NCBI GenBank assembly: GCA_017795045.1
Contig: CP051244.1
Coordinates: 872,752-936,751 of the forward strand
Direction: 5' to 3'
Source: Allomuricauda sp.
GTDB lineage: Bacteria > Bacteroidota > Bacteroidia > Flavobacteriales > Flavobacteriaceae
Length of the DNA stretch: 64,000 nucleotides
The notes below the pieces were generated by a model that saw nothing but the letters and a program-made list of their open reading frames with translations, was not told the origin of the DNA and did not search any database. Shown here piece by piece: positions 1-64,000 of this stretch. The translations under genes and the position numbers were made by a program. Position 1 is the stretch's first letter. Each line of letters begins with the position of its first letter.

Positions 1-19
1 AAATAAACAATCCGAATAA

Positions 20-1738
20 ATGAGTAAATTTTATTACAACGAGGAGCAGGACTCCTACGATGCCATAGTAGTGGGAACAGGCATCAGTGGTGGTTGGGCT
101 GCCAAGGAGCTTTGTGAAAATGGACTCAAGACTTTGGTCTTGGAGCGTGGCCCCATGGTGAAACACCGTGATGATTATCCCACAGCCAACATGGACCCTT
201 GGGATTTTCCACATGCCGGACAGGCCACAAGGGAAGACATAAAACAACAGGAAAAACAATCCAGGACCGGTTATACCACCAGTGCTGCCTCCAAGCATTG
301 GTTTGTGAACGATTTGAAACACCCTTACAATGAGGTAAAGCGCTTTGATTGGATGCGGGGCTACCACGTTGGTGGACGTTCCATTATGTGGGGACGCCAT
401 AGCTACCGTTGGAGCGATATTGATTTTGAGGCCAATAAAAATGAAGGCATTGCCGTGGATTGGCCGGTACGTTACAAGGACATTGCGCCATGGTATGATA
501 AAGTGGAAAAATTCATTGGGGTTTCTGGCGAAAATCTAGGATTGCCCCAATTGCCGGATGGACAGTTTGAGCCCATGATGGAGCTGAACTGTGTGGAAGA
601 TCTATTTAGGGGAAAAGTGTCCGAGCACTTCAATGGTAGGGCCGTTACCGCTGGTAGGGTGGCACACATCAACAGTGATAAAAAATTTGAAGGCGATGGC
701 CGGGTTCGTTGCCAGTTTAGGAATAGATGTATTAGGGGATGTCCTTTTGGAGGCTATTTTAGTAGCGTATCCTCTACCCTGCCTACTGCTGAGAGAACCG
801 GAAACATGACCCTAAGACCCGATTCCATTGTACACGAGATCATTTACGACCCCAATACCAAAAAAGCTACTGGAGTAAAAGTAATCGACCGTGAAACCAA
901 GGAAGAGTTCGAGTTTAAGGCCAAGGTGATTTTCCTTTGCGCTTCTGCCATCGCATCCACTTCCATTTTAATGCAATCCAAATCGGATAGATTTGAAAAT
1001 GGATTGGGGAACGATTCAGGAGAACTGGGCCACAACATCATGGATCACCATTTCTTGGCCGGTGCCAGTGGAAAATTTGATGGCTTCGAGGACAAATACT
1101 ACAAAGGCAGAAAGCCCAATGGTATTTATATTCCAAGGTTCCGAAACTTGGGCGGAGACTCCAACATGAAAGATTTTGTCCGTGGATATGGCTACCAAGG
1201 TGGTGCTGGTCGCGGGAATTATGAGGAAATGATCGCCGAAGCTGCCTTTGGAAAAGAATACAAGGATGCTGTTCTATCCCCAGGCGGATGGAGTATGGGT
1301 ATGACCGCCTTTGGAGAGATTCTTCCCTATCACGACAACAAAATGACCTTGGATTACGACAAAAAAGATGAGTGGGGACTACCTACCGTGACCTTTGATG
1401 CTGAAATCAAGGAAAACGAATTGAACATGCGTAAGGACATGACGGACCAAGCCGTTAAGATGCTTGAGAAAGCAGGTGCCCGTGATATTGAGCCCTACGA
1501 CCGTCCGTACGCCTTAGGACTGGGTATCCACGAAATGGGTACTGCCCGTATGGGTCGTGACCCTAAAACTTCCGTGGTCAATGGAAACAACCAGGTGCAT
1601 GCCTGCAAGAACGTTTATGTTACCGACGGGGCCTTTATGACCTCCGCCAGTTGCGTAAACCCATCATTGACCTATATGGCATTTACAGCAAGAGCCGCTC
1701 ACCATGCCGTTCAAGAACTTAAAAAAGGAAATATATAA
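20..1738 (+). CDS. GMC family oxidoreductase (sugar dehydrogenase large subunit)
   Basis: FAD-dependent GMC oxidoreductase, 572 aa. The N-terminus has the dinucleotide fold VVGTGISGG (about residues 17-25) followed by the ribose-binding acidic residue in LVLERG. The C-terminal GMC domain has GIHEMGTARMG, which supplies the catalytic His, and an NPSLTYMA stretch with the partner Asn. No signal peptide is present, yet the next gene encodes a Tat-type small subunit and overlaps by one base (TAATG), so the large subunit is probably exported as a hitchhiker. Families of this kind (gluconate 2-dehydrogenase, glucoside 3-dehydrogenase) oxidise sugars in the periplasm and pass electrons to a cytochrome c. 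No cytochrome subunit is visible downstream; upstream lies outside the window. The exact sugar is unknown. Confidence 0.93.
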   Translation: MSKFYYNEEQDSYDAIVVGTGISGGWAAKELCENGLKTLVLERGPMVKHRDDYPTANMDPWDFPHAGQATREDIKQQEKQSRTGYTTSAASKHWFVNDLKHPYNEVKRFDWMRGYHVGGRSIMWGRHSYRWSDIDFEANKNEGIAVDWPVRYKDIAPWYDKVEKFIGVSGENLGLPQLPDGQFEPMMELNCVEDLFRGKVSEHFNGRAVTAGRVAHINSDKKFEGDGRVRCQFRNRCIRGCPFGGYFSSVSSTLPTAERTGNMTLRPDSIVHEIIYDPNTKKATGVKVIDRETKEEFEFKAKVIFLCASAIASTSILMQSKSDRFENGLGNDSGELGHNIMDHHFLAGASGKFDGFEDKYYKGRKPNGIYIPRFRNLGGDSNMKDFVRGYGYQGGAGRGNYEEMIAEAAFGKEYKDAVLSPGGWSMGMTAFGEILPYHDNKMTLDYDKKDEWGLPTVTFDAEIKENELNMRKDMTDQAVKMLEKAGARDIEPYDRPYALGLGIHEMGTARMGRDPKTSVVNGNNQVHACKNVYVTDGAFMTSASCVNPSLTYMAFTARAAHHAVQELKKGNI

Positions 1739-2391
1739 TGGAAAGAAGATCCGCACTTAAGAATATGGGTATGGCCTTTGGCTATGCCGTGGCCACGCCT
1801 ACCCTTTTTGGGTTGCTTCAAAGCTGCAAGGACAAACCGGCCTATGCCGAATGGGTTCCTTCTTTTTTGAACCAAGAACAGGGATATGCCCTGGCCCAAA
1901 CCTTGGACGTAATCCTTCCCAAGACAGACACCCCCTCAGCAACTGAGATGAATGTGCATGTTTTTATCGATGCATACATGAACGAGGTATTGCCAATAGA
2001 GCAGCAGGATTTTGTAAAACTGAAAATGGGCAATTTCTTTGATAAGGTCTTGGCCGAATCTGGAAAATCATCCCTAATGGATGTTGAAGCTATGGATATA
2101 GAGCCTGTTTTGCAGACTTATCTCAAAAAACGCACCGATGAGGAAGAAGAAGCCCATTCGGAAGCCATAAGCAGTTATATGGATGCCATAGAACAGGGAG
2201 GAGAAGCTACCCTCAATGAGGATATTGCCAGTTTCTCTTTTGCCAATGATTTGAGGAACTTGGCCACATGGGCCTATAAATCATCAGAATATGTAGGTGA
2301 AGAAGTCTTGGCCTATTTGCCCATCCCTGGTGAATATATTGGCTGTGGAGATTTAAATACACTGACCGGAGGCAAGGCCTGGTCGTTGTAA
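1738..2391 (+). CDS. Gluconate 2-dehydrogenase subunit 3 family protein
   Basis: Small subunit of the GMC dehydrogenase encoded just upstream, 217 aa. The N-terminus MERRSALKNMG carries a twin-arginine-like motif, followed by a hydrophobic stretch and a lipobox-like LLQSC, so it is probably a Tat-exported lipoprotein. The middle (EQGYALAQTLDVILPKTDTP) matches the Gluconate_2-dh3 family, which chaperones or anchors the flavoprotein. Start and stop codons overlap with the upstream gene as TAATG, implying translational coupling. A strong terminator follows at about 2412-2440, so the pair ends a transcription unit. Confidence 0.9.
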   Translation: MERRSALKNMGMAFGYAVATPTLFGLLQSCKDKPAYAEWVPSFLNQEQGYALAQTLDVILPKTDTPSATEMNVHVFIDAYMNEVLPIEQQDFVKLKMGNFFDKVLAESGKSSLMDVEAMDIEPVLQTYLKKRTDEEEEAHSEAISSYMDAIEQGGEATLNEDIASFSFANDLRNLATWAYKSSEYVGEEVLAYLPIPGEYIGCGDLNTLTGGKAWSL

Positions 2392-2411
2392 GTTTTGTTC
2401 TATATACAGAT

Positions 2412-2440
2412 AAAAACCTCCTCAACGGGAGGTTTTTTTG
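2412..2440 (+). terminator. Rho-independent terminator after the GMC dehydrogenase genes
   Basis: Ten-bp stem AAAAACCTCC / GGAGGTTTTT with a six-base loop, followed by a run of seven T. It lies 20 bases after the small-subunit stop. Confidence 0.85.
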
Positions 2441-2457
2441 TTTAGCCTTGTCCCAGC

Positions 2458-2504
2458 AAAAAATACCTCGGAAGTTGTTCATGGTGGGGTGAACTTTTCC
2501 GAGG
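2458..2504 (-). terminator. Terminator of nrdA (minus strand)
   Basis: Interrupted hairpin with outer stem CCTCGGA / TCCGAGG (2466-2472 and 2498-2504) and inner stem GTTCA / TGAAC. Read on the minus strand it is followed by a T-rich stretch (the A run at 2458-2463). It lies about 50 bases beyond the nrdA stop. Confidence 0.7.
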
Positions 2505-2555
2505 CATCTAATCAATAAACACTATCACATGTACTGTTTTGAGTCCAGTACAGAC

Positions 2556-5027
2556 TTATGATCCACACATTAGGCAATCGTCATCTGCTTGACCTGCTTT
2601 GGCGCGCTCGATCATTTCTTTCATTTCTTCTGGCGTGAGGGGCTGTATATCCACTTCCTGTTGGTTTACGGCCACGGCTTCCACTTTAATGGCTTCTGTT
2701 GCCCCCGCGGTGTTTTCTGAAGTCTCGACCGCAACACTGACAGGCTCTTCTTTTTTCTTGGTATTGTCCAAAGTGAACTTAATGGCATCCACTGCCGCTT
2801 TGGTCCTCAGATAATACATTCCGGTCTTAAGACCGCTCTTCCAAGCATAAAAGTGCATGGAAGTAAGCTTGGGATAATTGGCATTCTCCATGAACAGGTT
2901 CAACGATTGGCTCTGGTCAATGAAATATCCCCTTTGTCTACTCATGTCGATGATATCCTTCATACTGAGTTCCCAGACGGTCTTGTAAAGCTCTTTGATA
3001 TCTTCTGGAATGGCATCGATACCCTGAACGGAGCCATTGGCTCTCATTAGTTCCTGTTTTAGGTTTTCGTTCCACAGACCCAACTTTACCAAATCTTCCA
3101 ATAGGTGTTTGTTCACCACAATGAACTCCCCGGATAGTACCCGTCGGGTATAGATGTTGGACGTATAGGGTTCAAAGCATTCATTGTTGCCCAAAATCTG
3201 GGAGGTGGATGCGGTAGGCATTGGAGCTACCAACAAGGAGTTTCGTATCCCGTGTTTTTTGACCTCTTTTCTGAGTTTACCCCAATCCCATCTTCCTGAA
3301 AGTTCTTCATCCTTAACCCCCCAAAGATTGTGTTGGAACTCTCCTTTGGACATGGGTGAACCTTCATAGGTGGAATAGGCCCCTTCTTCCTGTGCCTGCT
3401 CCATGGAAGCGGTAACGGCAGCAAAATATAGGGTCTCGAAAATCTCTTGGTTCAATTTTTTGGCCTCATCGCTGGTGAAAGGCAATCGCAACATGATGAA
3501 GGCATCGGCCAATCCTTGGACGCCCAGACCTATAGGTCTGTGCCTCATATTGGAGTTCTCGGCTTCTTTAACGGGATAAAAATTGCAATCAATGACCTTG
3601 TTGAGGTTTTTGGTCACCCTTTTGGTCACCCGGAACAACTCTTTATGATCAAACTCCCCATTCTTCACGAACATGGGCAATGCAATGGAGGCCAAATTAC
3701 AAACGGCCACCTCATCCGGGGAAGTGTATTCCAAAATCTCAGTACAGAGATTGGAAGAACGGATGGTCCCCAAATTCTTTTGGTTACTCTTTCTGTTGGC
3801 CGCATCCTTATAGAGCATATAGGGCGTACCGGTCTCTATCTGGGACTCCAATATTTTTTCCCAAAGGTCTCTGGCCTTTATGGTCTTTCTTCCTTTTCCT
3901 TCGGCTTCGTATTTGGTGTACAAGGCCTCAAATTCCTCGCTATGGGTATTGAACAATCCTGGACATTCATTGGGACACATCAAGGTCCATGTGTCATCAG
4001 CCTCCACTCGTTTCATGAATAAATCCGGCACCCACATGGCATAGAAGAGGTCCCTGGCCCGCATTTCTTCCTTCCCATGGTTCTTTTTAAGTTCCAAAAA
4101 GTCAAAAATATCGGCATGCCATGGCTCTACATATATGGCGAAGCTTCCCTTTCTTTTTCCACCACCTTGGTCCACATATCTTGCCGTGTCATTGAAAACA
4201 CGCAACATGGGAACAATACCGTTGGAGGTTCCATTGGTTCCTGCAATATAGGATCCTGTTGCCCTAATGTTGTGAATAGATAGGCCAATACCCCCAGCCG
4301 ACTGTGATATCTTGGCCGTCTGCTTTAGGGTATCGTAAATCCCATCGATGCTATCGTCCTTCATCGCCAAAAGGAAACAGGATGACATCTGCGGCTTTGG
4401 CGTCCCCGAGTTGAAAAGGGTCGGCGTGGCATGGGTAAAATATTTTTTGGACATCAACTCATAGGTTTCCACAACGGCGTCCATGTCATCCAAGTGGATC
4501 CCAACGGCCACCCTCATGAGCATATGCTGGGGACGTTCGGCGATTTTACCGTTCAACTTGAGCAGGTAAGAGCGTTCCAAGGTTTTAAAACCGAAATAAT
4601 CGTAGCCAAAATCCCGGTTGTAAATGATGGTGGAATCCAAAGTATCCGCATTTTCCGAAATTACCTTGAACACCTCATCGGACAACAAGGGGGCTTTTTT
4701 TCCTGTCCTTGGGTTTACATATTCGTACAAGTCCTTCATGGTCTCTGAGAAAGACTTTTTGGTGTTCTTGTGCAAATTGGAAACGGAAATACGGGCTGCC
4801 AGTTTTGCATAATCCGGGTGAGTTGTCGTCATCGTGGCCGCAATCTCGGCCGCCAGATTATCCAGCTCTGAGGTGGTAACACCATCATAAAGCCCTTCGA
4901 TGACCCTCATGGCCACCTTAACGGGGTCCACTAGGGCATTAAGCCCATAACAAAGTTTTCTAACCCTGGCCGTGATCTTATCGAACATGATCGGCTCTTT
5001 TCTTCCGTCTCTTTTTACTACATACAT
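2556..5027 (-). CDS. nrdA: Ribonucleoside-diphosphate reductase, alpha subunit (class Ia)
   Basis: Catalytic subunit of aerobic ribonucleotide reductase, 823 aa, which makes dNDPs from NDPs. Residues 1-90 form an ATP-cone ([18 protein letters not shown]), the allosteric activity domain. Active-site residues are visible: Cys217 in SSC, Asn426/Cys428/Glu430 in NLCTEI, Cys443 in VCNLAS. The C-terminal tail ends DDCLMCGS, giving the redox shuttle pair Cys818/Cys821. An acidic, variable linker precedes the tail. It is encoded 135 bases downstream of nrdB on the same strand. An 18-bp palindrome lies between the two genes, so nrdA may have its own control signal. Confidence 0.97.
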
Positions 5028-5084
5028 GGCGCTACTAGTGTTTTATTTGAATTGATATGTTGTGTTTGCCCAACGGCATCTACG

Positions 5085-5102
5085 ATGTTAAAATTTTAAC
5101 AT
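5085..5102. promoter_or_regulatory. 18-bp perfect palindrome between nrdB and nrdA
   Basis: Perfect inverted repeat ATGTTAAAATTTTAACAT about 60 bases upstream of the nrdA start. It has no T run on the minus strand beyond it, so it is a poor terminator and a better candidate for an operator. It does not match the NrdR box I know (acaCwAtATaTwGtgt). Function is inferred only. Confidence 0.4.
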
Positions 5103-5162
5103 TTTTAGGTTAAGGTCATGAAGACTCCCGGGGGCATGGAAAGTCAACAAAAAATATATGGA

Positions 5163-6149
5163 TCAAAAGTCCGCGTCGAAACTGATTTTTTGCGAATCAG
5201 AATCTTTCTCCTTGTTCAAAACACCTGCCTTCTGGTACTCGGATACCCGTTTTTCAAAGAAATTGGTCTTGCCTTGAAGGGAAATCATGTCCATAAAATC
5301 GAATGGATTGGTGGCATTATACACTTTCTCACACTGCAATTCCACCAACAACCTGTCGGTCACAAACTCCAAGTACTGGGTCATTAGTTTTGCGTTCATC
5401 CCAATGAGGCTCACCGGCAATGACTCGGTAATGAATTCACGCTCTATGTTCAAGGCATCAACAATAATATCCTTGATGCGCTCCTTTGGCACCTTATTGA
5501 CCAAGTGGTTATTGTGCAAATGCACTGCATAATCGCAATGCATTCCTTCATCCCTTGAAATTAATTCATTGGAAAAAGTAAGTCCGGGCATCAACCCTCT
5601 TTTCTTCAACCAGAAGATGGAACAGAACGCACCGGAAAAGAAAATTCCCTCGACCGCGGCAAAGGCAATCAAGCGTTCCGCAAAACTTGGGGACTCTATC
5701 CATTTCAGGGCCCAATCCGCTTTCTTTTTGATGGCAGGGAAATTCTCTATGGCCTTGAAGAGCACATTCTTTTCCTTTTCATCCTTCACATAGGTATCTA
5801 TGAGCAAGGAATAGGTTTCGGAGTGGATGTTCTCCATCATAATCTGGAACCCATAGAAAAATTTGGCCTCGGAGTACTGCACTTCATTCACAAAGTTTTC
5901 TGCCAAATTCTCATTCACAATCCCGTCCGAAGCGGCAAAAAAGGCCAAAATATGCTTTATGAAATATTTCTCGTCGTCATTCAGCTTGGAGTTCCAATCC
6001 GTGAGATCTTGATGCAGGTCTATTTCCTCGGCAGTCCAAAAACAAGCCTCACATTTTTTGTACCATTCCCACAAATCATGATGCTCTATGGGAAAAATCA
6101 CAAATCTGTCTTTGTTTTCTTGCAATATGGGTTCAATGGCTACCGACAT
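5163..6149 (-). CDS. nrdB: Ribonucleoside-diphosphate reductase, beta subunit (class Ia)
   Basis: Radical-generating subunit, 328 aa. All diiron ligands are present by comparison with the mouse R2 protein: Asp48, Glu106, His109, Glu167, Glu201 and His204. The radical Tyr is Tyr113 in [12 protein letters not shown]. Stretches such as [15 protein letters not shown] and [18 protein letters not shown] are nearly eukaryotic in type, as is usual for Bacteroidota. It is first in the nrdB-nrdA unit. Upstream of the start lie a GGAAATTTCC palindrome (6183-6192) and a CTAACAA/TTGTTAG inverted repeat (6204-6230), but no TAnnTTTG element. Confidence 0.97.
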
Positions 6150-6370
6150 AGTTTCTTGTTGCTAAAGGTTTATAATCTGGAAGGAAATTTCCATGCGAAT
6201 AGGCTAACAAAGATTCAAAATTGTTGTTAGATTGTAAAGTTGGTTTTTGCAAAACCGGGGCAAAGTTTTTAACACAAACTGTTGAAATCTAGGGTCGCCA
6301 ACGATGTTTCTTGGGTTTGACCAAAATGGAAAAAATGATAAGTTTTTGGTGTTGGACGCCCAAAAAGAAA

Positions 6371-6415
6371 AAGACCAAAAAGTATATCAAAAATATACTT
6401 TTTGGTCTTGTTTTT
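6371..6415. terminator. Perfect 16-bp hairpin flanked by T-rich tracts on both strands
   Basis: Arms AAGACCAAAAAGTATA (6371-6386) and TATACTTTTTGGTCTT (6394-6409) with a seven-base loop. T-rich sequence follows on the plus strand (GTTTTT) and, read in reverse, on the minus strand too. It looks like a bidirectional terminator although no recognised gene ends at it, which suggests an unannotated transcript in the gap. Confidence 0.65.
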
Positions 6416-6635
6416 ATGATGATTAAACTCAGGAGCTTATGAAATATTACCAAACAGTACGGCCTTCTCCATGCCTTCCCAATAGGATCTTTGGAATATT
6501 TAGGTAGTTCCCCCGAAACCTAAAAACCAAAATGACCCCTGGACAGACCGAAGATTTTATTTTGCAAGCGGTTTCTATAATCAAGAGAATGGTTGCTGCG
6601 GCCGTACAAGTCTTGGCAATATGTATATGAACTTT

Positions 6636-6770
6636 TTATCTGGGTAGATGGTTGCTCTCAACAGCCATCTCATTCCAATGCGATTGTATTTTCAATTCCT
6701 TTTTCTCGGAAATTGCCGCAAAAATCAAAGCCGCCACCAAAATCATAAACAATACAACACATTTTCTCAT
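6636..6770 (-). CDS. Possible small exported or membrane peptide (44 aa)
   Basis: Short ORF starting MRKCVVLFMILVAALIFAAI and continuing with a polar tail SEKKELKIQSHWNEM. The basic start followed by a hydrophobic core looks like a signal peptide or single membrane anchor. No clear ribosome binding site is visible (Bacteroidota often lack one) and the family is not recognised. The hairpin at 6371-6409 lies downstream and could end its transcript. It may also be a chance ORF. Confidence 0.3.
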   Translation of the reverse strand: MRKCVVLFMILVAALIFAAISEKKELKIQSHWNEMAVESNHLPR

Positions 6771-6914
6771 AACAGTAGTTTATGGCACCCCAATTTTTGA
6801 CAGAGCCAAGATAGCCAACAATACTACCGCCCCTCCATGGGTATGTATAAACGGTTGGCTTTTATGTATAATTGGTTTTGGGATCCTTGGACATTTGGTT
6901 AAAAATTTGATATA

Positions 6915-6943
6915 CAAGCGAAAAAGCTCAGCTTTTTCGCTTG
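6915..6943. terminator. Perfect 13-bp hairpin upstream of the LytTR regulator
   Basis: Arms CAAGCGAAAAAGC and GCTTTTTCGCTTG separated by three bases. A T-rich stretch (ATTTTTT) follows eight bases later on the plus strand. It may end a transcript from the gap or act in the leader of the downstream gene. Confidence 0.5.
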
Positions 6944-7020
6944 ATTCGACATTTTTTACCGATTATACGTGTAATACATCCATTAGCACATAATTTAAGG
7001 ACGCGTTGAAAGAATAATCA

Positions 7021-7028
7021 TAAATTTG
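7021..7028 (+). promoter_or_regulatory. Putative -7 element for the LytTR/kinase pair
   Basis: TAAATTTG fits the Bacteroidota -7 consensus TAnnTTTG and lies 20 bases before the ATG. A TTG at 7006-7008 is too close (12 bases) to be a good -33 element, so support is partial. Confidence 0.4.
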
Positions 7029-7048
7029 ATATACCTAATTACCATAGC

Positions 7049-7783
7049 ATGCTAGAAGCTGTTATTGTTGACGACGAAATAAAGGCCCTACAAAGCTTGA
7101 GTTGGGAATTGACCAACTTGAGCGATGAAGTGGATATTGTAGCTTCCTTTACCGATGCCCATGAGGCTTTGGAGTATCTGGAACGCAATACCCCGGACTG
7201 CCTTTTTTTGGATATTGAAATGCCGGCCATGGACGGGTTTCAGTTCATAAAAAGCCTTAAAAACAAGGACTTCCCCGTTGTCATTACCACAGCTTATAAC
7301 CAGTATGCCCTACAGGCCTTGAAGAACGAAGCCATAGATTATCTACTCAAGCCCATTGATACTGACGATTTGGAAGTGACCATTGCAAAGATCAAAAAAT
7401 TCAATGCCAAAAACTTGACTGTCAATAAGTTAGAAAAGATTCTATTGAACTTCAATGCGGAGTCCCATAGCAAAAAGATAACCATCAATACAGACGGCAA
7501 ATTATTGTTCCTGAACAGTGACGACATCCTGTATGCCGAATCTGACGGAAACTACAGCACTATTTTTTTGAGCGATGGGCAAAAAATACTTCTTACCAAA
7601 AAACTCAAAGAGGTAAATGCCCTCTTACCTGATAACAGCTTTTTCAGGATACACAATTCCTACATCATCAACCTGAACAAGATAAAAGAATTTCTAAAAA
7701 CGGACGGCTATGTGGTCTTGGAGTCCAACCACAAGATTCCTGTCTCCCGGCAAAAAAAATCCGATTTTTTGGATATGCTGTAA
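7049..7783 (+). CDS. LytTR-family DNA-binding response regulator
   Basis: Two-domain response regulator, 244 aa. The receiver domain (residues 1-120) starts EAVIVDDEIKAL with the acidic pocket, has the phospho-acceptor Asp55 in CLFLDIEMPAMDG, and the conserved Lys in YLLKPID. The C-terminal LytTR domain (about 140-244) contains ADGNYSTIFL-like and RIHNSYIINLNKI segments typical of the fold that binds DNA through beta strands. The cognate kinase is encoded 15 bases downstream, so regulator precedes kinase in the operon. Target genes are unknown. Confidence 0.95.
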   Translation: MLEAVIVDDEIKALQSLSWELTNLSDEVDIVASFTDAHEALEYLERNTPDCLFLDIEMPAMDGFQFIKSLKNKDFPVVITTAYNQYALQALKNEAIDYLLKPIDTDDLEVTIAKIKKFNAKNLTVNKLEKILLNFNAESHSKKITINTDGKLLFLNSDDILYAESDGNYSTIFLSDGQKILLTKKLKEVNALLPDNSFFRIHNSYIINLNKIKEFLKTDGYVVLESNHKIPVSRQKKSDFLDML

Positions 7784-7798
7784 TCCCCCTCAATCCCT

Positions 7799-9766
7799 GT
7801 GTCCAAAATAGAGTCCACACACATCGAAAAATTAGGTCGACTGCAAAGGGTAACTCTATTATCCATGGTCTTCCTTTTGTTCATAGGAGCGCCTTACGCC
7901 CAAGAAGTTCCCGAAGCGTTCAAGGAAAAGGTGGAAAGAATCGTACAATTGGTGCCCAAAACCTATGTGGCATTGGATACCGAGTTGAAATCCGAGAAAA
8001 GGGATACCACGCTCTTGCGTTATTTTGCCAACTTCTCCAGGGAAAACAATTATTTGGAAGGAGAGGCATACGCCCTTAACCTAATGGGGACCAAATACAG
8101 AAACATCTCCCAATACAAGAAAGCGGCCGACCTACACGAAAAAGCCTTGGAGCTTTCGGAGAGCGCCAACAATACCGAGCTAAAGGTCTTAAGCCTGAAC
8201 ATGCTCGGGGTAGTCTACAGGCGAACTGACGCCATAAAAACAGCCTTGGACTACCATCAAAAAGCCATGGAGTTGGCTGAAGAAGTGGAAAATCCTTCCC
8301 ATCATATTAAACGGCATATCAATATTTCCCTGAACTCCATTGGAAACCTATACCAAACCTTGGAACAGTACGACTTGGCCATTGCACAGTTTAAAAGGGC
8401 GTTGAAATTGGAAGAGGAACTCGGAAACAAGCTTGGTCTGGCCATTAACCATCAAAACATCGGGGATTGCTTGGAACAAAAGGGGGACTTGGAGGCAGCC
8501 TTGGAAAATTATCGAAAATCCTTGGCCTATAATGAGGAAATCAACTCTGCCTATGGCAGGGTCATTTGCAAAAACAGCTTGGCTCAAATTTATCTGAAAC
8601 AAAATATGCCTTATGCCGCCATTGTACTCTTGGAGCCGCTGCACAAGGAATCCAAAAAAATAGGCGACTTTTCCATTACCTCTTCGGTTTTTATAAACAC
8701 CGGATGGGCCTATACCAAATTGGGACAGTACGACAAGGCCAATACATTTATCCAAGAGGGACTGGAAATGGCGAAAAGCCACAACATGCCCAGCAATATG
8801 CTCAATGGGTATCAAAAGCTTTCGGAACTTGAGGAAGCCAGAGGGAACTATCAAAAGGCCTATGAGTACTTTAAAAAGGTTGATGAATATAGCGACCAGA
8901 TCTCGAATGCCACCAACCTAAGGTACATGAACGATGTTATTGTCCGTTATGAGGCGGACAAGAAGAACAACCAAATCTCCGTATTGGCCAAAGAGAATGA
9001 GATTGTACGCCTAAGACTGCGAAAAAACCAGACCACCCTATTGGTCAGCGCCCTTATTGTAGGACTTATATCATCCATCCTTTATATTCTATATCGGCAA
9101 TACCAGAGCAAGAACGAAAAAAGAGTGCTTTCCTTGGAACAGAACATGTTGCGCAGTCAGATGAATCCCCATTTTTTGTTCAACTCGCTCAATTCCATCA
9201 AACTTTACATCATCAACAACGAGCAAAAAAATGCCGTTCATTACCTCAACAAATTTTCCAAATTGGTCCGAAAGATATTGGAGGCCTCTTCCCAAAAGGA
9301 GATTACCTTGGCCGAAGAACTGGAGACCGTGGAATTGTACATGAATATTGAAAACATCCGCTTTTCCAACGAAATAGACTTTAAAATTACCGTGGACGAG
9401 GGTGTATGCCCTACCAATATTAAAATGCCCTCCCTGGCATTACAGCCTTTTTTGGAAAACTCCTTATGGCATGGGCTTTCCCCAAAGGATGGGGATAAAA
9501 AAATCCATGTGAACGTCAAGCGTAAGAACCAAAGTCATGTCTCCATAGAAATTATGGACAACGGTGTAGGCCGAGGCGCCGCAGAGGTCAATAAAGAAAA
9601 TAGGGTGCTCAAAAGAAAATCCGTGGGTATCCGCATAACCAAGGAACGTCTGGCCAATTTCTCAAAAGATTACCAGAACAAGTTTGATGTGGATATCGTG
9701 GACCTTTTTGATGAAGGAGGGAATCCAGTGGGTACCAAAGTCATTTTAGACATTCCTACGATTTAG
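7799..9766 (+). CDS. LytS-type sensor histidine kinase with TPR sensor domain
   Basis: Membrane histidine kinase, 655 aa, starting at GTG (7799); the next ATG (7865) would cut into the signal peptide. Order: signal peptide ending near APYAQE, a long periplasmic stretch of tetratricopeptide repeats (about residues 45-390, repeats such as AADLHEKALELSESANN), one transmembrane segment (about 405-425, TTLLVSALIVGLISSILYIL), a His_kinase domain with phospho-acceptor His458 in QMNPHFLFNSLNS, and an HATPase with DNGVGRG. This is the flavobacterial relative of LytS/YehU kinases. It partners with the LytTR regulator immediately upstream. Its last 11 bases overlap the end of the convergent DUF3109 gene. 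Confidence 0.95.
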   Translation: MSKIESTHIEKLGRLQRVTLLSMVFLLFIGAPYAQEVPEAFKEKVERIVQLVPKTYVALDTELKSEKRDTTLLRYFANFSRENNYLEGEAYALNLMGTKYRNISQYKKAADLHEKALELSESANNTELKVLSLNMLGVVYRRTDAIKTALDYHQKAMELAEEVENPSHHIKRHINISLNSIGNLYQTLEQYDLAIAQFKRALKLEEELGNKLGLAINHQNIGDCLEQKGDLEAALENYRKSLAYNEEINSAYGRVICKNSLAQIYLKQNMPYAAIVLLEPLHKESKKIGDFSITSSVFINTGWAYTKLGQYDKANTFIQEGLEMAKSHNMPSNMLNGYQKLSELEEARGNYQKAYEYFKKVDEYSDQISNATNLRYMNDVIVRYEADKKNNQISVLAKENEIVRLRLRKNQTTLLVSALIVGLISSILYILYRQYQSKNEKRVLSLEQNMLRSQMNPHFLFNSLNSIKLYIINNEQKNAVHYLNKFSKLVRKILEASSQKEITLAEELETVELYMNIENIRFSNEIDFKITVDEGVCPTNIKMPSLALQPFLENSLWHGLSPKDGDKKIHVNVKRKNQSHVSIEIMDNGVGRGAAEVNKENRVLKRKSVGIRITKERLANFSKDYQNKFDVDIVDLFDEGGNPVGTKVILDIPTI

Positions 9767-10334
9767 AAGCCGGGTTACCAGACGCCACCTCTTCCAGTTC
9801 ACTGTACCACGCTTGGCCAAACTTTCTGATCAAGGCTTCCTTGACAAATTTATAGATGGGCACTTTTAACTCCTTGCCAAGGCTACAGGCCGGGTCGCAT
9901 ATTTCCCATTTGTGGTAGTTCACCGCGGTAAATTCTGAATATTCCCGGGTGCGTACCGGATAAAGATGGCATGAAATGGGCTTTTTCCATTTCGTGGCAC
10001 CATCTTCATACGCTGCTTCTATACCGCATTTGGTGATGCCATCCTCCGAAAAAATAACGTAGGCACATTCGCTGTTGTTTACCAAAGGTGTTTCCCATTC
10101 GCCATCCTCTCCCTTTACAAAAGCCCCCTGTTCCTCAATGGCCTTGATTCCCTCAGGGCGCAAGTAGGGCTTTACTTCTTGATAGATGTTGACCAAGATA
10201 TCGGTCTCTGAATCCTCTACCGGGGCACCATATTCCCCTCCTACGCAGCAAGCGCCCTTGCAAGCATTCAGGTTGCACACAAAATCGTTCTCCAAAATCT
10301 CCTCGGACACTATGGTTTTCCCTATTTGGAACAT
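9756..10334 (-). CDS. DUF3109 family cysteine-rich protein
   Basis: Protein of 192 aa when started at MFQIGKTIVSEEIL (ATG at 10334), which is the usual N-terminus of the family; an upstream in-frame ATG at 10391 gives an extra 19 residues without family similarity. The cysteine cluster C20-x4-C25-x3-C29-C30 (CNLNACKGACC), with later Cys in KCGIE, SCHLYP and CDPAC, suggests metal or Fe-S binding as in YkgJ-like proteins. Biochemical function is not known. It is monocistronic, convergent with the kinase gene. Confidence 0.85.
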   Translation of the reverse strand: MFQIGKTIVSEEILENDFVCNLNACKGACCVGGEYGAPVEDSETDILVNIYQEVKPYLRPEGIKAIEEQGAFVKGEDGEWETPLVNNSECAYVIFSEDGITKCGIEAAYEDGATKWKKPISCHLYPVRTREYSEFTAVNYHKWEICDPACSLGKELKVPIYKFVKEALIRKFGQAWYSELEEVASGNPASKS

Positions 10335-10426
10335 ATTTATGCCTGTTTTGGGACAAAGGTAGTCCAAAACCCAAAATTTGACCTTTTCCAAACATTTTTA
10401 TATCATCCAAAAGTCTTTTTTACACG

Positions 10427-10434
10427 TACATTTG
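10427..10434 (+). promoter_or_regulatory. Putative -7 element for the marC-like gene
   Basis: TACATTTG matches TAnnTTTG and ends 21 bases before the ATG at 10456. No clear TTG is seen 17-23 bases upstream. Confidence 0.45.
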
Positions 10435-10455
10435 CAGACTGAAAAAAATACAGCC

Positions 10456-11040
10456 ATGAATTTCAATTTTAAGGAAATAGTGACCGCCAGCATGATTCTT
10501 TTTGCAGTGATAGACATTGTAGGAAGTGTCCCGATCATTATCTCATTGCGAAACAAGGTAGGACATATTCAATCGGAAAAAGCCTCCATTGTGGCAGCCT
10601 GTATCATGGTAGCCTTCCTTTTTGTGGGGGAAAGAATCTTGTCTTTGATAGGAATTGATGTGAACTCCTTTGCCGTGGCAGGTTCCTTTATCATCTTTTT
10701 TCTTGCCATTGAGATGATTTTGGGCATTAGCCTTTATAAAGATGATGAACCGGAAAGCGCTTCCATTGTTCCCATTGCATTTCCGCTTATTGCCGGGGCC
10801 GGGACCATGACCTCCCTGTTGGCGCTCCGTGCGGAATACCATGTGGAAAACATCATTGTTGCCATTATCCTAAACATTATCTTTGTATATCTGGTACTGA
10901 AATCCAGTGCCAAAATTGAGCGCGTATTGGGTAAAAATGGCCTCAACATTATCCGAAAAGTGTTTGGGGTTATTCTTTTGGCGATTGCCGTAAAACTATT
11001 TGCCGCCAATATCAATGAGCTCTTTACGCACGGCATTTAA
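10456..11040 (+). CDS. MarC family integral membrane protein
   Basis: Protein of 194 aa with six predicted membrane segments, starting MNFNFKEIVTASMILFAVIDIVG. The motif FAVIDIVGSVPI in the first helix and PIAFPLIAGAGTMTS in the fourth are hallmarks of the MarC/UPF0056 family. The physiological role of MarC proteins is unresolved; early links to multiple antibiotic resistance were withdrawn. The ATG at 10456 is chosen over an upstream ATG (10378) because it gives the family N-terminus and sits after a -7 promoter element. A small membrane protein gene follows 9 bases later. Confidence 0.88.
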   Translation: MNFNFKEIVTASMILFAVIDIVGSVPIIISLRNKVGHIQSEKASIVAACIMVAFLFVGERILSLIGIDVNSFAVAGSFIIFFLAIEMILGISLYKDDEPESASIVPIAFPLIAGAGTMTSLLALRAEYHVENIIVAIILNIIFVYLVLKSSAKIERVLGKNGLNIIRKVFGVILLAIAVKLFAANINELFTHGI

Positions 11041-11049
11041 AATTCGCTT

Positions 11050-11253
11050 ATGAACAGAACCTTTAGTATTGTGCTTATTGTTTTGGCCTTGGGGCTAATC
11101 GCTTATAACGTAACCTTGGTGGATTTTGAAAACCCTTTTCAAGGGGACAGCACCATTGCCTTGATTGGAATCGTGGCATCATTGTGCGCCATTGTACTGC
11201 TTTTGATCTTTATGACCTCAAAAAAGATTGAAAAAAAGATAAAGGACAACTAA
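11050..11253 (+). CDS. Small two-helix membrane protein, unknown function
   Basis: Protein of 67 aa with two hydrophobic segments (IVLIVLALGLIAYNV and IALIGIVASLCAIVLLLIF) and a lysine-rich C-terminus (TSKKIEKKIKDN). It follows the MarC gene by 9 bases and is probably cotranscribed. I recognise it only as the kind of small conserved membrane protein common in Flavobacteriaceae. Its end is 4 bases from the end of the convergent S41 peptidase gene. Confidence 0.75.
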   Translation: MNRTFSIVLIVLALGLIAYNVTLVDFENPFQGDSTIALIGIVASLCAIVLLLIFMTSKKIEKKIKDN

Positions 11254-11257
11254 TCCC

Positions 11258-12883
11258 TTATTTTTTAATGGCCGCACCCACTTCGGGTTGGTCAAATGTA
11301 ATGGTATCCAATTCCAGTACCTTGTTGAGCATGGCGTCATATTCTCCTTTGATTTCCGCAGATAGATTGGGCGAAAACAACTGTTCGGCAATATTGGCTT
11401 TTATGTAGGCCTTTATCTTGTCCTCTTGGGCATAGAAGTCCATCTTTATCTTCCGGTTCAGCACAAATTGGAGAAACTGATCAAAAAGAATATCATCCAC
11501 ACGGAACTCTTCCAAAAATTGGTTCATACTGTAGGAAGCGTATCTGCCTCTATCCTCTTCCAAGTGTTCAAAAACAAATCGGGAAAAGAATTGGTAGGTG
11601 TCGTCCATACTTTCAATGGCCTCTTCCTCATTACTTCCAATGGGCACAAAAACATCTGGAATGATACCTCCCCCGCCATAGACAATTTTTCCTTTTGGGG
11701 TACGGAATTTTAGGGAATCTGCCACTTTTATGCTGTCTGCGGATACCAACTCCCCATTGCTATAGCGTTCCATAAACTTTTGGTAATAGTCCCGAGTTCC
11801 TTTTTTATAGGATTTTTGGATGGAACGGCCCGTTGGGGTATAGTATCTAGATACGGTGAGTCGCACTGCGGAACCATCTCCTAGGTCCATTTCCCGCTGC
11901 ACCAGTCCTTTTCCAAAGGAACGCCTCCCCACAATGGTCCCTATGTCATTGTCCTGAAGGGCACCCGCTATGATCTCACTGGCCGATGCGGAACGTTCAT
12001 TGATCAGTACATATACCGGTTTGTTCTCAAAATCACCCTTGCTGGTCGCAAAGGCCTTTTTTATTCTTCCCTTCTTGTTTTTGGTAAAGAGAATCAGCTT
12101 GTCATCTTCCAAAAACTCATCCGCCAATTTCTCGGCAATGCCCAGATAACCCCCGGGATTATCCCTTAAGTCCAACACCAATTTCTCGGCTCCCCTTAAT
12201 TTCAGTTTTCTCAGGGCATCCTGGAATTCTTTAAAAGTAGATTCCGCAAAGCGATTGATCTTGATGTATCCCAAATCCTTGGTGAGCATATAGTAGGCAT
12301 CCACACTTCGAATGGGTACATGCCCACGGGTAACCGTGACATCCATGGTACGGTTCTCCGACTTTCGAAACACTTTAAGATCCACTTTGGTCCCTATCTT
12401 GCCCTTGAGTTTGGAGACCACCTCATTGTTGGGCACCCTTCTTCCAAAGAGCGTATCGCTATTGGCTGTCAATATCCGATCTCCCGGTTTTATGCCACTG
12501 ATATAACTGGGGCCATTTTTAATGGTCCGTATCACCGTAATGGTATCCCTGTACATGTAAAAACTGACGCCTATTCCGGCAAAATCGCCTTTCATGTTTT
12601 CGGATACCTCATCCATTTCACTCTTGGGGATGTATACGGAATGGGGATCCAGCTTGCCCAAAATGTTGTTCACGGTCACATCCACGATGCTGTCCGTATC
12701 AATTTCATCCACATATTCGTAGTCGATGTAATCTATAAGTCGGTTGAGTTTATCCTTCTTGGAATTGGTGGAAAACAATTTTTCCGGAGTATCGTTAAAA
12801 TGGAGTTTCCCCCCTATAAAAATCCCTATGGCTACCGCAAGGGCCAGCAATGTGGGCCAGATATATCCATTAATTTTCTTCAT
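11258..12883 (-). CDS. S41 family C-terminal processing peptidase
   Basis: Secreted or membrane-anchored serine protease of the CtpA/Prc type, 541 aa. An N-terminal membrane segment (IWPTLLALAVAIGIFIGG) is followed by a PDZ domain (about residues 95-185, with FAGIGVSF and SGIKPGDRI) and the protease domain. The Ser-Lys dyad is in ERSASASEIIAG (Ser at 300 or 302) and RSFGKGLVQ (Lys325). Such proteases trim C-termini of periplasmic proteins. It is 18 bases downstream of the dCMP deaminase gene and probably shares its transcript. Confidence 0.94.
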   Translation of the reverse strand: MKKINGYIWPTLLALAVAIGIFIGGKLHFNDTPEKLFSTNSKKDKLNRLIDYIDYEYVDEIDTDSIVDVTVNNILGKLDPHSVYIPKSEMDEVSENMKGDFAGIGVSFYMYRDTITVIRTIKNGPSYISGIKPGDRILTANSDTLFGRRVPNNEVVSKLKGKIGTKVDLKVFRKSENRTMDVTVTRGHVPIRSVDAYYMLTKDLGYIKINRFAESTFKEFQDALRKLKLRGAEKLVLDLRDNPGGYLGIAEKLADEFLEDDKLILFTKNKKGRIKKAFATSKGDFENKPVYVLINERSASASEIIAGALQDNDIGTIVGRRSFGKGLVQREMDLGDGSAVRLTVSRYYTPTGRSIQKSYKKGTRDYYQKFMERYSNGELVSADSIKVADSLKFRTPKGKIVYGGGGIIPDVFVPIGSNEEEAIESMDDTYQFFSRFVFEHLEEDRGRYASYSMNQFLEEFRVDDILFDQFLQFVLNRKIKMDFYAQEDKIKAYIKANIAEQLFSPNLSAEIKGEYDAMLNKVLELDTITFDQPEVGAAIKK

Positions 12884-12901
12884 AATAGCAAGAGTTGAGG
12901 C

Positions 12902-13339
12902 TTACACCATTTCCTCCAGAACGGGCATGTGCACGATTTCAACGCCGGCCCGTTCCAAAAATTTCAATCCTGAATCGTCTTTGTACGCAGTTTGGTACAC
13001 CACACGTTTTATGCCAGACTGATGCACCAATTTGCTACATTCCCTACACGGGGACAAGGTAATGTACAATGTGGCCCCCTCACAGGATTGGGTTGAGGAC
13101 GCCACCTTTAAAATGGCATTGGCTTCCGCATGAAGCACATACCATTTGGTATACCCTTCATCGTCTTCACATATGTTCTCAAATCCCGTGGGGGTTCCGT
13201 TGTACCCATCGGAAATGATCATTCTATTCTTAACGATAATGGCCCCTACCTGTCTTCTTTTGCAATAGGAAAGTTTTCCCCATTCCAAGGCCATTCGCAA
13301 ATATGCTTTGTCGTACTTTTCTTGTTTGCTCTCCTTCAT
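12902..13339 (-). CDS. dCMP deaminase family protein
   Basis: Zinc-dependent cytidine/deoxycytidylate deaminase, 145 aa. Catalytic motif HAE at residues 70-72 (VLHAEANAIL) and zinc-binding PCxxC at 97-101 (SPCRECSKLV) are intact. The N-terminal KYDKAYLRMALEWGKLSYCKRRQVGAIIV is typical of ComEB/dCMP deaminase proteins. It converts dCMP to dUMP for dTTP synthesis; dCMP rather than another nucleotide is inferred from family. First gene of a probable two-gene unit with the S41 protease. Confidence 0.92.
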   Translation of the reverse strand: MKESKQEKYDKAYLRMALEWGKLSYCKRRQVGAIIVKNRMIISDGYNGTPTGFENICEDDEGYTKWYVLHAEANAILKVASSTQSCEGATLYITLSPCRECSKLVHQSGIKRVVYQTAYKDDSGLKFLERAGVEIVHMPVLEEMV

Positions 13340-13426
13340 ACATCCAATAAAATAAGTCGAGAATAATTAAATATACCCGCTTTGGAAGACCCGTACAACC
13401 TTATTCGATTAATTTTAACGAAGGGC

Positions 13427-14011
13427 CTACATGGGAAACGTTGCAATGAGTAAGGGTATTGTAATGGCAATCACCAAAATAGAGGCCACCGCGATAAAAA
13501 TGGGTCTTTTTACCTTCAGTACATCCAAAACCACAAATGCCAAGGTCAAAATCGCCAAGATGATGGTCACCTGGGAAAGTTCTATTCCTGTGGCAAAACC
13601 CAAAAGAGGGGTAATCTTGTCCTCTTCCTCGGCCATGAGCATTTTAAAATAATTGGAAAACCCAAAACCGTGGATCAACCCAAAAAAGGCCGTAGCCAAA
13701 ACATGTAGAAAAAGTCCAACATCCAATGCCTCTTTGAACACATAGGCAAAGTTGAATAGAGCCGTGAGCAAAATGGTAACCGGAATCAGAAATTCTATAA
13801 GTCCAACATCAACAGTGGCAACTTCATAAACCGAAAGTGCCAAGGACACACAATGGGCTATGGTGAATATGGTGGCCAAGATAACCACCCGTTTCCAGTG
13901 TCTAAACGTAAAGGGGATGGCCAAGGCCGATAGAAACAAAATATGGTCATAGGCCCCAAAATCGAGTACATGCTTCAGACCCAGCTTAATGTAAAACCAA
14001 AATTCCTGCAT
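13427..14011 (-). CDS. HupE/UreJ-like membrane protein
   Basis: Protein of 194 aa with about six membrane helices. The first segment KHVLDFGAYDHILFLSAL resembles the HxxxGxDHxxF signature of HupE/UreJ proteins, thought to handle nickel or another metal. No urease or hydrogenase gene is nearby, so the substrate is uncertain. This short form lacks a separate N-terminal domain and may be a remnant of, or partner to, the larger secreted HupE-type proteins. A heptamer repeat tract lies directly upstream. Confidence 0.8.
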   Translation of the reverse strand: MQEFWFYIKLGLKHVLDFGAYDHILFLSALAIPFTFRHWKRVVILATIFTIAHCVSLALSVYEVATVDVGLIEFLIPVTILLTALFNFAYVFKEALDVGLFLHVLATAFFGLIHGFGFSNYFKMLMAEEEDKITPLLGFATGIELSQVTIILAILTLAFVVLDVLKVKRPIFIAVASILVIAITIPLLIATFPM

Positions 14012-14044
14012 ACTTATCTATTTAAATTTTTAAGTCAGTTCCAT

Positions 14045-14086
14045 CCTAACTCCTAACTCCTAACTCCTAACTCCTAACTCCTAACC
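14045..14086. repeat. Heptamer tandem repeat CCTAACT (about 6 copies)
   Basis: Five exact copies of CCTAACT plus a sixth with one change (CCTAACC), between the DnaJ-like gene end (14091) and the HupE-like gene start (14011). Copy number could vary by slippage. It lies upstream of the HupE-like gene on the minus strand. Confidence 0.9.
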
Positions 14087-14090
14087 AAAC

Positions 14091-14828
14091 CTAAGAAATC
14101 CCACGTTCTTTCTGAATGGTCTCGTAGGCCTTTTGCACCTCCTTGAATTTCTCTTCGGCCCCTTTTTGAATGGCCTTGTCCTCGGTCACCACACGGTCTG
14201 GATGATATTTTTTGGCCATGGTTCTATAGGCCTTTTTCACCTCCTCGTCGGTAGCACTCCTTTCTATCTCCAAAATCTTATAGGCATTATCGGCAGATTT
14301 GATGAACATGGCCATGATACTTTCAAAATCGTGCACCCCCACCCGAAGGTATCCGGCAATCTCCCGCAACTTGGAAGTCTCGGCCTGACTTACCTGTCCA
14401 TCGGCTTGGGCAATCCCGAACAAAAAGTGCAGCAATTGCAACCGTACCTCGTAACGGGTGCGTTGGACCATATAAGTACAAATTCGTTGGGCGGAGATTT
14501 CCCTCTTCTTGATCACTTCATTGAAAGTCCTGAAAATGGCATTGGCCTTTTCCTTGCCATAGGTACTTAAAAAGTATTGGCGTACATAGTCCAATTCCCG
14601 CTGGCTTACCTGTCCATCGGCCTTGATGATAATAGAGCAAAGAGAGAGTAGGTTCAGTTCAAAATCAGCTGGGGAAACGCTCTGGCGGGTAAAATCCTGA
14701 AACACCGTCCTTGATGATTTTGAAGAGCCCCCAAGTCCATCCAGTATGCTGCCCACAAAGAACCCTAATACCGCCCCTACAATTCCCCTAATAAAAAATC
14801 CGATTAAGGCCGCAACCCACTTGATCAT
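14091..14828 (-). CDS. TerB-DnaJ domain protein (DjlA-like)
   Basis: Protein of 245 aa. The N-terminus has a glycine-rich membrane segment ([27 protein letters not shown], an anchor), then a TerB domain (about residues 50-160, with [14 protein letters not shown] and ADGQVSQAE repeats) and a C-terminal J domain (about 180-245) with the HPD tripeptide in KKYHPDRVV. The J domain should stimulate a DnaK-type chaperone at the membrane. The architecture matches DjlA. A divergent bacilliredoxin gene lies upstream. Confidence 0.92.
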
Positions 14829-14847
14829 CCTACAAAAAATTAAAGCC

Positions 14848-14855
14848 CAAATATA
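14848..14855 (-). promoter_or_regulatory. Putative -7 element for the TerB-DnaJ gene
   Basis: TATATTTG on the minus strand, 20 bases before the start at 14828. No -33 TTG at ideal spacing. Confidence 0.35.
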
Positions 14856-14921
14856 GGGCTTTGCACAAGAAGCTAAGCCTTATACAATGTTAAGGGGCAT
14901 GAAAATAAACCAACAAAACCG

Positions 14922-14929
14922 TATCTTTG
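14922..14929 (+). promoter_or_regulatory. Putative -7 element for the bacilliredoxin gene
   Basis: TATCTTTG fits TAnnTTTG and ends 22 bases before the ATG at 14952. No clear -33 TTG. Confidence 0.45.
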
Positions 14930-14951
14930 GACTTTAATTAAAAAGTAGTCT

Positions 14952-15362
14952 ATGTATCCTGAAGAATTGGTAAAACCTATGCGAGCAGACTTGGCCACCG
15001 CCGGGTTTGAAGAACTATATACAAGTGAAGCCGTTGAGAATGCCCTTAAGCAAGAGGGCACCACGTTGATCGTGGTCAACTCGGTCTGTGGTTGTGCAGC
15101 AGCCAATGCAAGACCAGCGGCCAAATTGAGCCTGCAGAATTCAAAAAAGCCTGACCATTTGGCGACCGTATTTGCCGGAGTGGACACCGATGCCGTGAAC
15201 ACGGCGAGGAACCATATGGTTCCCTTCCCTCCATCATCGCCAAGTATGGCCCTTTTTAAGGATGGGGAATTGGTTCATATGATCGAAAGACACCATATTG
15301 AAGGTAGGCCCGCTGAGCTTATCGCTGAAAATTTGATGGAAGCTTATAACGAATTTTGTTAA
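14952..15362 (+). CDS. BrxA/BrxB family bacilliredoxin
   Basis: Thioredoxin-fold protein of 136 aa with the CGC motif at Cys46-Gly-Cys48 (NSVCGCAAANARP), characteristic of bacilliredoxins (formerly UPF0403). These enzymes remove bacillithiol mixed disulfides from proteins in organisms that make bacillithiol; several Bacteroidota do. It is monocistronic, with its own -7 element upstream and a strong terminator downstream. Confidence 0.92.
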   Translation: MYPEELVKPMRADLATAGFEELYTSEAVENALKQEGTTLIVVNSVCGCAAANARPAAKLSLQNSKKPDHLATVFAGVDTDAVNTARNHMVPFPPSSPSMALFKDGELVHMIERHHIEGRPAELIAENLMEAYNEFC

Positions 15363-15385
15363 ATATTCCCTTCCATCTCAAAAAC

Positions 15386-15412
15386 AAGCCACCCTTAAAG
15401 GGTGGTTTTTTT
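15386..15412 (+). terminator. Rho-independent terminator after the bacilliredoxin gene
   Basis: Stem CCACCC / GGGTGG around a short TTAAA loop followed by TTTTTTTA. It lies about 25 bases after the stop. Confidence 0.8.
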
Positions 15413-15447
15413 ATTTTTACATCCTACCAAAAACTGAACATCCAAAA

Positions 15448-16191
15448 ATGACACTTGCCAAATTGTTTTCCTATCTCTTTACCACTCTTTTCTTTATTAG
15501 CTTTGGATTGGTCTTGGTCATTTTTCACCCCATCCAATGGATCTGCCTGAAGATATTTGGGTACAATGCCCACAAAAGAAGCGTTTCCATACTCAACTGG
15601 TTCATTATGCGATGCACCAACCTATTGGGCACCCGATATACCTTTGAAAACACCCACAATATCCCCACGGACAGACCTTTGATCGTGGTTACCAATCATC
15701 AGAGCATGTACGACATCCCTCCCCTTATCTGGTACATGCGGAAACACCACCCCAAATTTGTAAGCAAGATTGAACTGGGAAAGGGCATCCCAAGCGTATC
15801 CTTCAATTTAAGGCACAGTGGTTCGGCATTGATTGATAGAAAAGACCCCAAACAATCCATTGCCGAGTTGCAAAAGCTAGGCACGTATATTGAAAAGCAC
15901 AACCGAAGCGCCGTAATTTTCCCTGAAGGTACCCGGAGTAGAAATGGTGTTCCCAAGCCTTTTAGGACCACTGGACTCAAAGTATTGATGAAAAAGTCCC
16001 CTTCCGCCTTGATTGTTCCCATTAGTATAAACAACTCTTGGAAATTATTACGCTATGGAAAATTTCCCATGGGATTGGGCTCCCACCTTACACTAAAGGT
16101 GCATGCCCCTGTAGAGAACAAGGGTAATTCCGATGAACTCATCGCACAAATCGAAGCCACGATTGCTTCGGGAATAATCACAAATCAATGA
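15448..16191 (+). CDS. 1-acyl-sn-glycerol-3-phosphate acyltransferase
   Basis: PlsC-type acyltransferase, 247 aa. It has an N-terminal membrane segment (LFFISFGLVLVIF), the catalytic NHxxxxD box (NHQSMYDI, His84 and Asp89) and the phosphate-binding FPEGTRS box. It makes phosphatidic acid from lysophosphatidic acid at the inner membrane. The stop overlaps the start of the next gene (ATGA), so translation is coupled to the HD hydrolase. Confidence 0.92.
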   Translation: MTLAKLFSYLFTTLFFISFGLVLVIFHPIQWICLKIFGYNAHKRSVSILNWFIMRCTNLLGTRYTFENTHNIPTDRPLIVVTNHQSMYDIPPLIWYMRKHHPKFVSKIELGKGIPSVSFNLRHSGSALIDRKDPKQSIAELQKLGTYIEKHNRSAVIFPEGTRSRNGVPKPFRTTGLKVLMKKSPSALIVPISINNSWKLLRYGKFPMGLGSHLTLKVHAPVENKGNSDELIAQIEATIASGIITNQ

Positions 16192-16847
16192 ATCACGATC
16201 AACTCATCCAAAACACCATTTCCTTTGTCAAGAAAGCGCTGGAAAATGCGGAAGGAGGTCATGATTGGTTTCATATTGAACGGGTCTTCAATACTTCCAG
16301 GCTCATATCCAAACAGGAAAAGACCAACGCCCTTGTTGTGGAACTTGCGGCATTGCTCCACGATATAGCGGACCCAAAATTCCATGATGGGGACGAATCC
16401 GTTGGCCCGGAAATAGCCAGAACGTTTTTGGAATCCCAACAAGTAGATGCCTCCACTATAGACCATGTGGTGAATATCATTCAACATATGTCCTTTAAAA
16501 ACAGTCTGGAGAACAGCGGAACGGCCTTTGCTTCCAAAGAACTGGAAGTGGTCCAGGATGCGGACCGTCTGGATGCCATTGGTGCCATCGGCATAGCACG
16601 AGCCTTCAATTATGGAGGCTTTAAAAATAGGGCATTGTACGACCCAAAAATCGCACCCAATCTTCAGATGACCAAAGAGGAATACAAGGCCTCCAAAGCC
16701 CCTACCATCAATCATTTTTACGAAAAGCTACTACTGCTCAAGGACCGCATGAACACTGAAACCGGGAGAAAACTTGCCAAGGAGAGACACCAGTTCATGG
16801 AAACTTACCTAGACCAGTTTTTTGGTGAGTGGAACGGCAATCGGTAA
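16188..16847 (+). CDS. HD domain phosphohydrolase
   Basis: Protein of 219 aa with an HD domain: His25/His29 (GGHDWFHIERV), His58-Asp59 (ALLHDIADPKF) and a later Asp in VVQDADRLDAIGAIG. This arrangement is that of YedJ/YpgQ-like metal-dependent phosphohydrolases, some of which act on nucleotides. The start overlaps the PlsC gene by four bases. The substrate is unknown. Confidence 0.9.
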   Translation: MNHDQLIQNTISFVKKALENAEGGHDWFHIERVFNTSRLISKQEKTNALVVELAALLHDIADPKFHDGDESVGPEIARTFLESQQVDASTIDHVVNIIQHMSFKNSLENSGTAFASKELEVVQDADRLDAIGAIGIARAFNYGGFKNRALYDPKIAPNLQMTKEEYKASKAPTINHFYEKLLLLKDRMNTETGRKLAKERHQFMETYLDQFFGEWNGNR

Positions 16848-16902
16848 AACTTTTGTCTCTAGCAGTTTTTTGTATCTTGTAATCGCAATCAAAACTAACA
16901 CA

Positions 16903-18327
16903 ATGCAAAGAAGAAAATTCATTCAAAATGCCGCAGCGGCCTCCGCTGCGTTTTCCATTGTACCCAGTCATGTTCTGGGCAAGACCCATGTTCCTCCCAG
17001 TGATACCCTCTATGTTGGTGCTTTTGGTGTTGGCGGTAGGGGAAGTGGAGTCATCAAAGGCCTCAATGATACTGGAAAGGTAAAGTTTGTATCCTTTTGT
17101 GATGTAGATGATCGACGGGCCAAAGATACTTACGAAAAATTCCCAGATGTAAAACGATACAAGGATTTCAGAAAAGTCTTTGACGCGCATTTGAATGATA
17201 TTGATGCCATAATGGTAGCCACCCCCGACCATATGCATGCTACCATTGCACTCCCTTTTATGCGGGAAAAAAAGCATGCTTATGTGGAAAAACCCCTTAC
17301 CCATAATATCCATGAAGCCCGTCTGATGACCCAAGTGGCCAAAGAAAATGGTATTGTTACCCAAATGGGAAATCAAGGCGCTTCCAGTGATGATAGCCGA
17401 ATTGCGAGAGAGTGGGTCGAGTCTGGAATTATTGGAAAAATCCATACGATAGATTGTTGGACCAACCGTCCAGTTTGGCCACAAGGAGTTGCCATACCTA
17501 CAGAAAAACAACGAATTCCAAAAGGATTGGATTGGGACCTATGGTTGGGCCCAGCCGCCATGCGCGATTATAATGAAGCCTACCTTCCCTTTAAATGGCG
17601 AGGTTGGTGGGATTTTGGAACAGGTGCTTTGGGCGATATGGGATGCCATATCATGGAAACTCCGTTCAGCGTATTGGATTTGGGATATCCAACTGAAGCC
17701 GAAGCTAGCTGCACCACCGTTTGGGTAGGTGATTTTGTGGAGGCCGATTATAGCCCTTCCTGCCCTCCTTCTTCCAAAATACATTTGAAATTTGACCATG
17801 AATACCATGGGGATATTGCCTTGAACTGGTACGACGGAGGTATTATGCCCAACTTGCCCGATGAACTCAAAGATGGTGAGATGGTCGGTAATCGGGATGG
17901 TGGAACCATCATGTATGGGGAACGAGGTATTTTGGTTTGCGATACGTACTCCCAAAATGCACGCTTGCTACCTACCGATATGATGGACCTGTACAAAGCT
18001 CCAAAACCAAAATATCCTAGAGTGCCCGGTAGCATGGGCGGTCACATTGCCAATTTTGTTGATGTGTGCCTCAAGGGAGGATCTACTTCTTCGGATTTCT
18101 CCAAAGCAGGTCCTTTGACCGAAACCGTTCTTATGGGCAACTTGGCCGTAAAAGCCTATCAATACAAAGTATTGAAGGAAGGTAAAAAAGTTGGTGACTG
18201 GGATCCATACGACTACCCGGGAAGACGCAAACTTTTCTGGGATGGTGAAAACATGAAGATCACCAATTACGACAAGGCCAATGAATGGGTCACCCGTAAC
18301 TACCGTAAAGGTTGGGAACTGTCGTAA
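16903..18327 (+). CDS. Exported Gfo/Idh/MocA family oxidoreductase
   Basis: NAD(P)-dependent oxidoreductase with a twin-arginine-like signal (MQRRKFIQNAAAASAAFS), 474 aa. The ATG at 16903 is preferred over one at 16822 because it puts the RR motif at the N-terminus. The Rossmann motif GAFGVGGRGSG and the EKPLTHN motif (Lys of the active site) are intact. A bacterial-type Gfo/Idh C-terminal domain follows. Tat export with a tightly bound cofactor is known for relatives such as the glycosidases of family GH109 and glucose-fructose oxidoreductase. The substrate is unknown. A hairpin follows the gene. Confidence 0.9.
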   Translation: MQRRKFIQNAAAASAAFSIVPSHVLGKTHVPPSDTLYVGAFGVGGRGSGVIKGLNDTGKVKFVSFCDVDDRRAKDTYEKFPDVKRYKDFRKVFDAHLNDIDAIMVATPDHMHATIALPFMREKKHAYVEKPLTHNIHEARLMTQVAKENGIVTQMGNQGASSDDSRIAREWVESGIIGKIHTIDCWTNRPVWPQGVAIPTEKQRIPKGLDWDLWLGPAAMRDYNEAYLPFKWRGWWDFGTGALGDMGCHIMETPFSVLDLGYPTEAEASCTTVWVGDFVEADYSPSCPPSSKIHLKFDHEYHGDIALNWYDGGIMPNLPDELKDGEMVGNRDGGTIMYGERGILVCDTYSQNARLLPTDMMDLYKAPKPKYPRVPGSMGGHIANFVDVCLKGGSTSSDFSKAGPLTETVLMGNLAVKAYQYKVLKEGKKVGDWDPYDYPGRRKLFWDGENMKITNYDKANEWVTRNYRKGWELS

Positions 18328-18355
18328 TTTTTTCAAAATTACTACATTGCACGAT

Positions 18356-18383
18356 GGATATGGACAACAAACGGTCCATATCC
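18356..18383. other. Hairpin between the Gfo/Idh and haloperoxidase-like genes
   Basis: Ten-bp stem GGATATGGAC / GTCCATATCC with an eight-base loop. No T run follows, so it may attenuate, protect the 3' end of the upstream transcript or be an operator rather than a simple terminator. Confidence 0.45.
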
Positions 18384-18414
18384 GTCTGATGTAACTTCTC
18401 TAAACAACACACCT

Positions 18415-19896
18415 ATGATGAAAAAAGCATTCTTACTGCTATTTGCATTGGCAGTCGTTATGGCCTGTAAACAAGGTGCTAACGGAAAAGAAAGCCAAAA
18501 CATGGCGGAAGCGGCCCAACCCCTTGGAGCTGAAAACCTTGCCTACCAATGGAGCCAGATGGCCATCACCGCCACGGCCAACGATACGGAAAAATTCAAA
18601 CCAAGGCCCACCATAACCTCTCGATTTTTAGGGTTGATATTTGTTTCCATCTTTGATGCTTGGTCCCGTTATGATGAAAAGGCCATCCCTGTGTATCTGG
18701 AGGGAGTGGATAGACGTCCCATGGATGAACAAACCCTGAAAAACAAGGAGATTGCCATTAGTTATGCCGCTTATAGGGCCATGAACGAATATTATTATTC
18801 GGACAAGGAACTCTTCACCGATTTCATGAAAGAGCTTGGCCTGGACCCCAATAATGAAAGTCTGGATCCCAATACCCCAGAAGGCATTGGTAATTTGGCC
18901 GCCAAAGCGGTCATTGAGGCCCGAAAGGGAGATGGCGCCAACCAATATGGGGAGGAAGAAGGTTCCAATGGGGTGCCTTATTTCAATTATGTAGGGTATG
19001 AACCCGTGAATTCCGTGGACAACAATGTGGACCCCAACCGTTGGCAACCCAAATATTTTTCAGATGGAAAAGGTGGGCAGTTCGCCCCTGGATGTCTTAC
19101 CCCTTTTTGGGACAAGGTAACCCCTATATCCATGAAATCCGGAGACCAATTCAGACCCGGTCCACCTCCTCAGATTGGCTCGGAACAGCTTGAGAAAGAA
19201 GTACAGGAAGTCATTGAAATGCAGGCCAACCTCACCGACGAGCAAAAAGCCTTGGTGGAGTTCATGCGAGATGGACCCCAATCGGTGCAACAGGCAGGAC
19301 ACTGGTTAAAGTTTGCCCAAGAAGTATCCATTAGGGACAACCACAGCTTGGATCAAGATGTAAAAATGTTCTTCTACAACCAAGTGGTGGCCATGGACGC
19401 CTTCATTGCCTCATGGGACAGCAAAATGTTCTACGACTTTGCCAGACCTTTCGCCTTGGTACATGAATACTATGACCAACAGAAAATAAAAGCTTGGGGC
19501 GGAGTCGGAAAAGGGATGGTCGAGATGGATGGAAACCAATGGCGCCCCTATTCCCCAGATACGTTCTTATGCCCACCATTCCCAAGTTACACCTCGGGTC
19601 ACAGCACCATAAGTGGAGGCTGTGCCGAAGCATTGAGACTTTGGACGGGTAGCGATGAGTTTGGCTCTGAAGTGGAACTCGTGGCCGGCTCCCTTACCGA
19701 ACCGGAGAACCTTGGGGATACCGTGACCCTTAAGTTTCCCACGTTCACCAAAACGGCCGAAATGGCTGGAATTTCAAGGGTGCTTGGTGGATACCACATC
19801 CAAGCGGACAACATTGCTGGATTGGAACTGGGCCGTGATGTGGCCCATGAGGCTTGGAAATTTTATAAGAAGCATGTTGGGGAAGAAGACATGTAA
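18415..19896 (+). CDS. Vanadium-dependent haloperoxidase/PAP2-like lipoprotein
   Basis: Lipoprotein of 493 aa (lipobox VVMAC near residue 18) with the complete vanadate/phosphate-binding signature: Lys337-x6-Arg344-Pro (KMFYDFARP), Ser394-Gly395-His396 (TSGHST), and Arg455-x5-His461 (SRVLGGYHIQAD). This trio is shared by vanadium haloperoxidases and PAP2 acid phosphatases. Length and the RP motif favour the bacterial haloperoxidase-like group common in marine Bacteroidota, but the sequence alone cannot separate halide oxidation from phosphatase activity. It is convergent with the sigma factor gene, 18 bases apart. Confidence 0.88.
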   Translation: MMKKAFLLLFALAVVMACKQGANGKESQNMAEAAQPLGAENLAYQWSQMAITATANDTEKFKPRPTITSRFLGLIFVSIFDAWSRYDEKAIPVYLEGVDRRPMDEQTLKNKEIAISYAAYRAMNEYYYSDKELFTDFMKELGLDPNNESLDPNTPEGIGNLAAKAVIEARKGDGANQYGEEEGSNGVPYFNYVGYEPVNSVDNNVDPNRWQPKYFSDGKGGQFAPGCLTPFWDKVTPISMKSGDQFRPGPPPQIGSEQLEKEVQEVIEMQANLTDEQKALVEFMRDGPQSVQQAGHWLKFAQEVSIRDNHSLDQDVKMFFYNQVVAMDAFIASWDSKMFYDFARPFALVHEYYDQQKIKAWGGVGKGMVEMDGNQWRPYSPDTFLCPPFPSYTSGHSTISGGCAEALRLWTGSDEFGSEVELVAGSLTEPENLGDTVTLKFPTFTKTAEMAGISRVLGGYHIQADNIAGLELGRDVAHEAWKFYKKHVGEEDM

Positions 19897-19914
19897 CCTG
19901 TACCACTTAGGGCG

Positions 19915-21162
19915 TTAGGTTTTCATTTTCTTTTGATAGTGTGCTTTGACCAGTTCATTTTCGGTCAGGGCAATAGCCCTTTCCAAAGCAGTCCTTTGTT
20001 CCTTGGTTTTTCCCAAATCAGACCAAAGTTCGGCCTTGATGGCATGGAAAAGGGCTTGATCAGAAAAGTTATTTTTCTGTTCCCATTGCTCCAGTTCCCC
20101 TAATGCCTTTTCAGCACCATGGATCTTGGCAAAGGCCACAATCCGATGTAAGGCCACCATAGGTGAAGGTTCCAATTTCAGTTGCAGTTCATATAGATAA
20201 AGTATGTTCTTCCAATCGGTCTTGGCAAAACTTTTAGCGGTGGAATGGTAATACGATCGGGCTGCTTCCAAATGATACTTGGAAGGCGTGCGGTCTTGGG
20301 TTCCTGCCTGTTCCAAATGGCGCATCCCAATCGCAATCAATTCTTGGTTGTATTTGCTCCGATCCTGATGTTCCAAAGTGACCAACGCTCCGTTATCATC
20401 CAATCGGGCATCAAAGCGGGAGGCGTGAAAACACATCAAAGCGATCAATGCCTCTAAATTGGGGTGTTGACAATAGGTATTTTGCTGCATCAACAAGGCC
20501 AATCGCAAGGCCTCATAACAAATGTCCCTTTTAATGACCAGGGTGCCCGAGGTGGCCGCATAGCCTTCCGAAAACAACAGATAAATGACCTGTAATACCC
20601 GGAACAAACGCGATTGAAGCCCCATTTCCACAGGAATCTTCAGCATTTTCACCTCTTCCCGGAATTTTTTCTTGGCCCGGGTAAAGGATTTGGCCACCGT
20701 TTCCTCCTTTTTCAACAAGGCCTCTGCCAGTTCCTTATTGCTGAACCCCCCAATAAGTTTCAAACTCAACACAATTTGATGCTCTTGGGAAAGCGCTGGG
20801 TGGCAACAGGCGAATATCATTTTTAATTGGCTGTCCGAAAGGGTGGCATCCAAGGAGGGGGCGCCATTTTGTTCCGTTCCGCTGTATTGGGACAATCGTT
20901 CCGTATCTTGAAGGTCCATTTTTTTGTCCCTTCGCAGCATATCAATCAACCGGTTGCTCGCCACGCGATACAACCAGGCCGTTGGGTTCTCTGGAACGGA
21001 TTTGTAGGCCCATACTTGCATGGCCTTCACAAAAGAGTCCTGGGTGGCATCCTCTATCGGTTCCAAATAAGAAGTCCCGAACTTATGGGTCAATAGGGCC
21101 ACCACTTTCCCATATTCCTGTCTAAAAAGGTGTTCTACGGTTGCGTGGTGGTCCTGTTGCAT
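19915..21162 (-). CDS. ECF-type RNA polymerase sigma factor with C-terminal extension (DUF6596 type)
   Basis: Sigma-70 family protein, 415 aa. Region 2 (EDATQDSFVKAMQVW and WLYRVASNRLIDMLRRDKK) and region 4 (LSLKLIGGFSNKELAEALLKKEETVAKSFTRAKKKF) occupy the first about 170 residues. The remaining about 240 residues form a helical TPR-like extension that likely controls activity. This class typically sits next to a YCII-family gene, as here. The two are separated by 142 bases that contain a palindromic repeat. Target promoters are not known. Confidence 0.92.
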   Translation of the reverse strand: MQQDHHATVEHLFRQEYGKVVALLTHKFGTSYLEPIEDATQDSFVKAMQVWAYKSVPENPTAWLYRVASNRLIDMLRRDKKMDLQDTERLSQYSGTEQNGAPSLDATLSDSQLKMIFACCHPALSQEHQIVLSLKLIGGFSNKELAEALLKKEETVAKSFTRAKKKFREEVKMLKIPVEMGLQSRLFRVLQVIYLLFSEGYAATSGTLVIKRDICYEALRLALLMQQNTYCQHPNLEALIALMCFHASRFDARLDDNGALVTLEHQDRSKYNQELIAIGMRHLEQAGTQDRTPSKYHLEAARSYYHSTAKSFAKTDWKNILYLYELQLKLEPSPMVALHRIVAFAKIHGAEKALGELEQWEQKNNFSDQALFHAIKAELWSDLGKTKEQRTALERAIALTENELVKAHYQKKMKT

Positions 21163-21191
21163 TACTTTTAAAAGACTACTTTCTTAATTGC

Positions 21192-21283
21192 GTCATTTCG
21201 AACGAATGTGAGAAATCTAAATCATAAAATTGCCATAAGAGATTTCTCGTTTCACTAGATTTCTCACATTCGTTCGAAATGAC
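21192..21283. repeat. Dispersed palindromic repeat, copy 1 (27-bp perfect arms)
   Basis: Perfect inverted repeat with arms at 21192-21218 and 21257-21283; outer ends GTCATTTCGAACGAATGTG and inner ends GAGAAATCT. It lies between the YCII gene and the sigma-factor gene. Related copies are found at 23132, 23415, 23606 and 40588. Confidence 0.92.
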
Positions 21284-21304
21284 ATAGGTTTTCCATTTTT
21301 TAAA

Positions 21305-21655
21305 TCAGTGTTCCATGGAAAGGATTTCACGTACCTCCACAAAGCTTCCCTCATAATCAAAAATGGGACAACCTTTTGAAATTTCCACGGCCTCGTCATA
21401 GTCCTTGGCAGATACAATCAAATATCCGCCCACCATTTCGGCGCCTTCCGCAAAGGGACCATTGGTGACCACTTCGCCTTTATTGCTGACCACTTTTCCA
21501 TCCTTTCCCAAGGGGAGTCCGTCCAATAACTTCCCTTTTTCCTTCAAGCCTCCCATCCATGTGCCCCAAACTTCCATATGGGCCTGCTTTTCTTCTTGGG
21601 ACAATTTGTCAAAGGCATCATCGCCACCTCTGAACAGATACAAAAAATTACTCAT
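21305..21655 (-). CDS. YCII-related family protein
   Basis: Small dimeric alpha-beta protein of 116 aa, matching the YCII family (FLYLFRGGDDAFDKLSQEE, TNGPFAEGAEMVGGYLIV). Such genes regularly pair with DUF6596-type ECF sigma factors, and the sigma gene follows here on the same strand. It may act as a partner or sensor, but no function is established. Confidence 0.9.
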   Translation of the reverse strand: MSNFLYLFRGGDDAFDKLSQEEKQAHMEVWGTWMGGLKEKGKLLDGLPLGKDGKVVSNKGEVVTNGPFAEGAEMVGGYLIVSAKDYDEAVEISKGCPIFDYEGSFVEVREILSMEH

Positions 21656-21799
21656 GACGTTTCGTTTTGTGTCCTTTTTTAGGACTGGTTATATATTGTT
21701 TTCATCCTAAGGACGAACACACAACCCTTGTTTGGACAATTCTTTAAAAATAGTTGAAAAATAGATTTCTCCGTCGCATAAAACCCTGAAATGACCGTA

Positions 21800-22873
21800 T
21801 CAAAATAATTTCATCTGACCATTTTTATAGGGTTCGTGCAGATCGGTCCGTAATCTGGGAAACTGCCTGTCCCTAAAATATTTTTTTCGGGCCAAGTGGG
21901 CCATATCGTGAATCTGTTGGGCAATCTTTCCCTCTCCCCGATTCCGAACCCCAAACCGGCTATCGTTGATGGACCCTCCGTGGCAATCTTGGATCAGGTG
22001 CAGTACCTTTTCAGCCCGATCGGGCATGGCCTTTTTGATCCAATCCGTAAAGATCTGTCCAATGGCCCCGTTCAAACGCACCACGGTGATGGCAAACGAA
22101 CGGGCCCCATGATCGGCCACGGCCTTGGCCAAGGGCAAGAGCTCATGACTGTTGATGCCGGGTATCATGGGCGCCAACATGGCGTTGACGGGAATGTTGT
22201 TTTCGGACAGGACCTTAATGGTCTTCAACCTTTTTTGGATGGACGCCGTGCGGGGTTCCAGTTTTCTTCGGGTCTTTTCCGAAAGGGAGGTCACCGAAAC
22301 ATTGACCCCCACCAATTGATGGGTATTGAGCTCTTTTAAAATATCCAGGTCGCGCAACACCAACGCATTTTTGGTAATAATCCCCACTGGGTGGCGGTAT
22401 TTTAGGAAGACCTCCAAGCACTTCCGGGTAATCTCGAACTTTTGCTCAGCGGGCTGGTAGCAATCCGTATTGCCAGAAAGTACAATGGTGCACGCCTTCC
22501 AGTTTTTGTGCTTGATCTTGGCCTCCAACAGTTCCGGCGCCGCCTTTTTGATCAAAATCTTGCGTTCAAAATCTAGTCCGGCGCTATAACCCCAATACTC
22601 ATGGGCATTACGGGCATAGCAATAAATACAACCATGTTCGCAGCCTTGGTAGGGGTTCATGGAGTACATCATCCCCACATCGGGGCTGTCTACCTTGTTT
22701 ACAATGGTCTTGGGAAAAATGGGGATGTATTGGGTCTTGTTGCTCTCGGCTTCCTCTCCCTCCAAACGACAGAACTCCAGAAAATCTTCCCGCATTTCGT
22801 ACACGTGCTGCAAGAATTGATTGGGTGTGTTCTTTTGGGCCCCACGGCCTTTTTGGTATTTTTTGGGTTCCAT
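21800..22873 (-). CDS. PA0069 family radical SAM protein
   Basis: Radical SAM enzyme of 357 aa. The Fe4S4 cluster motif CxxxCxxC is at Cys78/82/85 (YQGCEHGCIYCYARN), and DxxSGNTD-like and VNVSVTSL segments fit SplB-like members. The PA0069 group is widespread but its reaction is not known to me. It seems to be a single gene, with TAAATTTG just before the start and a non-coding repeat region upstream. Confidence 0.92.
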   Translation of the reverse strand: MEPKKYQKGRGAQKNTPNQFLQHVYEMREDFLEFCRLEGEEAESNKTQYIPIFPKTIVNKVDSPDVGMMYSMNPYQGCEHGCIYCYARNAHEYWGYSAGLDFERKILIKKAAPELLEAKIKHKNWKACTIVLSGNTDCYQPAEQKFEITRKCLEVFLKYRHPVGIITKNALVLRDLDILKELNTHQLVGVNVSVTSLSEKTRRKLEPRTASIQKRLKTIKVLSENNIPVNAMLAPMIPGINSHELLPLAKAVADHGARSFAITVVRLNGAIGQIFTDWIKKAMPDRAEKVLHLIQDCHGGSINDSRFGVRNRGEGKIAQQIHDMAHLARKKYFRDRQFPRLRTDLHEPYKNGQMKLF

Positions 22874-22888
22874 TTTTTGGATTTATTC

Positions 22889-22896
22889 CAAATTTA
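22889..22896 (-). promoter_or_regulatory. Putative -7 element for the radical SAM gene
   Basis: TAAATTTG on the minus strand, 15 bases before the start codon at 22873. Confidence 0.4.
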
Positions 22897-22943
22897 TGGA
22901 TTATTTACTTTGTTTGGTTTTGAGTGAATGTTAAAAGGTGATG

Positions 22944-22970
22944 GGTTAATGGTTAATGGTTAATGGTTAA
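22944..22970. repeat. Heptamer tandem repeat GGTTAAT (about 4 copies)
   Basis: Three exact copies of GGTTAAT plus a partial fourth, at the left end of the non-coding repeat region. It resembles, but differs from, the heptamer tract at 14045-14086. Confidence 0.88.
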
Positions 22971-23131
22971 AAGGTATAAAACTGTCATGCTGAATTTAGT
23001 TTAGCATCGCATTGACCTGTCTCCAAAAGGATGGGAACCTGAAACAAGTTCAGGTTGACGAAAGTAACCCTAAGTAATGTAGTTCTCGACTGCTCCTTCG
23101 GACAGGGTCAGAAATGAGATGGGGTCTTGAT

Positions 23132-23220
23132 GTCATTTCGAGTGCAACGAGAAATCCCATATCTTACTGGTTACAATTAGATTTCTCACTCCCGATAACC
23201 ATCGGGATGTTCGAAATGAC
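23132..23220. repeat. Dispersed palindromic repeat, copy 2
   Basis: Outer ends GTCATTTCGA and TCGAAATGAC, inner ends GAGAAATC and GATTTCTC. The right arm carries an extra small hairpin (CCCGATAACCATCGGG) in place of the usual CATTCG stretch. Confidence 0.85.
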
Positions 23221-23414
23221 TTGAGGTCCTGAATATTTGGATTTCCCACTTACGCCTTGGACTACCCTTCGACCGCACTTTCGACTTGGCTCAAGGCAAG
23301 GCTCAGGGCAGGGTTCTCGACTGCGCTCGAACTGACAAAGGTAACAGAAACTTAGATTGAAGAAGTATTCAAACCGTACTCAGGGCAGCGTCAGAAATAA
23401 GATGAAGTCTTGAT

Positions 23415-23488
23415 GTCATTTCGAGTGCAACGAGAAATCCCATATTTCACTGGTAACTTTTAGATTTCTCACATTCGTTCGAAATGAC
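23415..23488. repeat. Dispersed palindromic repeat, copy 3
   Basis: Outer ends GTCATTTCGA and TCGAAATGAC with inner ends GAGAAATC and GATTTCTC; nearly the same as the left arm of copy 2. Confidence 0.87.
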
Positions 23489-23605
23489 TTGAGGTCCTGA
23501 ATATTTGGACTTTCCACTTACGCCTTGGACTACCCTTCGACCGCACTTTCGACTTGGCTCAAGGCAAGGCTCAGAACAGGGTCAGAAATGAGATGGAGTC
23601 TTGAT

Positions 23606-23690
23606 GTCATTTCGAGTGAAACGAGAAATCCCATATTTCACTGGTAACTTTTAGATTTCTCACAGCTCCTTCGACTGCGCTCAGGATGAC
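23606..23690. repeat. Dispersed palindromic repeat, copy 4 (divergent right arm)
   Basis: The left arm matches copies 2 and 3; the right arm keeps GATTTCTCACA but then changes to CTCCTTCGACTGCGCTCAGGATGAC-like sequence, so the outer stem is degenerate. It is the truncated third unit of the array. Confidence 0.78.
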
Positions 23691-23705
23691 AGCTCGAACT
23701 GACAT

Positions 23706-23734
23706 AAAAAAGAAAGAGCCCCGGAAGGGACTCT
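23706..23734 (-). terminator. Terminator of the collagen-like lipoprotein gene
   Basis: On the minus strand, stem AGAGTCCC / GGGGCTCT (one G-U pair, loop TTCC) followed by a T-rich tract. It lies about 33 bases beyond the stop. Confidence 0.7.
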
Positions 23735-23766
23735 CTCTGCAGGTAGGTATGGGAAAGGGAAAGCTT

Positions 23767-24840
23767 TTATAGGCCCTTGGCCGCAAAGTAGCGGTGCAAA
23801 GGCGCCATTTTTTCTTCGTAGGACATATTGTCCCAATCTTGGGCCTTACTGCTTGGGGCCATTTTGCCGGCAGCAGGGTCTATATCCTCGGTCTCGATGA
23901 CCAAGAGGGGACGTAGATCTGCAACATTATAATCTTTTGAAAAGAAATTTACCGATGCAGTATTGGTGTCAGCTCCATCCAACCTTAAACGCATACCCTT
24001 GTTAGATTCAGGAACACAAATCCATTGTGATACCAAGCTTCTAGGTAAAGGTATTGCTATCCAACCTATACGACCAAATGCATTAGGGTCAAGTTCCATT
24101 TCTATATTGTACCCATCTGTTCCCGAAAAGGGACCGGTCCAGTTTTGGCTTACTCCTCCATCTACAAACCAATCCTCTATATCATTTGCAGATTCCCAGT
24201 CGGCCTGATCCTCAACAAAAAGGGGGTCATTTGTATCACCAAAAAAACCAAGATGCAAAGAAACTTTGTCAGGATTGTTCGTAGAATATGAATCCATATA
24301 CAAATACAAGGTGGCTTGGTTTAGAAAAAATCCATTTTGACAAGTCTCTCCATCTGCTATTAAACTTTCCCAAATATCAATATGTATATTATCAAATCGT
24401 AATAGTCCATAGTTGCTTACAGTTGGTGCGTTTAAAACAAAGCTTGCTCTAAAGGTATCTTCTGCTCCATACTTTGTATCAATTGCAGCTCCATTAATAT
24501 ACGTGTCCTGGGTGCCACTATATCCTTTAAATCCATCCTGGAAATAAAAATCCATGTTAGGTTTGTCGCTACCGTCTTGGCCGTCGGCACCATCATTACC
24601 AGCACAATCCAGGGCGTCAAAACTCCCATCTTGGTTAATGTCTTCACCCGGATCTTGTTCTCCATCCTTATCTGTGTCCCAACAGGCCAGCCCATCCGCG
24701 CCCGGGTCACCATTGGTGCCATTCGTACCATTTGTACCATTGTTTCCGTCCAGACCGTCTTTACCATCCTCACCGGAACAAGAGGCCATTATAATGGACA
24801 TTCCCAAAAGGGCCATGCCCAGTACTTTAATTGATTTCAT
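23767..24840 (-). CDS. Lipoprotein with collagen-like repeats and a DNRLRE-like domain
   Basis: Surface lipoprotein candidate, 357 aa. Signal peptide with lipobox SIIMASC (Cys about 20), then about ten Gly-x-y triplets (GEDGKDGLDGNNGTNGTNG and on), a short calcium-binding-like stretch (DTDKDGEQDPGEDINQDGSFDALD), two or three further triplets, and a C-terminal domain resembling DNRLRE/CBM96 (YINGAAIDTKYGAEDTFRAS, LLRFDNIHID, about residues 95-335). The gene's middle part (about 23,950-24,540) appears more AT-rich than its neighbours. It has its own -7 element and terminator. The ligand is unknown. Confidence 0.8.
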   Translation of the reverse strand: MKSIKVLGMALLGMSIIMASCSGEDGKDGLDGNNGTNGTNGTNGDPGADGLACWDTDKDGEQDPGEDINQDGSFDALDCAGNDGADGQDGSDKPNMDFYFQDGFKGYSGTQDTYINGAAIDTKYGAEDTFRASFVLNAPTVSNYGLLRFDNIHIDIWESLIADGETCQNGFFLNQATLYLYMDSYSTNNPDKVSLHLGFFGDTNDPLFVEDQADWESANDIEDWFVDGGVSQNWTGPFSGTDGYNIEMELDPNAFGRIGWIAIPLPRSLVSQWICVPESNKGMRLRLDGADTNTASVNFFSKDYNVADLRPLLVIETEDIDPAAGKMAPSSKAQDWDNMSYEEKMAPLHRYFAAKGL

Positions 24841-24868
24841 AATTTTTTATTTAATTGTTATCCAGAAC

Positions 24869-24876
24869 CAAAAGTA
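24869..24876 (-). promoter_or_regulatory. Putative -7 element for the collagen-like lipoprotein gene
   Basis: TACTTTTG on the minus strand, ending 28 bases before the start codon at 24840. Confidence 0.45.
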
Positions 24877-24998
24877 CGTGGCCCTATTGGGTATTTTGGG
24901 GCCTAGTTGACCCGTGACCCGTTTGGATTGACGGATTGCCGTTTAGAATTGACGGATGAAATCTGCTGTGGGAATTTTAAGCTGCTTTTTGTGGTCGA

Positions 24999-26549
24999 TC
25001 AGTTAAAATCTACCTTGACCAATTGCTTTTTACCGCCCCGTTTGGCGTAGAACAGCATGTGGTCCGCTGTGGCATCCTTTAAAGGTTTGGAAACCATGAG
25101 GGGCAAACGGGCCTCTTGTTGGTCTATGACCTTCTCATAATCCAAGGCGCCGTTTGGGTCCAAGGAAATCATGAACACATTGCGGTTTCGGCTAAAGCCT
25201 TGTTTAAAGATAAGGCGTTCGTTGCCAATAAGCTGTGGGTTGTCCGCAGCGGTACAGATAAAGAAGTAGGTGTTGCCATCCTTGCAGTAAGAGCTGTAAG
25301 AGGCATAGTCGCCATCGCCGCGGGTCACCTCGGTCTTGTTGATGTTGCGCACCCAGTCCATTTCGCCATTGGGCCTTAACTTGGCACTTACAATGTCGTT
25401 ATAGTGGTAACGCTCCGTTTTAATGCGCTGTCCGGCACCCGTGACTTCCATACCGGTGGTAACAAAGTATTCCTCCGCATTAAAGAAGATATCGTCGTTT
25501 GGAGTAATCTGTACCCCTTTGAAGACCAAATTCTTGACCACCTTGTCCTCTTCCCTGCCAAACTTGTCTTCCATGAACTGTTGGGAAAAGGGATTGTATT
25601 TTTGGGAATTGATGTTGAGCGAGGTGGGATCTAGATCAAAATAGGCGATTCCGTTGTAGCGATTGTCCTTTCTATCAGCATAAAAACCAATACAGACCAG
25701 TCTGTTTTTAAAACGGACCGGATAGAGTGCTTCGGGATATTTTCCGGCATCCACGAACGATTGTGAACTGCTTCCGTTGGTGTTAACCCTTATAAGCTCG
25801 TACTGGAACTTTCGCTCGTCCACTTGAAAACGTTTCTTCTTAAAATAGGCTTTCCCCACAATATACGCGGTCTGCAGGTCTTGCGAGAAGGCCACATTCT
25901 CAAAGGCGTAGTTCTTTTCCTCGATCTCGTTGGAGAAGTCGAACTCGAATTTTTTGTTCAGGGCCGTATCGAACATATGAATCATATGCTTGTTGTCCTT
26001 TCCCCTTTTATGATGGGTACTGATCACAAAGCCTCTTTTATCCTCATCAAAAAGGATGGCCGTGGTAAATCCCCTGGAAAAATTTCGGTTGTAGTAGTTT
26101 TTCCCCACGGGATGATCTACCTGTTCCGAGCTGATGGAAAGTAGTTTTTTCTCCTTAAAGTCAAACGCGATGATAGGGCTGGAATGCACCCAATATTCGT
26201 ATTCGTGCCTGCCCTCATTATAGTTGAGGAACATGAGGTTCAATTGGCCGTTTTTCAGGAACCCGTCCACAAAGTCGAGCCCCTTGAGCTTGTAGTTGTA
26301 TTCTGTCACCAACTCCAGGTCGGCATTGTAATGTTCTATGAGGTAACCTTTAGGTCTTAAGATCAAGCCTTGGTAATAGGCCCGGACCAAGATATAGCCC
26401 CCGGTACCGTCATCATCAATGGTCAAAAGGTTGGAATAGCGGTAGCGGTCGTTGTATTTTTCACCAAAATTATAGGAAACGGGCATTTTTTGGGCCTGTG
26501 CCACAATACCCATAAGAAGAAGGCCCAACAGGACGATTTGTTTTTTCAT
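24999..26549 (-). CDS. Uncharacterised secreted protein
   Basis: Protein of 516 aa when started at MKKQIVLLGLLLMGIVAQA (ATG at 26549), which gives a standard signal peptide; an upstream in-frame ATG at 26573 would bury it. The mature part is rich in aromatic and charged residues with beta-strand-like repeats (YILVRAYYQG, GYLIEHYNADLEL, GRHEYEYWV, AYIVGKAYF), suggesting a beta-propeller-like fold, but no family is recognised. It starts 27 bases after the enoyl-CoA hydratase gene on the same strand and is probably cotranscribed with it and the upstream kinase gene. Confidence 0.75.
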   Translation of the reverse strand: MKKQIVLLGLLLMGIVAQAQKMPVSYNFGEKYNDRYRYSNLLTIDDDGTGGYILVRAYYQGLILRPKGYLIEHYNADLELVTEYNYKLKGLDFVDGFLKNGQLNLMFLNYNEGRHEYEYWVHSSPIIAFDFKEKKLLSISSEQVDHPVGKNYYNRNFSRGFTTAILFDEDKRGFVISTHHKRGKDNKHMIHMFDTALNKKFEFDFSNEIEEKNYAFENVAFSQDLQTAYIVGKAYFKKKRFQVDERKFQYELIRVNTNGSSSQSFVDAGKYPEALYPVRFKNRLVCIGFYADRKDNRYNGIAYFDLDPTSLNINSQKYNPFSQQFMEDKFGREEDKVVKNLVFKGVQITPNDDIFFNAEEYFVTTGMEVTGAGQRIKTERYHYNDIVSAKLRPNGEMDWVRNINKTEVTRGDGDYASYSSYCKDGNTYFFICTAADNPQLIGNERLIFKQGFSRNRNVFMISLDPNGALDYEKVIDQQEARLPLMVSKPLKDATADHMLFYAKRGGKKQLVKVDFN

Positions 26550-26576
26550 TTCGATTTGGGTTGGTCGCGCCAACGG

Positions 26577-27359
26577 TCATGAGCCGGGGAAGTCTGCCTT
26601 GCGCTTTTCCAAAAAGGCCGATGTGCCTTCCCTGAAGTCATCGGTCCCAAAACAATGGCCAAAGGCGTCTATTTCGGCGGCATAACCATCAACATCATAC
26701 TTAAAACCAGCATTTACCACTTTTATTGCCTGTTTTATGGCCACAGTGGAATTATTCGATATCCTGCTTGCTATTTTGACACAAAGGGGCAATAATTCCT
26801 CCGGGGACACCACATGATTGACCAAGCCATAAGCGAAGGCTTTGTCCGCATCGATCATCCCCGCGGTCATGATCATTTCCATGGCCCTTCCCTTGCCCAC
26901 AAGTTGTGGGAGGCGCTGTGTACCCCCATAACCGGGGATGACCCCGAGTGAGACTTCCGGGAGGCCCATTCTGGCATTGGTGCTCGCCACCCTAAAATGG
27001 CAGGCCATGGCCAGTTCCAATCCTCCGCCCAGTGCAAAGCCATTGATGGCTGCAATGACGGGAGTGGATAGGTTTTCAATATAATCGAACAGGTTTTTTT
27101 GGCCCATGGCAGACAGTTGGCGGCCTTCCTTTACCGAAAAATGGGCAAATTCCGAAATATCCGCGCCGGCCACAAAGGCTTTTTCACCACTACCCACAAT
27201 GACAATGACCTTGGTATCGGGGTCCTCATCCAACTCCTTAAACGCAACACGCAATTCCTCAATGGTCCGTTTGTTGAGGGCGTTCAGTTTTTTGGGCCGA
27301 TCAATGGTAATGGTAGCTATGTTGTTCTCTTCTTCGATGTAGATGTTCTCGTAGTCCAT
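26577..27359 (-). CDS. Enoyl-CoA hydratase/isomerase family protein
   Basis: Crotonase-fold enzyme of 260 aa, started at the ATG at 27359 to give the normal family length. CoA-binding and oxyanion motifs AFVAGADISEF and NGFALGGGLELAMAC are intact. Both hydratase Glu residues are present: Glu115 in GGGLE and Glu135 in GLPEVSLG. It should hydrate trans-2-enoyl-CoA, for example crotonyl-CoA, in beta-oxidation or butanoate metabolism. Between it and the upstream kinase gene lies a TCGACTGCGCTCGA repeat motif (27380-27393). Confidence 0.93.
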   Translation of the reverse strand: MDYENIYIEEENNIATITIDRPKKLNALNKRTIEELRVAFKELDEDPDTKVIVIVGSGEKAFVAGADISEFAHFSVKEGRQLSAMGQKNLFDYIENLSTPVIAAINGFALGGGLELAMACHFRVASTNARMGLPEVSLGVIPGYGGTQRLPQLVGKGRAMEMIMTAGMIDADKAFAYGLVNHVVSPEELLPLCVKIASRISNNSTVAIKQAIKVVNAGFKYDVDGYAAEIDAFGHCFGTDDFREGTSAFLEKRKADFPGS

Positions 27360-27405
27360 GTGTTGTTTATTTTGAGGTCTCGACTGCGCTCGACCTGACC
27401 AGTGC

Positions 27406-28857
27406 CTAAGATTGTTTTGGGAACCTAACAATAAAAACGGTTCCCTTGCCTACTTGTGAAGTAAAGTTAATGGTTCCGCCGTAGTTTTCCACAATGTTCT
27501 TTACCATTCCCAGACCAAGGCCGGTTCCGCTGGATTTGGTGGTGAACTTGGGCTCAAAGACCTTTTGTCTGTACCCATCCGAAATGCCCACTCCATTGTC
27601 CGCCACGGAAATCTTCACTTGTTCCCCTTCCGAGGAAACGGTTACCAAAATTCGGGGAGATGCCACCTCGGGAACGGCCTGTATGGCATTTTTCACCAAA
27701 TTGGTGATGACCCTGATCAACTGGGTGCGGTCCAGTTTGGCAATGATCTCTTCCTCATCGGCAATAAAATGGATGTAGTCTTCGGTAAAAATCTCCAAGG
27801 CCAATTTTACGATCTTTACCACATTCAAAGTCTCGTTCTGCTGGGCCGGCATATTGGCAAAGCTGGAAAAAGCCGTGGCAATATTGCTCATGGTATCTAT
27901 TTGCTGAACCAGGGTCTTTGAAAACTCCTTGACCTTGGTTTGTATCTCGGGGTCCTGGGGGTTGAACTTGCGCTCAAAATTCTGAACGGTAAGTCGTAGC
28001 GGCGTCAACGGGTTTTTAATTTCATGGGCTACCTGTTTGGCCATTTCACGCCATGCCTGTTCGCGTTCGCTCTTGGCCAATTTTACCGCGCTTTCCTCCA
28101 ATTCATCGATCATTCTGTTGTACGAATCCACCAATTTCCCAATTTCTTGCCCGGGGCTTTCAATATAGATCTTTTCATTTTGCCGGGTAAGATTGGTCCT
28201 GTTGATCTTGTCCGAAATGGTCTGGAGCGATCGGGTAATGTATTTTGAAATGAAGTAGGCCAGAAAAATTGCCGAGAGCAGCATGATCAGGTACACCCCT
28301 CCCAAACGGAAAAGAAACTCCTTGAGCTCCTTATTGTTGAAAGTATTGTCCTCAAAGTACTGAAGGTTGACTATACCGATTGGTTTAAACCTAGTATCGT
28401 TAATGTACGTATACGTTGCTTGGTAATTATCGCCGGCCGCCCGTTGTTCCTGTACATATCGCTTATCGTCACTATCCCGCAGATGGTTCAGTATTTGTGC
28501 ATCCAGACAATTGGAAATGGAATCGGCCTCAAAACTAGGTCTGGAGCTTTTGATCAAACTACCCTCAAGGTCGTAAATATTAAAGTTGACATTTTGGACA
28601 TCGGCTATCTTATAGATTTCATCCATGAAGATCAAGCCAAGATTTTCCGTGTTTACGGGGTAGGTGGTTTCCCGTATGGTATAGGAAATACTTTGGAGCA
28701 CCTGTTCTTCTTTACGCTCCACCCTGTTTTCGTGATAGTCCCTCCCCTGTTCACTATATTGGTAAATGGTGACCCCGGCAATCAATACGGAGGCAATGAC
28801 CACCAATAATATCATGCTGAAGAATATCCGGGATCGTAAGGATAATTTACTGAACAA
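27406..28857 (-). CDS. NtrY-like sensor histidine kinase
   Basis: Membrane histidine kinase of about 483 aa. No good ATG exists near the N-terminus; TTG codons at 28857 (LFSKLSLRSRIFF) or 28887 are the likely starts, and I prefer 28857. Order: membrane helix (MILLVVIASVLIAGVTIYQ), a periplasmic sensor of about 130 residues, second helix (LIMLLSAIFLAYF), HAMP domain, HisKA with VAHEIKNPLTPLR (phospho-His) and HATPase with DNGVGI and GTGLGLGMVKNIVENYGG. No response regulator is adjacent. An inverted repeat lies upstream. Confidence 0.9.
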   Translation of the reverse strand: MFSKLSLRSRIFFSMILLVVIASVLIAGVTIYQYSEQGRDYHENRVERKEEQVLQSISYTIRETTYPVNTENLGLIFMDEIYKIADVQNVNFNIYDLEGSLIKSSRPSFEADSISNCLDAQILNHLRDSDDKRYVQEQRAAGDNYQATYTYINDTRFKPIGIVNLQYFEDNTFNNKELKEFLFRLGGVYLIMLLSAIFLAYFISKYITRSLQTISDKINRTNLTRQNEKIYIESPGQEIGKLVDSYNRMIDELEESAVKLAKSEREQAWREMAKQVAHEIKNPLTPLRLTVQNFERKFNPQDPEIQTKVKEFSKTLVQQIDTMSNIATAFSSFANMPAQQNETLNVVKIVKLALEIFTEDYIHFIADEEEIIAKLDRTQLIRVITNLVKNAIQAVPEVASPRILVTVSSEGEQVKISVADNGVGISDGYRQKVFEPKFTTKSSGTGLGLGMVKNIVENYGGTINFTSQVGKGTVFIVRFPKQS

Positions 28858-28919
28858 GCGTATTTGGTTTGAGGTAAAATTACACAATTATCAAGCCAAA
28901 TGAGGCACAAGAGTAAGTA

Positions 28920-28983
28920 CAAGTTCAAGCGCAAGCTCAAAATTAGGTTCCTACCAATTTAACTGAGCTTGCGCTTGAACTTG
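28920..28983. repeat. 20-bp perfect inverted repeat
   Basis: Arms CAAGTTCAAGCGCAAGCTCA (28920-28939) and its complement (28964-28983), with a 24-base spacer. It is located between the end of hemJ and the start of the kinase gene. It is unlike the GAGAAATCT repeat family. No T run follows, so a simple terminator is unlikely. Confidence 0.88.
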
Positions 28984-28997
28984 AAATTTGAACTTTC

Positions 28998-29543
28998 TTA
29001 AGCATTCGGATTCTTGTCCCGGATACGTTTGTAAAGTCGAATGCCCAACATCAAAAGAATGCCCAGCACCACAATACCAATAACCCCATAAATCCAATTG
29101 AACGCACTTTTTAGAATCACCAGAAACACGATGGCAAAGAGGATCAAGGTGGCCCCCTCGTTCCAGATACGCATAAACTTGGAGGTGTATGTTACCTCAT
29201 CCCGCTGCAATTGCTTAAAAATTTGATGGCATTTAAAATGATACCCAAACAACAGCAGCACAAACCCCAATTTTACATGCATCCAAGGTTCTTGTAGCCA
29301 AGAGGGCATCAAAATAAGCATCCAAACCGCAAACAGGGTGCACAGAATGGCCGAAGGCCATGTGATGATGTACCATAGGCGTTTGGTCATCAGCTTCAAT
29401 TGGTCGGTCAATATCTCCCGCTCTGGGGAGGGTTTTTGCCAAGCTTCAATATGATAGATGAACAGACGGGGAATGTAGAACAGTCCCGCGAACCAGGTGA
29501 CCACAAAAATGAGGTGCAAGGATTTAATATATGGGTAAATCAA
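28998..29543 (-). CDS. hemJ: Protoporphyrinogen IX oxidase, HemJ type
   Basis: CopD-fold membrane protein of 181 aa. The first helix YIKSLHLIFVVTWFAGLFYIPRLFIYHIE matches the HemJ/UPF0093 signature with the essential His (His10), and MHVKLGFVLLLFGYH supplies the conserved Lys region. HemJ oxidises protoporphyrinogen IX to protoporphyrin IX, feeding ferrochelatase. No hemG or hemY is seen in the window, so HemJ plausibly fills this step. It lies 18 bases downstream of the BNR-repeat genes on the same strand, so it may be transcribed from their promoter, far from the main hem cluster at 53-60 kb. Confidence 0.88.
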   Translation of the reverse strand: MIYPYIKSLHLIFVVTWFAGLFYIPRLFIYHIEAWQKPSPEREILTDQLKLMTKRLWYIITWPSAILCTLFAVWMLILMPSWLQEPWMHVKLGFVLLLFGYHFKCHQIFKQLQRDEVTYTSKFMRIWNEGATLILFAIVFLVILKSAFNWIYGVIGIVVLGILLMLGIRLYKRIRDKNPNA

Positions 29544-29561
29544 CAGTACGCTTTTTTACGA

Positions 29562-32500
29562 TTACAATCGAAGTGCCCCTACCCCATTTTCCCAAAGTTT
29601 CTTGTTGAAATTGGGGATATCGGCAGCCATCAAAGTTACGGCTCTTTGCTTAAGTCCTACCCATTGCGCATCCAATTCCCGTTTACGGTCTTTTGACGCT
29701 TGATTGATCTGGGGCAGGGCACTGTTGCTCTGGTTCATCAAAAACAAATATTCCGCCGAGAACTTGTTGGGGAAATTCTCCACATCGTCATAGGCCTGTG
29801 ACTTTCGTTGTACCATGTCCCCATCCCATGCCTTGAGCTTCTCCAGCAGGGCTTTGCCCTCAACTTTCAAACTTTCATCGTTCAATTCTTCCAACAACTT
29901 CTTCAACTGCCCCTGTACCTTGAAAAGAGTATTTATTCTTTGGTGCATATCGGTAAGGTTGGCTTCCAATTCTGTCATGAACACGTCATGTTCCCTATAC
30001 CGTTCGGGAGTCATATTTGTATTGGGGGGGGGTAACACAGCTCCCGTAGTGGTCACGGTTTCCCCATTGGCTTTCAAACGCAGGGTGTAGGTACCGGGAG
30101 GTACTTTATGTCCAGTGAAATTGGCTTCAATATAGACATCGGGAATGCCGGGGAGGATGGGGGTCTTTAAATCCCATACAAAGCGATTCAACCCTTTGTC
30201 CGTACCCAACACTGGTGCCGGAGGTGCCCCACCCCCATGATGGGGTTTGTATTCCTTATCCTTTTCCGAGGTGAAACTGCGCACTACCTTTCCTTGTTGG
30301 TTCAAAATCTCCAAAGTGATTTCGGTACTGTCCATTGCCTTGGGCAGATTGTAGTGGATGACCATCCCATTGGCCGGATTCACCCCTTCATAAGGATTGG
30401 TCCCTTCCACCTCTTTTGAGCTGCTGTTAAGGGGACTGAACCAAAATCCGTTCACAGCATCTTCTGGCTGAAAGAGTTGCAGCGCATTGGTATTGGCCTT
30501 GTACTGGGACAGGGTCGTGATGTTATCCAAAATCCAAAAAGACCGCCCTGAAGTGGCCACGATCAAATCTCCCTGATGCACCTTTAAATCGGTGATGGGT
30601 GCTTTGGGCAGATTCAACTGCAATGGTTCCCAATTTTTACCATCGTTCCAAGAAATGTAAAGCCCTTTTTCCGTGCCTGCATACAACAACCCCTTACGTC
30701 CTTGGTCTTCCCGAACCACACGGGTAAAGGAACCATACGGGATTCCCGTGCTGATATTGGCCCATGTCTTGCCATAGTCCGAGCTTTTGTACAATGCCGG
30801 AGTATGGTCGTTGAACTTATAGCGCGTAGTGGCGATGTAGACCGTGGCTGGGTCATGGGGCGATACTTCAATGGCATTGATCAAACACTCCCGAAGTCCT
30901 TTTGGGGTGATGTTCTCCCAGGTTTCGCCGCCATTTTTGGTAATGTGCACCAATCCGTCATCACTTCCTGTATAGAAAACCCCTTTTTCATGGGAGGACT
31001 CAATCATGTATGACAGGGTGCCATAGTTTTCGGCTCCCACAGCTTCATTGGTATAGGGTCCACCGCCATTGCCCTGTTTGTCATCTTGATCACGGGTAAG
31101 ATCGGGTGAAATTTCTTCCCAAGTAACCCCGTTGTCCCTAGTGCGAAGCACTAGCTGAGCGCCGTGATAAAATGTTCCGGGTTCGTGTTGGGACCAAATG
31201 ATGGGAGCATTCCAATTGTACAAATATTTCATGTTGCGGGCCTCACGCCCCAAATATTGGATGGGAGCCGCCATGACATCCGTGGCCATCTTGGTTTCCA
31301 TATCCAACAATTCAATGGTTCCCAAGTAACTTCCACCCATCACATATCTGGGATTGTCGGGGTCAAAAGCCAAAAAGGCACTCTCACCCCCTGCGGAATA
31401 ATGCCAGTCTTCCCGGCTTATGCTCCATCGACCTAAAGAAAGACTTGCAATCTTCACCGAGGTATTGTCCTGTTGCCCCCCATAGATGTTGTATGGAAAA
31501 AGATTATCGGTACTGATGCGGTAGAACTGCGCCGTGGGCATATTTTCTTGAAGCGTCCATGTTTTGCCATAATCAAAGGTAATCGTGGCCCCTCCATCGT
31601 CGGCCATTACCATATTTTTGGAATTCTCTGGATTGATCCAAAGATCATGGGTGTCGCCATGGGGTACGGAAATGGTCTCCCAAGTCTTTCCACCATCTTC
31701 CGACCGGAACATTTCTGCGCTGAGCACATATACCGTATCCTCATCATTGGGGTCTGCAAATACCTCAATATAATACCAAGCCCGTTGCACCAATCGGTTA
31801 TCACCACTCACCATGGTCCAGCTTTTCCCGGCATCACCAGAAACGAAAAGTCCGCCTTTGTCCGCATTGGAATCGCTTTCAATCAGGGCATATACCTTAT
31901 CGGAATTGGCCGCGCTTACCGCAATGGCCATTTTCCCTTTCTCTTTGGGAAGCCCTTCGGTCAATTCGGTCCAAGTATCCCCTCCATCGGTGCTCTTGTA
32001 CAATCCGCTTCCATCACCCCCACTGATCACAATATTCGGTTTGCGTTGATGTTCCCACATGGCCGCGTATAAGACCAAGGGATTATTGGCATCCATGGAA
32101 AGTTCCACGGCGCCCGTAAGTTCATTGACAAAAAGAATGTTCTTCCATGTTTTTCCTCCATCCACCGAGCGGTACAGCCCTCGTTCCTTATTGGGACCGT
32201 AAAGTGCTCCTTGAGCCGCTACATAAACGATATCCGGATTGGTAGGATGCACAATGATTCGGGAGATATGCTGTGTTTTTTCCAATCCCAGTTTGATCCA
32301 TGTCTTGCCAGCATCATTGGATTTGTAAACGCCATCCCCATAAGAGGTCATTACCCCGCGGGGGGCATGCTCCCCCATCCCGCAATAGACCACATTGGGA
32401 TTGGAGGCCGATACGGAAACTGCCCCAACGGAACCCATTTCAAAAAAACCATCCGAAATGTTTTCCCATTGTTGCCCGGCATTACTTGTCTTCCACAATC

Positions 32501-32684
32501 CGCCACCCGTTGTTCCCATATAATAGGTCAAGGGGTCCCCCACAACACCACTGGCGGTTACGGACCGTCCACCACGAAACGGACCAATGTTCCTGAATTT
32601 CATGGGTTTGAAATAGTCATTGGCGTTTTGTCCAAAGGTCAGAGTGACACAAAGCACCCCTAAAAGAAAACTTACTTTTTTCAT
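29562..32684 (-). CDS. Secreted BNR/sortilin-repeat protein (paralogue 1)
   Basis: Protein of 1040 aa with signal peptide ([19 protein letters not shown]). The body holds many BNR/Vps10-type blades ([49 protein letters not shown]) in a large double propeller, followed by a C-terminal beta domain and a helical tail (about residues 880-1040). Such proteins are often annotated as glycosyl hydrolases by similarity to Vps10/xyloglucanase propellers, but no catalytic residues can be assigned. A longer paralogue lies 24 bases upstream; hemJ follows. Confidence 0.85.
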
Positions 32685-32708
32685 GTCCGGTCGGTTTTTG
32701 GTTTCTTT

Positions 32709-35700
32709 TTAATCCTCAATACTCAAATAATCCAATTCCAATTGGTTGAACTCATTGTTGAACGCATCAATTTCTTTGTCCACCAAAGCATCAAAGGCAT
32801 TCAATTGTTCCTTTATCTTTCCTGAAAGTTCATTTTTCACGGCCATATCCTGTTCTGTTGGAGGGAAATCGTCTATGGACACCAAGCTGTTCAAGTGGGC
32901 CAGTTTATTGGTCAACCGTATGGGGAAGTTCAAGGGGTCTTGGTTGCTTCGGTTTTGGGTTTGATAAAGCGCCTTTTCTATTTCCCCAAAGTCTTCCTTC
33001 ATTTTTTCGGCCTTTTCCACCAAGGCCTTGGTAGCTTCATTGTCTTTGTACTGCTTCACAAAAGCATCCAGCTTTTCATTGATTTTCCGGATTTTCTTTA
33101 TGGATTGATGGGCCCTGTCCACCGTTTCATTGATGTCGGTAATAAAATCGAACTGCTTTTGCATATCGGCCACGGAAACTTCCGCCCTGGGATCGGGAAG
33201 AATCTTAAATTCCTGGGGCTGATCGGCACCGTTCACATTCAAGTGCACTTTATAGCTTCCCGGAACCGCTTTGGCACCATCCAAATTGGCCCACCAGAGA
33301 ATCATTCCCTCTAATTTTTCCGCTCCTTTGCCACGGGTATCCCAAACATGGGTATTGCCCCCTTTCTTGGCCGTAAGCTTTTTGTCCTTATCCTTCGCAT
33401 AAGAGCTATATGAAGCCAAAGTATCCCCGTTCATCGTGGTATAGGTAAGGGCCACACTGTCTTTTTCCGAAAGATTTTTGAGGTAAAAGTGGGTGACCAC
33501 GCCATTGGGATGGTTTTGCCCCTCGGTTTTAGACGGGGTCTTGGCCACTCCTCCCTTGGTACGATAACTGTCCTTGGGATGGAACAAAATGGCCTCTGCC
33601 GATTTTTTGGAGCCATCCAATTGGTGTAAAACCGTAAGATCATCAATGATCCATAGACTTCGCCCTTGGGTGGCCACGATGAGGTTGTTGTCCTTAATGG
33701 TCAAGTCAGTAATGGGAACAATGGGTAGGTTCAATTGGAATTTCTCCCAATTTTGGCCATCATTGAAGGAAATGTACATTCCCGTTTCCGTTCCTGCGTA
33801 CAACAATCCTTTTCTCTTTGGATCTTCACGTACCACACGGGTAAAATGTTCATTGTTAATGCCATTGGTAATCTTGGTCCATGTTTTTCCATAATCCGTG
33901 GTCTTGTAGAGGTAAGGTGTGAAATCCCCCAATTTGTAACGGGTAGCGGCTACATAACAGGTCCCTTCATCAAAAGCGGAGGGTTCAATGCTGTTCACCA
34001 TACTCCACTCGGGCATGATATTGGGTGTTACATTTTCCCATGTTTTTCCTCCATCTTGGGTCACATGGATCAGTCCATCATCACTTCCTACCCACAACAG
34101 ACCTTCTTTTAAAGGACTCTCATTGGCAGCAAAAATGGTACAATAGTATTCCACACTGGTATTGTCCTGGGTTATGGGTCCGCCACTGGACACCAATTTT
34201 GTAGGATCGTTTCGGGTTAGGTCATCACTCAACAAGGTCCAACTTTGCCCTTCATTGGTACTCATGTGGACATGGTTGGAAAAGGTATAGAGCTTTTTGG
34301 GATCATGCTTGCTGAATATAATCGGGAAATTCCATTGGAAACGGTATTTCATTCCCTCGGCACCATACCCCATAGGGTTATCCGGCCAAACATTGATGCC
34401 CCTAACCGTTTTGTTCTTGTGGTTGACCCTAGTCAGGAATCCTCCATAACTACCTCCGTACACAATATCATCATTGGTAGGGTCTACTACAATGTGCGCA
34501 GATTCGCCTCCCGCTGTTTCTTCCCAATCGTCCTCTCCTATGGAATTGTCATCACTCCGGTGGTTGATACGCAAAGTGGAATTGTCCTGCTGCGCTACAT
34601 AGATGCGGTACGGAAACGCATTATCCGTAGTGACCCTATAAAATTGGGCGGTGGGTTGATTGTAGTAGGTACTCCATGTTTCCCCGCCATCGTAACTGAT
34701 CTGTGCGCCACCATCGTCCCCAATAATCATCCGTTTTGAGTTCTCTGGGGCAATCCAAAGATCATGGTGGTCACCATGTGGTGCATTAAAGGTGTTGAAG
34801 GTTTTTCCTCCATCCGTACTTCTATGGTATTGGACATTGAGCACATAAACCACATCCTCATCTTCCGTATCGGCATAGACGCGGGTATAGTACCAAGCCC
34901 TTTGACGCAGTTTGCGCTCCTCATTAACACGGGTCCATTTTTTTCCTCCATCATCCGAACGGTACAAGCCTCCTTTTTCCTTGTTTTCCACTATGGCCCA
35001 TACCCTTTCACTGTTTTTGGGGGATACGGTCACGCCAATAATCCCCAAGGTATCTTTTGGGAAACCATCATTTTTTGAGATTTCCGTCCAAGTCTCTCCG
35101 CTATCCGTACTCTTCCAAAGTGCAGAACCTTCGCCTCCACTACTTAAGCTATATGGGGTACGTTGCACCCTCCATGTGGAAGCATACAATATTCTTGGGT
35201 TGTTGGGATCAAAAGTCAAGTCTACAGCACCAGCATGTTCATTCACAAAAAGAATCTGTCTCCAAGTTTTACCGCCATCAGTAGTCTTGTATATTCCGCG
35301 TTCTTTAGTGGGTTTATAAATATTGCCCATCACTGCGGCATAAACGATATCATGGTTTGTGGGATGGACCTTTAACCTGGGGATATGCCTTGTTTTTTCG
35401 AGCCCCATGGATGCCCAAGTCTTTCCTCCATCTTCAGTTTTCCAAACACCATACCCTGAAGAGACATTCCCCCGTACGGTTTTTTCACCTCCTCCAACAT
35501 ATATTACATTGGGGTCGCTTTTGGCCACTTCAACGGCACCGATACTTCCTCCAAAATAACCATCGGAAATATTCTCCCATGATCGACCACCATCCGTGGT
35601 CTTCCAAACCCCACCGCCGGTGGCACCAAAGTAAAAAAGATTGGGTTCCCCGGGCACTCCTGTAACGGCAGCGGAGCGACCACCACGAAACGGACCGATC

Positions 35701-35849
35701 AATCGATATTCCAAACTGGAATAGATTTCCTCAGGATATTCTGGGGTGGTTTGGGTTTTCTTTTTTCGTTGGGATTGAACGGTAGCAACGCAGAGCGTGA
35801 AGGTAAGCAGCAGCATACCCATTTTGGAAAAGCAAGTCTTCATTTTCAA
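32709..35849 (-). CDS. Secreted BNR/sortilin-repeat protein (paralogue 2)
   Basis: Protein of 1046 aa with signal peptide (GMLLLTFTLCVATVQSQ) and the same plan as the next gene: FRGGRSAAVTGVPG near the start, repeated TDGGRSWENI, DGGKTWASMG, DGGKTWRQI and DYGKTWTKI blades, then a C-terminal domain and helical tail. The shared opening ([11 protein letters not shown] versus [11 protein letters not shown]) and collinear blades show tandem duplication followed by strong divergence. It is probably the first gene of the unit BNR2-BNR1-hemJ. The substrate is unknown; a role in polymer or peptide binding outside the cell is inferred. Confidence 0.85.
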   Translation of the reverse strand: MKMKTCFSKMGMLLLTFTLCVATVQSQRKKKTQTTPEYPEEIYSSLEYRLIGPFRGGRSAAVTGVPGEPNLFYFGATGGGVWKTTDGGRSWENISDGYFGGSIGAVEVAKSDPNVIYVGGGEKTVRGNVSSGYGVWKTEDGGKTWASMGLEKTRHIPRLKVHPTNHDIVYAAVMGNIYKPTKERGIYKTTDGGKTWRQILFVNEHAGAVDLTFDPNNPRILYASTWRVQRTPYSLSSGGEGSALWKSTDSGETWTEISKNDGFPKDTLGIIGVTVSPKNSERVWAIVENKEKGGLYRSDDGGKKWTRVNEERKLRQRAWYYTRVYADTEDEDVVYVLNVQYHRSTDGGKTFNTFNAPHGDHHDLWIAPENSKRMIIGDDGGAQISYDGGETWSTYYNQPTAQFYRVTTDNAFPYRIYVAQQDNSTLRINHRSDDNSIGEDDWEETAGGESAHIVVDPTNDDIVYGGSYGGFLTRVNHKNKTVRGINVWPDNPMGYGAEGMKYRFQWNFPIIFSKHDPKKLYTFSNHVHMSTNEGQSWTLLSDDLTRNDPTKLVSSGGPITQDNTSVEYYCTIFAANESPLKEGLLWVGSDDGLIHVTQDGGKTWENVTPNIMPEWSMVNSIEPSAFDEGTCYVAATRYKLGDFTPYLYKTTDYGKTWTKITNGINNEHFTRVVREDPKRKGLLYAGTETGMYISFNDGQNWEKFQLNLPIVPITDLTIKDNNLIVATQGRSLWIIDDLTVLHQLDGSKKSAEAILFHPKDSYRTKGGVAKTPSKTEGQNHPNGVVTHFYLKNLSEKDSVALTYTTMNGDTLASYSSYAKDKDKKLTAKKGGNTHVWDTRGKGAEKLEGMILWWANLDGAKAVPGSYKVHLNVNGADQPQEFKILPDPRAEVSVADMQKQFDFITDINETVDRAHQSIKKIRKINEKLDAFVKQYKDNEATKALVEKAEKMKEDFGEIEKALYQTQNRSNQDPLNFPIRLTNKLAHLNSLVSIDDFPPTEQDMAVKNELSGKIKEQLNAFDALVDKEIDAFNNEFNQLELDYLSIED

Positions 35850-35948
35850 AGTGTTAATTAGTCGTGTCTAAATGTAATGAAAAAGGAAGAAAAAAGGTTT
35901 CACAATATTTTGTATTTTAACTCCCTCATTTAAATCTCAACCCACACT

Positions 35949-36737
35949 ATGCGAAATTATTTTGGGCTCATCGTTCTTGTCGTTCTGATGGCAGCCTGCA
36001 AAAACCAATCAAAATCCCAAGAAGCACAAACCACACAAACGCCAGAGCCAGAAGAGTCCGAATGGATCTATCTCTTTGACGGTACCAGTACCGAAGGCTG
36101 GCGCGGCTACAACATGGAGACCCTTCCCCCCGGTTGGATCATAAAGGATAGCACCCTGACTTTCGACACCGAACTGGGCATGGAGCAGGACTACAAAGGC
36201 GGAAAGGACATCATCTACGGCGCCGAGGAGTTCGACAATTTTGAGCTCTACATGGAATGGAAGCTTCCCGAAGGCGGCAACAGTGGCATCTTCTACCATG
36301 TCAAGGAAGGTTACGACGGTCCCCCTATGGTATCGCCCGAATATCAGCTCATCGATGACGAGAACTATGCCCGCATCCATGACCTTACGGCCTACAATAC
36401 CAGTCTGGGCTACACTGATAAACCTGAAGAACTCAAGCCCTTGCAGCAAACCGGAGCCGACTACGCCATGCACCCACCAAAGGCCAACAAGACCCTACAT
36501 CCCGCTGGGGAATGGAACAGCTCCAAGATTGTCTTCACCCCTGAAAAAGTGGAGCACTGGCTCAACGGGGAACTATTGTTGTCATTTGTTCCTTGGGATG
36601 AGGCTTGGCACGAAAAGAAAAACTCGGACAAGTGGAAGAACAGTCCTGACTACGGAAAGTTCAAGACAGGGTTCATTGCCTTGCAGGACCACTCCAGCCC
36701 AATTTGGTTCCGAAACATCAAAATAAAAAAATTATAA
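35949..36737 (+). CDS. DUF1080 lipoprotein (3-keto-glycoside hydrolase family)
   Basis: Lipoprotein of 262 aa (lipobox VLMAAC, Cys17). The body is one DUF1080 jelly-roll domain: WIYLFDGTSTEGWRGYN, FELYMEWKLPEGGNSGIFYHV, YQLIDDENYA, WNSSKIVFTPEKVEHWLNG and a final GFIALQDHSSPIWFRNIKIK. Members of this family include enzymes that cleave 3-keto-glycosides. It is the first gene of an operon with a Gfo/Idh oxidoreductase (17 bases later) and a P1 peptidase, supporting a role in sugar oxidation and cleavage at the cell surface or in the periplasm. Confidence 0.9.
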   Translation: MRNYFGLIVLVVLMAACKNQSKSQEAQTTQTPEPEESEWIYLFDGTSTEGWRGYNMETLPPGWIIKDSTLTFDTELGMEQDYKGGKDIIYGAEEFDNFELYMEWKLPEGGNSGIFYHVKEGYDGPPMVSPEYQLIDDENYARIHDLTAYNTSLGYTDKPEELKPLQQTGADYAMHPPKANKTLHPAGEWNSSKIVFTPEKVEHWLNGELLLSFVPWDEAWHEKKNSDKWKNSPDYGKFKTGFIALQDHSSPIWFRNIKIKKL

Positions 36738-36754
36738 TCCGCTAAAACCAACCC

Positions 36755-38182
36755 ATGAATAAAAGAGAATTCATTAAAAAGAGTAGTGTAGGTGCCCTAG
36801 GCATCATGGTGGCCCCTTCGTTGTTGAAAGGAGCCCCTTTCAAGGAAAGATTACGAACTGCACACATCGGTGTGGGGAACATGGGCGCTGCGGACCTCAG
36901 CGCCATATCGTCCCATGGTTCCGTGGACGTTGTGGCCTTGTGCGATGTAGATGCCGTTAACCTTTCCGCTGCGCGCAAACTGCACCCAACGGCCCGTGTG
37001 TTCTTCGATTACCGCACCATGTTGAAAGAAATGGCCGATCAGATCGATGCCGTGATCGTGTCCACCCCGGACCATACCCACGCCCCAGCCTCCATTATGG
37101 CCATGGAGATGAACAAGCCCGTCTACTGCCAAAAACCTTTGACTCATTATGTTTCTGAGTCCCGCGCCATGAAAAAGATGGCCGCCGAAAAAGGTTTGGT
37201 GACCCAGATGGGCATTCAGGTACACTCTTTCTACGATTATAAACTCGCCACGCTCTTGATCCAATCCGGAATCATTGGCAAGGTGCACACCGTGCATGCC
37301 TGGTCCCCCAAGAACTGGGGATACGACGGTCCCCTTCCCCAAGGAGAGGACAAAGTCCCGGCACAATTGGACTGGAACCTTTGGTTGGGGACCTCCGCCG
37401 AAAGACCTTATAAAGAGGGAATGTACCATCCCGGGAACTGGAGAAAATTGATGGACTACGGCTGTGGCACTTTGGGTGACATGGGCGTACACATCTTCGA
37501 CACCCCGTACAACGCCCTTGAGCTGGACGTTCCCATGACCGTGAAGACCGAGTGCCGCCCCTCCAATGGGTTCGGGTACCCGGAGAACAATGTGGTGACC
37601 TATGAGTTCCCTAGCACACCGTATACCTCCAAGACTTTCAAATGGGTTTGGTACGATGGCCCTGGAGCCCCAGATATGCACGAGGACTTAATTCTACCTG
37701 GTGCCAAGAACATGGCCGCTAAGAAATCAAATAAAGAGGAAAGTGTAGAGGACAAAATATCACTAGACGCCAAGGTGGCCGGAGAGGGCGAGCTTCCAGA
37801 ACAGGGAGCCATGTTCGTAGGTGAAAAGGGACGCCTGTTGCTCCCCCACTTCATGCAGTTGCCCAAGAAGATCGTAAGGGGCAAGTACGTGGACATCTCC
37901 AAGGAGATCGCCAAGTTGAACGAGAAGCACAATCTGGGCGAGCCCATCAGAAATTATGAGTCCGAAGGACCCAAGCACTACCACCAGTTCGTGGACGCTT
38001 GTCTGGGCAAGGCTGAGACCACGGCACCTTTTGAGTATGGGGCTAGGCTCACCGAGACCATACTGTTGGGCACCATTGCCGGAAGGTTCCCCGGGGAGAC
38101 CCTCCACTGGGACGCACAAGCGGCAAAGTTCAAGGAGGAAAATGCAAATGCCTATCTTTCAGGAGACTATAGGGATTTTTAG
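36755..38182 (+). CDS. Exported Gfo/Idh/MocA family oxidoreductase
   Basis: NAD(P)-dependent oxidoreductase of 475 aa with a Tat-like signal (MNKREFIKKSSVGALGIMVAPSLL; KR rather than RR). Rossmann motif HIGVGNMGAADL and the active-site YCQKPLTHY segment are present. It resembles the gene at 16903 in plan but differs in sequence. Partnership with the DUF1080 protein suggests it acts on sugars, possibly making or reducing 3-keto forms. The substrate is inferred, not shown. Confidence 0.9.
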   Translation: MNKREFIKKSSVGALGIMVAPSLLKGAPFKERLRTAHIGVGNMGAADLSAISSHGSVDVVALCDVDAVNLSAARKLHPTARVFFDYRTMLKEMADQIDAVIVSTPDHTHAPASIMAMEMNKPVYCQKPLTHYVSESRAMKKMAAEKGLVTQMGIQVHSFYDYKLATLLIQSGIIGKVHTVHAWSPKNWGYDGPLPQGEDKVPAQLDWNLWLGTSAERPYKEGMYHPGNWRKLMDYGCGTLGDMGVHIFDTPYNALELDVPMTVKTECRPSNGFGYPENNVVTYEFPSTPYTSKTFKWVWYDGPGAPDMHEDLILPGAKNMAAKKSNKEESVEDKISLDAKVAGEGELPEQGAMFVGEKGRLLLPHFMQLPKKIVRGKYVDISKEIAKLNEKHNLGEPIRNYESEGPKHYHQFVDACLGKAETTAPFEYGARLTETILLGTIAGRFPGETLHWDAQAAKFKEENANAYLSGDYRDF

Positions 38183-38194
38183 TACTCCCCTATC

Positions 38195-39313
38195 ATGAAT
38201 AGGTCCGTACTGACCCTCCTGATCTTATTGCCATTACTTTCGTTTTCGCAGAAGCGCATTCGAGATTATGGTGTTGGGATTGGAGTGCTCAGACCAGGAC
38301 AATACAATGCAATTACCGACGTGCCTGGGGTACGGGTGGGACATGTCACCTTGATAAAAGGCGACAGCATCCGTACCGGGGTCACGGCGATTCTTCCCCA
38401 TTCGGGAAACCTCTTCCAAGAAAAAGTCCCGGCAGCCATACATGTGGGCAACGGCTTTGGAAAACTGGCCGGCAGCACCCAAGTGAAGGAACTGGGCAGT
38501 TTGGAAACCCCTATCATCCTGACCAATACGTTGAGTGTGCCCACGGCCGTAAATGCCGTTATAGGATACACTTTACATCAAGAGGGCAACGAAACGGCCC
38601 GTTCCGTAAATGCCGTAGTGGGCGAAACCAATGATGGGTATTTAAACGACATTCGAGGACGCCATGTCAGCGAAACGGATGTACTACAAGCCATTTCAAA
38701 AGCAAAAACTGGAGCAGTTCCTGAAGGCAATGTTGGTGCGGGAACGGGCACCATTTGTTTTGGATTCAAGGGAGGGATAGGAACCTCTTCCCGTGTGCTT
38801 CCCAAAAAAATGGGAGGATACACCATAGGCGTATTGGTGCAGACCAATTTTGGCGGTGTTTTGCAAATAGCCGGGGTGGATGTGGACAAGCAGCTCGATC
38901 GTTATTCTGAAACGCTCAAGTATTCAGCAGATGGTTCCTGTATGATGGTGGTTCTGACGGATGCCCCATTGGATGCCCGCAATTTGGAACGATTGGCCAA
39001 ACGGGCCATGTTGGGCTTGGCCAAAACCGGAGGAATTGCCAGTAACGGCAGTGGGGATTATGTGATTGCCGTTTCCACGGCAGAGGAATGTAGAATCCCT
39101 TATGAAAGTGAAAATCCCATTCAAACTGTACCGACCTTACGCAATGAGGCCATGACCCCACTTTTTCTGGCCACCATTGAAGCCACCGAAGAGGCCATCC
39201 TCAATTCTCTTTTCGCTGCGGAAACCATGACCGGTCGTGATGACCATACCATTGAGGCGCTTCCAAAGAAAAAGGTGTTAGAAATGCTCCAAGCGGCCCA
39301 TAAAATGGACTAG
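38195..39313 (+). CDS. P1 family (DmpA/S58-type) peptidase
   Basis: N-terminal nucleophile hydrolase of 372 aa with a signal peptide (LTLLILLPLLSFSQ). The domain begins GVGIGVLRPGQYNAITDVPGVRVGH, and the autocleavage and nucleophile site is in SNGSGDYV, with Ser286 following Gly285. Relatives are L-aminopeptidase D-Ala-esterase/amidases and beta-peptidyl aminopeptidases. It follows the Gfo/Idh gene by 12 bases. Why a peptidase is coupled to a sugar oxidation pair is unclear. Confidence 0.9.
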   Translation: MNRSVLTLLILLPLLSFSQKRIRDYGVGIGVLRPGQYNAITDVPGVRVGHVTLIKGDSIRTGVTAILPHSGNLFQEKVPAAIHVGNGFGKLAGSTQVKELGSLETPIILTNTLSVPTAVNAVIGYTLHQEGNETARSVNAVVGETNDGYLNDIRGRHVSETDVLQAISKAKTGAVPEGNVGAGTGTICFGFKGGIGTSSRVLPKKMGGYTIGVLVQTNFGGVLQIAGVDVDKQLDRYSETLKYSADGSCMMVVLTDAPLDARNLERLAKRAMLGLAKTGGIASNGSGDYVIAVSTAEECRIPYESENPIQTVPTLRNEAMTPLFLATIEATEEAILNSLFAAETMTGRDDHTIEALPKKKVLEMLQAAHKMD

Positions 39314-39438
39314 CACTTCATCCCATCCACTTTTTCTTCGCATGTGGCGTAACATTCCCCTTGAATTTTACACTAACCTAATAGAAACTCTATAGTTTTT
39401 TTATAGTTTTAAAAGCATAATACCTAAAAAACACTACC

Positions 39439-40578
39439 ATGGATATTTTTGGAAAGATCAAGGAGAAACTGAGCAATGAGTTTATCGATATTGTTGAGTG
39501 GCTCGATTATACGGATGACACCATTGCGCATCGATTTGAGCGTTATCAAAATGAAATAAAGAACGGCGCAAAGCTGATTGTCCGCGAAGGGCAAACCGCC
39601 GTTTTCATCAACGAAGGCCAATTGGCCGATGTCTTTGAACCGGGCACTTATGACCTTACCACACAAAACCTGCCAATTTTGGCTACTCTGAAAGGGTGGA
39701 AATACGGGTTCAATTCCCCATTCAAGGCCGAAGTGTATTTTGTGAACACCCACTTGTTCACCGACGAGAAATGGGGCACCAAGAGTCCCATCACTTTAAG
39801 TGACGACCGATTTGGTTTGGTAGAGATTCGTGCTTTTGGAACCTATGCCTTTAAAATTTCGGATGCTGGCAAGTTTATCAAAGATATTGTTGGCACGGAT
39901 AGCAACTTTACCAATTTTGAGATCAATGAACATCTCAAAAGTTTGATAGCCACACGATTTACAAATACCGTGGGCCAAGCCAATTTGCCCATTGAATTGT
40001 ATGCCGCCAATACCACTGAACTTTCGGATACGTGTCGCGAAGTCATGTCACCTGAGTTTGAAAGCGTGGGCATTTCCTTGGAAAAATTCTATATCGAAAA
40101 TGTTTCCATGCCCGAAGATCTCAAAAAGGAAATCTTCGAGTACAGCCGTATCGACAAGCTTGACCTCGATAAATTGACCAAGTTCAAAACTGCCAAGGCC
40201 ATTGAGGCCGCTGCCCAAAACGAAGGCGGGACCGCCGGGGCTGGAATGGGCATGGGTATGGGGTTTGTTTTGGCCCAACAAATGGGAGGCATGATGGGTG
40301 GAAACCCCCAAGCCTCCCCACAACAAACCGCCCAACCTGTTGGAGGCGCCGTTCCTCCACCAATGCCAACACAAACCATGTATTACTATGCCTCCAATGG
40401 GGTACAACATGGACCAGTGACCTTTGAACAAATGCAATCCCTTTTTGCATCCCGGGCCATCAATCGTGATAGTTTGGTATGGAAGCAGGGCATGGCCGCT
40501 TGGGCTTCTTTAAAAGAAGTGGAAGAATTGAAATCGTTCTTGGGAGGCAACACACCACCGCCGTTACCAGGACAATAA
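39439..40578 (+). CDS. SPFH domain protein with C-terminal GYF_2 domain
   Basis: Protein of 379 aa. The SPFH/virion-core-like region covers about residues 1-255 (LIVREGQTAVFINEGQLADVF, EIRAFGTYAFKISD, FYIENVSMPEDLKKEIFEYSRI). A low-complexity Gly/Met segment (GTAGAGMGMGMGFVLAQQMGG) and a Pro-rich linker lead to a GYF_2 domain (about 325-370: YYYASNGVQHGPVTFEQM, WKQGMAAWASL). It resembles the YdjI-type SPFH proteins of Bacillus, but with GYF_2 in place of a C-terminal zinc ribbon. A zinc-ribbon membrane protein follows after a palindromic repeat. Confidence 0.9.
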   Translation: MDIFGKIKEKLSNEFIDIVEWLDYTDDTIAHRFERYQNEIKNGAKLIVREGQTAVFINEGQLADVFEPGTYDLTTQNLPILATLKGWKYGFNSPFKAEVYFVNTHLFTDEKWGTKSPITLSDDRFGLVEIRAFGTYAFKISDAGKFIKDIVGTDSNFTNFEINEHLKSLIATRFTNTVGQANLPIELYAANTTELSDTCREVMSPEFESVGISLEKFYIENVSMPEDLKKEIFEYSRIDKLDLDKLTKFKTAKAIEAAAQNEGGTAGAGMGMGMGFVLAQQMGGMMGGNPQASPQQTAQPVGGAVPPPMPTQTMYYYASNGVQHGPVTFEQMQSLFASRAINRDSLVWKQGMAAWASLKEVEELKSFLGGNTPPPLPGQ

Positions 40579-40587
40579 TTCTCATTT

Positions 40588-40679
40588 TGTCATTTCGAAA
40601 TGAGTTGCAAAGCAACGATTGAGAAATCTAAGTAATTACACATTGAGATTTCTCAGTCGCTAGCTCCTTCGAAATGACA
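40588..40679. repeat. Dispersed palindromic repeat, copy 5
   Basis: Outer arms TGTCATTTCGAA (40588-40599) and TTCGAAATGACA (40668-40679), inner arms TGAGAAATCT and AGATTTCTCA, plus a small GTTGCAAAGCAAC hairpin in the left half. It lies between the SPFH gene and its zinc-ribbon neighbour. Confidence 0.9.
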
Positions 40680-40725
40680 GCCTATCAATTTTGACATGGA
40701 TTTCCGCCTACACGGAAATGAAACT

Positions 40726-41817
40726 ATGGAAGAACAAAAAATCCAAAAAACCGAGCTCAAAAAAGCCTGCACCAACTGTGGTGCCGAGCTAAAATACAAG
40801 CCTGGGACCACCAGTATAAATTGTGAATATTGTGGTCATGAGGAATCAATTGCTATAAACGAAAATGGTTTTCAGGAACTGGAGCTGCACCCCTACCTCA
40901 AGGAAATGGGCTCACAGAAACACAGTGAGGAAATCTCCATGTTGCACTGCAAAAATTGTGGTGCCAATCAACATGTCGAAGAAAACTATAAGTCGCTCCA
41001 CTGTGTATACTGCGGTATGCCTCTGGTGATTGAAGATGCCTATAAGGAAGATTGGATCTTACCTGGCGCGGTGCTCCCCTTTCAGATTGATCAAAAGAAA
41101 TCCTTTATCATTTTCAAGAATTGGGTAAACCGCTTGTGGTTTGCACCCAATAAACTGAAGAAGGCCGCTTTGGACCCTCAATTTACCAAAGGGCTGTATT
41201 TACCCTATTGGACCTTTGATGCCCAACTTGCGGCAAGTTATACGGGACAACGGGGCGAATATTATTACGAAACCCGAAGGGTCAGGAACTCCAATGGAAA
41301 GATGGTGACCCAACAGGTTAGGAAAACCCGTTGGTATCCTGCTTCAGGTGAGATTTCTGGTTTTGTGGACGACACCCTCATCAAGGCGTCCCAACAAAAA
41401 TCGGGAAGGATCCCCCAAAAAATTTCCCATTGGAACCTCCAAAAACTGCAACCATTCAATAGCGGTTTTCTTTCTGGATTTGTTACCGAAAAATATACCA
41501 TCCCGTTGAAAGATGGGCACCTCCATTCCAAAGACGTGGCCCGTGATATTGCCATGCGATGGTGCCGACAGGATATTGGCGGGGATACCCAACGTGTGAC
41601 CCACATGGATATGGAGCTGTCCGAAGAGACCTTTAAACATATCTTGTTACCCGTTTATATAAGTGCCTATCGCTATAAGGGCAAGGAGTACAATTTCTTT
41701 ATCAATGGGGAAAATGGACAGATCTCCGGCACCCGTCCGTACAGTGCTTGGAAAATCTTTTTAGCAGTACTATTTGGATTGATCATCATTGCCCTGCTGG
41801 TGTACTTTGCAAAGTAA
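40726..41817 (+). CDS. Zinc-ribbon membrane protein (YdjG-like)
   Basis: Protein of 363 aa, started at MEEQKIQKTELKKAC; an earlier in-frame ATG at 40696 adds ten residues. Two TFIIB-like zinc ribbons are at Cys15/18-33/36 and Cys75/78-93/96. The central part (LPYWTFDAQLAASYTGQRGEYYYE) is a conserved extra-ribbon domain of about 200 residues, and the C-terminus is a single membrane anchor (AWKIFLAVLFGLIIIALLVYF). It resembles YdjG-type proteins, which in Bacillus work with an SPFH protein and a PspA homologue at the membrane. No PspA is seen nearby. Confidence 0.85.
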   Translation: MEEQKIQKTELKKACTNCGAELKYKPGTTSINCEYCGHEESIAINENGFQELELHPYLKEMGSQKHSEEISMLHCKNCGANQHVEENYKSLHCVYCGMPLVIEDAYKEDWILPGAVLPFQIDQKKSFIIFKNWVNRLWFAPNKLKKAALDPQFTKGLYLPYWTFDAQLAASYTGQRGEYYYETRRVRNSNGKMVTQQVRKTRWYPASGEISGFVDDTLIKASQQKSGRIPQKISHWNLQKLQPFNSGFLSGFVTEKYTIPLKDGHLHSKDVARDIAMRWCRQDIGGDTQRVTHMDMELSEETFKHILLPVYISAYRYKGKEYNFFINGENGQISGTRPYSAWKIFLAVLFGLIIIALLVYFAK

Positions 41818-41862
41818 TTTTCCTTGCTTGGCTTCACCATTCCAAAATCCGTATCTTTAAAT

Positions 41863-42627
41863 ATGTCCAAGCCTATTTCACTGATATCGATTTTTGTGCT
41901 GCTCAATATGGGTATTGGCCGTATGTTCCAAGTAAGTTTAGGAGCAACCTGCTTTTCTGAATTGACCATTTTGGCCGTGACCAGTTTTGTTTTTTGGACC
42001 TTCTCTGCCCAACACATAAAAGTTTGGGCCCAAAACTGGGAACAAAAACCTTTCGGAAAAACATTGGCCCTTCAAGGAGGGTTGGGCATCACCGCCACGG
42101 CAATGAACATTCTTATTGGACAGGTTTTGGTAGTCTTTATGATGACCGTGGTATTTCGTTGCGCCTCTCCCAATTTCAATCTATTGCATGCAGGGCTCAC
42201 CAACAATATCGCCGTTAACCTATTCTGCTATTTTGCACTCCTGTTTTACTTTATAAACAAGGAACACAACCAAAAAATTGACACTCCAATCGCACCCTTT
42301 TCAGGAAAGAAAATTCAAATTGAAGTGTCCAGGAACAGTTCCCGTTTTTTACTGATTCCTGAAGAAATCATCTATATTGAAACCAGCAACAACTGCATTG
42401 TGCTCCATACGAAAAAAGGAGTTTTTGTAAAATACCAAAGTCTTAGGTCAGTAGAGAAAATGCTCGGTTCAAAAACCTTTAAACGGGTGCATCGTTCCTA
42501 TTTGGTGAACGTGGATTTTATGGATTGCCATCAGAAAAACAGCAATGGTGATGGCATACTCCGTTTAAAGAATGGAGATAAAATTAAATTCAGTAGGACC
42601 TACCGAAAGAACCTAGTGGAGGTTTAA
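41863..42627 (+). CDS. Membrane-bound LytTR DNA-binding protein
   Basis: Protein of 254 aa, taken from the ATG at 41863; a TTG at 41824 would add 13 residues. The N-terminus has four hydrophobic segments (SLISIFVLLNMGIG, ELTILAVTSFVFW, ALQGGLGITATAMNILI with LVVFMMTVVF, NNIAVNLFCYFALLFYF) and the C-terminus is a LytTR domain (about 155-254: EEIIYIETSNNCIVLHT, RVHRSYLVNVDFM). This one-piece architecture binds DNA from the membrane without a separate kinase. It may control the SPFH/zinc-ribbon pair upstream, which is inference from position. Confidence 0.85.
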   Translation: MSKPISLISIFVLLNMGIGRMFQVSLGATCFSELTILAVTSFVFWTFSAQHIKVWAQNWEQKPFGKTLALQGGLGITATAMNILIGQVLVVFMMTVVFRCASPNFNLLHAGLTNNIAVNLFCYFALLFYFINKEHNQKIDTPIAPFSGKKIQIEVSRNSSRFLLIPEEIIYIETSNNCIVLHTKKGVFVKYQSLRSVEKMLGSKTFKRVHRSYLVNVDFMDCHQKNSNGDGILRLKNGDKIKFSRTYRKNLVEV

Positions 42628-42695
42628 CGGCATCGACCTGCCCTTATTTTCCCGCAGCTTACCCAGTGTTGTTATATGTTTTGCATCACTCCTTC

Positions 42696-42703
42696 TACAT
42701 TTG
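42696..42703 (+). promoter_or_regulatory. Putative -7 element for the DUF4440-like gene
   Basis: TACATTTG fits TAnnTTTG and ends 14 bases before the ATG. A TTG (42669-42671) lies 24 bases upstream, slightly beyond the usual spacing. Confidence 0.45.
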
Positions 42704-42717
42704 GGAAAACTCAACAA

Positions 42718-43182
42718 ATGAAGACTTTTCTATGTGCCGCTATCGGATGTTTTATCCTATGGTCCTGTATCTCCAAAACGGAAACCCAAACAGGACAAAA
42801 CCATAGCACAGGGCAAGACCGCCAACTTCTGACCCGATTGAAAGAGGTAAAATGGCCCAAAGCCTATAGGGAACAGGACACTCTATTGCTCGATTCCATC
42901 TTGGGAGACGATTTTCAAATGATCGACGACCAAGGGAACTGGTCCGATAAAAAAGGAGAACTCGACTGGATCAAGGAACATGCCAGCACCCATGATTCCT
43001 TTTTTTATGAAATAAAACGCTTGGACATCCTGCCCAACGGCACGGCCATGATCTGTGGTACTGGGCATATCTTCAACGACTCCATAAAAACCATTTATCA
43101 GTCCAGCAATGTCCTCATAAAACGTGAAGGGCAATGGAAGGCAATCGCTTCCCATGTATCCGGCATCAAGCAGATACCCTAA
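42718..43182 (+). CDS. DUF4440/NTF2-like lipoprotein
   Basis: Small lipoprotein of 154 aa (MKTFLCAAIGCFILWSC, Cys near residue 17), started at the ATG at 42718 so the signal peptide is at the N-terminus. The body fits the NTF2-like DUF4440 fold (WPKAYREQDTLLLDSILGDDFQMIDDQGN, NVLIKREGQWKAIASHVS). Such domains bind small ligands or act as simple enzymes; the function is unknown. Confidence 0.82.
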   Translation: MKTFLCAAIGCFILWSCISKTETQTGQNHSTGQDRQLLTRLKEVKWPKAYREQDTLLLDSILGDDFQMIDDQGNWSDKKGELDWIKEHASTHDSFFYEIKRLDILPNGTAMICGTGHIFNDSIKTIYQSSNVLIKREGQWKAIASHVSGIKQIP

Positions 43183-43253
43183 ACCTTAAAGTTCTGATAA
43201 TGTACCCTTAAACTGGCCCATATTTTAGTATTTTCCCTAAAAATCCTCGTTCA

Positions 43254-44186
43254 ATGAAAATGCTTGTGGGGCTTTTGCTGTTGGTCTGTACCCTTGCCGG
43301 CGCGCAAGAAACCCATTCCGTTCCGCTCAAATTTAAAAAGGATTTGATTCCCGAAGGCATCGCCATTGATCCTTCCTCCAAAAAAGTATACCTCAACAGC
43401 TTGAAGAAGGATAAAATTGTGCGTTCTGATTTGGATGGGACCCATGCCGAGGATTTTATTGGAAGCAAGGAATATGGATATCTCTCCGGTTTTGGGATGA
43501 CCATTCAAGGAGACACCCTCTTTGCCTTGGGGAACAGTTTGCCCAAAAGCAACAATTCGTCCGTTCTTCTTTTAATGAACCCTACTTCAGGGGAGTTCAT
43601 CGCGTCGTACACCCTAAACTCGGAGGAGGTGATCTACCTAAATGATATTGCCATAACGCCCAATGGGGACGCCTACATCACCGATTCGGAAAGTGATGCC
43701 CTCTATGCCCTAACCGGGGCCAAAAAGGCCTTGGAGGTCTTCTTTACCCATGAAGAGATTAAACATTCCAATGGCATTGCAACATCCGATGATGGCAAAT
43801 ACCTTTATTTGGCCACCTACACTTCTGGTATCCGCATTTTGGACATTGCTTCAAAGAAGTTGTTGAACCCACCCAATCAGTTTAAGGGAATCGATGGAAT
43901 GAAATTCCATAAGAATACCCTTATCGCCATAGTAAATGGGAAAAGAGACCTGTCCCAAAATGGGGTCTTTCAATTTGAGCTGAATCCGGAACGCACAGAA
44001 ATCCTATCCGAAAAGAGGATCATGTCGTTTTTAAACCCATCGGACATTCCAACGACATTTGCCATCCACGATGAGTATATGTACTTTGTTTCAGATTCCC
44101 AGTTGGACAACTTTGATCAGGAAAACAATACCATCATTCATCCCGATAAATTGCAGAACTACAGATTAATTCGCCTTAAAATTTGA
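43254..44186 (+). CDS. SMP-30/NHL-like secreted beta-propeller protein
   Basis: Protein of 310 aa with a signal peptide (MKMLVGLLLLVCTLAGAQE). Repeats such as IPEGIAIDPSSKKVYLNS, LNDIAITPNGDAYITDSES and HSNGIATSDDGKYLYLATY are typical of the SMP-30/gluconolactonase-like or strictosidine-synthase-like propeller. It may bind or hydrolyse a lactone. A short secreted protein gene follows after 7 bases. Confidence 0.8.
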   Translation: MKMLVGLLLLVCTLAGAQETHSVPLKFKKDLIPEGIAIDPSSKKVYLNSLKKDKIVRSDLDGTHAEDFIGSKEYGYLSGFGMTIQGDTLFALGNSLPKSNNSSVLLLMNPTSGEFIASYTLNSEEVIYLNDIAITPNGDAYITDSESDALYALTGAKKALEVFFTHEEIKHSNGIATSDDGKYLYLATYTSGIRILDIASKKLLNPPNQFKGIDGMKFHKNTLIAIVNGKRDLSQNGVFQFELNPERTEILSEKRIMSFLNPSDIPTTFAIHDEYMYFVSDSQLDNFDQENNTIIHPDKLQNYRLIRLKI

Positions 44187-44193
44187 TGCCGCT

Positions 44194-44610
44194 ATGATCA
44201 ACAAAACTTCTCTTTCCTGCTTCTTTTTCAGTCTGGCATGCCAATTCTTCTACGCTCAAACTGAAGTAAAAAACACCGTCATTTCCAAAAACTATTGTAC
44301 TGAAATAGGTCGCTTTGACCTTCTAATTGACAACAACGAAGTCGCCGGAGCCTACTATCTAATACACAAAAACGCACTTGGCGGAGTTTGGGGCCGATTA
44401 AAGAATAACGTGATGACCGGTAGATGGCACGATGCTGATGGAAAAGGGGATATCATCATCACTTTTACTGATGACTTCAACTTTTTTACAGCGGATTATC
44501 GCAGTGATGATGATCTTGATAAATGGTACCGGGATTCTTGGCACGGCTCACTTCGCCCCAATGCATCCCCTTCCTTTGATAAAAAAGGCATAACCTACCG
44601 ATGCGAATAA
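44194..44610 (+). CDS. Small secreted protein, unknown
   Basis: Protein of 138 aa with a signal peptide (SLSCFFFSLACQFFYAQ). The mature part has beta-strand-like repeats with Trp and Gly (GAYYLIHKNALGGVWGRL, GRWHDADGKGDIIITFTDDFNFF), suggesting a small beta-barrel. No family is recognised. It is convergent with the lactonase gene, 7 bases apart. Confidence 0.7.
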   Translation: MINKTSLSCFFFSLACQFFYAQTEVKNTVISKNYCTEIGRFDLLIDNNEVAGAYYLIHKNALGGVWGRLKNNVMTGRWHDADGKGDIIITFTDDFNFFTADYRSDDDLDKWYRDSWHGSLRPNASPSFDKKGITYRCE

Positions 44611-44617
44611 CTTAAAA

Positions 44618-45730
44618 CTAATTCAGAAAGGCTATACAAACCGGACTGCCCAAGTTTGTCTCGCTTAAGAATTGCAAGGTGCCTTTTTCGGCGTCCCTTT
44701 TGAAAACGATGATGTTATTGCTCCTTTGATTGGCCACCAATAAAAATTCGCCTGTGGGGTCCAATGAGAAGTTCCGAGGCCAGTCACCACGAACCGACTC
44801 CCTGCCCACCAAGGTCAGTTTTCCGGATTCTTGGTCCACGGCAAAGATTACGATAGTGTTCTCTCCACGGTTGGAACCATACAAAAACTTACCATCAGGG
44901 GATAGGTGTATATCCGCACAATAGCTTTTTTCAGTATAGCCTTCGGCCAATGTAGATTCTGTCTGAATTTCTTGGTAAGACCCTTGGCTGTCTTTTTCAA
45001 AAACGGAAACCGTGCTGTTCAACTCACTGATCACATATAGGATGTTGCCATTCTTACCAAAGGTAAAATGTCTGGGGCCAGCTCCAGGGGCCAAATCGAT
45101 TGAGGCTTGGTCTCCGACCACGTATTGATCCCCATCCTTTTTGTAACGCTTTACGGCATCCAATCCCAAATCCGCTACAAAAAGTCCGTCTTTGGTAAAC
45201 TTTGCCATGTGCGCGCGGGAGGTTTTGGTGGTATCCAAAATCTTATGGTCGATCACTTGGGGTTCCCCGGCAAGCGATCCATCGTCATTCAACTGATACA
45301 GGGCCACATTGCCCCCACCATAGTTGGCAGCGGCCAAATACCCGTCCCCTGACAAGGAAACATGGCAAGGGCCATTTCCTTGGGTTCCTTTGCTGTTTTG
45401 AATCTCCAAAACACCTTCATTCAAGCGGAATGCAGTAACACCTCCCCCAAGACTATCAAAATCACCGGTCTCCTGTATGGCATAGAGATTGTTCTTATCC
45501 TCGGAAATCGTCAAATACGAAGGGTTTTTCAATTTGGCAGCCAATTCTTGGCTTCCAAGCGCACCCGTTGCAGTATCCAAGGTGTATTTGTAAATCCCCT
45601 CACTATCCCCATTGGTATACGTTCCAACAAAAAGGGTGTGGGCGGTTTTCTCTTCTGATTTTTTCTCTGCTTTTTCCTTACAGGCAATTCCGGTCATTAG
45701 CACTAGACCGAGCAATAGTGTTTTCTTCAT
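44618..45730 (-). CDS. Lactonase family (seven-bladed propeller) lipoprotein
   Basis: Lipoprotein of 370 aa (LVLMTGIACKEK, Cys about 17) of the 6-phosphogluconolactonase-like family (Pgl/YbhE type): LFVGTYTNGDSEGIYKYTLD, GPCHVSLSGDGYLAAANYGGG, GPRHFTFGKNGNILYVI, WPRNFSLDPTGEFLLVANQ. Periplasmic location means it probably acts on an extracellular lactone rather than in the pentose phosphate pathway. It is the last of four minus-strand genes starting with ferrochelatase. Confidence 0.9.
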   Translation of the reverse strand: MKKTLLLGLVLMTGIACKEKAEKKSEEKTAHTLFVGTYTNGDSEGIYKYTLDTATGALGSQELAAKLKNPSYLTISEDKNNLYAIQETGDFDSLGGGVTAFRLNEGVLEIQNSKGTQGNGPCHVSLSGDGYLAAANYGGGNVALYQLNDDGSLAGEPQVIDHKILDTTKTSRAHMAKFTKDGLFVADLGLDAVKRYKKDGDQYVVGDQASIDLAPGAGPRHFTFGKNGNILYVISELNSTVSVFEKDSQGSYQEIQTESTLAEGYTEKSYCADIHLSPDGKFLYGSNRGENTIVIFAVDQESGKLTLVGRESVRGDWPRNFSLDPTGEFLLVANQRSNNIIVFKRDAEKGTLQFLSETNLGSPVCIAFLN

Positions 45731-45765
45731 GGATGATTAAAATGTTTGTCCCAAATTAAGCAATC

Positions 45766-47154
45766 TTATGCAACTAATCCAGACAACTTTGTTTTAATCT
45801 CACGCGCCAAATAAATCCCTGTGACAATGGTGGAAAGTACATCGGCTATGGGGAATGACAACCAAACGCCCATCTCCCCCATAAATTGGGGCAACAACAA
45901 AATAAGCGGTATAAAAAAGAAGCCCTGTCTGGTAAGTGTGAGCAATAATGCAGGAATGGCCTTCCCCACCGCTTGAAAATATGCGGCACCTATCAATTGA
46001 AGGGCAATGATCGGTGTAGCCGCAAAGACCAACCGCATGGCCAAAGGGGAATGCTGCAACACAAATGCATTGGTGGCCAATTCCTCTGCCGGCAAATGGG
46101 GCTTGTTGCTCAGGAAAAGTGAAGCGATCTCTGCCGGAAAAACCATGAGGACAACAAAGACCAAGGTCGCCACCAAAGCAGCATACTTGATGGCCGTATA
46201 AATGGATTCCTTGACCCGGTCATATTGTGCTGCCCCATAATTGAAGCCTGCAATGGGCAAAAACCCTTGGGTGACCCCAAAAACAGGAAAAAGGGCGAAC
46301 ATGAGCATGCGGCCGATAATGGCATAGACCGCCACCATGGCCTCCCCTCCCAAATTAAAGAGGATGTTGTTCATGAGCAAATAGGTGATACTGGTCACGG
46401 CCTGACGTGCCAAGGTCACAAATCCTAGGGAGCCAATTTCTTGAAGAATGGATCTGTCCAACCCAAAATGGGAAAGACTAATCTTTAACTCGGAATTTTT
46501 TGATAGAAAAAAGTAAAGAATATACCCAAAACACATTAAATACCCAGCGGTAGTGGCCCAAGCGGCCCCGTGCATGCCCCAATCGAACACATAGATAAAA
46601 ATGTAATCCATGAGCAGGTTTCCCACCGAAGGGATGATCATGGCCACCATGGCAAATTTGGGTTTCCCCTCGGCCCTGATCACGGTATTTCCCATCATAC
46701 AAAACGCCAAGAAAGGCACTCCATAAAGGATAATGGTATAGTAAATTTTGGCCGGGGAAAAAATGGAACCCTTGCCTCCAAAGGCCGGTATTAGAGTATC
46801 CACAAAATAAAGTCCCAAGGCCACCATGACCACCGTAACCAAAACGGTCAGCGTAATCTGGTTTCCAAAAGTTTTAAGGGCTTTTTCCTTGTTATTGGCC
46901 CCCAAGGCACGCGACACAATACTGGAACCCCCAATGCCAATGGCCATTCCCAAAGCTGCAATGAAGAAGGAAACGGGCAACACCACATTAATGGCTGCAA
47001 TGGCAATGGAGCCAATCCAATTACCCACAAAGATGGAGTCGACCAACACGTTCAAGGACATCACCAGAATGCCTATGGATGCAGGTACGGCCTGTTTGAT
47101 CAATAATTTTCCAATGGGTTCTTTCCCGAGTGCGTCAGAGGTTACTTTGGCCAT
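45766..47154 (-). CDS. MATE family efflux transporter
   Basis: Membrane transporter of 462 aa with twelve predicted helices. N-terminal PIGKLLIKQAVPASIGILVMSLNVLVDSIFVGNWIG and the second half QAVTSITYLLMNN, PVFGVTQGFLPIAGFNYGA are MATE signatures of the NorM/DinF-like group. It should export cationic drugs or metabolites with Na+ or H+ coupling. It starts 55 bases after the DUF3050 gene, with a TAGATTTG sequence overlapping that gene's last codons that could be a promoter. Confidence 0.93.
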   Translation of the reverse strand: MAKVTSDALGKEPIGKLLIKQAVPASIGILVMSLNVLVDSIFVGNWIGSIAIAAINVVLPVSFFIAALGMAIGIGGSSIVSRALGANNKEKALKTFGNQITLTVLVTVVMVALGLYFVDTLIPAFGGKGSIFSPAKIYYTIILYGVPFLAFCMMGNTVIRAEGKPKFAMVAMIIPSVGNLLMDYIFIYVFDWGMHGAAWATTAGYLMCFGYILYFFLSKNSELKISLSHFGLDRSILQEIGSLGFVTLARQAVTSITYLLMNNILFNLGGEAMVAVYAIIGRMLMFALFPVFGVTQGFLPIAGFNYGAAQYDRVKESIYTAIKYAALVATLVFVVLMVFPAEIASLFLSNKPHLPAEELATNAFVLQHSPLAMRLVFAATPIIALQLIGAAYFQAVGKAIPALLLTLTRQGFFFIPLILLLPQFMGEMGVWLSFPIADVLSTIVTGIYLAREIKTKLSGLVA

Positions 47155-47208
47155 GCCAAGGGTTGTTGGGTGTAAGACTTCGTGTGAACGGTAAAACCGA
47201 TGCCAAAT

Positions 47209-48000
47209 CTACAACGCCTCGATCAAATTACCTTTGTTCTCCCTTAGTTTTTTGGTGATGCTTTCCCATAAAGCCACTCTATGCTCCAAAGCTCTTTGGC
47301 TATACTCAGCGACATCGGTCCATTTTTGTTCATCTTGGCCACAGAGCATCTTCATCATTTTGACCGCCATGGGTCCGTGTTCATCCCCATCCAGTTCAAT
47401 GTGTCGCTTTAGGTAATAGGAAAGCTTGGGATACTGCTCTGGCCCTTTTTCCCCAGATTGTTCTATGATGCCCAAGAACATGTCCGGGATCAGTTCTTCC
47501 CTTCCAAAGGTAAAGGCCGCAGCAATGATATGCGGCTTTTGGGTGTTGATGACCTCAAAAGTGAAGCTTAAAAAGTTCTTTTCGGCCAGATTCAAATCCG
47601 CATTTTTGATTTGCCCTGCGATTGCTTCAAGATTCCCAAAGCTTCCAATGACCTCCTTCACCTTGGAGGTATTGGTATTGACCTCCTCCATGGCATCCAG
47701 ATACATTTCAAAATGGCTTTTGGCCACTCCCTCCTCATTGAAATCGCTCTCCTCCTCCAAGACAATCTCATTGATGAATCTTGCCACTGTGGTATCCGAA
47801 GCAGGCTTCCAAGGAAGGTCGGTACAGGTAAGCTCACGTTGCAGGGCCTTTAATAGCGACATAAAATCCCAAACGGCATACACATGGCTCTCCATAAAGG
47901 TCCTGATGTCCTCTACAGAATCCAGCTGTGCGTAGAGCTCATGGTTTTTGAGTTGTTCCCGTACTTCTTTGAGACTGTGCTCCAAGTTTTCAATGCTCAT
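47209..48000 (-). CDS. DUF3050 protein (heme-oxygenase-like diiron fold candidate)
   Basis: Helical protein of 263 aa matching the DUF3050 family. Conserved-looking ligand positions are His39 (ESHVYAVWDFM), the acidic run EIVLEEESDF (79-86), His96 (KSHFEMY), Glu168/169 (GREELIPDMF), and His200, Asp204 and His208 in RHIELDGDEHGP. The HxxxDxxxH pattern recalls heme-oxygenase-like diiron oxidases, which use HxxxDxxH. It starts 26 bases after the ferrochelatase stop on the same strand, so the two are probably cotranscribed. A role in heme or iron metabolism is inferred; no activity is established. Confidence 0.82.
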   Translation of the reverse strand: MSIENLEHSLKEVREQLKNHELYAQLDSVEDIRTFMESHVYAVWDFMSLLKALQRELTCTDLPWKPASDTTVARFINEIVLEEESDFNEEGVAKSHFEMYLDAMEEVNTNTSKVKEVIGSFGNLEAIAGQIKNADLNLAEKNFLSFTFEVINTQKPHIIAAAFTFGREELIPDMFLGIIEQSGEKGPEQYPKLSYYLKRHIELDGDEHGPMAVKMMKMLCGQDEQKWTDVAEYSQRALEHRVALWESITKKLRENKGNLIEAL

Positions 48001-48026
48001 AGACTTGTTTTACTGTACTCCAAAAA

Positions 48027-49073
48027 TTATTGGATGTTATATTCCGGCAGGGTTTGCTTTTCTGACCAAGTATTGATCCACTGTGCCATAAGACTTGCCC
48101 AATCATCCCTATCGTTCAAACATGGGACATGGATGTAGTCTTTCCCCCCTGCTTCAACAAATTGTTCTTTGCCTTCCATGGCGATTTCTTCCAAAGTCTC
48201 CAGACAATCGCTTACAAAAGCAGGGGTGATCACGGCCAAACGCTCAATACCTTCCTTGCCCAATCGTTCAAATTCATGGTCGGTGAAGGGCTGCAACCAT
48301 GGGTCGCTTCCCAATCGGGATTGGAACGAAGTACTCACTTTATCCCTGGGTAATCCCAATTGTTCTATCACCAACTCGGTGGTATCATAACATTGATGCC
48401 TGTAACAGGTATGGTGCGCCACCGAATTGGCCTTGCAACAGGCACCGTTCAATTGGCAGTGAAATTTTGTGGGGTCCGATTTTTTAATGTGCCTCTCGGG
48501 AATCCCATGATAGGAGAAAAGAATATGATCGTAATCAAAACCCTTTAGACCTTCCGCGATACTATTGGACAATATTTTGATGTAATCCGGATTGCTATAA
48601 AAAGCTGGTAAGGTGGTCAACTGCATGCTAGGGAAATGCTCCTGTTGCACTTCCATGACCTTGACCACTACGGTTTCATATGATGACATGGCATAATGGG
48701 GATACAGGGGCACCAACAATACCTCATCCACTCCTTTATCCTTCAACTCCTGTAACGCGTTCTCAATGGTCATGGAACCATACCGCATCCCCAAGGCAAT
48801 GGGCAGGCTGGTCTGTTGGCCCACTTTTTCCATAAAACGTTCCGAGATGATAATCAAAGGAGAGCCTTCCTCCCACCAAATCTTGGAATAGGCTTCCGCC
48901 GAACGCTTTGGACGTGTGTTCAGGATAATTCCCCGTACAATGATGTTTCGCAGAACGGGGTTCACGTCTATGACACGCTCGTCCATGAGAAACTCATCCA
49001 AATATGGTTTAACATCCTTCGCGGTAGGGCTGTCCGGCGAACCCAAATTGACCAATAAAACTCCTTTTGGCAC
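48027..49073 (-). CDS. hemH: Ferrochelatase
   Basis: Final heme enzyme, 348 aa, inserting Fe2+ into protoporphyrin IX. Start: GTG at 49073 (VPKGVLLVNLGSPDSPT) is chosen because a -7 element (49093-49100) lies inside the alternative TTG-started form (49103). Motifs: GVLLVNLGSPDSPTAKDVKPYLDEFLMD, the catalytic His in FSYHGIPERHIKKSD, TSFQSRLGSDPWLQPFTD and the Glu in FVSDCLETLEEI. No Fe-S cluster tail is apparent. It is first of a minus-strand run with DUF3050, MATE and lactonase genes, divergent from mscS. Confidence 0.95.
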   Translation of the reverse strand: MPKGVLLVNLGSPDSPTAKDVKPYLDEFLMDERVIDVNPVLRNIIVRGIILNTRPKRSAEAYSKIWWEEGSPLIIISERFMEKVGQQTSLPIALGMRYGSMTIENALQELKDKGVDEVLLVPLYPHYAMSSYETVVVKVMEVQQEHFPSMQLTTLPAFYSNPDYIKILSNSIAEGLKGFDYDHILFSYHGIPERHIKKSDPTKFHCQLNGACCKANSVAHHTCYRHQCYDTTELVIEQLGLPRDKVSTSFQSRLGSDPWLQPFTDHEFERLGKEGIERLAVITPAFVSDCLETLEEIAMEGKEQFVEAGGKDYIHVPCLNDRDDWASLMAQWINTWSEKQTLPEYNIQ

Positions 49074-49092
49074 AGCTTTTTGTTTTAGGCCC

Positions 49093-49100
49093 CAAAAATA
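49093..49100 (-). promoter_or_regulatory. Putative -7 element for hemH
   Basis: TATTTTTG on the minus strand, ending 19 bases before the GTG at 49073. It supports that start over the upstream TTG. Confidence 0.5.
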
Positions 49101-49223
49101 CAACTTGGTACGGACTTGTTGTTTTTAGAATCCAATTACTTTTCTATGGTCCATAACTAAATTCAATCTTCATTTAGCATTCCGGATTTTAGCCCGTGTT
49201 CTTTTCTCCCTATTTTTGTTGCT

Positions 49224-50297
49224 ATGGACCTTTTTATTGAAACAGTTTCCAAGGAATCGCTCATTTATTTGGGGATTGCCCTCTTTGTTTTGGCCCTGGC
49301 GTATTGGGTATTTTCCATCATCCTAAAACGGTTGGGGAAAAATCCAAAATACCTTTTGCCCAACGGTTCGTTTAGGCGATTGACAAAGCCCTTGCTGTTG
49401 ATTTTCGTTTCCATTGTATTGCGAATGAAATCCCTGCGGGATCTTTTGAATCTGGAAGAGTTGGGGTTTTGGTTCCGAAAGGCCAGCACCTTGCTCTTTA
49501 TCTTTGCCATGACCTGGTTGATCATTGCGGTATTGAAAATTGTGAAACAGATCATCATCAAAAACTATGATGTTGGGGAGACCGATAACTTAAAGGCCCG
49601 TAAGATCTACACCCAGTTCACCATTTTGGAACGCATTGTGATCTTTATTGTCATCATACTAGCTCTTGGACTTGCCTTGATGAGTTTCAAGGAAATCCGT
49701 GAAATTGGGATCAGTATTTTTGCCTCTGCTGGGGTTGCCGGGATTATTATTGGTTTTTCCGCCCAAAAATTCATCGGAACTCTATTGGCGGGTATTCAAA
49801 TTGCCATTGCACAACCCATAAAATTGGATGATGTGGTCATTGTGGAGGGCGAGTGGGGCCGGATTGAGGAAATTACCCTTACCTATGTAGTGGTCCGTAT
49901 TTGGGACAAGCGCAGATTGATTGTCCCTACCCCTTATTTTATTGATCAACCGTTCCAAAACTGGACCAAAAGCTCCGCAGACATTTTGGGAACCGTGTTT
50001 TTATATGTGGATTACATGGTTTCTTTTGATGATCTTCGCGAAGAATTGACCCGTATTCTCCAAAACACGGAACTTTGGGATGGTGAAGTGAATATCCTTC
50101 AGGTTACCGATTCCAAGCCCACCCATGTAGAGGTAAGGGCCTTGATGAGTGCCAAGGATTCCTCCACAGCTTGGGACCTTCGGGTTCATGTACGCGAGAA
50201 ATTGATAGACTATTTGCAGAAAAATTACCCTGAGAGCATAGCCCGAACACGGATAATGCTCCAACAAACCAATGACACCAAAAATGATGAAATATAA
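49224..50297 (+). CDS. Small-conductance mechanosensitive channel (MscS family)
   Basis: Protein of 357 aa with four predicted membrane helices (IYLGIALFVLALAYWVF, LLLIFVSIVLRM, LLFIFAMTWLIIAVL, IVIFIVIILALGLALM). The pore-lining TM3 and beta domain follow: SIFASAGVAGIIIGFSAQKFIGTLLAGIQIAIAQPIKLDDVVIVEGEWG, RRLIVPTPYFID. It opens under membrane tension to relieve hypo-osmotic stress. The DUF1460 gene starts within its last codons. Confidence 0.93.
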   Translation: MDLFIETVSKESLIYLGIALFVLALAYWVFSIILKRLGKNPKYLLPNGSFRRLTKPLLLIFVSIVLRMKSLRDLLNLEELGFWFRKASTLLFIFAMTWLIIAVLKIVKQIIIKNYDVGETDNLKARKIYTQFTILERIVIFIVIILALGLALMSFKEIREIGISIFASAGVAGIIIGFSAQKFIGTLLAGIQIAIAQPIKLDDVVIVEGEWGRIEEITLTYVVVRIWDKRRLIVPTPYFIDQPFQNWTKSSADILGTVFLYVDYMVSFDDLREELTRILQNTELWDGEVNILQVTDSKPTHVEVRALMSAKDSSTAWDLRVHVREKLIDYLQKNYPESIARTRIMLQQTNDTKNDEI

Positions 50298-51138
50298 AAC
50301 CTTTTTGCCCCTCCTATTTTTAGGGTTGATGGCCTCTGCCCAGCAAATTACCTGTTCCCCAAAAGATAAATCCCTTTTTGAGGACAAAATCGTAGCTTTG
50401 CAGAACACCCAAGCTTCCTTTTTGGGCGATACCATTGTAGCAGTGGGGAAATCCTTCTTGGACACTCCTTACGTGGAAAAAACCCTTGAAGTGGGAGATA
50501 CGGAAACCTTGGTGGTGAATCTTAGAGGGTTGGACTGTACCACTTTTGTGGAGAATGTATTTGCCTTCGGAACCATGCTCAAGTCCAAACAAAACTCGTT
50601 TGAAGATTTCACCAAAACCTTGGAGACCATTCGGTATAGGGATGGTGACTTACAAGGTTATCCTTCTCGTTTACATTACTTTACAGAGTGGATTCGGAAT
50701 AATGAAAAGAAGGGGTTGGTCAAGGACATTACTTCGGATTTGGGAGGAATTGAACTCAACAAGCCTATCAATTTTATGGGAACACACCGTTCCCTGTATC
50801 CGTTTTTGAGCGATGACACCAACTTTGCCATCATACAACAAGCTGAAAAAGAATTGGCCAAGGAAAATCTGTGCTACTTGCCCCAAGATCGGATTAAAAG
50901 CAAGGAACAACAAATACAATCCGGGGACATTATTGCATTGGCCACCTCCATAAAAGGGTTGGACGTTACCCATACCGGCATAGCCATACATCAACCGGAT
51001 GGGCGATTGCATTTACTTCATGCCTCAAGCAAAAATGGAAAAGTGGAAATCACCCAAGAGCCTTTGGTGGATTACCTAAAGAACATCAAAAGCAATATTG
51101 GGATTATTGTGGCTAGGCCCGTTTTAGTTTCTTTTTAG
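50287..51138 (+). CDS. DUF1460 N-acetylmuramoyl-L-alanine amidase-like protein
   Basis: Secreted protein of 283 aa (signal MKYKTFLPLLFLGLMASAQ). The ATG at 50287 is chosen; start codons at 50272 and 50284 are in frame and also overlap the end of the MscS gene. NlpC/P60-like residues are visible: Cys in LRGLDCTTFVENV and His in HTGIAIHQPDGRLHLLHASS. DUF1460 members cleave peptidoglycan amide bonds. The coupling to a mechanosensitive channel suggests an envelope-stress role. It overlaps by 15 bases the end of the convergent ThuA gene. Confidence 0.87.
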   Translation: MKYKTFLPLLFLGLMASAQQITCSPKDKSLFEDKIVALQNTQASFLGDTIVAVGKSFLDTPYVEKTLEVGDTETLVVNLRGLDCTTFVENVFAFGTMLKSKQNSFEDFTKTLETIRYRDGDLQGYPSRLHYFTEWIRNNEKKGLVKDITSDLGGIELNKPINFMGTHRSLYPFLSDDTNFAIIQQAEKELAKENLCYLPQDRIKSKEQQIQSGDIIALATSIKGLDVTHTGIAIHQPDGRLHLLHASSKNGKVEITQEPLVDYLKNIKSNIGIIVARPVLVSF

Positions 51139-51876
51139 GCACCATTCAATGGCCCCCAGGAGGTGTTGCCTGAAATCGGGGTCATCATAAGCGGCATCAG
51201 TATGCCCCAAACCGGTATAAAAAGCACGACCCCCATCATATTCGTGGTACCAGGCTATGGGATGATTGGCTCCATTCTTGCCACCTTTATAACTGGTTTC
51301 ATCCAGTTTCATCAAGACAGAAACGTCAGGGTTCAACTGCTTAAAATTGTACCACTCATCAAAATGCATCCAAACATCGTTCAGGTGGGTTGTGGAGGGA
51401 TGGGCTTTGTCCACTACATCAATTTTGGCTTTCTGTTGTTCCGGGTGACTTTCAAAATAACCCCCTACCAATTTCCCATACCAAGGCCAGTCGTACTCGG
51501 TATCCGCAGCGGCATGGATTCCCAAATAACTACCGCCATTTTTAATGTACCCTTCAAAGGCTTTCTGTTGGGCATCATCCAATACCTCTTCGGTGGTGCT
51601 CAGAAAGACCACCAATTTGTAGTTCTTCAGATTTTGAGGGTTAAAGTCAGTTCCTGAATCGGTTTGAAGGGCTACGAAACCGTTCTTTCTCCCCAATTCG
51701 CGCAAGGTCTGCATCCCTTTTTCAATGGAAGCATGCCTATACCCCGTTGTTTTGGTGAACACCAGGACCAGTTCGGGCATTTTCACATTTTGGGCTTCTT
51801 CCGAGCTTGGAGCGTCCTGTGCGGAAATCTGCAACGCAAAGCCCATGACAAAAAGGGACAGTACAAGAGTTTTCAT
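51124..51876 (-). CDS. ThuA domain protein (secreted)
   Basis: Protein of 250 aa with a signal peptide (LVLSLFVMGFALQISAQ). The ThuA-like glutamine-amidotransferase fold shows ELVLVFTKTTGYRHASIEKG, FLSTTEEVLDDAQQKAFEGYI, GGSYLGIHAAADTEYDWPWYGKLVGGYF and PIAWYHEYDGGRAFYTGLGH. ThuA proteins are linked to trehalose or other sugar-derivative use. It begins 10 bases after the AraC-type regulator's stop on the same strand, so both probably share a promoter. Confidence 0.88.
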   Translation of the reverse strand: MKTLVLSLFVMGFALQISAQDAPSSEEAQNVKMPELVLVFTKTTGYRHASIEKGMQTLRELGRKNGFVALQTDSGTDFNPQNLKNYKLVVFLSTTEEVLDDAQQKAFEGYIKNGGSYLGIHAAADTEYDWPWYGKLVGGYFESHPEQQKAKIDVVDKAHPSTTHLNDVWMHFDEWYNFKQLNPDVSVLMKLDETSYKGGKNGANHPIAWYHEYDGGRAFYTGLGHTDAAYDDPDFRQHLLGAIEWCLKRN

Positions 51877-51886
51877 TTTGTAATTT

Positions 51887-52765
51887 TTATGCGTTTGAAG
51901 TTAAGTATTTTTTGGGGGTGGTGCCATATTTCTTTTTGAAGGAAGCGATAAAATGACTGGCCGTGCTGTACCCCACTTTTAAGCCCACTTCATTGACGTT
52001 ATGCTTTCCGGTTTCCAACATTTTTCGGGCGTACTCCATCTTGTAATCGAACAAAAACCCATAGACCGAATCGCCATAAATCTGCTTGAACCCTTCTTTC
52101 AGTTTTTTCAAGCTCAATCCAATTTCTTGGGAAAGTTCGGCCAAGGTGGGTGGCTCGGCCATTCGTGAAATCATGATTTCCTTGGCCATTCTAATACGCC
52201 GCACATTGTCCTCATCGGCCAAAAAGGGACATTGTTCCAAATCGGCATCTTCGGTTTTATTAAAATAAAGGGATATCAGCTCATATACCTTGCCCTTGAT
52301 ATACAATTGTTTGATGGAAGGATGCAGATTGTAATTCATTAACTGACTGAGCACAACAGCAATAGCCGGAGACACCATTTCTTGTGAATAGTATTTTTTT
52401 TCCTTGTTCTCACCGCTCAAAAAAGGGATGTACTCTGCCTCATTGGAAAAAAGGGAATGGAACTTCCGTATGGTCATTACCACTGACAGCAACCATGAAT
52501 TGGGAGAAACTATGAGGTTCAAGGGCAAATCTTTTTGCGTGTTATACAGCAAGAGGGAGTTTTCTTCCGTTACCTCCAGATGATAATTTCCTTCATTAAA
52601 ATTGAAACGCGTTTTGCCTTTCAGGCAAAAATGGAACTGGATAAACGAACTGTCAATCTCCCGTTCCACCGTCTGCAATTCTTGTGTATCGTTCTGAATC
52701 TTAAGGATATAAAACCCATCTTCCACCAGAATTTCCTCATAGGAACCTTTAGCGATATTTTTCAT
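51887..52765 (-). CDS. AraC family transcriptional regulator (PchR-like)
   Basis: Regulator of 292 aa. The N-terminal sensor part (about 1-190: FIQFHFCLKGKTRFNFNEGNYHLEV) resembles PchR-type iron-siderophore regulators, and the C-terminal HTH_18 domain (about 200-292) has TLAELSQEIGLSLKKLKEGFKQIYG and YARKMLETGKHNVNEVGLKVGYSTASHFIASFKKKYG. It is transcribed away from hemA, with a 21-bp palindrome and -7 element in its leader. Control of hemA or of itself in response to iron or heme is inferred. Confidence 0.88.
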   Translation of the reverse strand: MKNIAKGSYEEILVEDGFYILKIQNDTQELQTVEREIDSSFIQFHFCLKGKTRFNFNEGNYHLEVTEENSLLLYNTQKDLPLNLIVSPNSWLLSVVMTIRKFHSLFSNEAEYIPFLSGENKEKKYYSQEMVSPAIAVVLSQLMNYNLHPSIKQLYIKGKVYELISLYFNKTEDADLEQCPFLADEDNVRRIRMAKEIMISRMAEPPTLAELSQEIGLSLKKLKEGFKQIYGDSVYGFLFDYKMEYARKMLETGKHNVNEVGLKVGYSTASHFIASFKKKYGTTPKKYLTSNA

Positions 52766-52797
52766 GAACAGTTTTGCTTTTATAAACGTTTTCCTTC

Positions 52798-52818
52798 AAT
52801 TTAGAATGACTCTAAATT
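52798..52818. promoter_or_regulatory. 21-bp palindrome in the araC/hemA intergenic region
   Basis: Perfect arms AATTTAGA and TCTAAATT separated by five bases (ATGAC). It sits just downstream of the predicted -7 element for the AraC gene (52833-52840) and 34 bases before its start codon, the classic place for a repressor operator. It recalls the 7-1-7 layout of Fur-type sites (TTAGAAT-G-ACTCTAA) without matching the enterobacterial sequence. Confidence 0.55.
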
Positions 52819-52832
52819 ACATTCGGTACAAT

Positions 52833-52840
52833 CAAATTTA
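52833..52840 (-). promoter_or_regulatory. Putative -7 element for the AraC-type regulator
   Basis: TAAATTTG on the minus strand; the palindrome at 52798-52818 lies right after the predicted transcription start. No good -33 TTG. Confidence 0.5.
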
Positions 52841-52938
52841 TCAATAAAAATAGTGCATTGGGCGGTTTTTCTTGAATTTTCATCTTAAAAAATTCTCATG
52901 GGTTATTTATAGTACCTCTAGCGTTATTTTTTAAAACA

Positions 52939-52960
52939 CAGCACCGTTATTTTTGTGCTG
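52939..52960 (+). promoter_or_regulatory. Promoter of hemA with overlapping stem-loop
   Basis: TATTTTTG (52948-52955) fits the -7 consensus 20 bases before the hemA ATG at 52976. It is bracketed by CAGCAC (52939-52944) and GTGCTG (52955-52960), a 6-bp inverted repeat that could be an operator over the -7 element. Confidence 0.5.
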
Positions 52961-52975
52961 CGATTTTTATCCTTT

Positions 52976-54232
52976 ATGAGGAATTACAACATTTCGAAAC
53001 ATAATTCCTTCTACGCCATTGGACTGAGCTATAAGAAGGCAGATGCTGAGGTGCGGGGAAAGTTTAGCCTGGATGTTCCGGCCATAGACCATATTCTGGC
53101 AAAGGCCAAGGAACTTGGTATTGATGGTCTATTGGCCATTTCTACCTGTAACCGGACCGAGCTTTATGGTTTTGCCCAACATCCCTATCAACTTATAAAA
53201 TTGCTTTGTGACCAAACACAGGGCACCGTGGAAGAGTTTCAAGAAGTAGCCTATGTCTACAAAAACCATGAGGCCATTTCCCATATGTTCAAGGTTGGCA
53301 CAGGGTTGGACAGCCAGATTTTGGGTGATTTTGAAATCATAAGCCAAATTAAGCAAGGATTTTACCGGGCCAAAAAACAAGACATGGCCAATCCGTTTTT
53401 GGAACGGCTTTGCAATGCCGTGATTCAGGCGAGTAAACGCATCAAAACCGAAACCGAACTGTCCTCTGGGGCTACATCGGTGGCCTTTGCCTCGGTAAAG
53501 TATATTTTGGACAATGTCCCCGACATTTCTGAAAAGAACATTCTACTTTTTGGAACGGGCAAAATCGGAAGGAATACCTGCGAAAACCTTATTAAACACT
53601 CCAACAACCACCATATTACCCTGATCAACCGGACTAGGGCGAAAGCAGAGGATATTGCTGGAAAATTCCATTTGACCGTAAAGGATTATGGGGATCTACA
53701 GACCGAAATACGAAAAGCGGATATCCTTGTGGTGGCCACCGGGGCACAGTTGCCCACCGTGTCCAAGGCATTAATCTATCCCAAAAAACCACTTCTGATC
53801 TTGGACCTGTCCGTACCCAAAAATGTGGCGGATGATGTTTTGGAACTGGACAATGTCTCCTTAGTACATTTGGACCAACTTTCCCAGATTACCGATGAAG
53901 CCTTGGCCAAGAGGAAGGAATATGTGCCCAAAGCGGAAGCGATTATTGAACAGGTCAAAAAAGATTTTTTAAAGTGGTTGGAAACCCGAAAGTTTGCTCC
54001 GGTCATCAACGCGCTCAAGGAAAAGCTAAAAACCATGAAGGCCGAGGAAATTGACTTTCATTCCAAAAAAATAAATGACTTCAACCAAGATCAGGCCGAA
54101 ATCATCTCTGATCGAATCATCCAAAAAATCACCAAACAGTTTGCCAACCACCTGAAGCGTTCCGAAGTGGATACCGAGGACAGTCTGGAACTTATCCAGA
54201 AAGTCTTTCAGCTAGAAATCGATTCTAAATGA
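52976..54232 (+). CDS. hemA: Glutamyl-tRNA reductase
   Basis: First committed enzyme of the C5 heme pathway, 418 aa, reducing Glu-tRNA to glutamate-1-semialdehyde with NADPH. The ATG at 52976 is chosen over a GTG at 52955, which overlaps the -7 element. Catalytic Cys58 is in ISTCNRTELYG; NADPH motif GTGKIGRNTCENL follows; a C-terminal dimerisation helix ends the protein. The stop overlaps hemC by ATGA. It heads the operon hemA-C-D-E-DUF6973-F. The glutamate-semialdehyde aminomutase gene hemL is not in the window. Confidence 0.96.
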   Translation: MRNYNISKHNSFYAIGLSYKKADAEVRGKFSLDVPAIDHILAKAKELGIDGLLAISTCNRTELYGFAQHPYQLIKLLCDQTQGTVEEFQEVAYVYKNHEAISHMFKVGTGLDSQILGDFEIISQIKQGFYRAKKQDMANPFLERLCNAVIQASKRIKTETELSSGATSVAFASVKYILDNVPDISEKNILLFGTGKIGRNTCENLIKHSNNHHITLINRTRAKAEDIAGKFHLTVKDYGDLQTEIRKADILVVATGAQLPTVSKALIYPKKPLLILDLSVPKNVADDVLELDNVSLVHLDQLSQITDEALAKRKEYVPKAEAIIEQVKKDFLKWLETRKFAPVINALKEKLKTMKAEEIDFHSKKINDFNQDQAEIISDRIIQKITKQFANHLKRSEVDTEDSLELIQKVFQLEIDSK

Positions 54233-55155
54233 GCAAGATCATACGAATTGGGACCCGCGATAGTGAATTGGCACTGTGGCAAGCCACTACTGTACAGCAA
54301 AAACTCGAGGAATTGGGGTACGACACCTCATTGGTACCTATAAAGTCCACAGGGGATGAAATACTGGACAAACCCCTGTACGAACTGGGAATCACCGGTA
54401 TTTTCACTAAGACTTTGGATATTGCCCTATTGAAGGGACAAATAGACATTGCCGTACACTCCATGAAGGATGTTCCCACCCAATTGCCTAAAGACATTGT
54501 ACAAGTAGCCGTGTTGGAGCGTGCCATTACCCACGATATTTTGGTGCACAAGGGATTGAACTTTTTGGAATCCGATGTCCCTGCTACCATTGCTACCGGC
54601 AGTTTGCGCAGAAAAGCCCAATGGTTGAACAAATACCCTCACCATTCCGTAGTGGATTTACGGGGAAATGTGAACACAAGATTGTTGAAACTGATTGAGA
54701 ACGATTGGAACGGTGCCATTTTTGCCCAAGCCGGATTGGAGCGCATTAAATTGTTACCCAAAGATGCCCTTCAACTGGACTGGATGATTCCTGCTCCCGC
54801 GCAGGGCGCCATGGTGGTCGTGGCCAAGTATGAGGACACCTTCTCAAAGGAAGCGCTCGCCAAGTTAAATCATAAAGAATCTGAAATCGCCACGACCATT
54901 GAACGTCAATTTTTACGGACATTGGAAGGTGGTTGCACCGCCCCTATCGGTGCTTTGGCACAAATAAAAGAACAAACGGTACATTTTGAGGGCGTTGTTT
55001 TTTCATTGGACGGAAAACAAAAAATTTCCCTCAATAAAAGTGTTCCCCTAAGCCAAGCCAATGGACTGGGAGAACAATGTGCCAAGGAAGTCTTACAGCA
55101 AGGTGGGGATAAATTGATGCAGGAAATTAGAAATGAGAACAGTGCTCTCCACTAA
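54229..55155 (+). CDS. hemC: Hydroxymethylbilane synthase
   Basis: Porphobilinogen deaminase of 308 aa. RIGTRDSELALWQA at the N-terminus, AVHSMKDVPTQLP in the substrate cleft, APAQGAMVV, and Cys236 in EGGCTAPIGA, which holds the dipyrromethane cofactor, are all intact. It polymerises four porphobilinogens. The start overlaps hemA by four bases and its end overlaps hemD by 23 bases. Confidence 0.96.
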   Translation: MSKIIRIGTRDSELALWQATTVQQKLEELGYDTSLVPIKSTGDEILDKPLYELGITGIFTKTLDIALLKGQIDIAVHSMKDVPTQLPKDIVQVAVLERAITHDILVHKGLNFLESDVPATIATGSLRRKAQWLNKYPHHSVVDLRGNVNTRLLKLIENDWNGAIFAQAGLERIKLLPKDALQLDWMIPAPAQGAMVVVAKYEDTFSKEALAKLNHKESEIATTIERQFLRTLEGGCTAPIGALAQIKEQTVHFEGVVFSLDGKQKISLNKSVPLSQANGLGEQCAKEVLQQGGDKLMQEIRNENSALH

Positions 55156-55798
55156 AAAACTAAGCTTGCCGCAAAAGGAATTGTTCCTCAATTCAGGTTT
55201 GGGGTTGGTGGAGTATGATGCCCTTCACATAGAATTTTTGGATGCGGATATTCCTTTGGAATTTACCCACTATATCCTTACCAGTAAAAATTCGGTCAAA
55301 GCCTTCCTTAAAAGAATTGAAAACCGGAACACATCCAATTTCCAGATTTTTTGTGTTGGTGAAAAAACCAAAGCCCTTTTGGAAGAGAATGGACTGAGGG
55401 TGGTAAAAAAGATCGAGTATGCCTCGGAATTGGCCCAATTCATTGTAGAAAAACATCCCAATGAAACTTTTCTGTTTTTATGCGGAAACCTAAGAAGGGA
55501 CACCTTACCAAAGGCACTTACCGAAAATAACATTCGGTATAAAGAGGTGGTGGTTTACAAAACCCATTTAATGCCAAGGGCGTTTCAACGGGATTTTGAC
55601 GGTATTCTGTTCTTCAGTCCAAGTGGCATCAGAAGTTATCTTTTGGAGAACTCCATTGGCAGCAGTACCCTGTTCTGTATTGGTACTACTACGGCCGATG
55701 AGGCCAAAAAACATTCAGACGATATTGTAATAGCCAATAAACCGACCGTGGAAAACGTGTTGGTACAGGCCATAAACCATTTTACAAGACATGATTAA
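55133..55798 (+). CDS. hemD: Uroporphyrinogen-III synthase
   Basis: Two-domain enzyme of 221 aa closing and isomerising hydroxymethylbilane. HemD diverges fast; here [49 protein letters not shown] and [13 protein letters not shown] fit the family, and the position between hemC and hemE confirms it. It overlaps hemE by eight bases. Confidence 0.92.
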
Positions 55799-56816
55799 AA
55801 ACGATTTATTCCTAAGAGCCTTGAAGGGTGAAACCGTTGAGCGGCCACCCGTATGGATGATGCGCCAAGCAGGCCGTTACCTCCCGGAGTTTATGGAACT
55901 CAAGCATAAATACGATTTCTTTACCCGATGCCAGACTCCCGAGTTGGCTTCTGAAATTACCGTGCAACCTATCCGACGTTATGGAATGGATGCAGCCATC
56001 CTTTTCAGTGATATCTTGGTGATTCCACAAGCCATGGACATTGAGGTGGAGATGAAACCGAACTTTGGCCCTTACCTCCCAAACCCCATTCGCTCCAAAG
56101 AAGATTTGGAAAGGGTAATTGTTCCCGATATTCAGGATACATTGGGCTATGTGATGGAGGCCATTGCCATGACCAAGGAAAAGTTGAATGATGAAATCCC
56201 TCTTATCGGTTTTGCCGGTTCTCCTTGGACCATTCTTTGCTATTGTGTGGAAGGCCAAGGCAGCAAAAGTTTTGATAAGGCAAGAGGACTCTGCTTTTCC
56301 CAACCGGAAGTGGCCCATCAATTGCTTCAAAAAATAACGGATACCACCATTGCATACCTTAAGGCCAAAGTAGAAGCTGGTGTGAACGCTGTCCAAGTTT
56401 TCGATTCGTGGGGTGGCATGCTTTCGCCTACTGATTACCAAGAGTTCTCCTGGCCGTACATTCAACAAATCGTTGATGCATTGAAAGATTTGGCCCCGGT
56501 CATTGTTTTTGGCAAAGGGTGTTGGTTCGCACTGAAAGAAATGGCACAATCCGGTGCTTCTGCAGTTGGTGTGGATTGGACCTGCTCGGCCCAAAATGCA
56601 CGTTACCTCACCGGAGGGAACATTACCCTACAAGGAAATTTTGACCCTGCTCGTTTGCTTTCCCCTCCAGCTGAAATCAAAAAGAGGGTTACTCAAATGA
56701 TCAATGAATTTGGAAAGGACAAATATATTGTGAACCTAGGGCACGGCATCCTTCCTAATATACCATTGGAAAATGCCAAAGCATTCATAGATGCCGTAAA
56801 AGAATATAAGTCGTGA
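55791..56816 (+). CDS. hemE: Uroporphyrinogen decarboxylase
   Basis: Enzyme of 341 aa removing four acetate carboxyls from uroporphyrinogen III. Signature [17 protein letters not shown], the conserved Asp in [10 protein letters not shown], and [19 protein letters not shown] are present. The TGA stop overlaps the GTG start of the next gene (GTGA), so the DUF6973 gene is translationally coupled. Confidence 0.96.
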
Positions 56817-57304
56817 ACCCAATAGCGGTACTGAAACGGGTAGACTTTAAAAATATACTGAAAGTTATATTCATTGGAGTAGGCCACCCACTTTTTATTG
56901 TGCCGACCATTCGAGCCACCAAGGATTGCATCCGCATATCCACAGAAAACTACGGCCGTTTGCATCATAAAAATGGTCCGGCCAATGCATTTAGACATGC
57001 GCTTTGGAACTATTTGATCGCCAAAAGATGTTATCGAATACGTCACAACCGGGATTCTGTTCTGGAGTGGGCCAAAAAAATTACGGATTGGCATGAACAT
57101 GCTTTCCCAAACCAAGAATTGGCCAAAAAAATGGATTTCCATAACAATGCCGTGGGAAGGTTTGTCTTTCGGGAAAATCCTGAAAAAACGGAAAATGAAA
57201 TCATCGAACTATTAAAATCTATGACCTTGGTTTCGGTCAAGATTGATTCCAATATCGATTTTGAAAGCTTAAAAACACAATTCATACATATACTCGATCA
57301 ATGA
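56813..57304 (+). CDS. DUF6973 domain protein between hemE and hemF
   Basis: Protein of 163 aa starting at GTG (56813) within the hemE stop (GTGA) and ending within the hemF start (ATGA), a 4-base overlap on each side. Conserved-looking polar positions are in [25 protein letters not shown] and [13 protein letters not shown], a cluster of His, Asn, Asp and Arg that resembles a metal-dependent hydrolase or phospholipase-like site. I place it in DUF6973 from memory of the NAFRHALW and HNNAVGR motifs. No function is known; a heme-linked role is inferred from position only. Confidence 0.72.
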
Positions 57305-58203
57305 AGGACAAATTCTACGATTATATCCAAAAACTACAAGATAACATTACCGCAAAACTTGAAGAGGTGGATGGAAAAGCCAAATTTCAACAGGACATTT
57401 GGGAACGCCCCGAAGGTGGCGGAGGGAGGACCCGTGTCATTGAAAACGGAAATGTATTTGAAAAAGGTGGAGTGAATATTTCCAAGGTATACGGTGAACT
57501 TCCCAAAAGTATGCAGCAGTATTTTGGCGTGGAAGATGCGGATTTTTTTGCCTGCGGACTCAGTTTGGTCATCCATCCCAAGAGTCCCATGGTACCCACC
57601 GTACATGCCAACTGGCGCTATTTTGAGATGTACAATAAAAATGGGGACATCGTGGACCAATGGTTTGGGGGCGGTCAGGATTTAACCCCCTATTATCTGT
57701 TTGAAGAAGATGCCCAACATTTTCACCGAACCTGTAAAAATGCCTGTGACGCCCACAACCCAGAGTTTTATCCAACTTACAAAAAGAGATGTGACGAGTA
57801 TTTCTGGAATGCCCATCGTAATGAGGCCAGGGGTGTAGGCGGTCTCTTTTTTGACTATTGCAAAGCAACGGAAACCATGAATATGGAAGATTGGTACAAC
57901 TATGTCACCGAGGTTGGGGATAGTTTTTTGGATGCGTATATACCAATTGTTACAAAAAGAAAGGAGATGGAATATACCCTAGAACAGAGGGATTGGCAGG
58001 AAATTAGACGCGGAAGGTATGTGGAATTTAACCTGGTTCATGATAAAGGGACCCTATTCGGCCTGAGAACCAATGGCCGTATTGAAAGTATTTTGATGAG
58101 TCTCCCTCCCCATGTGCAATGGAGGTATGACCATCACCCAGAAAAAGGAAGTCCAGAAGAGCAATTAATTGAGGTGCTGCAACATCCAAAAAATTGGGTT
58201 TAA
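57301..58203 (+). CDS. hemF: Oxygen-dependent coproporphyrinogen III oxidase
   Basis: Aerobic enzyme of 300 aa turning coproporphyrinogen III into protoporphyrinogen IX. Family marks: WERPEGGGGRTRVIENG, VHANWRYFEMYNKNG, WFGGGQDLTPYYLFEEDAQHFH, RGVGGLFFDY and EFNLVHDKGTLFGLRTNGRIESILMSLPP. The pathway here is thus oxygen-dependent at this step. The start overlaps the DUF6973 gene by four bases. Confidence 0.97.
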   Translation: MKDKFYDYIQKLQDNITAKLEEVDGKAKFQQDIWERPEGGGGRTRVIENGNVFEKGGVNISKVYGELPKSMQQYFGVEDADFFACGLSLVIHPKSPMVPTVHANWRYFEMYNKNGDIVDQWFGGGQDLTPYYLFEEDAQHFHRTCKNACDAHNPEFYPTYKKRCDEYFWNAHRNEARGVGGLFFDYCKATETMNMEDWYNYVTEVGDSFLDAYIPIVTKRKEMEYTLEQRDWQEIRRGRYVEFNLVHDKGTLFGLRTNGRIESILMSLPPHVQWRYDHHPEKGSPEEQLIEVLQHPKNWV

Positions 58204-58207
58204 TGTG

Positions 58208-58215
58208 TAGCTTTG
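58208..58215 (+). promoter_or_regulatory. Possible -7 element before the PhzF-like gene
   Basis: TAGCTTTG fits TAnnTTTG 15 bases before the ATG at 58231, immediately after hemF; an internal promoter for the PhzF-hemB part is possible. Confidence 0.35.
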
Positions 58216-58230
58216 TTTGAAACCAAACCC

Positions 58231-59019
58231 ATGAAGCAGAAAATATATCAAGTCGACGCTTTTACAGATCGTCTTTTTGGCGGTAATCCTGCAGCAGTTT
58301 GCATTTTGGATGCGTGGCTTGATACCACTCTTATGCAAAGTATCGCGGAAGAAAACAATCTGGCCGAAACTGCATTTGCTGTTCGTAAAGGTGAGGGGTA
58401 TGAGCTACGTTGGTTCACTCCAGAAACTGAGGTCGATTTGTGTGGTCATGCCACCTTGGCCACGGCATATGTGTTGTTCAATTACTACAATCACAATGAA
58501 AAAACCATTCGGTTTTATTCTCCCAGAAGCGGGGAATTGACCGTAGAAAAAACGGCTAACGGTTGGATGACCTTGGATTTTCCCTCCGACCCAATAGTGG
58601 CCATTCGGAACAATAGGGAATTGGACAACGCCATTGGGCTGACCCCAATCAAAACCTTTAAGGGAAAAACGGATTTTATGATGGTCTACAGCTCCCAACA
58701 AGAAGTGCAGGCCATTACCCCCAACCTGCATCTATTGAACCAGTTGGATTGTAGAGGCGTCATTGTTACAGCACCGGGCCAAGAGGTGGATTTTATCTCC
58801 AGATTCTTTGCCCCGCAATGTGGCATTCCCGAAGATCCCGTGACCGGCTCGGCACATACTTCGCTAACCCCGTATTGGTACGAAGTGTTGGGCAAAAGCA
58901 AAATGACCGCCAAACAACTCTCCAAAAGAGGAGGGGACTTAATCTGTGAATATTTGGGAGACCGGGTAAAAATTTCCGGCAAAGCAGCTCCCTACCTATC
59001 CGGTGAAATTGAAATTTAA
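58231..59019 (+). CDS. PhzF family protein
   Basis: Protein of 262 aa with the DAP-epimerase-like fold of PhzF. The start MKQKIYQVDAFTDRLFGGNPAAV is typical, NLAETAFAV contains the catalytic Glu, ETEVDLCGHATLATAYVLF the conserved core, and IPEDPVTGSAHTSLTPYW the second-half motif. PhzF relatives isomerise small metabolites; the substrate is unknown. It sits between hemF and hemB but this pairing may only reflect shared transcription. Confidence 0.9.
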   Translation: MKQKIYQVDAFTDRLFGGNPAAVCILDAWLDTTLMQSIAEENNLAETAFAVRKGEGYELRWFTPETEVDLCGHATLATAYVLFNYYNHNEKTIRFYSPRSGELTVEKTANGWMTLDFPSDPIVAIRNNRELDNAIGLTPIKTFKGKTDFMMVYSSQQEVQAITPNLHLLNQLDCRGVIVTAPGQEVDFISRFFAPQCGIPEDPVTGSAHTSLTPYWYEVLGKSKMTAKQLSKRGGDLICEYLGDRVKISGKAAPYLSGEIEI

Positions 59020-59027
59020 GCATCAGT

Positions 59028-60017
59028 ATGTATCCATTGATCAGAAATAGAAGACTACGCGCCTCCGAATCCATCCGAAGATTGGTTCGGGAAACCCTTG
59101 TAACCCCAGACGACTTTCTAGTGCCCCTTTTTGTGGTGGAAGGCAAGGGGATCAAAGAAGAAATTGCTTCCATGCCCAATTATTTTAGGTTGAGTTTGGA
59201 CAATCTTGAGAAAGAGGTCAAGGAACTTTGGAAAATGGGGCTTTGTTCCGTGTTGCTTTTTGTTAAGGTCGATGAAAAGCTGAAGGACAACAAAGGCACG
59301 GAGGCCATCAACCCCAATGGATTGATGCAAAGGGCGATAAAAACCGTCAAAAATGCCTGCCCTCAGATGTTGGTGATGACCGATGTGGCGTTGGACCCAT
59401 TTTCATCCTATGGCCATGATGGGATAGTGGACGAAGGTCAAATCCTCAATGACGAAACTGCCGAGGTACTGGCAGAGATGAGCGTCTCCCATGCACAGGC
59501 CGGAGCCGATTTTGTAGCCCCCAGCGATATGATGGATGGACGCATTCTTACCATTCGGGAGGCATTGGAAGATGAAGGGTTCCAAAATACCGGAATCATG
59601 AGCTATTCCGCCAAATATGCCAGCGCCTATTATGGTCCGTTCCGGGATGCCTTGGATTCGGCTCCTGTGGATATTGCCAACGTACCCAAGGACAAAAAAA
59701 CCTATCAAATGGATTTTGCCAATAGGCTTGAGGCCATCCGAGAAACCCAAATGGACATAGATGAAGGTGCCGATATTGTTATGGTAAAGCCGGGCCTGCC
59801 CTATCTGGACATTGTGCGGGACATTAAAAATGAAGCGGATGTGCCCATTGCCGTTTATCAAGTATCGGGGGAATATGCCATGATCAAAGCAGCTGCGGAA
59901 AAAGGCTGGCTGGACCATGATGCCGTGATGTTGGAACAGTTGACCGCCATTAAAAGGGCCGGGGCAAGCATCATTGCCAGTTATTTTGCTAAAGACTTTA
60001 TCCGTACCTTGGGATGA
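59028..60017 (+). CDS. hemB: Delta-aminolevulinic acid dehydratase (porphobilinogen synthase)
   Basis: Enzyme of 329 aa condensing two ALA molecules to porphobilinogen. Two Schiff-base Lys are present: Lys196 (MSYSAKYASAYYGPFRDA) and Lys254 (MVKPGLPYLD). The metal site region DVALDPFSSYGHDG (119-132) has Ala121, Asp123 and Asp131 where zinc-dependent enzymes have Cys, so this is a Mg/K-type or metal-independent variant. It is 8 bases after the PhzF gene and ends the hem cluster. Confidence 0.96.
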   Translation: MYPLIRNRRLRASESIRRLVRETLVTPDDFLVPLFVVEGKGIKEEIASMPNYFRLSLDNLEKEVKELWKMGLCSVLLFVKVDEKLKDNKGTEAINPNGLMQRAIKTVKNACPQMLVMTDVALDPFSSYGHDGIVDEGQILNDETAEVLAEMSVSHAQAGADFVAPSDMMDGRILTIREALEDEGFQNTGIMSYSAKYASAYYGPFRDALDSAPVDIANVPKDKKTYQMDFANRLEAIRETQMDIDEGADIVMVKPGLPYLDIVRDIKNEADVPIAVYQVSGEYAMIKAAAEKGWLDHDAVMLEQLTAIKRAGASIIASYFAKDFIRTLG

Positions 60018-60051
60018 TTCAAAAAATACATACAACCAACCCTGTTAACTC

Positions 60052-61350
60052 ATGAAAAACCTCTTTGCATTCTGCTTTTGTTTTCTTTTCGTTTCAACCA
60101 GCCTTCTTGCACAACAAAACCTAATTCATGCCCTTCCCTCAAAATTGGGATTGGATGAAGCCTACATCAACCAAAAAGTGGATTCCATCATGGAACTTGG
60201 TATAAAAGACCAAGCCTTCCCCGGTGCCCAAGTGTTGGTCGCCAAAAACGACACGGTAATCTTTCATAAAGCATACGGGTACCACACCTATGATAGCGTA
60301 CAGCCCGTTGCCCTGAACGACCTTTATGACCTGGCATCCGTTACCAAAATCTTGGGGCCATTGCCCGCTTTGATGAAATTGGTGGACGAAGGCAAACTTG
60401 ATCTGGACGCCCCGTTCAGCAACTATTGGCCCTCTTGGAAAAAACACAAGGACAAAAAAGATCTGACCCTTCGTGAAATCTTGAGCCATCAAGCTGGTTT
60501 GGTGCCCTATATTATCTTTTTGGAAAAAGTGATGCGGAAGAACGGGAAGATAAAGCGGCGATTTGTCAGGGACACTCCAAGTGAAAAATTTCAGCAACAA
60601 GTGTATGAGAATCTATTCATCAGCAATCGCTTTGAAGCCAAAATGAACCGCATGATCGACAGGTCCAAGGTTTCCGATGAAAAAAAATACGTGTACTCCG
60701 GGCTTACCTTCCTCATTTATCCAAGATTGATAGAACAACTTACGGGTACCGATTACGAAACCTATTTGGACCAGAACTTCTATCAACCTCTAGGCTGTTA
60801 CACTTTGGGCTACAACCCCAGCAAAAAGAACTATGTCAATGACATTGTCCCCACAGAAAACGATAGTGTGTTCAGAAAGACCTTCGTGAAAGGTTGGGTC
60901 CATGATGAAAACGCCTCCCTTAAAGGTGGGGTATCTGGAAATGCAGGCCTGTTTGGAAGCGCGGACGACCTGGCCAAGATCATGCTATTTTACGAAAACT
61001 ACGGAGCCATAGGAGACAAGCAAATTATCTCCAAGGAAGTCGTGAAAGAATTTGGCAAGGTTCAATATCCCGATAACGATAACCGAAGAGGACTTGGTTT
61101 TGACAAACCCTTACTTAACAATTCCGAGCTTGCTTTGGAAGATGCCTATCCTTCCCCCTTGTCCAGTCCCAACAGTTTTGGACACTCAGGATTTACAGGA
61201 ACTTTTGTTTGGGCCGACCCTGACAACAAACTGGTATACATATTTTTATCCAACAGGGTGTATCCTTCACGGGAACATCGACAGCTGTACCGATTGAATA
61301 TCCGTACTGCACTCCAAGATGTATTTTATCGCGCATCCTCTGTGGAATAA
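60052..61350 (+). CDS. Serine hydrolase (beta-lactamase/class C fold)
   Basis: Secreted protein of 432 aa with a signal peptide (FAFCFCFLFVSTSLLAQ). Catalytic SxxK is Ser96-x2-Lys99 in DLASVTKILGP, the YxS tyrosine is Tyr215 in YVYSGLTF, and a third motif is near HSGFTG. An insertion with lysines and arginines (RKNGKIKRRFVRD) lies between. The family includes D,D-peptidases and esterases; which applies is not known. A 131-base gap containing an inverted repeat (61364-61379) follows. Confidence 0.88.
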   Translation: MKNLFAFCFCFLFVSTSLLAQQNLIHALPSKLGLDEAYINQKVDSIMELGIKDQAFPGAQVLVAKNDTVIFHKAYGYHTYDSVQPVALNDLYDLASVTKILGPLPALMKLVDEGKLDLDAPFSNYWPSWKKHKDKKDLTLREILSHQAGLVPYIIFLEKVMRKNGKIKRRFVRDTPSEKFQQQVYENLFISNRFEAKMNRMIDRSKVSDEKKYVYSGLTFLIYPRLIEQLTGTDYETYLDQNFYQPLGCYTLGYNPSKKNYVNDIVPTENDSVFRKTFVKGWVHDENASLKGGVSGNAGLFGSADDLAKIMLFYENYGAIGDKQIISKEVVKEFGKVQYPDNDNRRGLGFDKPLLNNSELALEDAYPSPLSSPNSFGHSGFTGTFVWADPDNKLVYIFLSNRVYPSREHRQLYRLNIRTALQDVFYRASSVE

Positions 61351-61482
61351 ATATTTTTAAGGAGTTAAGACCTCTTAACAACAGGCTTCCAGAGTTTTTT
61401 ACACTTTTTTTAAAAAGTTTTTGTAAGCTTTCTGGACAAGGACTCACTAATAAAGGGCATTCCTTCAACAAAAATTGAAAAA

Positions 61483-62175
61483 ATGTCCTTTATGGATTTC
61501 ATGCGCCATTTCTTTTGGATCATCGTCTTTTTTATTTTCTCAGGTTGTATTGGTGAAGATTATGTGGATGACTTTGTGGAACCCACTATCCGTATCAACA
61601 ATCCCATAACAGGCATCCAAATCTCGGATAGTCATCCCTACTCAGCTACATACCTGAACCATATTGGCCAGCCTGAAGATGCGGAGGTCATTTGGTCCAC
61701 CTCCGACCCTTCCATCGTCACCATCAATGATCAAGGTGTGGCCATGGCTATTGCGGAAGGCGAGGCCACCATAAGTGTGTCCGTGGTTATAGACGGGAAT
61801 ACCCTAACGGCTGAAGACACCATAAAAATATCCGTAGACCCCGTGGAGAACAACATGGAGTCCAATGGAGATGGAACCATTGCCACCACAAGTGCCTACA
61901 CCCTTGAGGGGACTTTTACCCTTAGGGCAGATAGAGGCAACCTCATTCTGTCTTTCAATGCGGACTACAAGGCGTCATCCAGTTTACCTGGACTTTACCT
62001 GTACCTGTCCAACAATCCCAATTCTGTCAATGGAGCATTAGAGGTTGGGGCAGTGACCGTTTTTGAAGGAGCACACTCCTATGCCATTGAAGATGTTGGC
62101 CTCAATGAGTACCAATATCTTTTGTATTGGTGCAAACCCTTTAATGTTAAAGTTGGGGAGGGCCTGATCAATTGA
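61483..62175 (+). CDS. Lipoprotein with BIG2 and DM13 domains
   Basis: Protein of 230 aa with a lipobox (FFIFSGC, Cys about 23). The N-terminal half is a BIG2 Ig-like domain (about 35-120: GIQISDSHPYSATYLNHIGQPEDAEVIWSTSDPSIVTIND, GEATISVSV). The C-terminal half fits DM13 (about 130-230: YTLEGTFTLRADRGNLILSFNADY, GLYLYLSNNP, AHSYAIEDVGLNEYQYLLYWCKPFNVKVGEG), with the single conserved Cys in the YWCKPF stretch. DM13 is proposed to take part in electron transfer. It is translationally close to the next gene, an outer-membrane-like protein. Confidence 0.8.
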   Translation: MSFMDFMRHFFWIIVFFIFSGCIGEDYVDDFVEPTIRINNPITGIQISDSHPYSATYLNHIGQPEDAEVIWSTSDPSIVTINDQGVAMAIAEGEATISVSVVIDGNTLTAEDTIKISVDPVENNMESNGDGTIATTSAYTLEGTFTLRADRGNLILSFNADYKASSSLPGLYLYLSNNPNSVNGALEVGAVTVFEGAHSYAIEDVGLNEYQYLLYWCKPFNVKVGEGLIN

Positions 62176-62195
62176 ACCGCACATTAAAACAACAC

Positions 62196-63053
62196 ATGAA
62201 AATATACCAATTTCTTTTATTTGGATTTTTAATACTTGGCCAGCTGACCTATGGTCAATGGACGCGCGAACGCGGGAAAGGGTATTACAAATTGTCCGCA
62301 TGGTACCTTGAGGCCGACCAACATTACACCGATACCGGGGCCATAGAGCCGAACGCCACACGAGGGCAGTTCAACCTGAATTTGTATGCGGAATATGGTA
62401 TTACCGATCGCTGGAATGTGGTAGGCTATGTTCCCTTCTTCTCCCGGACCTATCAAAATGATATTTTTTCAAAGACCACCGGGGAGCTCATCACGCCGGG
62501 GGAAGCGGTGAACTCCATTGGGGATATTGACCTTGGGATTACCTATGGACTGATTCAAAATGAAAAACTGGCCCTTTCAACCACATTGTTGTTTGGCATA
62601 CCCTCTGGAAATGATTCCGGGGGCAGTGACGGCAGTTATCAGACCGGGGATGGGGAATTCAACCAAATGGTTCGGATAGCCGCAGGAAAACCCTTTTCCG
62701 TTGTGCAGCTCCCTGCCTATGCCAAAGCGTATCTAGGTTACAACAACAGAACCCAGAACTTCTCGGACGAATTACGGGCAGGCGCTGAATTGGGCGTCCA
62801 ATTTTTTAACCGCCTATGGGTCGCCGGAAAACTGGATGTGCTACAATCCATGCACAACGGCACCCTGAGTGCCCAAAATAGCCAAGGAAGCATTTTTGCC
62901 AATAATGTGGAATTTATCGGCCTTGGGGCCGAAGCAGCCTATTATATTTCACCAAAATGGGGAGTATCGGCAACCTATGGTGGTGCTCTGGATGGTCGTA
63001 TCATTTATGCCGACCCTTCCTTTGCCATTGGGATTTTTCTGGATATTAAGTAG
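62196..63053 (+). CDS. Outer-membrane beta-barrel-like protein (XagA-like)
   Basis: Protein of 285 aa with a signal peptide (FLLFGFLILGQLTYGQ), started at the ATG at 62196; an in-frame TTG at 62172 overlaps the DM13 gene's stop. Alternating strands with aromatic ends (NLNLYAEYGITDRWNVVGYVPFF, DIDLGITYGLI, LGYNNRTQNFSDELRAGAELGVQFF, ATYGGALDG) and an end in FAIGIFLDIK fit a 12-strand-like outer membrane barrel. I recall XagA-like proteins with a similar start (GQWTRERGKGYYKLS), but this is memory only. It probably works with the DM13 lipoprotein. Confidence 0.72.
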   Translation: MKIYQFLLFGFLILGQLTYGQWTRERGKGYYKLSAWYLEADQHYTDTGAIEPNATRGQFNLNLYAEYGITDRWNVVGYVPFFSRTYQNDIFSKTTGELITPGEAVNSIGDIDLGITYGLIQNEKLALSTTLLFGIPSGNDSGGSDGSYQTGDGEFNQMVRIAAGKPFSVVQLPAYAKAYLGYNNRTQNFSDELRAGAELGVQFFNRLWVAGKLDVLQSMHNGTLSAQNSQGSIFANNVEFIGLGAEAAYYISPKWGVSATYGGALDGRIIYADPSFAIGIFLDIK

Positions 63054-63082
63054 TCCGTTCATAAAATGAGCGCAACCAAAGC

Positions 63083-63112
63083 TTTGGCTGTATAGAATTT
63101 TAGCTACTTTTG
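63083..63112 (+). promoter_or_regulatory. Bacteroidota-type promoter for the CNNM/CBS gene
   Basis: TTTG (63083-63086), 18-base spacer, TACTTTTG (63105-63112), matching TTTG-N17-23-TAnnTTTG. It ends 17 bases before the ATG at 63130. This is the best promoter match in the window. Confidence 0.65.
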
Positions 63113-63129
63113 AATCAACACTTAGATTC

Positions 63130-64000
63130 ATGGGACTACTACTATTCTACGCCCTCATTTCCATTTTCTTTTCCTTTTTATGCTCCATTTTGGAGGCGGT
63201 ACTACTGAGCATCACCCCAACGTTCATCAACTTAAAAAAGCAGGAAGGCAAGGAATATGCCGGTACTTTGGAGGCTTTAAAGAAAGATGTGGACAAACCG
63301 TTGATCGCCATTCTTACCCTCAACACCATAGCCCATACCGTTGGCGCCATATTGGTGGGGGTACAGGCCAAGGTGGCCTATGCCGATCTTTATGGGACCA
63401 CAAAACGAACTATACTTGGGTTTCAATTCACCGAAGACCTCATGGTGGGGATTGTATCCACAATAATGACCATTTTGATCTTGGTAGCTTCTGAAATCAT
63501 TCCCAAGACCATTGGGGCCACCTATTGGAAACAACTGGCCAACTTTACAAGCAAAGCGCTTAGCATCATGGTATTTGCGCTAAAATGGACCGGGCTACTT
63601 TGGATATTACAACTATTCACCAAGTTGATTGGGGCAAAGGGAGAGCACGGCAGCGTATTGAGCCGTGAGGATTTTACGGCCATGACCGAAATTGCCCATG
63701 AAGAAGGGGTTTTTCATGAATCAGAATCCAAAGTCATCAAAAACCTCCTCAAGTTTGATGAGATATTGGCCAAGGATGTGATGACACCAAGAACGGTAAT
63801 GAAAATAGCATCCGAGGACATGACCATCAAAGAATTCTTTGATGCTAACCGCCCTTTACGTTTTTCACGGATTCCACTCTATAAAGATCGTATGGATAAC
63901 ATCACGGGCTTTTTCCTTAAAGATGAGCTGATGGAAGCTATCATCAACAAAAAAGGCAGTCAGACACTTTCAGAATTAAAGCGTGAAATCTTAGTGACCA
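63130..64000 (+). CDS. CNNM/DUF21 and CBS domain membrane protein (3'-truncated)
   Basis: At least 290 aa, open to the window end. An N-terminal CNNM/DUF21 membrane domain (about 1-180) has LLLFYALISIFFSFLCSILEAVLLSITP, NTIAHTVGAILVGVQA and TILILVASEIIPKTIGA. The linker LSREDFTAMTEIAHEEGVFHESESKVIKNLLKF leads to CBS repeats starting KDVMTPRTVMKI. Such proteins (CorC/HlyC-like, also GldE in gliding bacteria) are linked to Mg2+ efflux. GldE cannot be distinguished without the missing C-terminus, which carries a CorC domain in the family. Confidence 0.85.
   Translation, partial: MGLLLFYALISIFFSFLCSILEAVLLSITPTFINLKKQEGKEYAGTLEALKKDVDKPLIAILTLNTIAHTVGAILVGVQAKVAYADLYGTTKRTILGFQFTEDLMVGIVSTIMTILILVASEIIPKTIGATYWKQLANFTSKALSIMVFALKWTGLLWILQLFTKLIGAKGEHGSVLSREDFTAMTEIAHEEGVFHESESKVIKNLLKFDEILAKDVMTPRTVMKIASEDMTIKEFFDANRPLRFSRIPLYKDRMDNITGFFLKDELMEAIINKKGSQTLSELKREILVT

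Follow-up and report, generated by a model that had tools for sequence, protein, structure and literature searches.

Rickettsia palindromic elements are found in frame inside genes, GIY-YIG is a known homing-endonuclease domain, and G. forsetii is a flavobacterium. CGTC REPs were surveyed by Di Nocera et al. (2013) and reported from five phyla; in that survey no dedicated transposase was found for them and the mover was left open (PMC3733652). According to the same survey, G. forsetii is among the CGTC-positive species, and RPE-4 and RPE-6 of R. conorii are CGTC REPs (PMC3733652).

In this study, a window of 64,000 nucleotides from Allomuricauda sp. was analysed. A sequence-only reading had described five palindromic copies in it, which it took for possible REP/MITE-like elements or RNA stability elements. 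Each copy was found where it had been placed, and the REP/MITE-like nature was confirmed. Beyond these, arms built in the same way but on different stems were present at 22984, 23313, 23667 and 27376, along with a degenerate copy at 21764 and a classical palindrome at 40698. The features are as follows.

21192 to 21283, no strand assigned: copy 1, an inverted TTTC-stem dimer with perfect 28-nt arms.
21764 to 21796, minus strand: degenerate TTTC arm; the sister species has one at the same place.
22984 to 23008, plus strand: TGCT-stem arm (GTCATGCTGA..AGCATC), with the stem type of the genome's own trpF.
23132 to 23220, no strand assigned: copy 2, a TTTC dimer whose right arm has an extra inner hairpin, CCCGAT..ATCGGG.
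23313 to 23336, minus strand: GTTC-stem arm with loop GAGCGCAGTCGA.
23415 to 23488, no strand assigned: copy 3, a TTTC dimer.
23606 to 23704, no strand assigned: copy 4, a TTTC left arm and a composite right part with a TCCT-stem arm (23667-23690).
27376 to 27399, minus strand: GGTC-stem arm at the 5' end of an enoyl-CoA hydratase ORF, ahead of its Pfam domain.
40588 to 40679, no strand assigned: copy 5, a TTTC dimer flanked by a Band_7/GYF gene and a zinc-ribbon-like gene.
40698 to 40719, minus strand: palindrome of the classical ATTTCCG type that overlaps the start listed for the ORF at 40696.

No Rfam match at gathering scores and no tRNA gene was found within the window. The arms of copy 1 were 100% complementary, as had been described, over 28 nt and not the 27 claimed. 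The strong hairpins proposed for all copies were obtained for four of them: folded as single-stranded DNA, copies 1, 2, 3 and 5 were more stable than their shuffles, with z values of −10.5, −6.3, −3.5 and −6.7, respectively. Copy 4 was unremarkable (z −1.85), its right part being a composite of other arm types. The outer 11-mer alone, with up to 2 mismatches, occurred 28 times in the window against 22.5 expected from shuffles. Since this is no excess, the evidence lies in the two-part arm.

The two-part arm (GTCATTTCGA..GAGAAATC) was searched for over the whole Flagellimonas-type genome with the strict pattern GTCATTTCGAN{4,30}GAGAAATC. A total of 75 matches was obtained (36 forward and 39 reverse), one of them overlapping another, which left 74 distinct arms; the reversed pattern gave 0 matches over the same genome. 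The copies are therefore no product of chance and are present elsewhere in the genome, many as inverted pairs. The base before GTC was T in 41 arms, C in 12, G in 12 and A in 9, so that an unpaired CGTC or TGTC tag, as in CGTC REPs, stood at one end of 53 of the 74 arms. The two bases after GAGAAATC, compared with the CCA-like tail of CGTC REPs, were TA in 21 arms, TC in 19, CC in 13, TT in 10, CA in 5, TG in 5 and CT in 1. The stem began with A-T followed by T-A. A replication-strand bias of TGTC arms looked strong at first sight, but the 74 arms come from a small number of independent clusters, and neither ori nor ter could be placed. DnaA lies at 2.888 Mb, the sign of the GC skew reverses at about 1.1 and 2.6 Mb, and the gene strand bias is weak.

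Like CGTC REPs as described in the survey, the repeats carry a GTC tag (in many, CGTC has become TGTC), an A-T then T-A stem and an inverted dimer arrangement; they are intergenic and sometimes intragenic, and they flank no tyrosine transposase. Unlike CGTC REPs, which have stems of 8–9 bp and loops of 4–5 nt, their 5-bp outer stem is interrupted by a GA/GA step, their variable loops are long (7–33 nt) and sometimes hold inner hairpins, and different stems combine into heterodimers. A GIY-YIG partner was also found for them. With a perfect run of 5 bp and such loops, they are related to the four described CGTC families yet stand outside them.

The placement of the elements was investigated genome-wide. 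Among 35 strict-arm clusters, 2 were scored within ORFs. One is in frame within metG; the other was taken as intergenic because its ORF runs off the end of the region (L059) and the first ATG lies inside the element, the true ORF start being probably further on. An element with other stems is in frame in trpF, and elements also occur between trp genes of one strand, presumably trpD and trpC. The description of the repeats as lying only between genes thus held for the five copies and failed for the genome. Convergent genes bounded 11 of 33 intergenic clusters compared with 14 of 143 background gaps, and divergent genes bounded 3 of 33 compared with 48 of 143.

This enrichment and depletion, together with compensatory changes in the tip helix and perfect pairing in 64 of 73 free stems, would suit a main role at the RNA level, with 3' hairpins stabilising or ending transcripts. 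At 10 sites orthologous with the sister species, selected for arms in both, elements were more identical to the sister than outer flanks at 8, which points the same way; the two exceptions were replaced or clustered content. Elements between same-strand trp genes, or in frame in trpF and metG, could hardly act as terminators there, and selection against promoter disruption would give the same distribution. Such a main role is unlikely, and it would be compatible with the explanation preferred below. Higher element conservation was also considered as functional proof and dropped, as the total identity of the elements (89.7%) was below that of the inner (90.8%) and outer (91.5%) flanks.

The repeats are not simply ancestral sequence fixed in all relatives. 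Simple dimers were common to orthologous sites of the sister species, but over the genus an element may be there or missing, exchanged for another or turned round. Two fixed orthologous sites showed such swaps together with inversion in place. The copy-5 site was swapped and inverted, and one codon region of trpF held, depending on the species, different elements or inverted ones; palindromes inside protein genes recall the Rickettsia palindromic elements, from which this exchange in a single region differs. In three close pairs, whole-cassette swaps reached no further than the element itself plus some 10 adjoining nt. The right flank of one locus (L269) resembles that of another A-type species, and some swaps may be allelic imports. 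No clean new insertion with a target duplication was found between the two sister species. Presence and absence counts for the sister pair are biased, the regions of the sister genome (G031) having been picked around its arms and the own regions around own arms. One own site, at 543 kb, falls within a 2-kb indel that G031 lacks, and a second region examined for insertion (C102) gave no alignment.

Arm homogenisation and spacer inversion, the pattern of template switching between inverted repeats, were seen in three cases. The right arm of copy 1 resembles a copy of its left arm, and a piece of the old right arm remains beside it; arm copying is the most likely origin of its perfect arms. The copy-5 site of F. 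pelagia (L252) holds a homodimer with arm homogenisation, and L237 compared with L242 shows the template-switch pattern as well. The direction of change in these cases is inferred. Arm copying in copy 1 and F. pelagia, with that direction, and the persistence of simple dimers at sister-species sites would fit ancient hairpins that persist passively, in the absence of any enzyme, through polymerase template switching together with tandem duplication and allelic recombination. Template switching is reported to yield both arm homogenisation and spacer inversion (PMC8604942). A purely passive origin leaves unexplained the nuclease association described below and the whole-cassette swaps that stop about 10 nt from the element, and we consider it quite unlikely.

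A REP-associated tyrosine transposase had been suggested as the mover. No PF01797 match was found in the genome, and among 35 relatives of the same genus just 5 carry one. Of the 13 genomes in the genus that have at least 20 arms, 12 lack a Y1/RAYT gene; the mean arm number was 8.8 in the 5 genus genomes with PF01797 and 19.7 in the other 31, this genome included. In the survey, GTAG REPs are regarded as working via RAYT/IS200-type HUH transposases (PMC3733652), and such an enzyme might have moved the present repeats and since been lost or act rarely. In the family, at least one arm was found in 61 of 156 genomes with a Y1 gene and 56 of 241 without (odds ratio 2.1, p 0.001). This link was gone when the threshold was raised to 10 arms (p 0.27) or to 20 (p 0.80). 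GTCA hairpins with the GA step occurred at 0 of 11 Y1 loci from the genus and order and only once in 124.8 kb around 40 Y1 loci; under a looser rule, 6 of the 40 had a hairpin on one side and none on both. RAYT-type Y1 loci were adjoined by other repeats. The arrangement thus differs from a REPtron, in which a Y1/HUH gene is flanked by REPs, and resembles CGTC REPs, which do not flank a tyrosine transposase gene. RAYT or IS200 as mover is not supported by these results, and we hold it to be very improbable. The mild tie of any-arm presence to a Y1 gene was also counted against the GIY-YIG partner.

A standalone 99-aa GIY-YIG nuclease gene lies outside the window, at G000:C1:1791936-1792232 (1.792 Mb). 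It sits in the arm-richest cluster with cognate arms at both ends, and this is the new finding here. No paper linking GIY-YIG genes to REPs was found in a search that left subscription papers mostly uncovered, and a prior report is possible. At the own locus L056, one arm lies 15 nt before the GIY-YIG start and another begins at the stop; at L100, arms lie on both sides. The protein matched PF01541 with E 2e-15 and 57 bits (cut-off 22.6). Y8, Y19, G21, R29 and E69, which we take to be the catalytic residues, were invariant in 11 of 11 aligned nucleases, consistent with the GIY-YIG superfamily. The best PDB sequence matches were 1zg2 (E 1e-4) and 1ywl (E 2e-4). The structure model was moderate (mean pLDDT 65) and served only to read the topology and to support the sequence matches by fold; its best PDB fold matches were again 1zg2 (E 2e-3) and 1ywl (E 1e-2), none at E ≤0.001. 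The protein shares a single GIY-YIG domain with UPF0213/GIY-YIG proteins (1zg2, 1ywl) and GIY-YIG homing endonucleases. Unlike in these, cognate REPs flank the gene and no intron or intein was seen around it.

The association was investigated across Flavobacteriaceae. A GTCA-tagged hairpin within 150 nt was found at 74 of 90 GIY-YIG loci, and on both sides at 53. Among the controls, 7 of 30 trpF loci had such a hairpin and none had it on both sides; for 307 own ORFs the numbers were 33 and 2. The Y1 values are given above, and shuffled flanks gave 9.9%. Several of the 16 GIY-YIG loci that failed the hairpin rule have related hairpins by eye. Hairpin density was 8.2 per kb at 0–100 nt from the GIY-YIG gene and 1.5 beyond 400 nt, compared with at most 0.9 per kb in Y1 loci. 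In 34 of 61 both-sided loci the nearest arms were oriented (+,−), with the gene as spacer (p 3e-7 against one in four). Stem class changed 23 times on the nuclease tree compared with 37.6 when shuffled, and is thus clustered; TTTC stems are not restricted to the neighbourhood of a single nuclease clade, and few forks of the tree are resolved. Of 28 genomes that have a close nuclease homologue, 27 carried TTTC arms, compared with 90 of the 369 others, close meaning a best E ≤1.3e-38, a threshold chosen after the list was seen. At L407, a CCCT/TGCT pair with the trpF-type loop flanks another GIY-YIG gene. Among 13 plasmid loci from other groups, 11 passed the arm rule and all 13 had palindromes on both sides by eye. 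These loci extend a like association to other phyla, with different stem sequences.

This association could also reflect a gene using the repeats as a home: the GIY-YIG gene would be a selfish homing-type gene landing on abundant REPs made otherwise. The protein weakly matched the NCBIfam model of a group I intron endonuclease, at a score under the cut-off, which agrees with this, as does the lack of a GIY-YIG match (E 1e-3) in 16 of 117 arm-positive genomes; among these 16, G094, G222, G244 and G375 have at least 10 arms each. In the sister species (64 arms), the orthologous nuclease site, which was examined, has arms only and no gene. The genomes with no match and the gene-less sister site also speak against the nuclease as partner of the repeats. 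The clustering of stem class with nuclease clade, the TTTC arms that accompany close homologues, the gene as spacer of an outward-tagged dimer and the like association in other phyla despite different stems argue against such reverse causation. We regard it as possible but doubtful.

We consider it probable that the window copies are non-autonomous relatives of CGTC/TGTC REPs, and that the standalone GIY-YIG nuclease is their dedicated partner and drives the swaps and inversions. Two inverted arms, each a GTC tag and a hairpin, with tags outward, form one element, and across the family GIY-YIG genes mostly occupy the place of an ordinary dimer's short spacer. The nuclease would recognise its cognate hairpin and cut at or near the tag. 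The break would be rejoined or repaired from another element, so that the cassette may disappear, be copied into a site bearing the tag, give way to one of another type or be rejoined in reverse; cleavage is the presumed driver of mobility. Arm homogenisation in copy 1 and at the F. pelagia copy-5 site would be ordinary polymerase template switching between arms. As in the REP/RAYT system (REPtron, GTAG tags), a gene is flanked by the repeats it presumably handles, gene-less copies are dispersed, and enzyme type and repeat type go together. Unlike that system, the enzyme is a GIY-YIG nuclease instead of an HUH Y1 transposase, and the tag is GTC(A).

The GIY-YIG enzyme is therefore a strong candidate for spreading and rearranging the repeats. 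A wider proposition, which we hold to be evenly balanced, is that a class of mobile palindromes across phyla is driven by GIY-YIG and not HUH enzymes, with cutting of the cognate GTC-tagged hairpins and rejoining as the way in which REP cassettes are exchanged, inverted and dispersed; GIY-YIG nucleases would then be the missing enzyme of CGTC REPs, the dimer with the gene as spacer being autonomous and ordinary dimers non-autonomous. A small enzyme tied to a repeat type makes the question of the CGTC-REP mover directly testable. If true, the explanation would suggest a function for proteins annotated merely as 'GIY-YIG nuclease family protein' and would account for unusual peptide insertions in TrpF and other proteins.

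The five palindromic repeat copies in the window (starting at 21192, 23132, 23415, 23606 and 40588) were confirmed as real by direct inspection of these places. The sequence-only reading had described them as a dispersed family, and a count over the own genome of 3,755,467 bp, where the window spans G000:C1:872752-936751, bore this out: the pattern GTCATTTCGAN{4,30}GAGAAATC gave 75 matches, 74 of them distinct, and reversed-pattern controls gave 0. In each arm, a GTC tag preceded a stem starting ATTTC/GAAAT, which was followed by a GA..GA step; the loop measured 7–33 nt. Many arms were present as inverted pairs (dimers) with GTC tags facing outward. Strict TGTC-form arms numbered 29. A strand bias of TGTC arms by chromosome region was an impression among 74 arms, with few independent clusters and the origin unplaced.

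The form GTCA-X4-GA..GA-X4' occurred 32 times in a 464-kb sample (the window and 20 × 20 kb, partly N) vs. 3 times in one Markov shuffle. The 4-nt stems of these 32 arms were TTTC (19), GTTC (5), TTCC (3) and five others (1 each). With everything but the tag and the loop GAGCGNAGTCGA left free, a perfect 4-bp stem was found in 64 of 73 distinct contexts, not all independent because the loci were mostly fetched around arms and included orthologues; the permuted mean was 8.3 and the maximum 19. These contexts held 11 different perfect stems. The tip helix also covaried among 34 distinct 40-nt arms selected for a common outer stem: 21 cells changed on both sides, and 0 of 500 shuffles was as high. 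Covarying pairs (4) and pair types (9) in the same arms were not above shuffles. The perfect-stem counts and the tip-helix covariation indicate that the conserved feature is the hairpin, not the exact sequence.

The 35 strict-arm clusters, scored with a simple ORF call, lay in tandem (19), convergent (11) and divergent (3) gaps, with 2 scored in ORFs. Compared with 143 background gaps, convergent gaps were in excess (p 0.001) and divergent gaps in deficit (p 0.005). One ORF-scored cluster was a strict solo arm in frame in metG (methionyl-tRNA synthetase; L053:15539-15564), identical in the sister species G031. The other held the first ATG within the element, and the true start is probably further downstream. 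At 40696-40730 of the window, the listed start of ORF 40696 adjoined a palindrome; several relatives, whose match starts at residue 11 or 13, agree better with a start at the ATG of 40726. Surface- or lipoprotein-like genes (DUF285/cadherin, MopE-like and others) lay between repeat clusters in loci L060, L061, L063, L045 and L062, some with spacings unlike those of the sister species. In the sister species, a nucleotidyltransferase-HEPN protein gene lay between two dimers (L135:1738-2613); the own arms matching these dimers were ~250 bp apart.

The right arm of copy 1 was GATTTCTCGTTTCACTCGAAATGAC in the sister species. In the window it was a half-arm, GATTTCTCGTTTCAC, followed by the exact complement of the left arm. 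The simplest reading of these sequences is arm copying via template switching in the own lineage, a direction inferred from two species. In the text of PMC8604942 available to us, template switching homogenises the arms of inverted repeats and inverts spacers.

The protein beside copy 5 had a match of 98% identity in Flagellimonas alvinocaridis SCR12, and the organism is probably a flavobacterium of Flagellimonas type. In close species the flank was common up to GTCAT and the sequences differed within. The site in F. pelagia (L252) was a homodimer, as arm copying predicts, and a site-specific TTGC tip was on opposite arms in L237 and L242, an in-place inversion. A tree of the gene downstream was built from 51 rows by a quick method, and 18 of its 48 inner forks were open. 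Site forms labelled by hand (A, A-inverted, B, B-inverted, C, other, none) required 21 changes on it, the minimum possible being 6 and the shuffled value 29.3; they therefore partly follow the tree. Starred branches forced 3 changes for A-inverted and another 3 for B-inverted. Allelic import may underlie part of the exchange, because L269 has a right flank similar to that of L242, a further A-type species.

A second site with changing content was in trpF. A PRAI match was present in 42 of 59 genomes searched, and 30 of the matching loci and that of the sister species (L144) were compared, G051 being left out as a fragment. The elements were in frame at one codon region, between the motifs 'QLHG..YC' and 'IKVFS'.

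Forms of the trpF site
TGCT+CCCC dimer, in frame: G000 (own genome), G011, G035, G019
TGCT+CCCC dimer, inverted, in frame: G027, G029
TTTC+GGTC dimer, in frame: G031, G014, G005, G018, G001, G008
Single TTTC arm, in frame: G022, G013, G012, G016
TTTC+TTCC dimer, in frame: G025
Degraded forms, judged by eye: G009, G017, G023, G032
No element: G021, G026 and seven genomes from other families

In each of the three closest pairs by flank identity, G000/G031 (91%), G035/G008 (93%) and G019/G001 (90%), one genome held a TGCT type and the other a TTTC type, with the change limited to the element and ~10 nt beside it. Repeat-derived peptide inserts of several types occupy one region of the TrpF proteins of the genus (L070:3085-3780, L161-L190). 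At ~1450-1750 of L070, near 43.5 kb in the own genome, a gene, presumably trpD, was interrupted in the own assembly and not in the sister species by copies of a sequence that we take to be the Tn5 mosaic end of sequencing kits. This interruption is likely an assembly artefact.

The sequence-only reading had suggested looking for a REP-associated tyrosine transposase. No match to the Y1 family PF01797 was found in the own genome. Among 35 same-genus relatives, 31 had arms and 5 had a match; these five were not richer in arms. Across 397 family genomes, any arm was mildly linked to Y1 (61 of 156 with Y1 vs. 56 of 241 without, p 0.001), and there was no link at ≥10 arms (p 0.27) or ≥20 arms (p 0.80). 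RAYT-type genes from the genus and order (L221-L228) had other flanking repeats, several of the GCTAGCGCGAGC../..GCCAGCGGGG type. These results agree with the CGTC REP superfamily, whose repeats are stated to be without a dedicated transposase in the available text of PMC3733652. We regard the present repeats as a new branch close to a kind already known.

A 99-aa GIY-YIG protein (PF01541, E 2e-15) was encoded at G000:C1:1791936-1792232 and was found by reading the genes between repeat clusters. Upstream of the gene, 15 nt separated the end of one arm from the ATG, and a second arm started at the stop codon; this cluster was the richest of the 35, with 9 strict arms. The homologue in L100 had TTTC arms on both sides. 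In three trpF loci (L168, L174, L177), a GTCATTCCTGC-type palindrome was directly upstream of the GIY-YIG gene. Several flavobacteria (L168, L174, L177, L387, L396, L402, L408) had the gene with ATTTCCGC/ATTCCTGC-type palindromes, directly after a gene that we take, from its tail, to be trpB.

A GIY-YIG match was present in 264 of 397 family genomes. The 90 loci examined (30 first matches, then 60 regions lower in the order of matches, usually a single one from each genome) were not selected by flank, and coinciding arm and gene positions in several genomes had been noticed beforehand.

Number of loci in which a GTCA-tagged 5-bp hairpin lies no more than 150 nt from the gene (upstream, downstream, either, both)
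90 GIY-YIG loci: 63, 64, 74, 53
40 Y1 loci: 2, 4, 6, 0
30 trpF loci: 7, 0, 7, 0
307 own ORFs: 20, 15, 33, 2
Shuffled flanks: 9.9% either side

Hairpin density by the GIY-YIG gene was 8.2 per kb at 0–100 nt and dropped to 1.5 per kb at distances over 400 nt; at Y1 loci it was ≤0.9 per kb throughout. Of the 28 genomes that had a close homologue, 27 carried TTTC arms, vs. 90 of 369 others. The GIY-YIG match occurred in 101 of 117 arm-positive genomes vs. 163 of 280 others (p 3e-8); the remaining 16 arm-positive genomes were exceptions.

The strongest rival explanation is reverse causation, in which a homing gene lives in the repeats. Two observations speak against it and are not decisive. Among 61 loci with arms on both sides within 250 nt, 34 had the order + upstream and − downstream, in which the nuclease gene occupies the place of the dimer spacer; in 32, the two sides had identical 4-nt stems. 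Stem types also clustered on a tree of 72 nucleases with few resolved forks, the hand-grouped classes requiring 23 changes vs. 37.6 shuffled (0 of 200 as low); 18 of the 90 loci were omitted (no arm within 250 nt, short or broken frame).

A plasmid protein search gave 20 records, and 13 loci were fetched, 7 near-duplicates being left out. The hosts were rhizobia, Shinella, Sphingobium, Novosphingobium, Azospirillum, Planktothrix (a cyanobacterium) and Spirosoma. In 11 of 13, one or both sides had a GTCA-rule arm no farther than 250 nt away; the other two (L417, L420) had palindromes with altered tags. By eye, all 13 had palindromes on both sides, such as CGTCATCCTCGGGCTTGACCCGAGGATCC and CGTCACCCCGGGCTTGACCCGGGGTCC. 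Hairpin density fell from 8.9 per kb at 0–100 nt to 0.4 at 400–800 nt, the sole control for this set. Species named for CGTC REPs in the available text of PMC3733652 include S. meliloti, A. lipoferum and N. aromaticivorans. The repeat-flanked gene lay between sufB and sufC on an Azospirillum lipoferum plasmid (L421); on a Planktothrix plasmid (L414), it was flanked by an MmeI-type gene on one side and drmA of a DISARM-like locus on the other. A nuclease could have been missed because the earlier CGTC search, as described in that text, covered transposase genes.

The repeats are tag-plus-hairpin units that form inverted dimers, have matched nuclease neighbours and re-use sites with swap and inversion. 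In the inferred mechanism, the nuclease would cut its cognate elements in or close to the tag, and the pieces could then be put back in flipped orientation, exchanged for another cassette, tandemly multiplied or lost. Flexible rejoining would be possible because elements end in GTCA..TGAC. This mechanism would explain why changes stop at the tag; passive mutation does not explain it. A GIY-YIG partner would turn the question of what moves the repeats into a single biochemical test.
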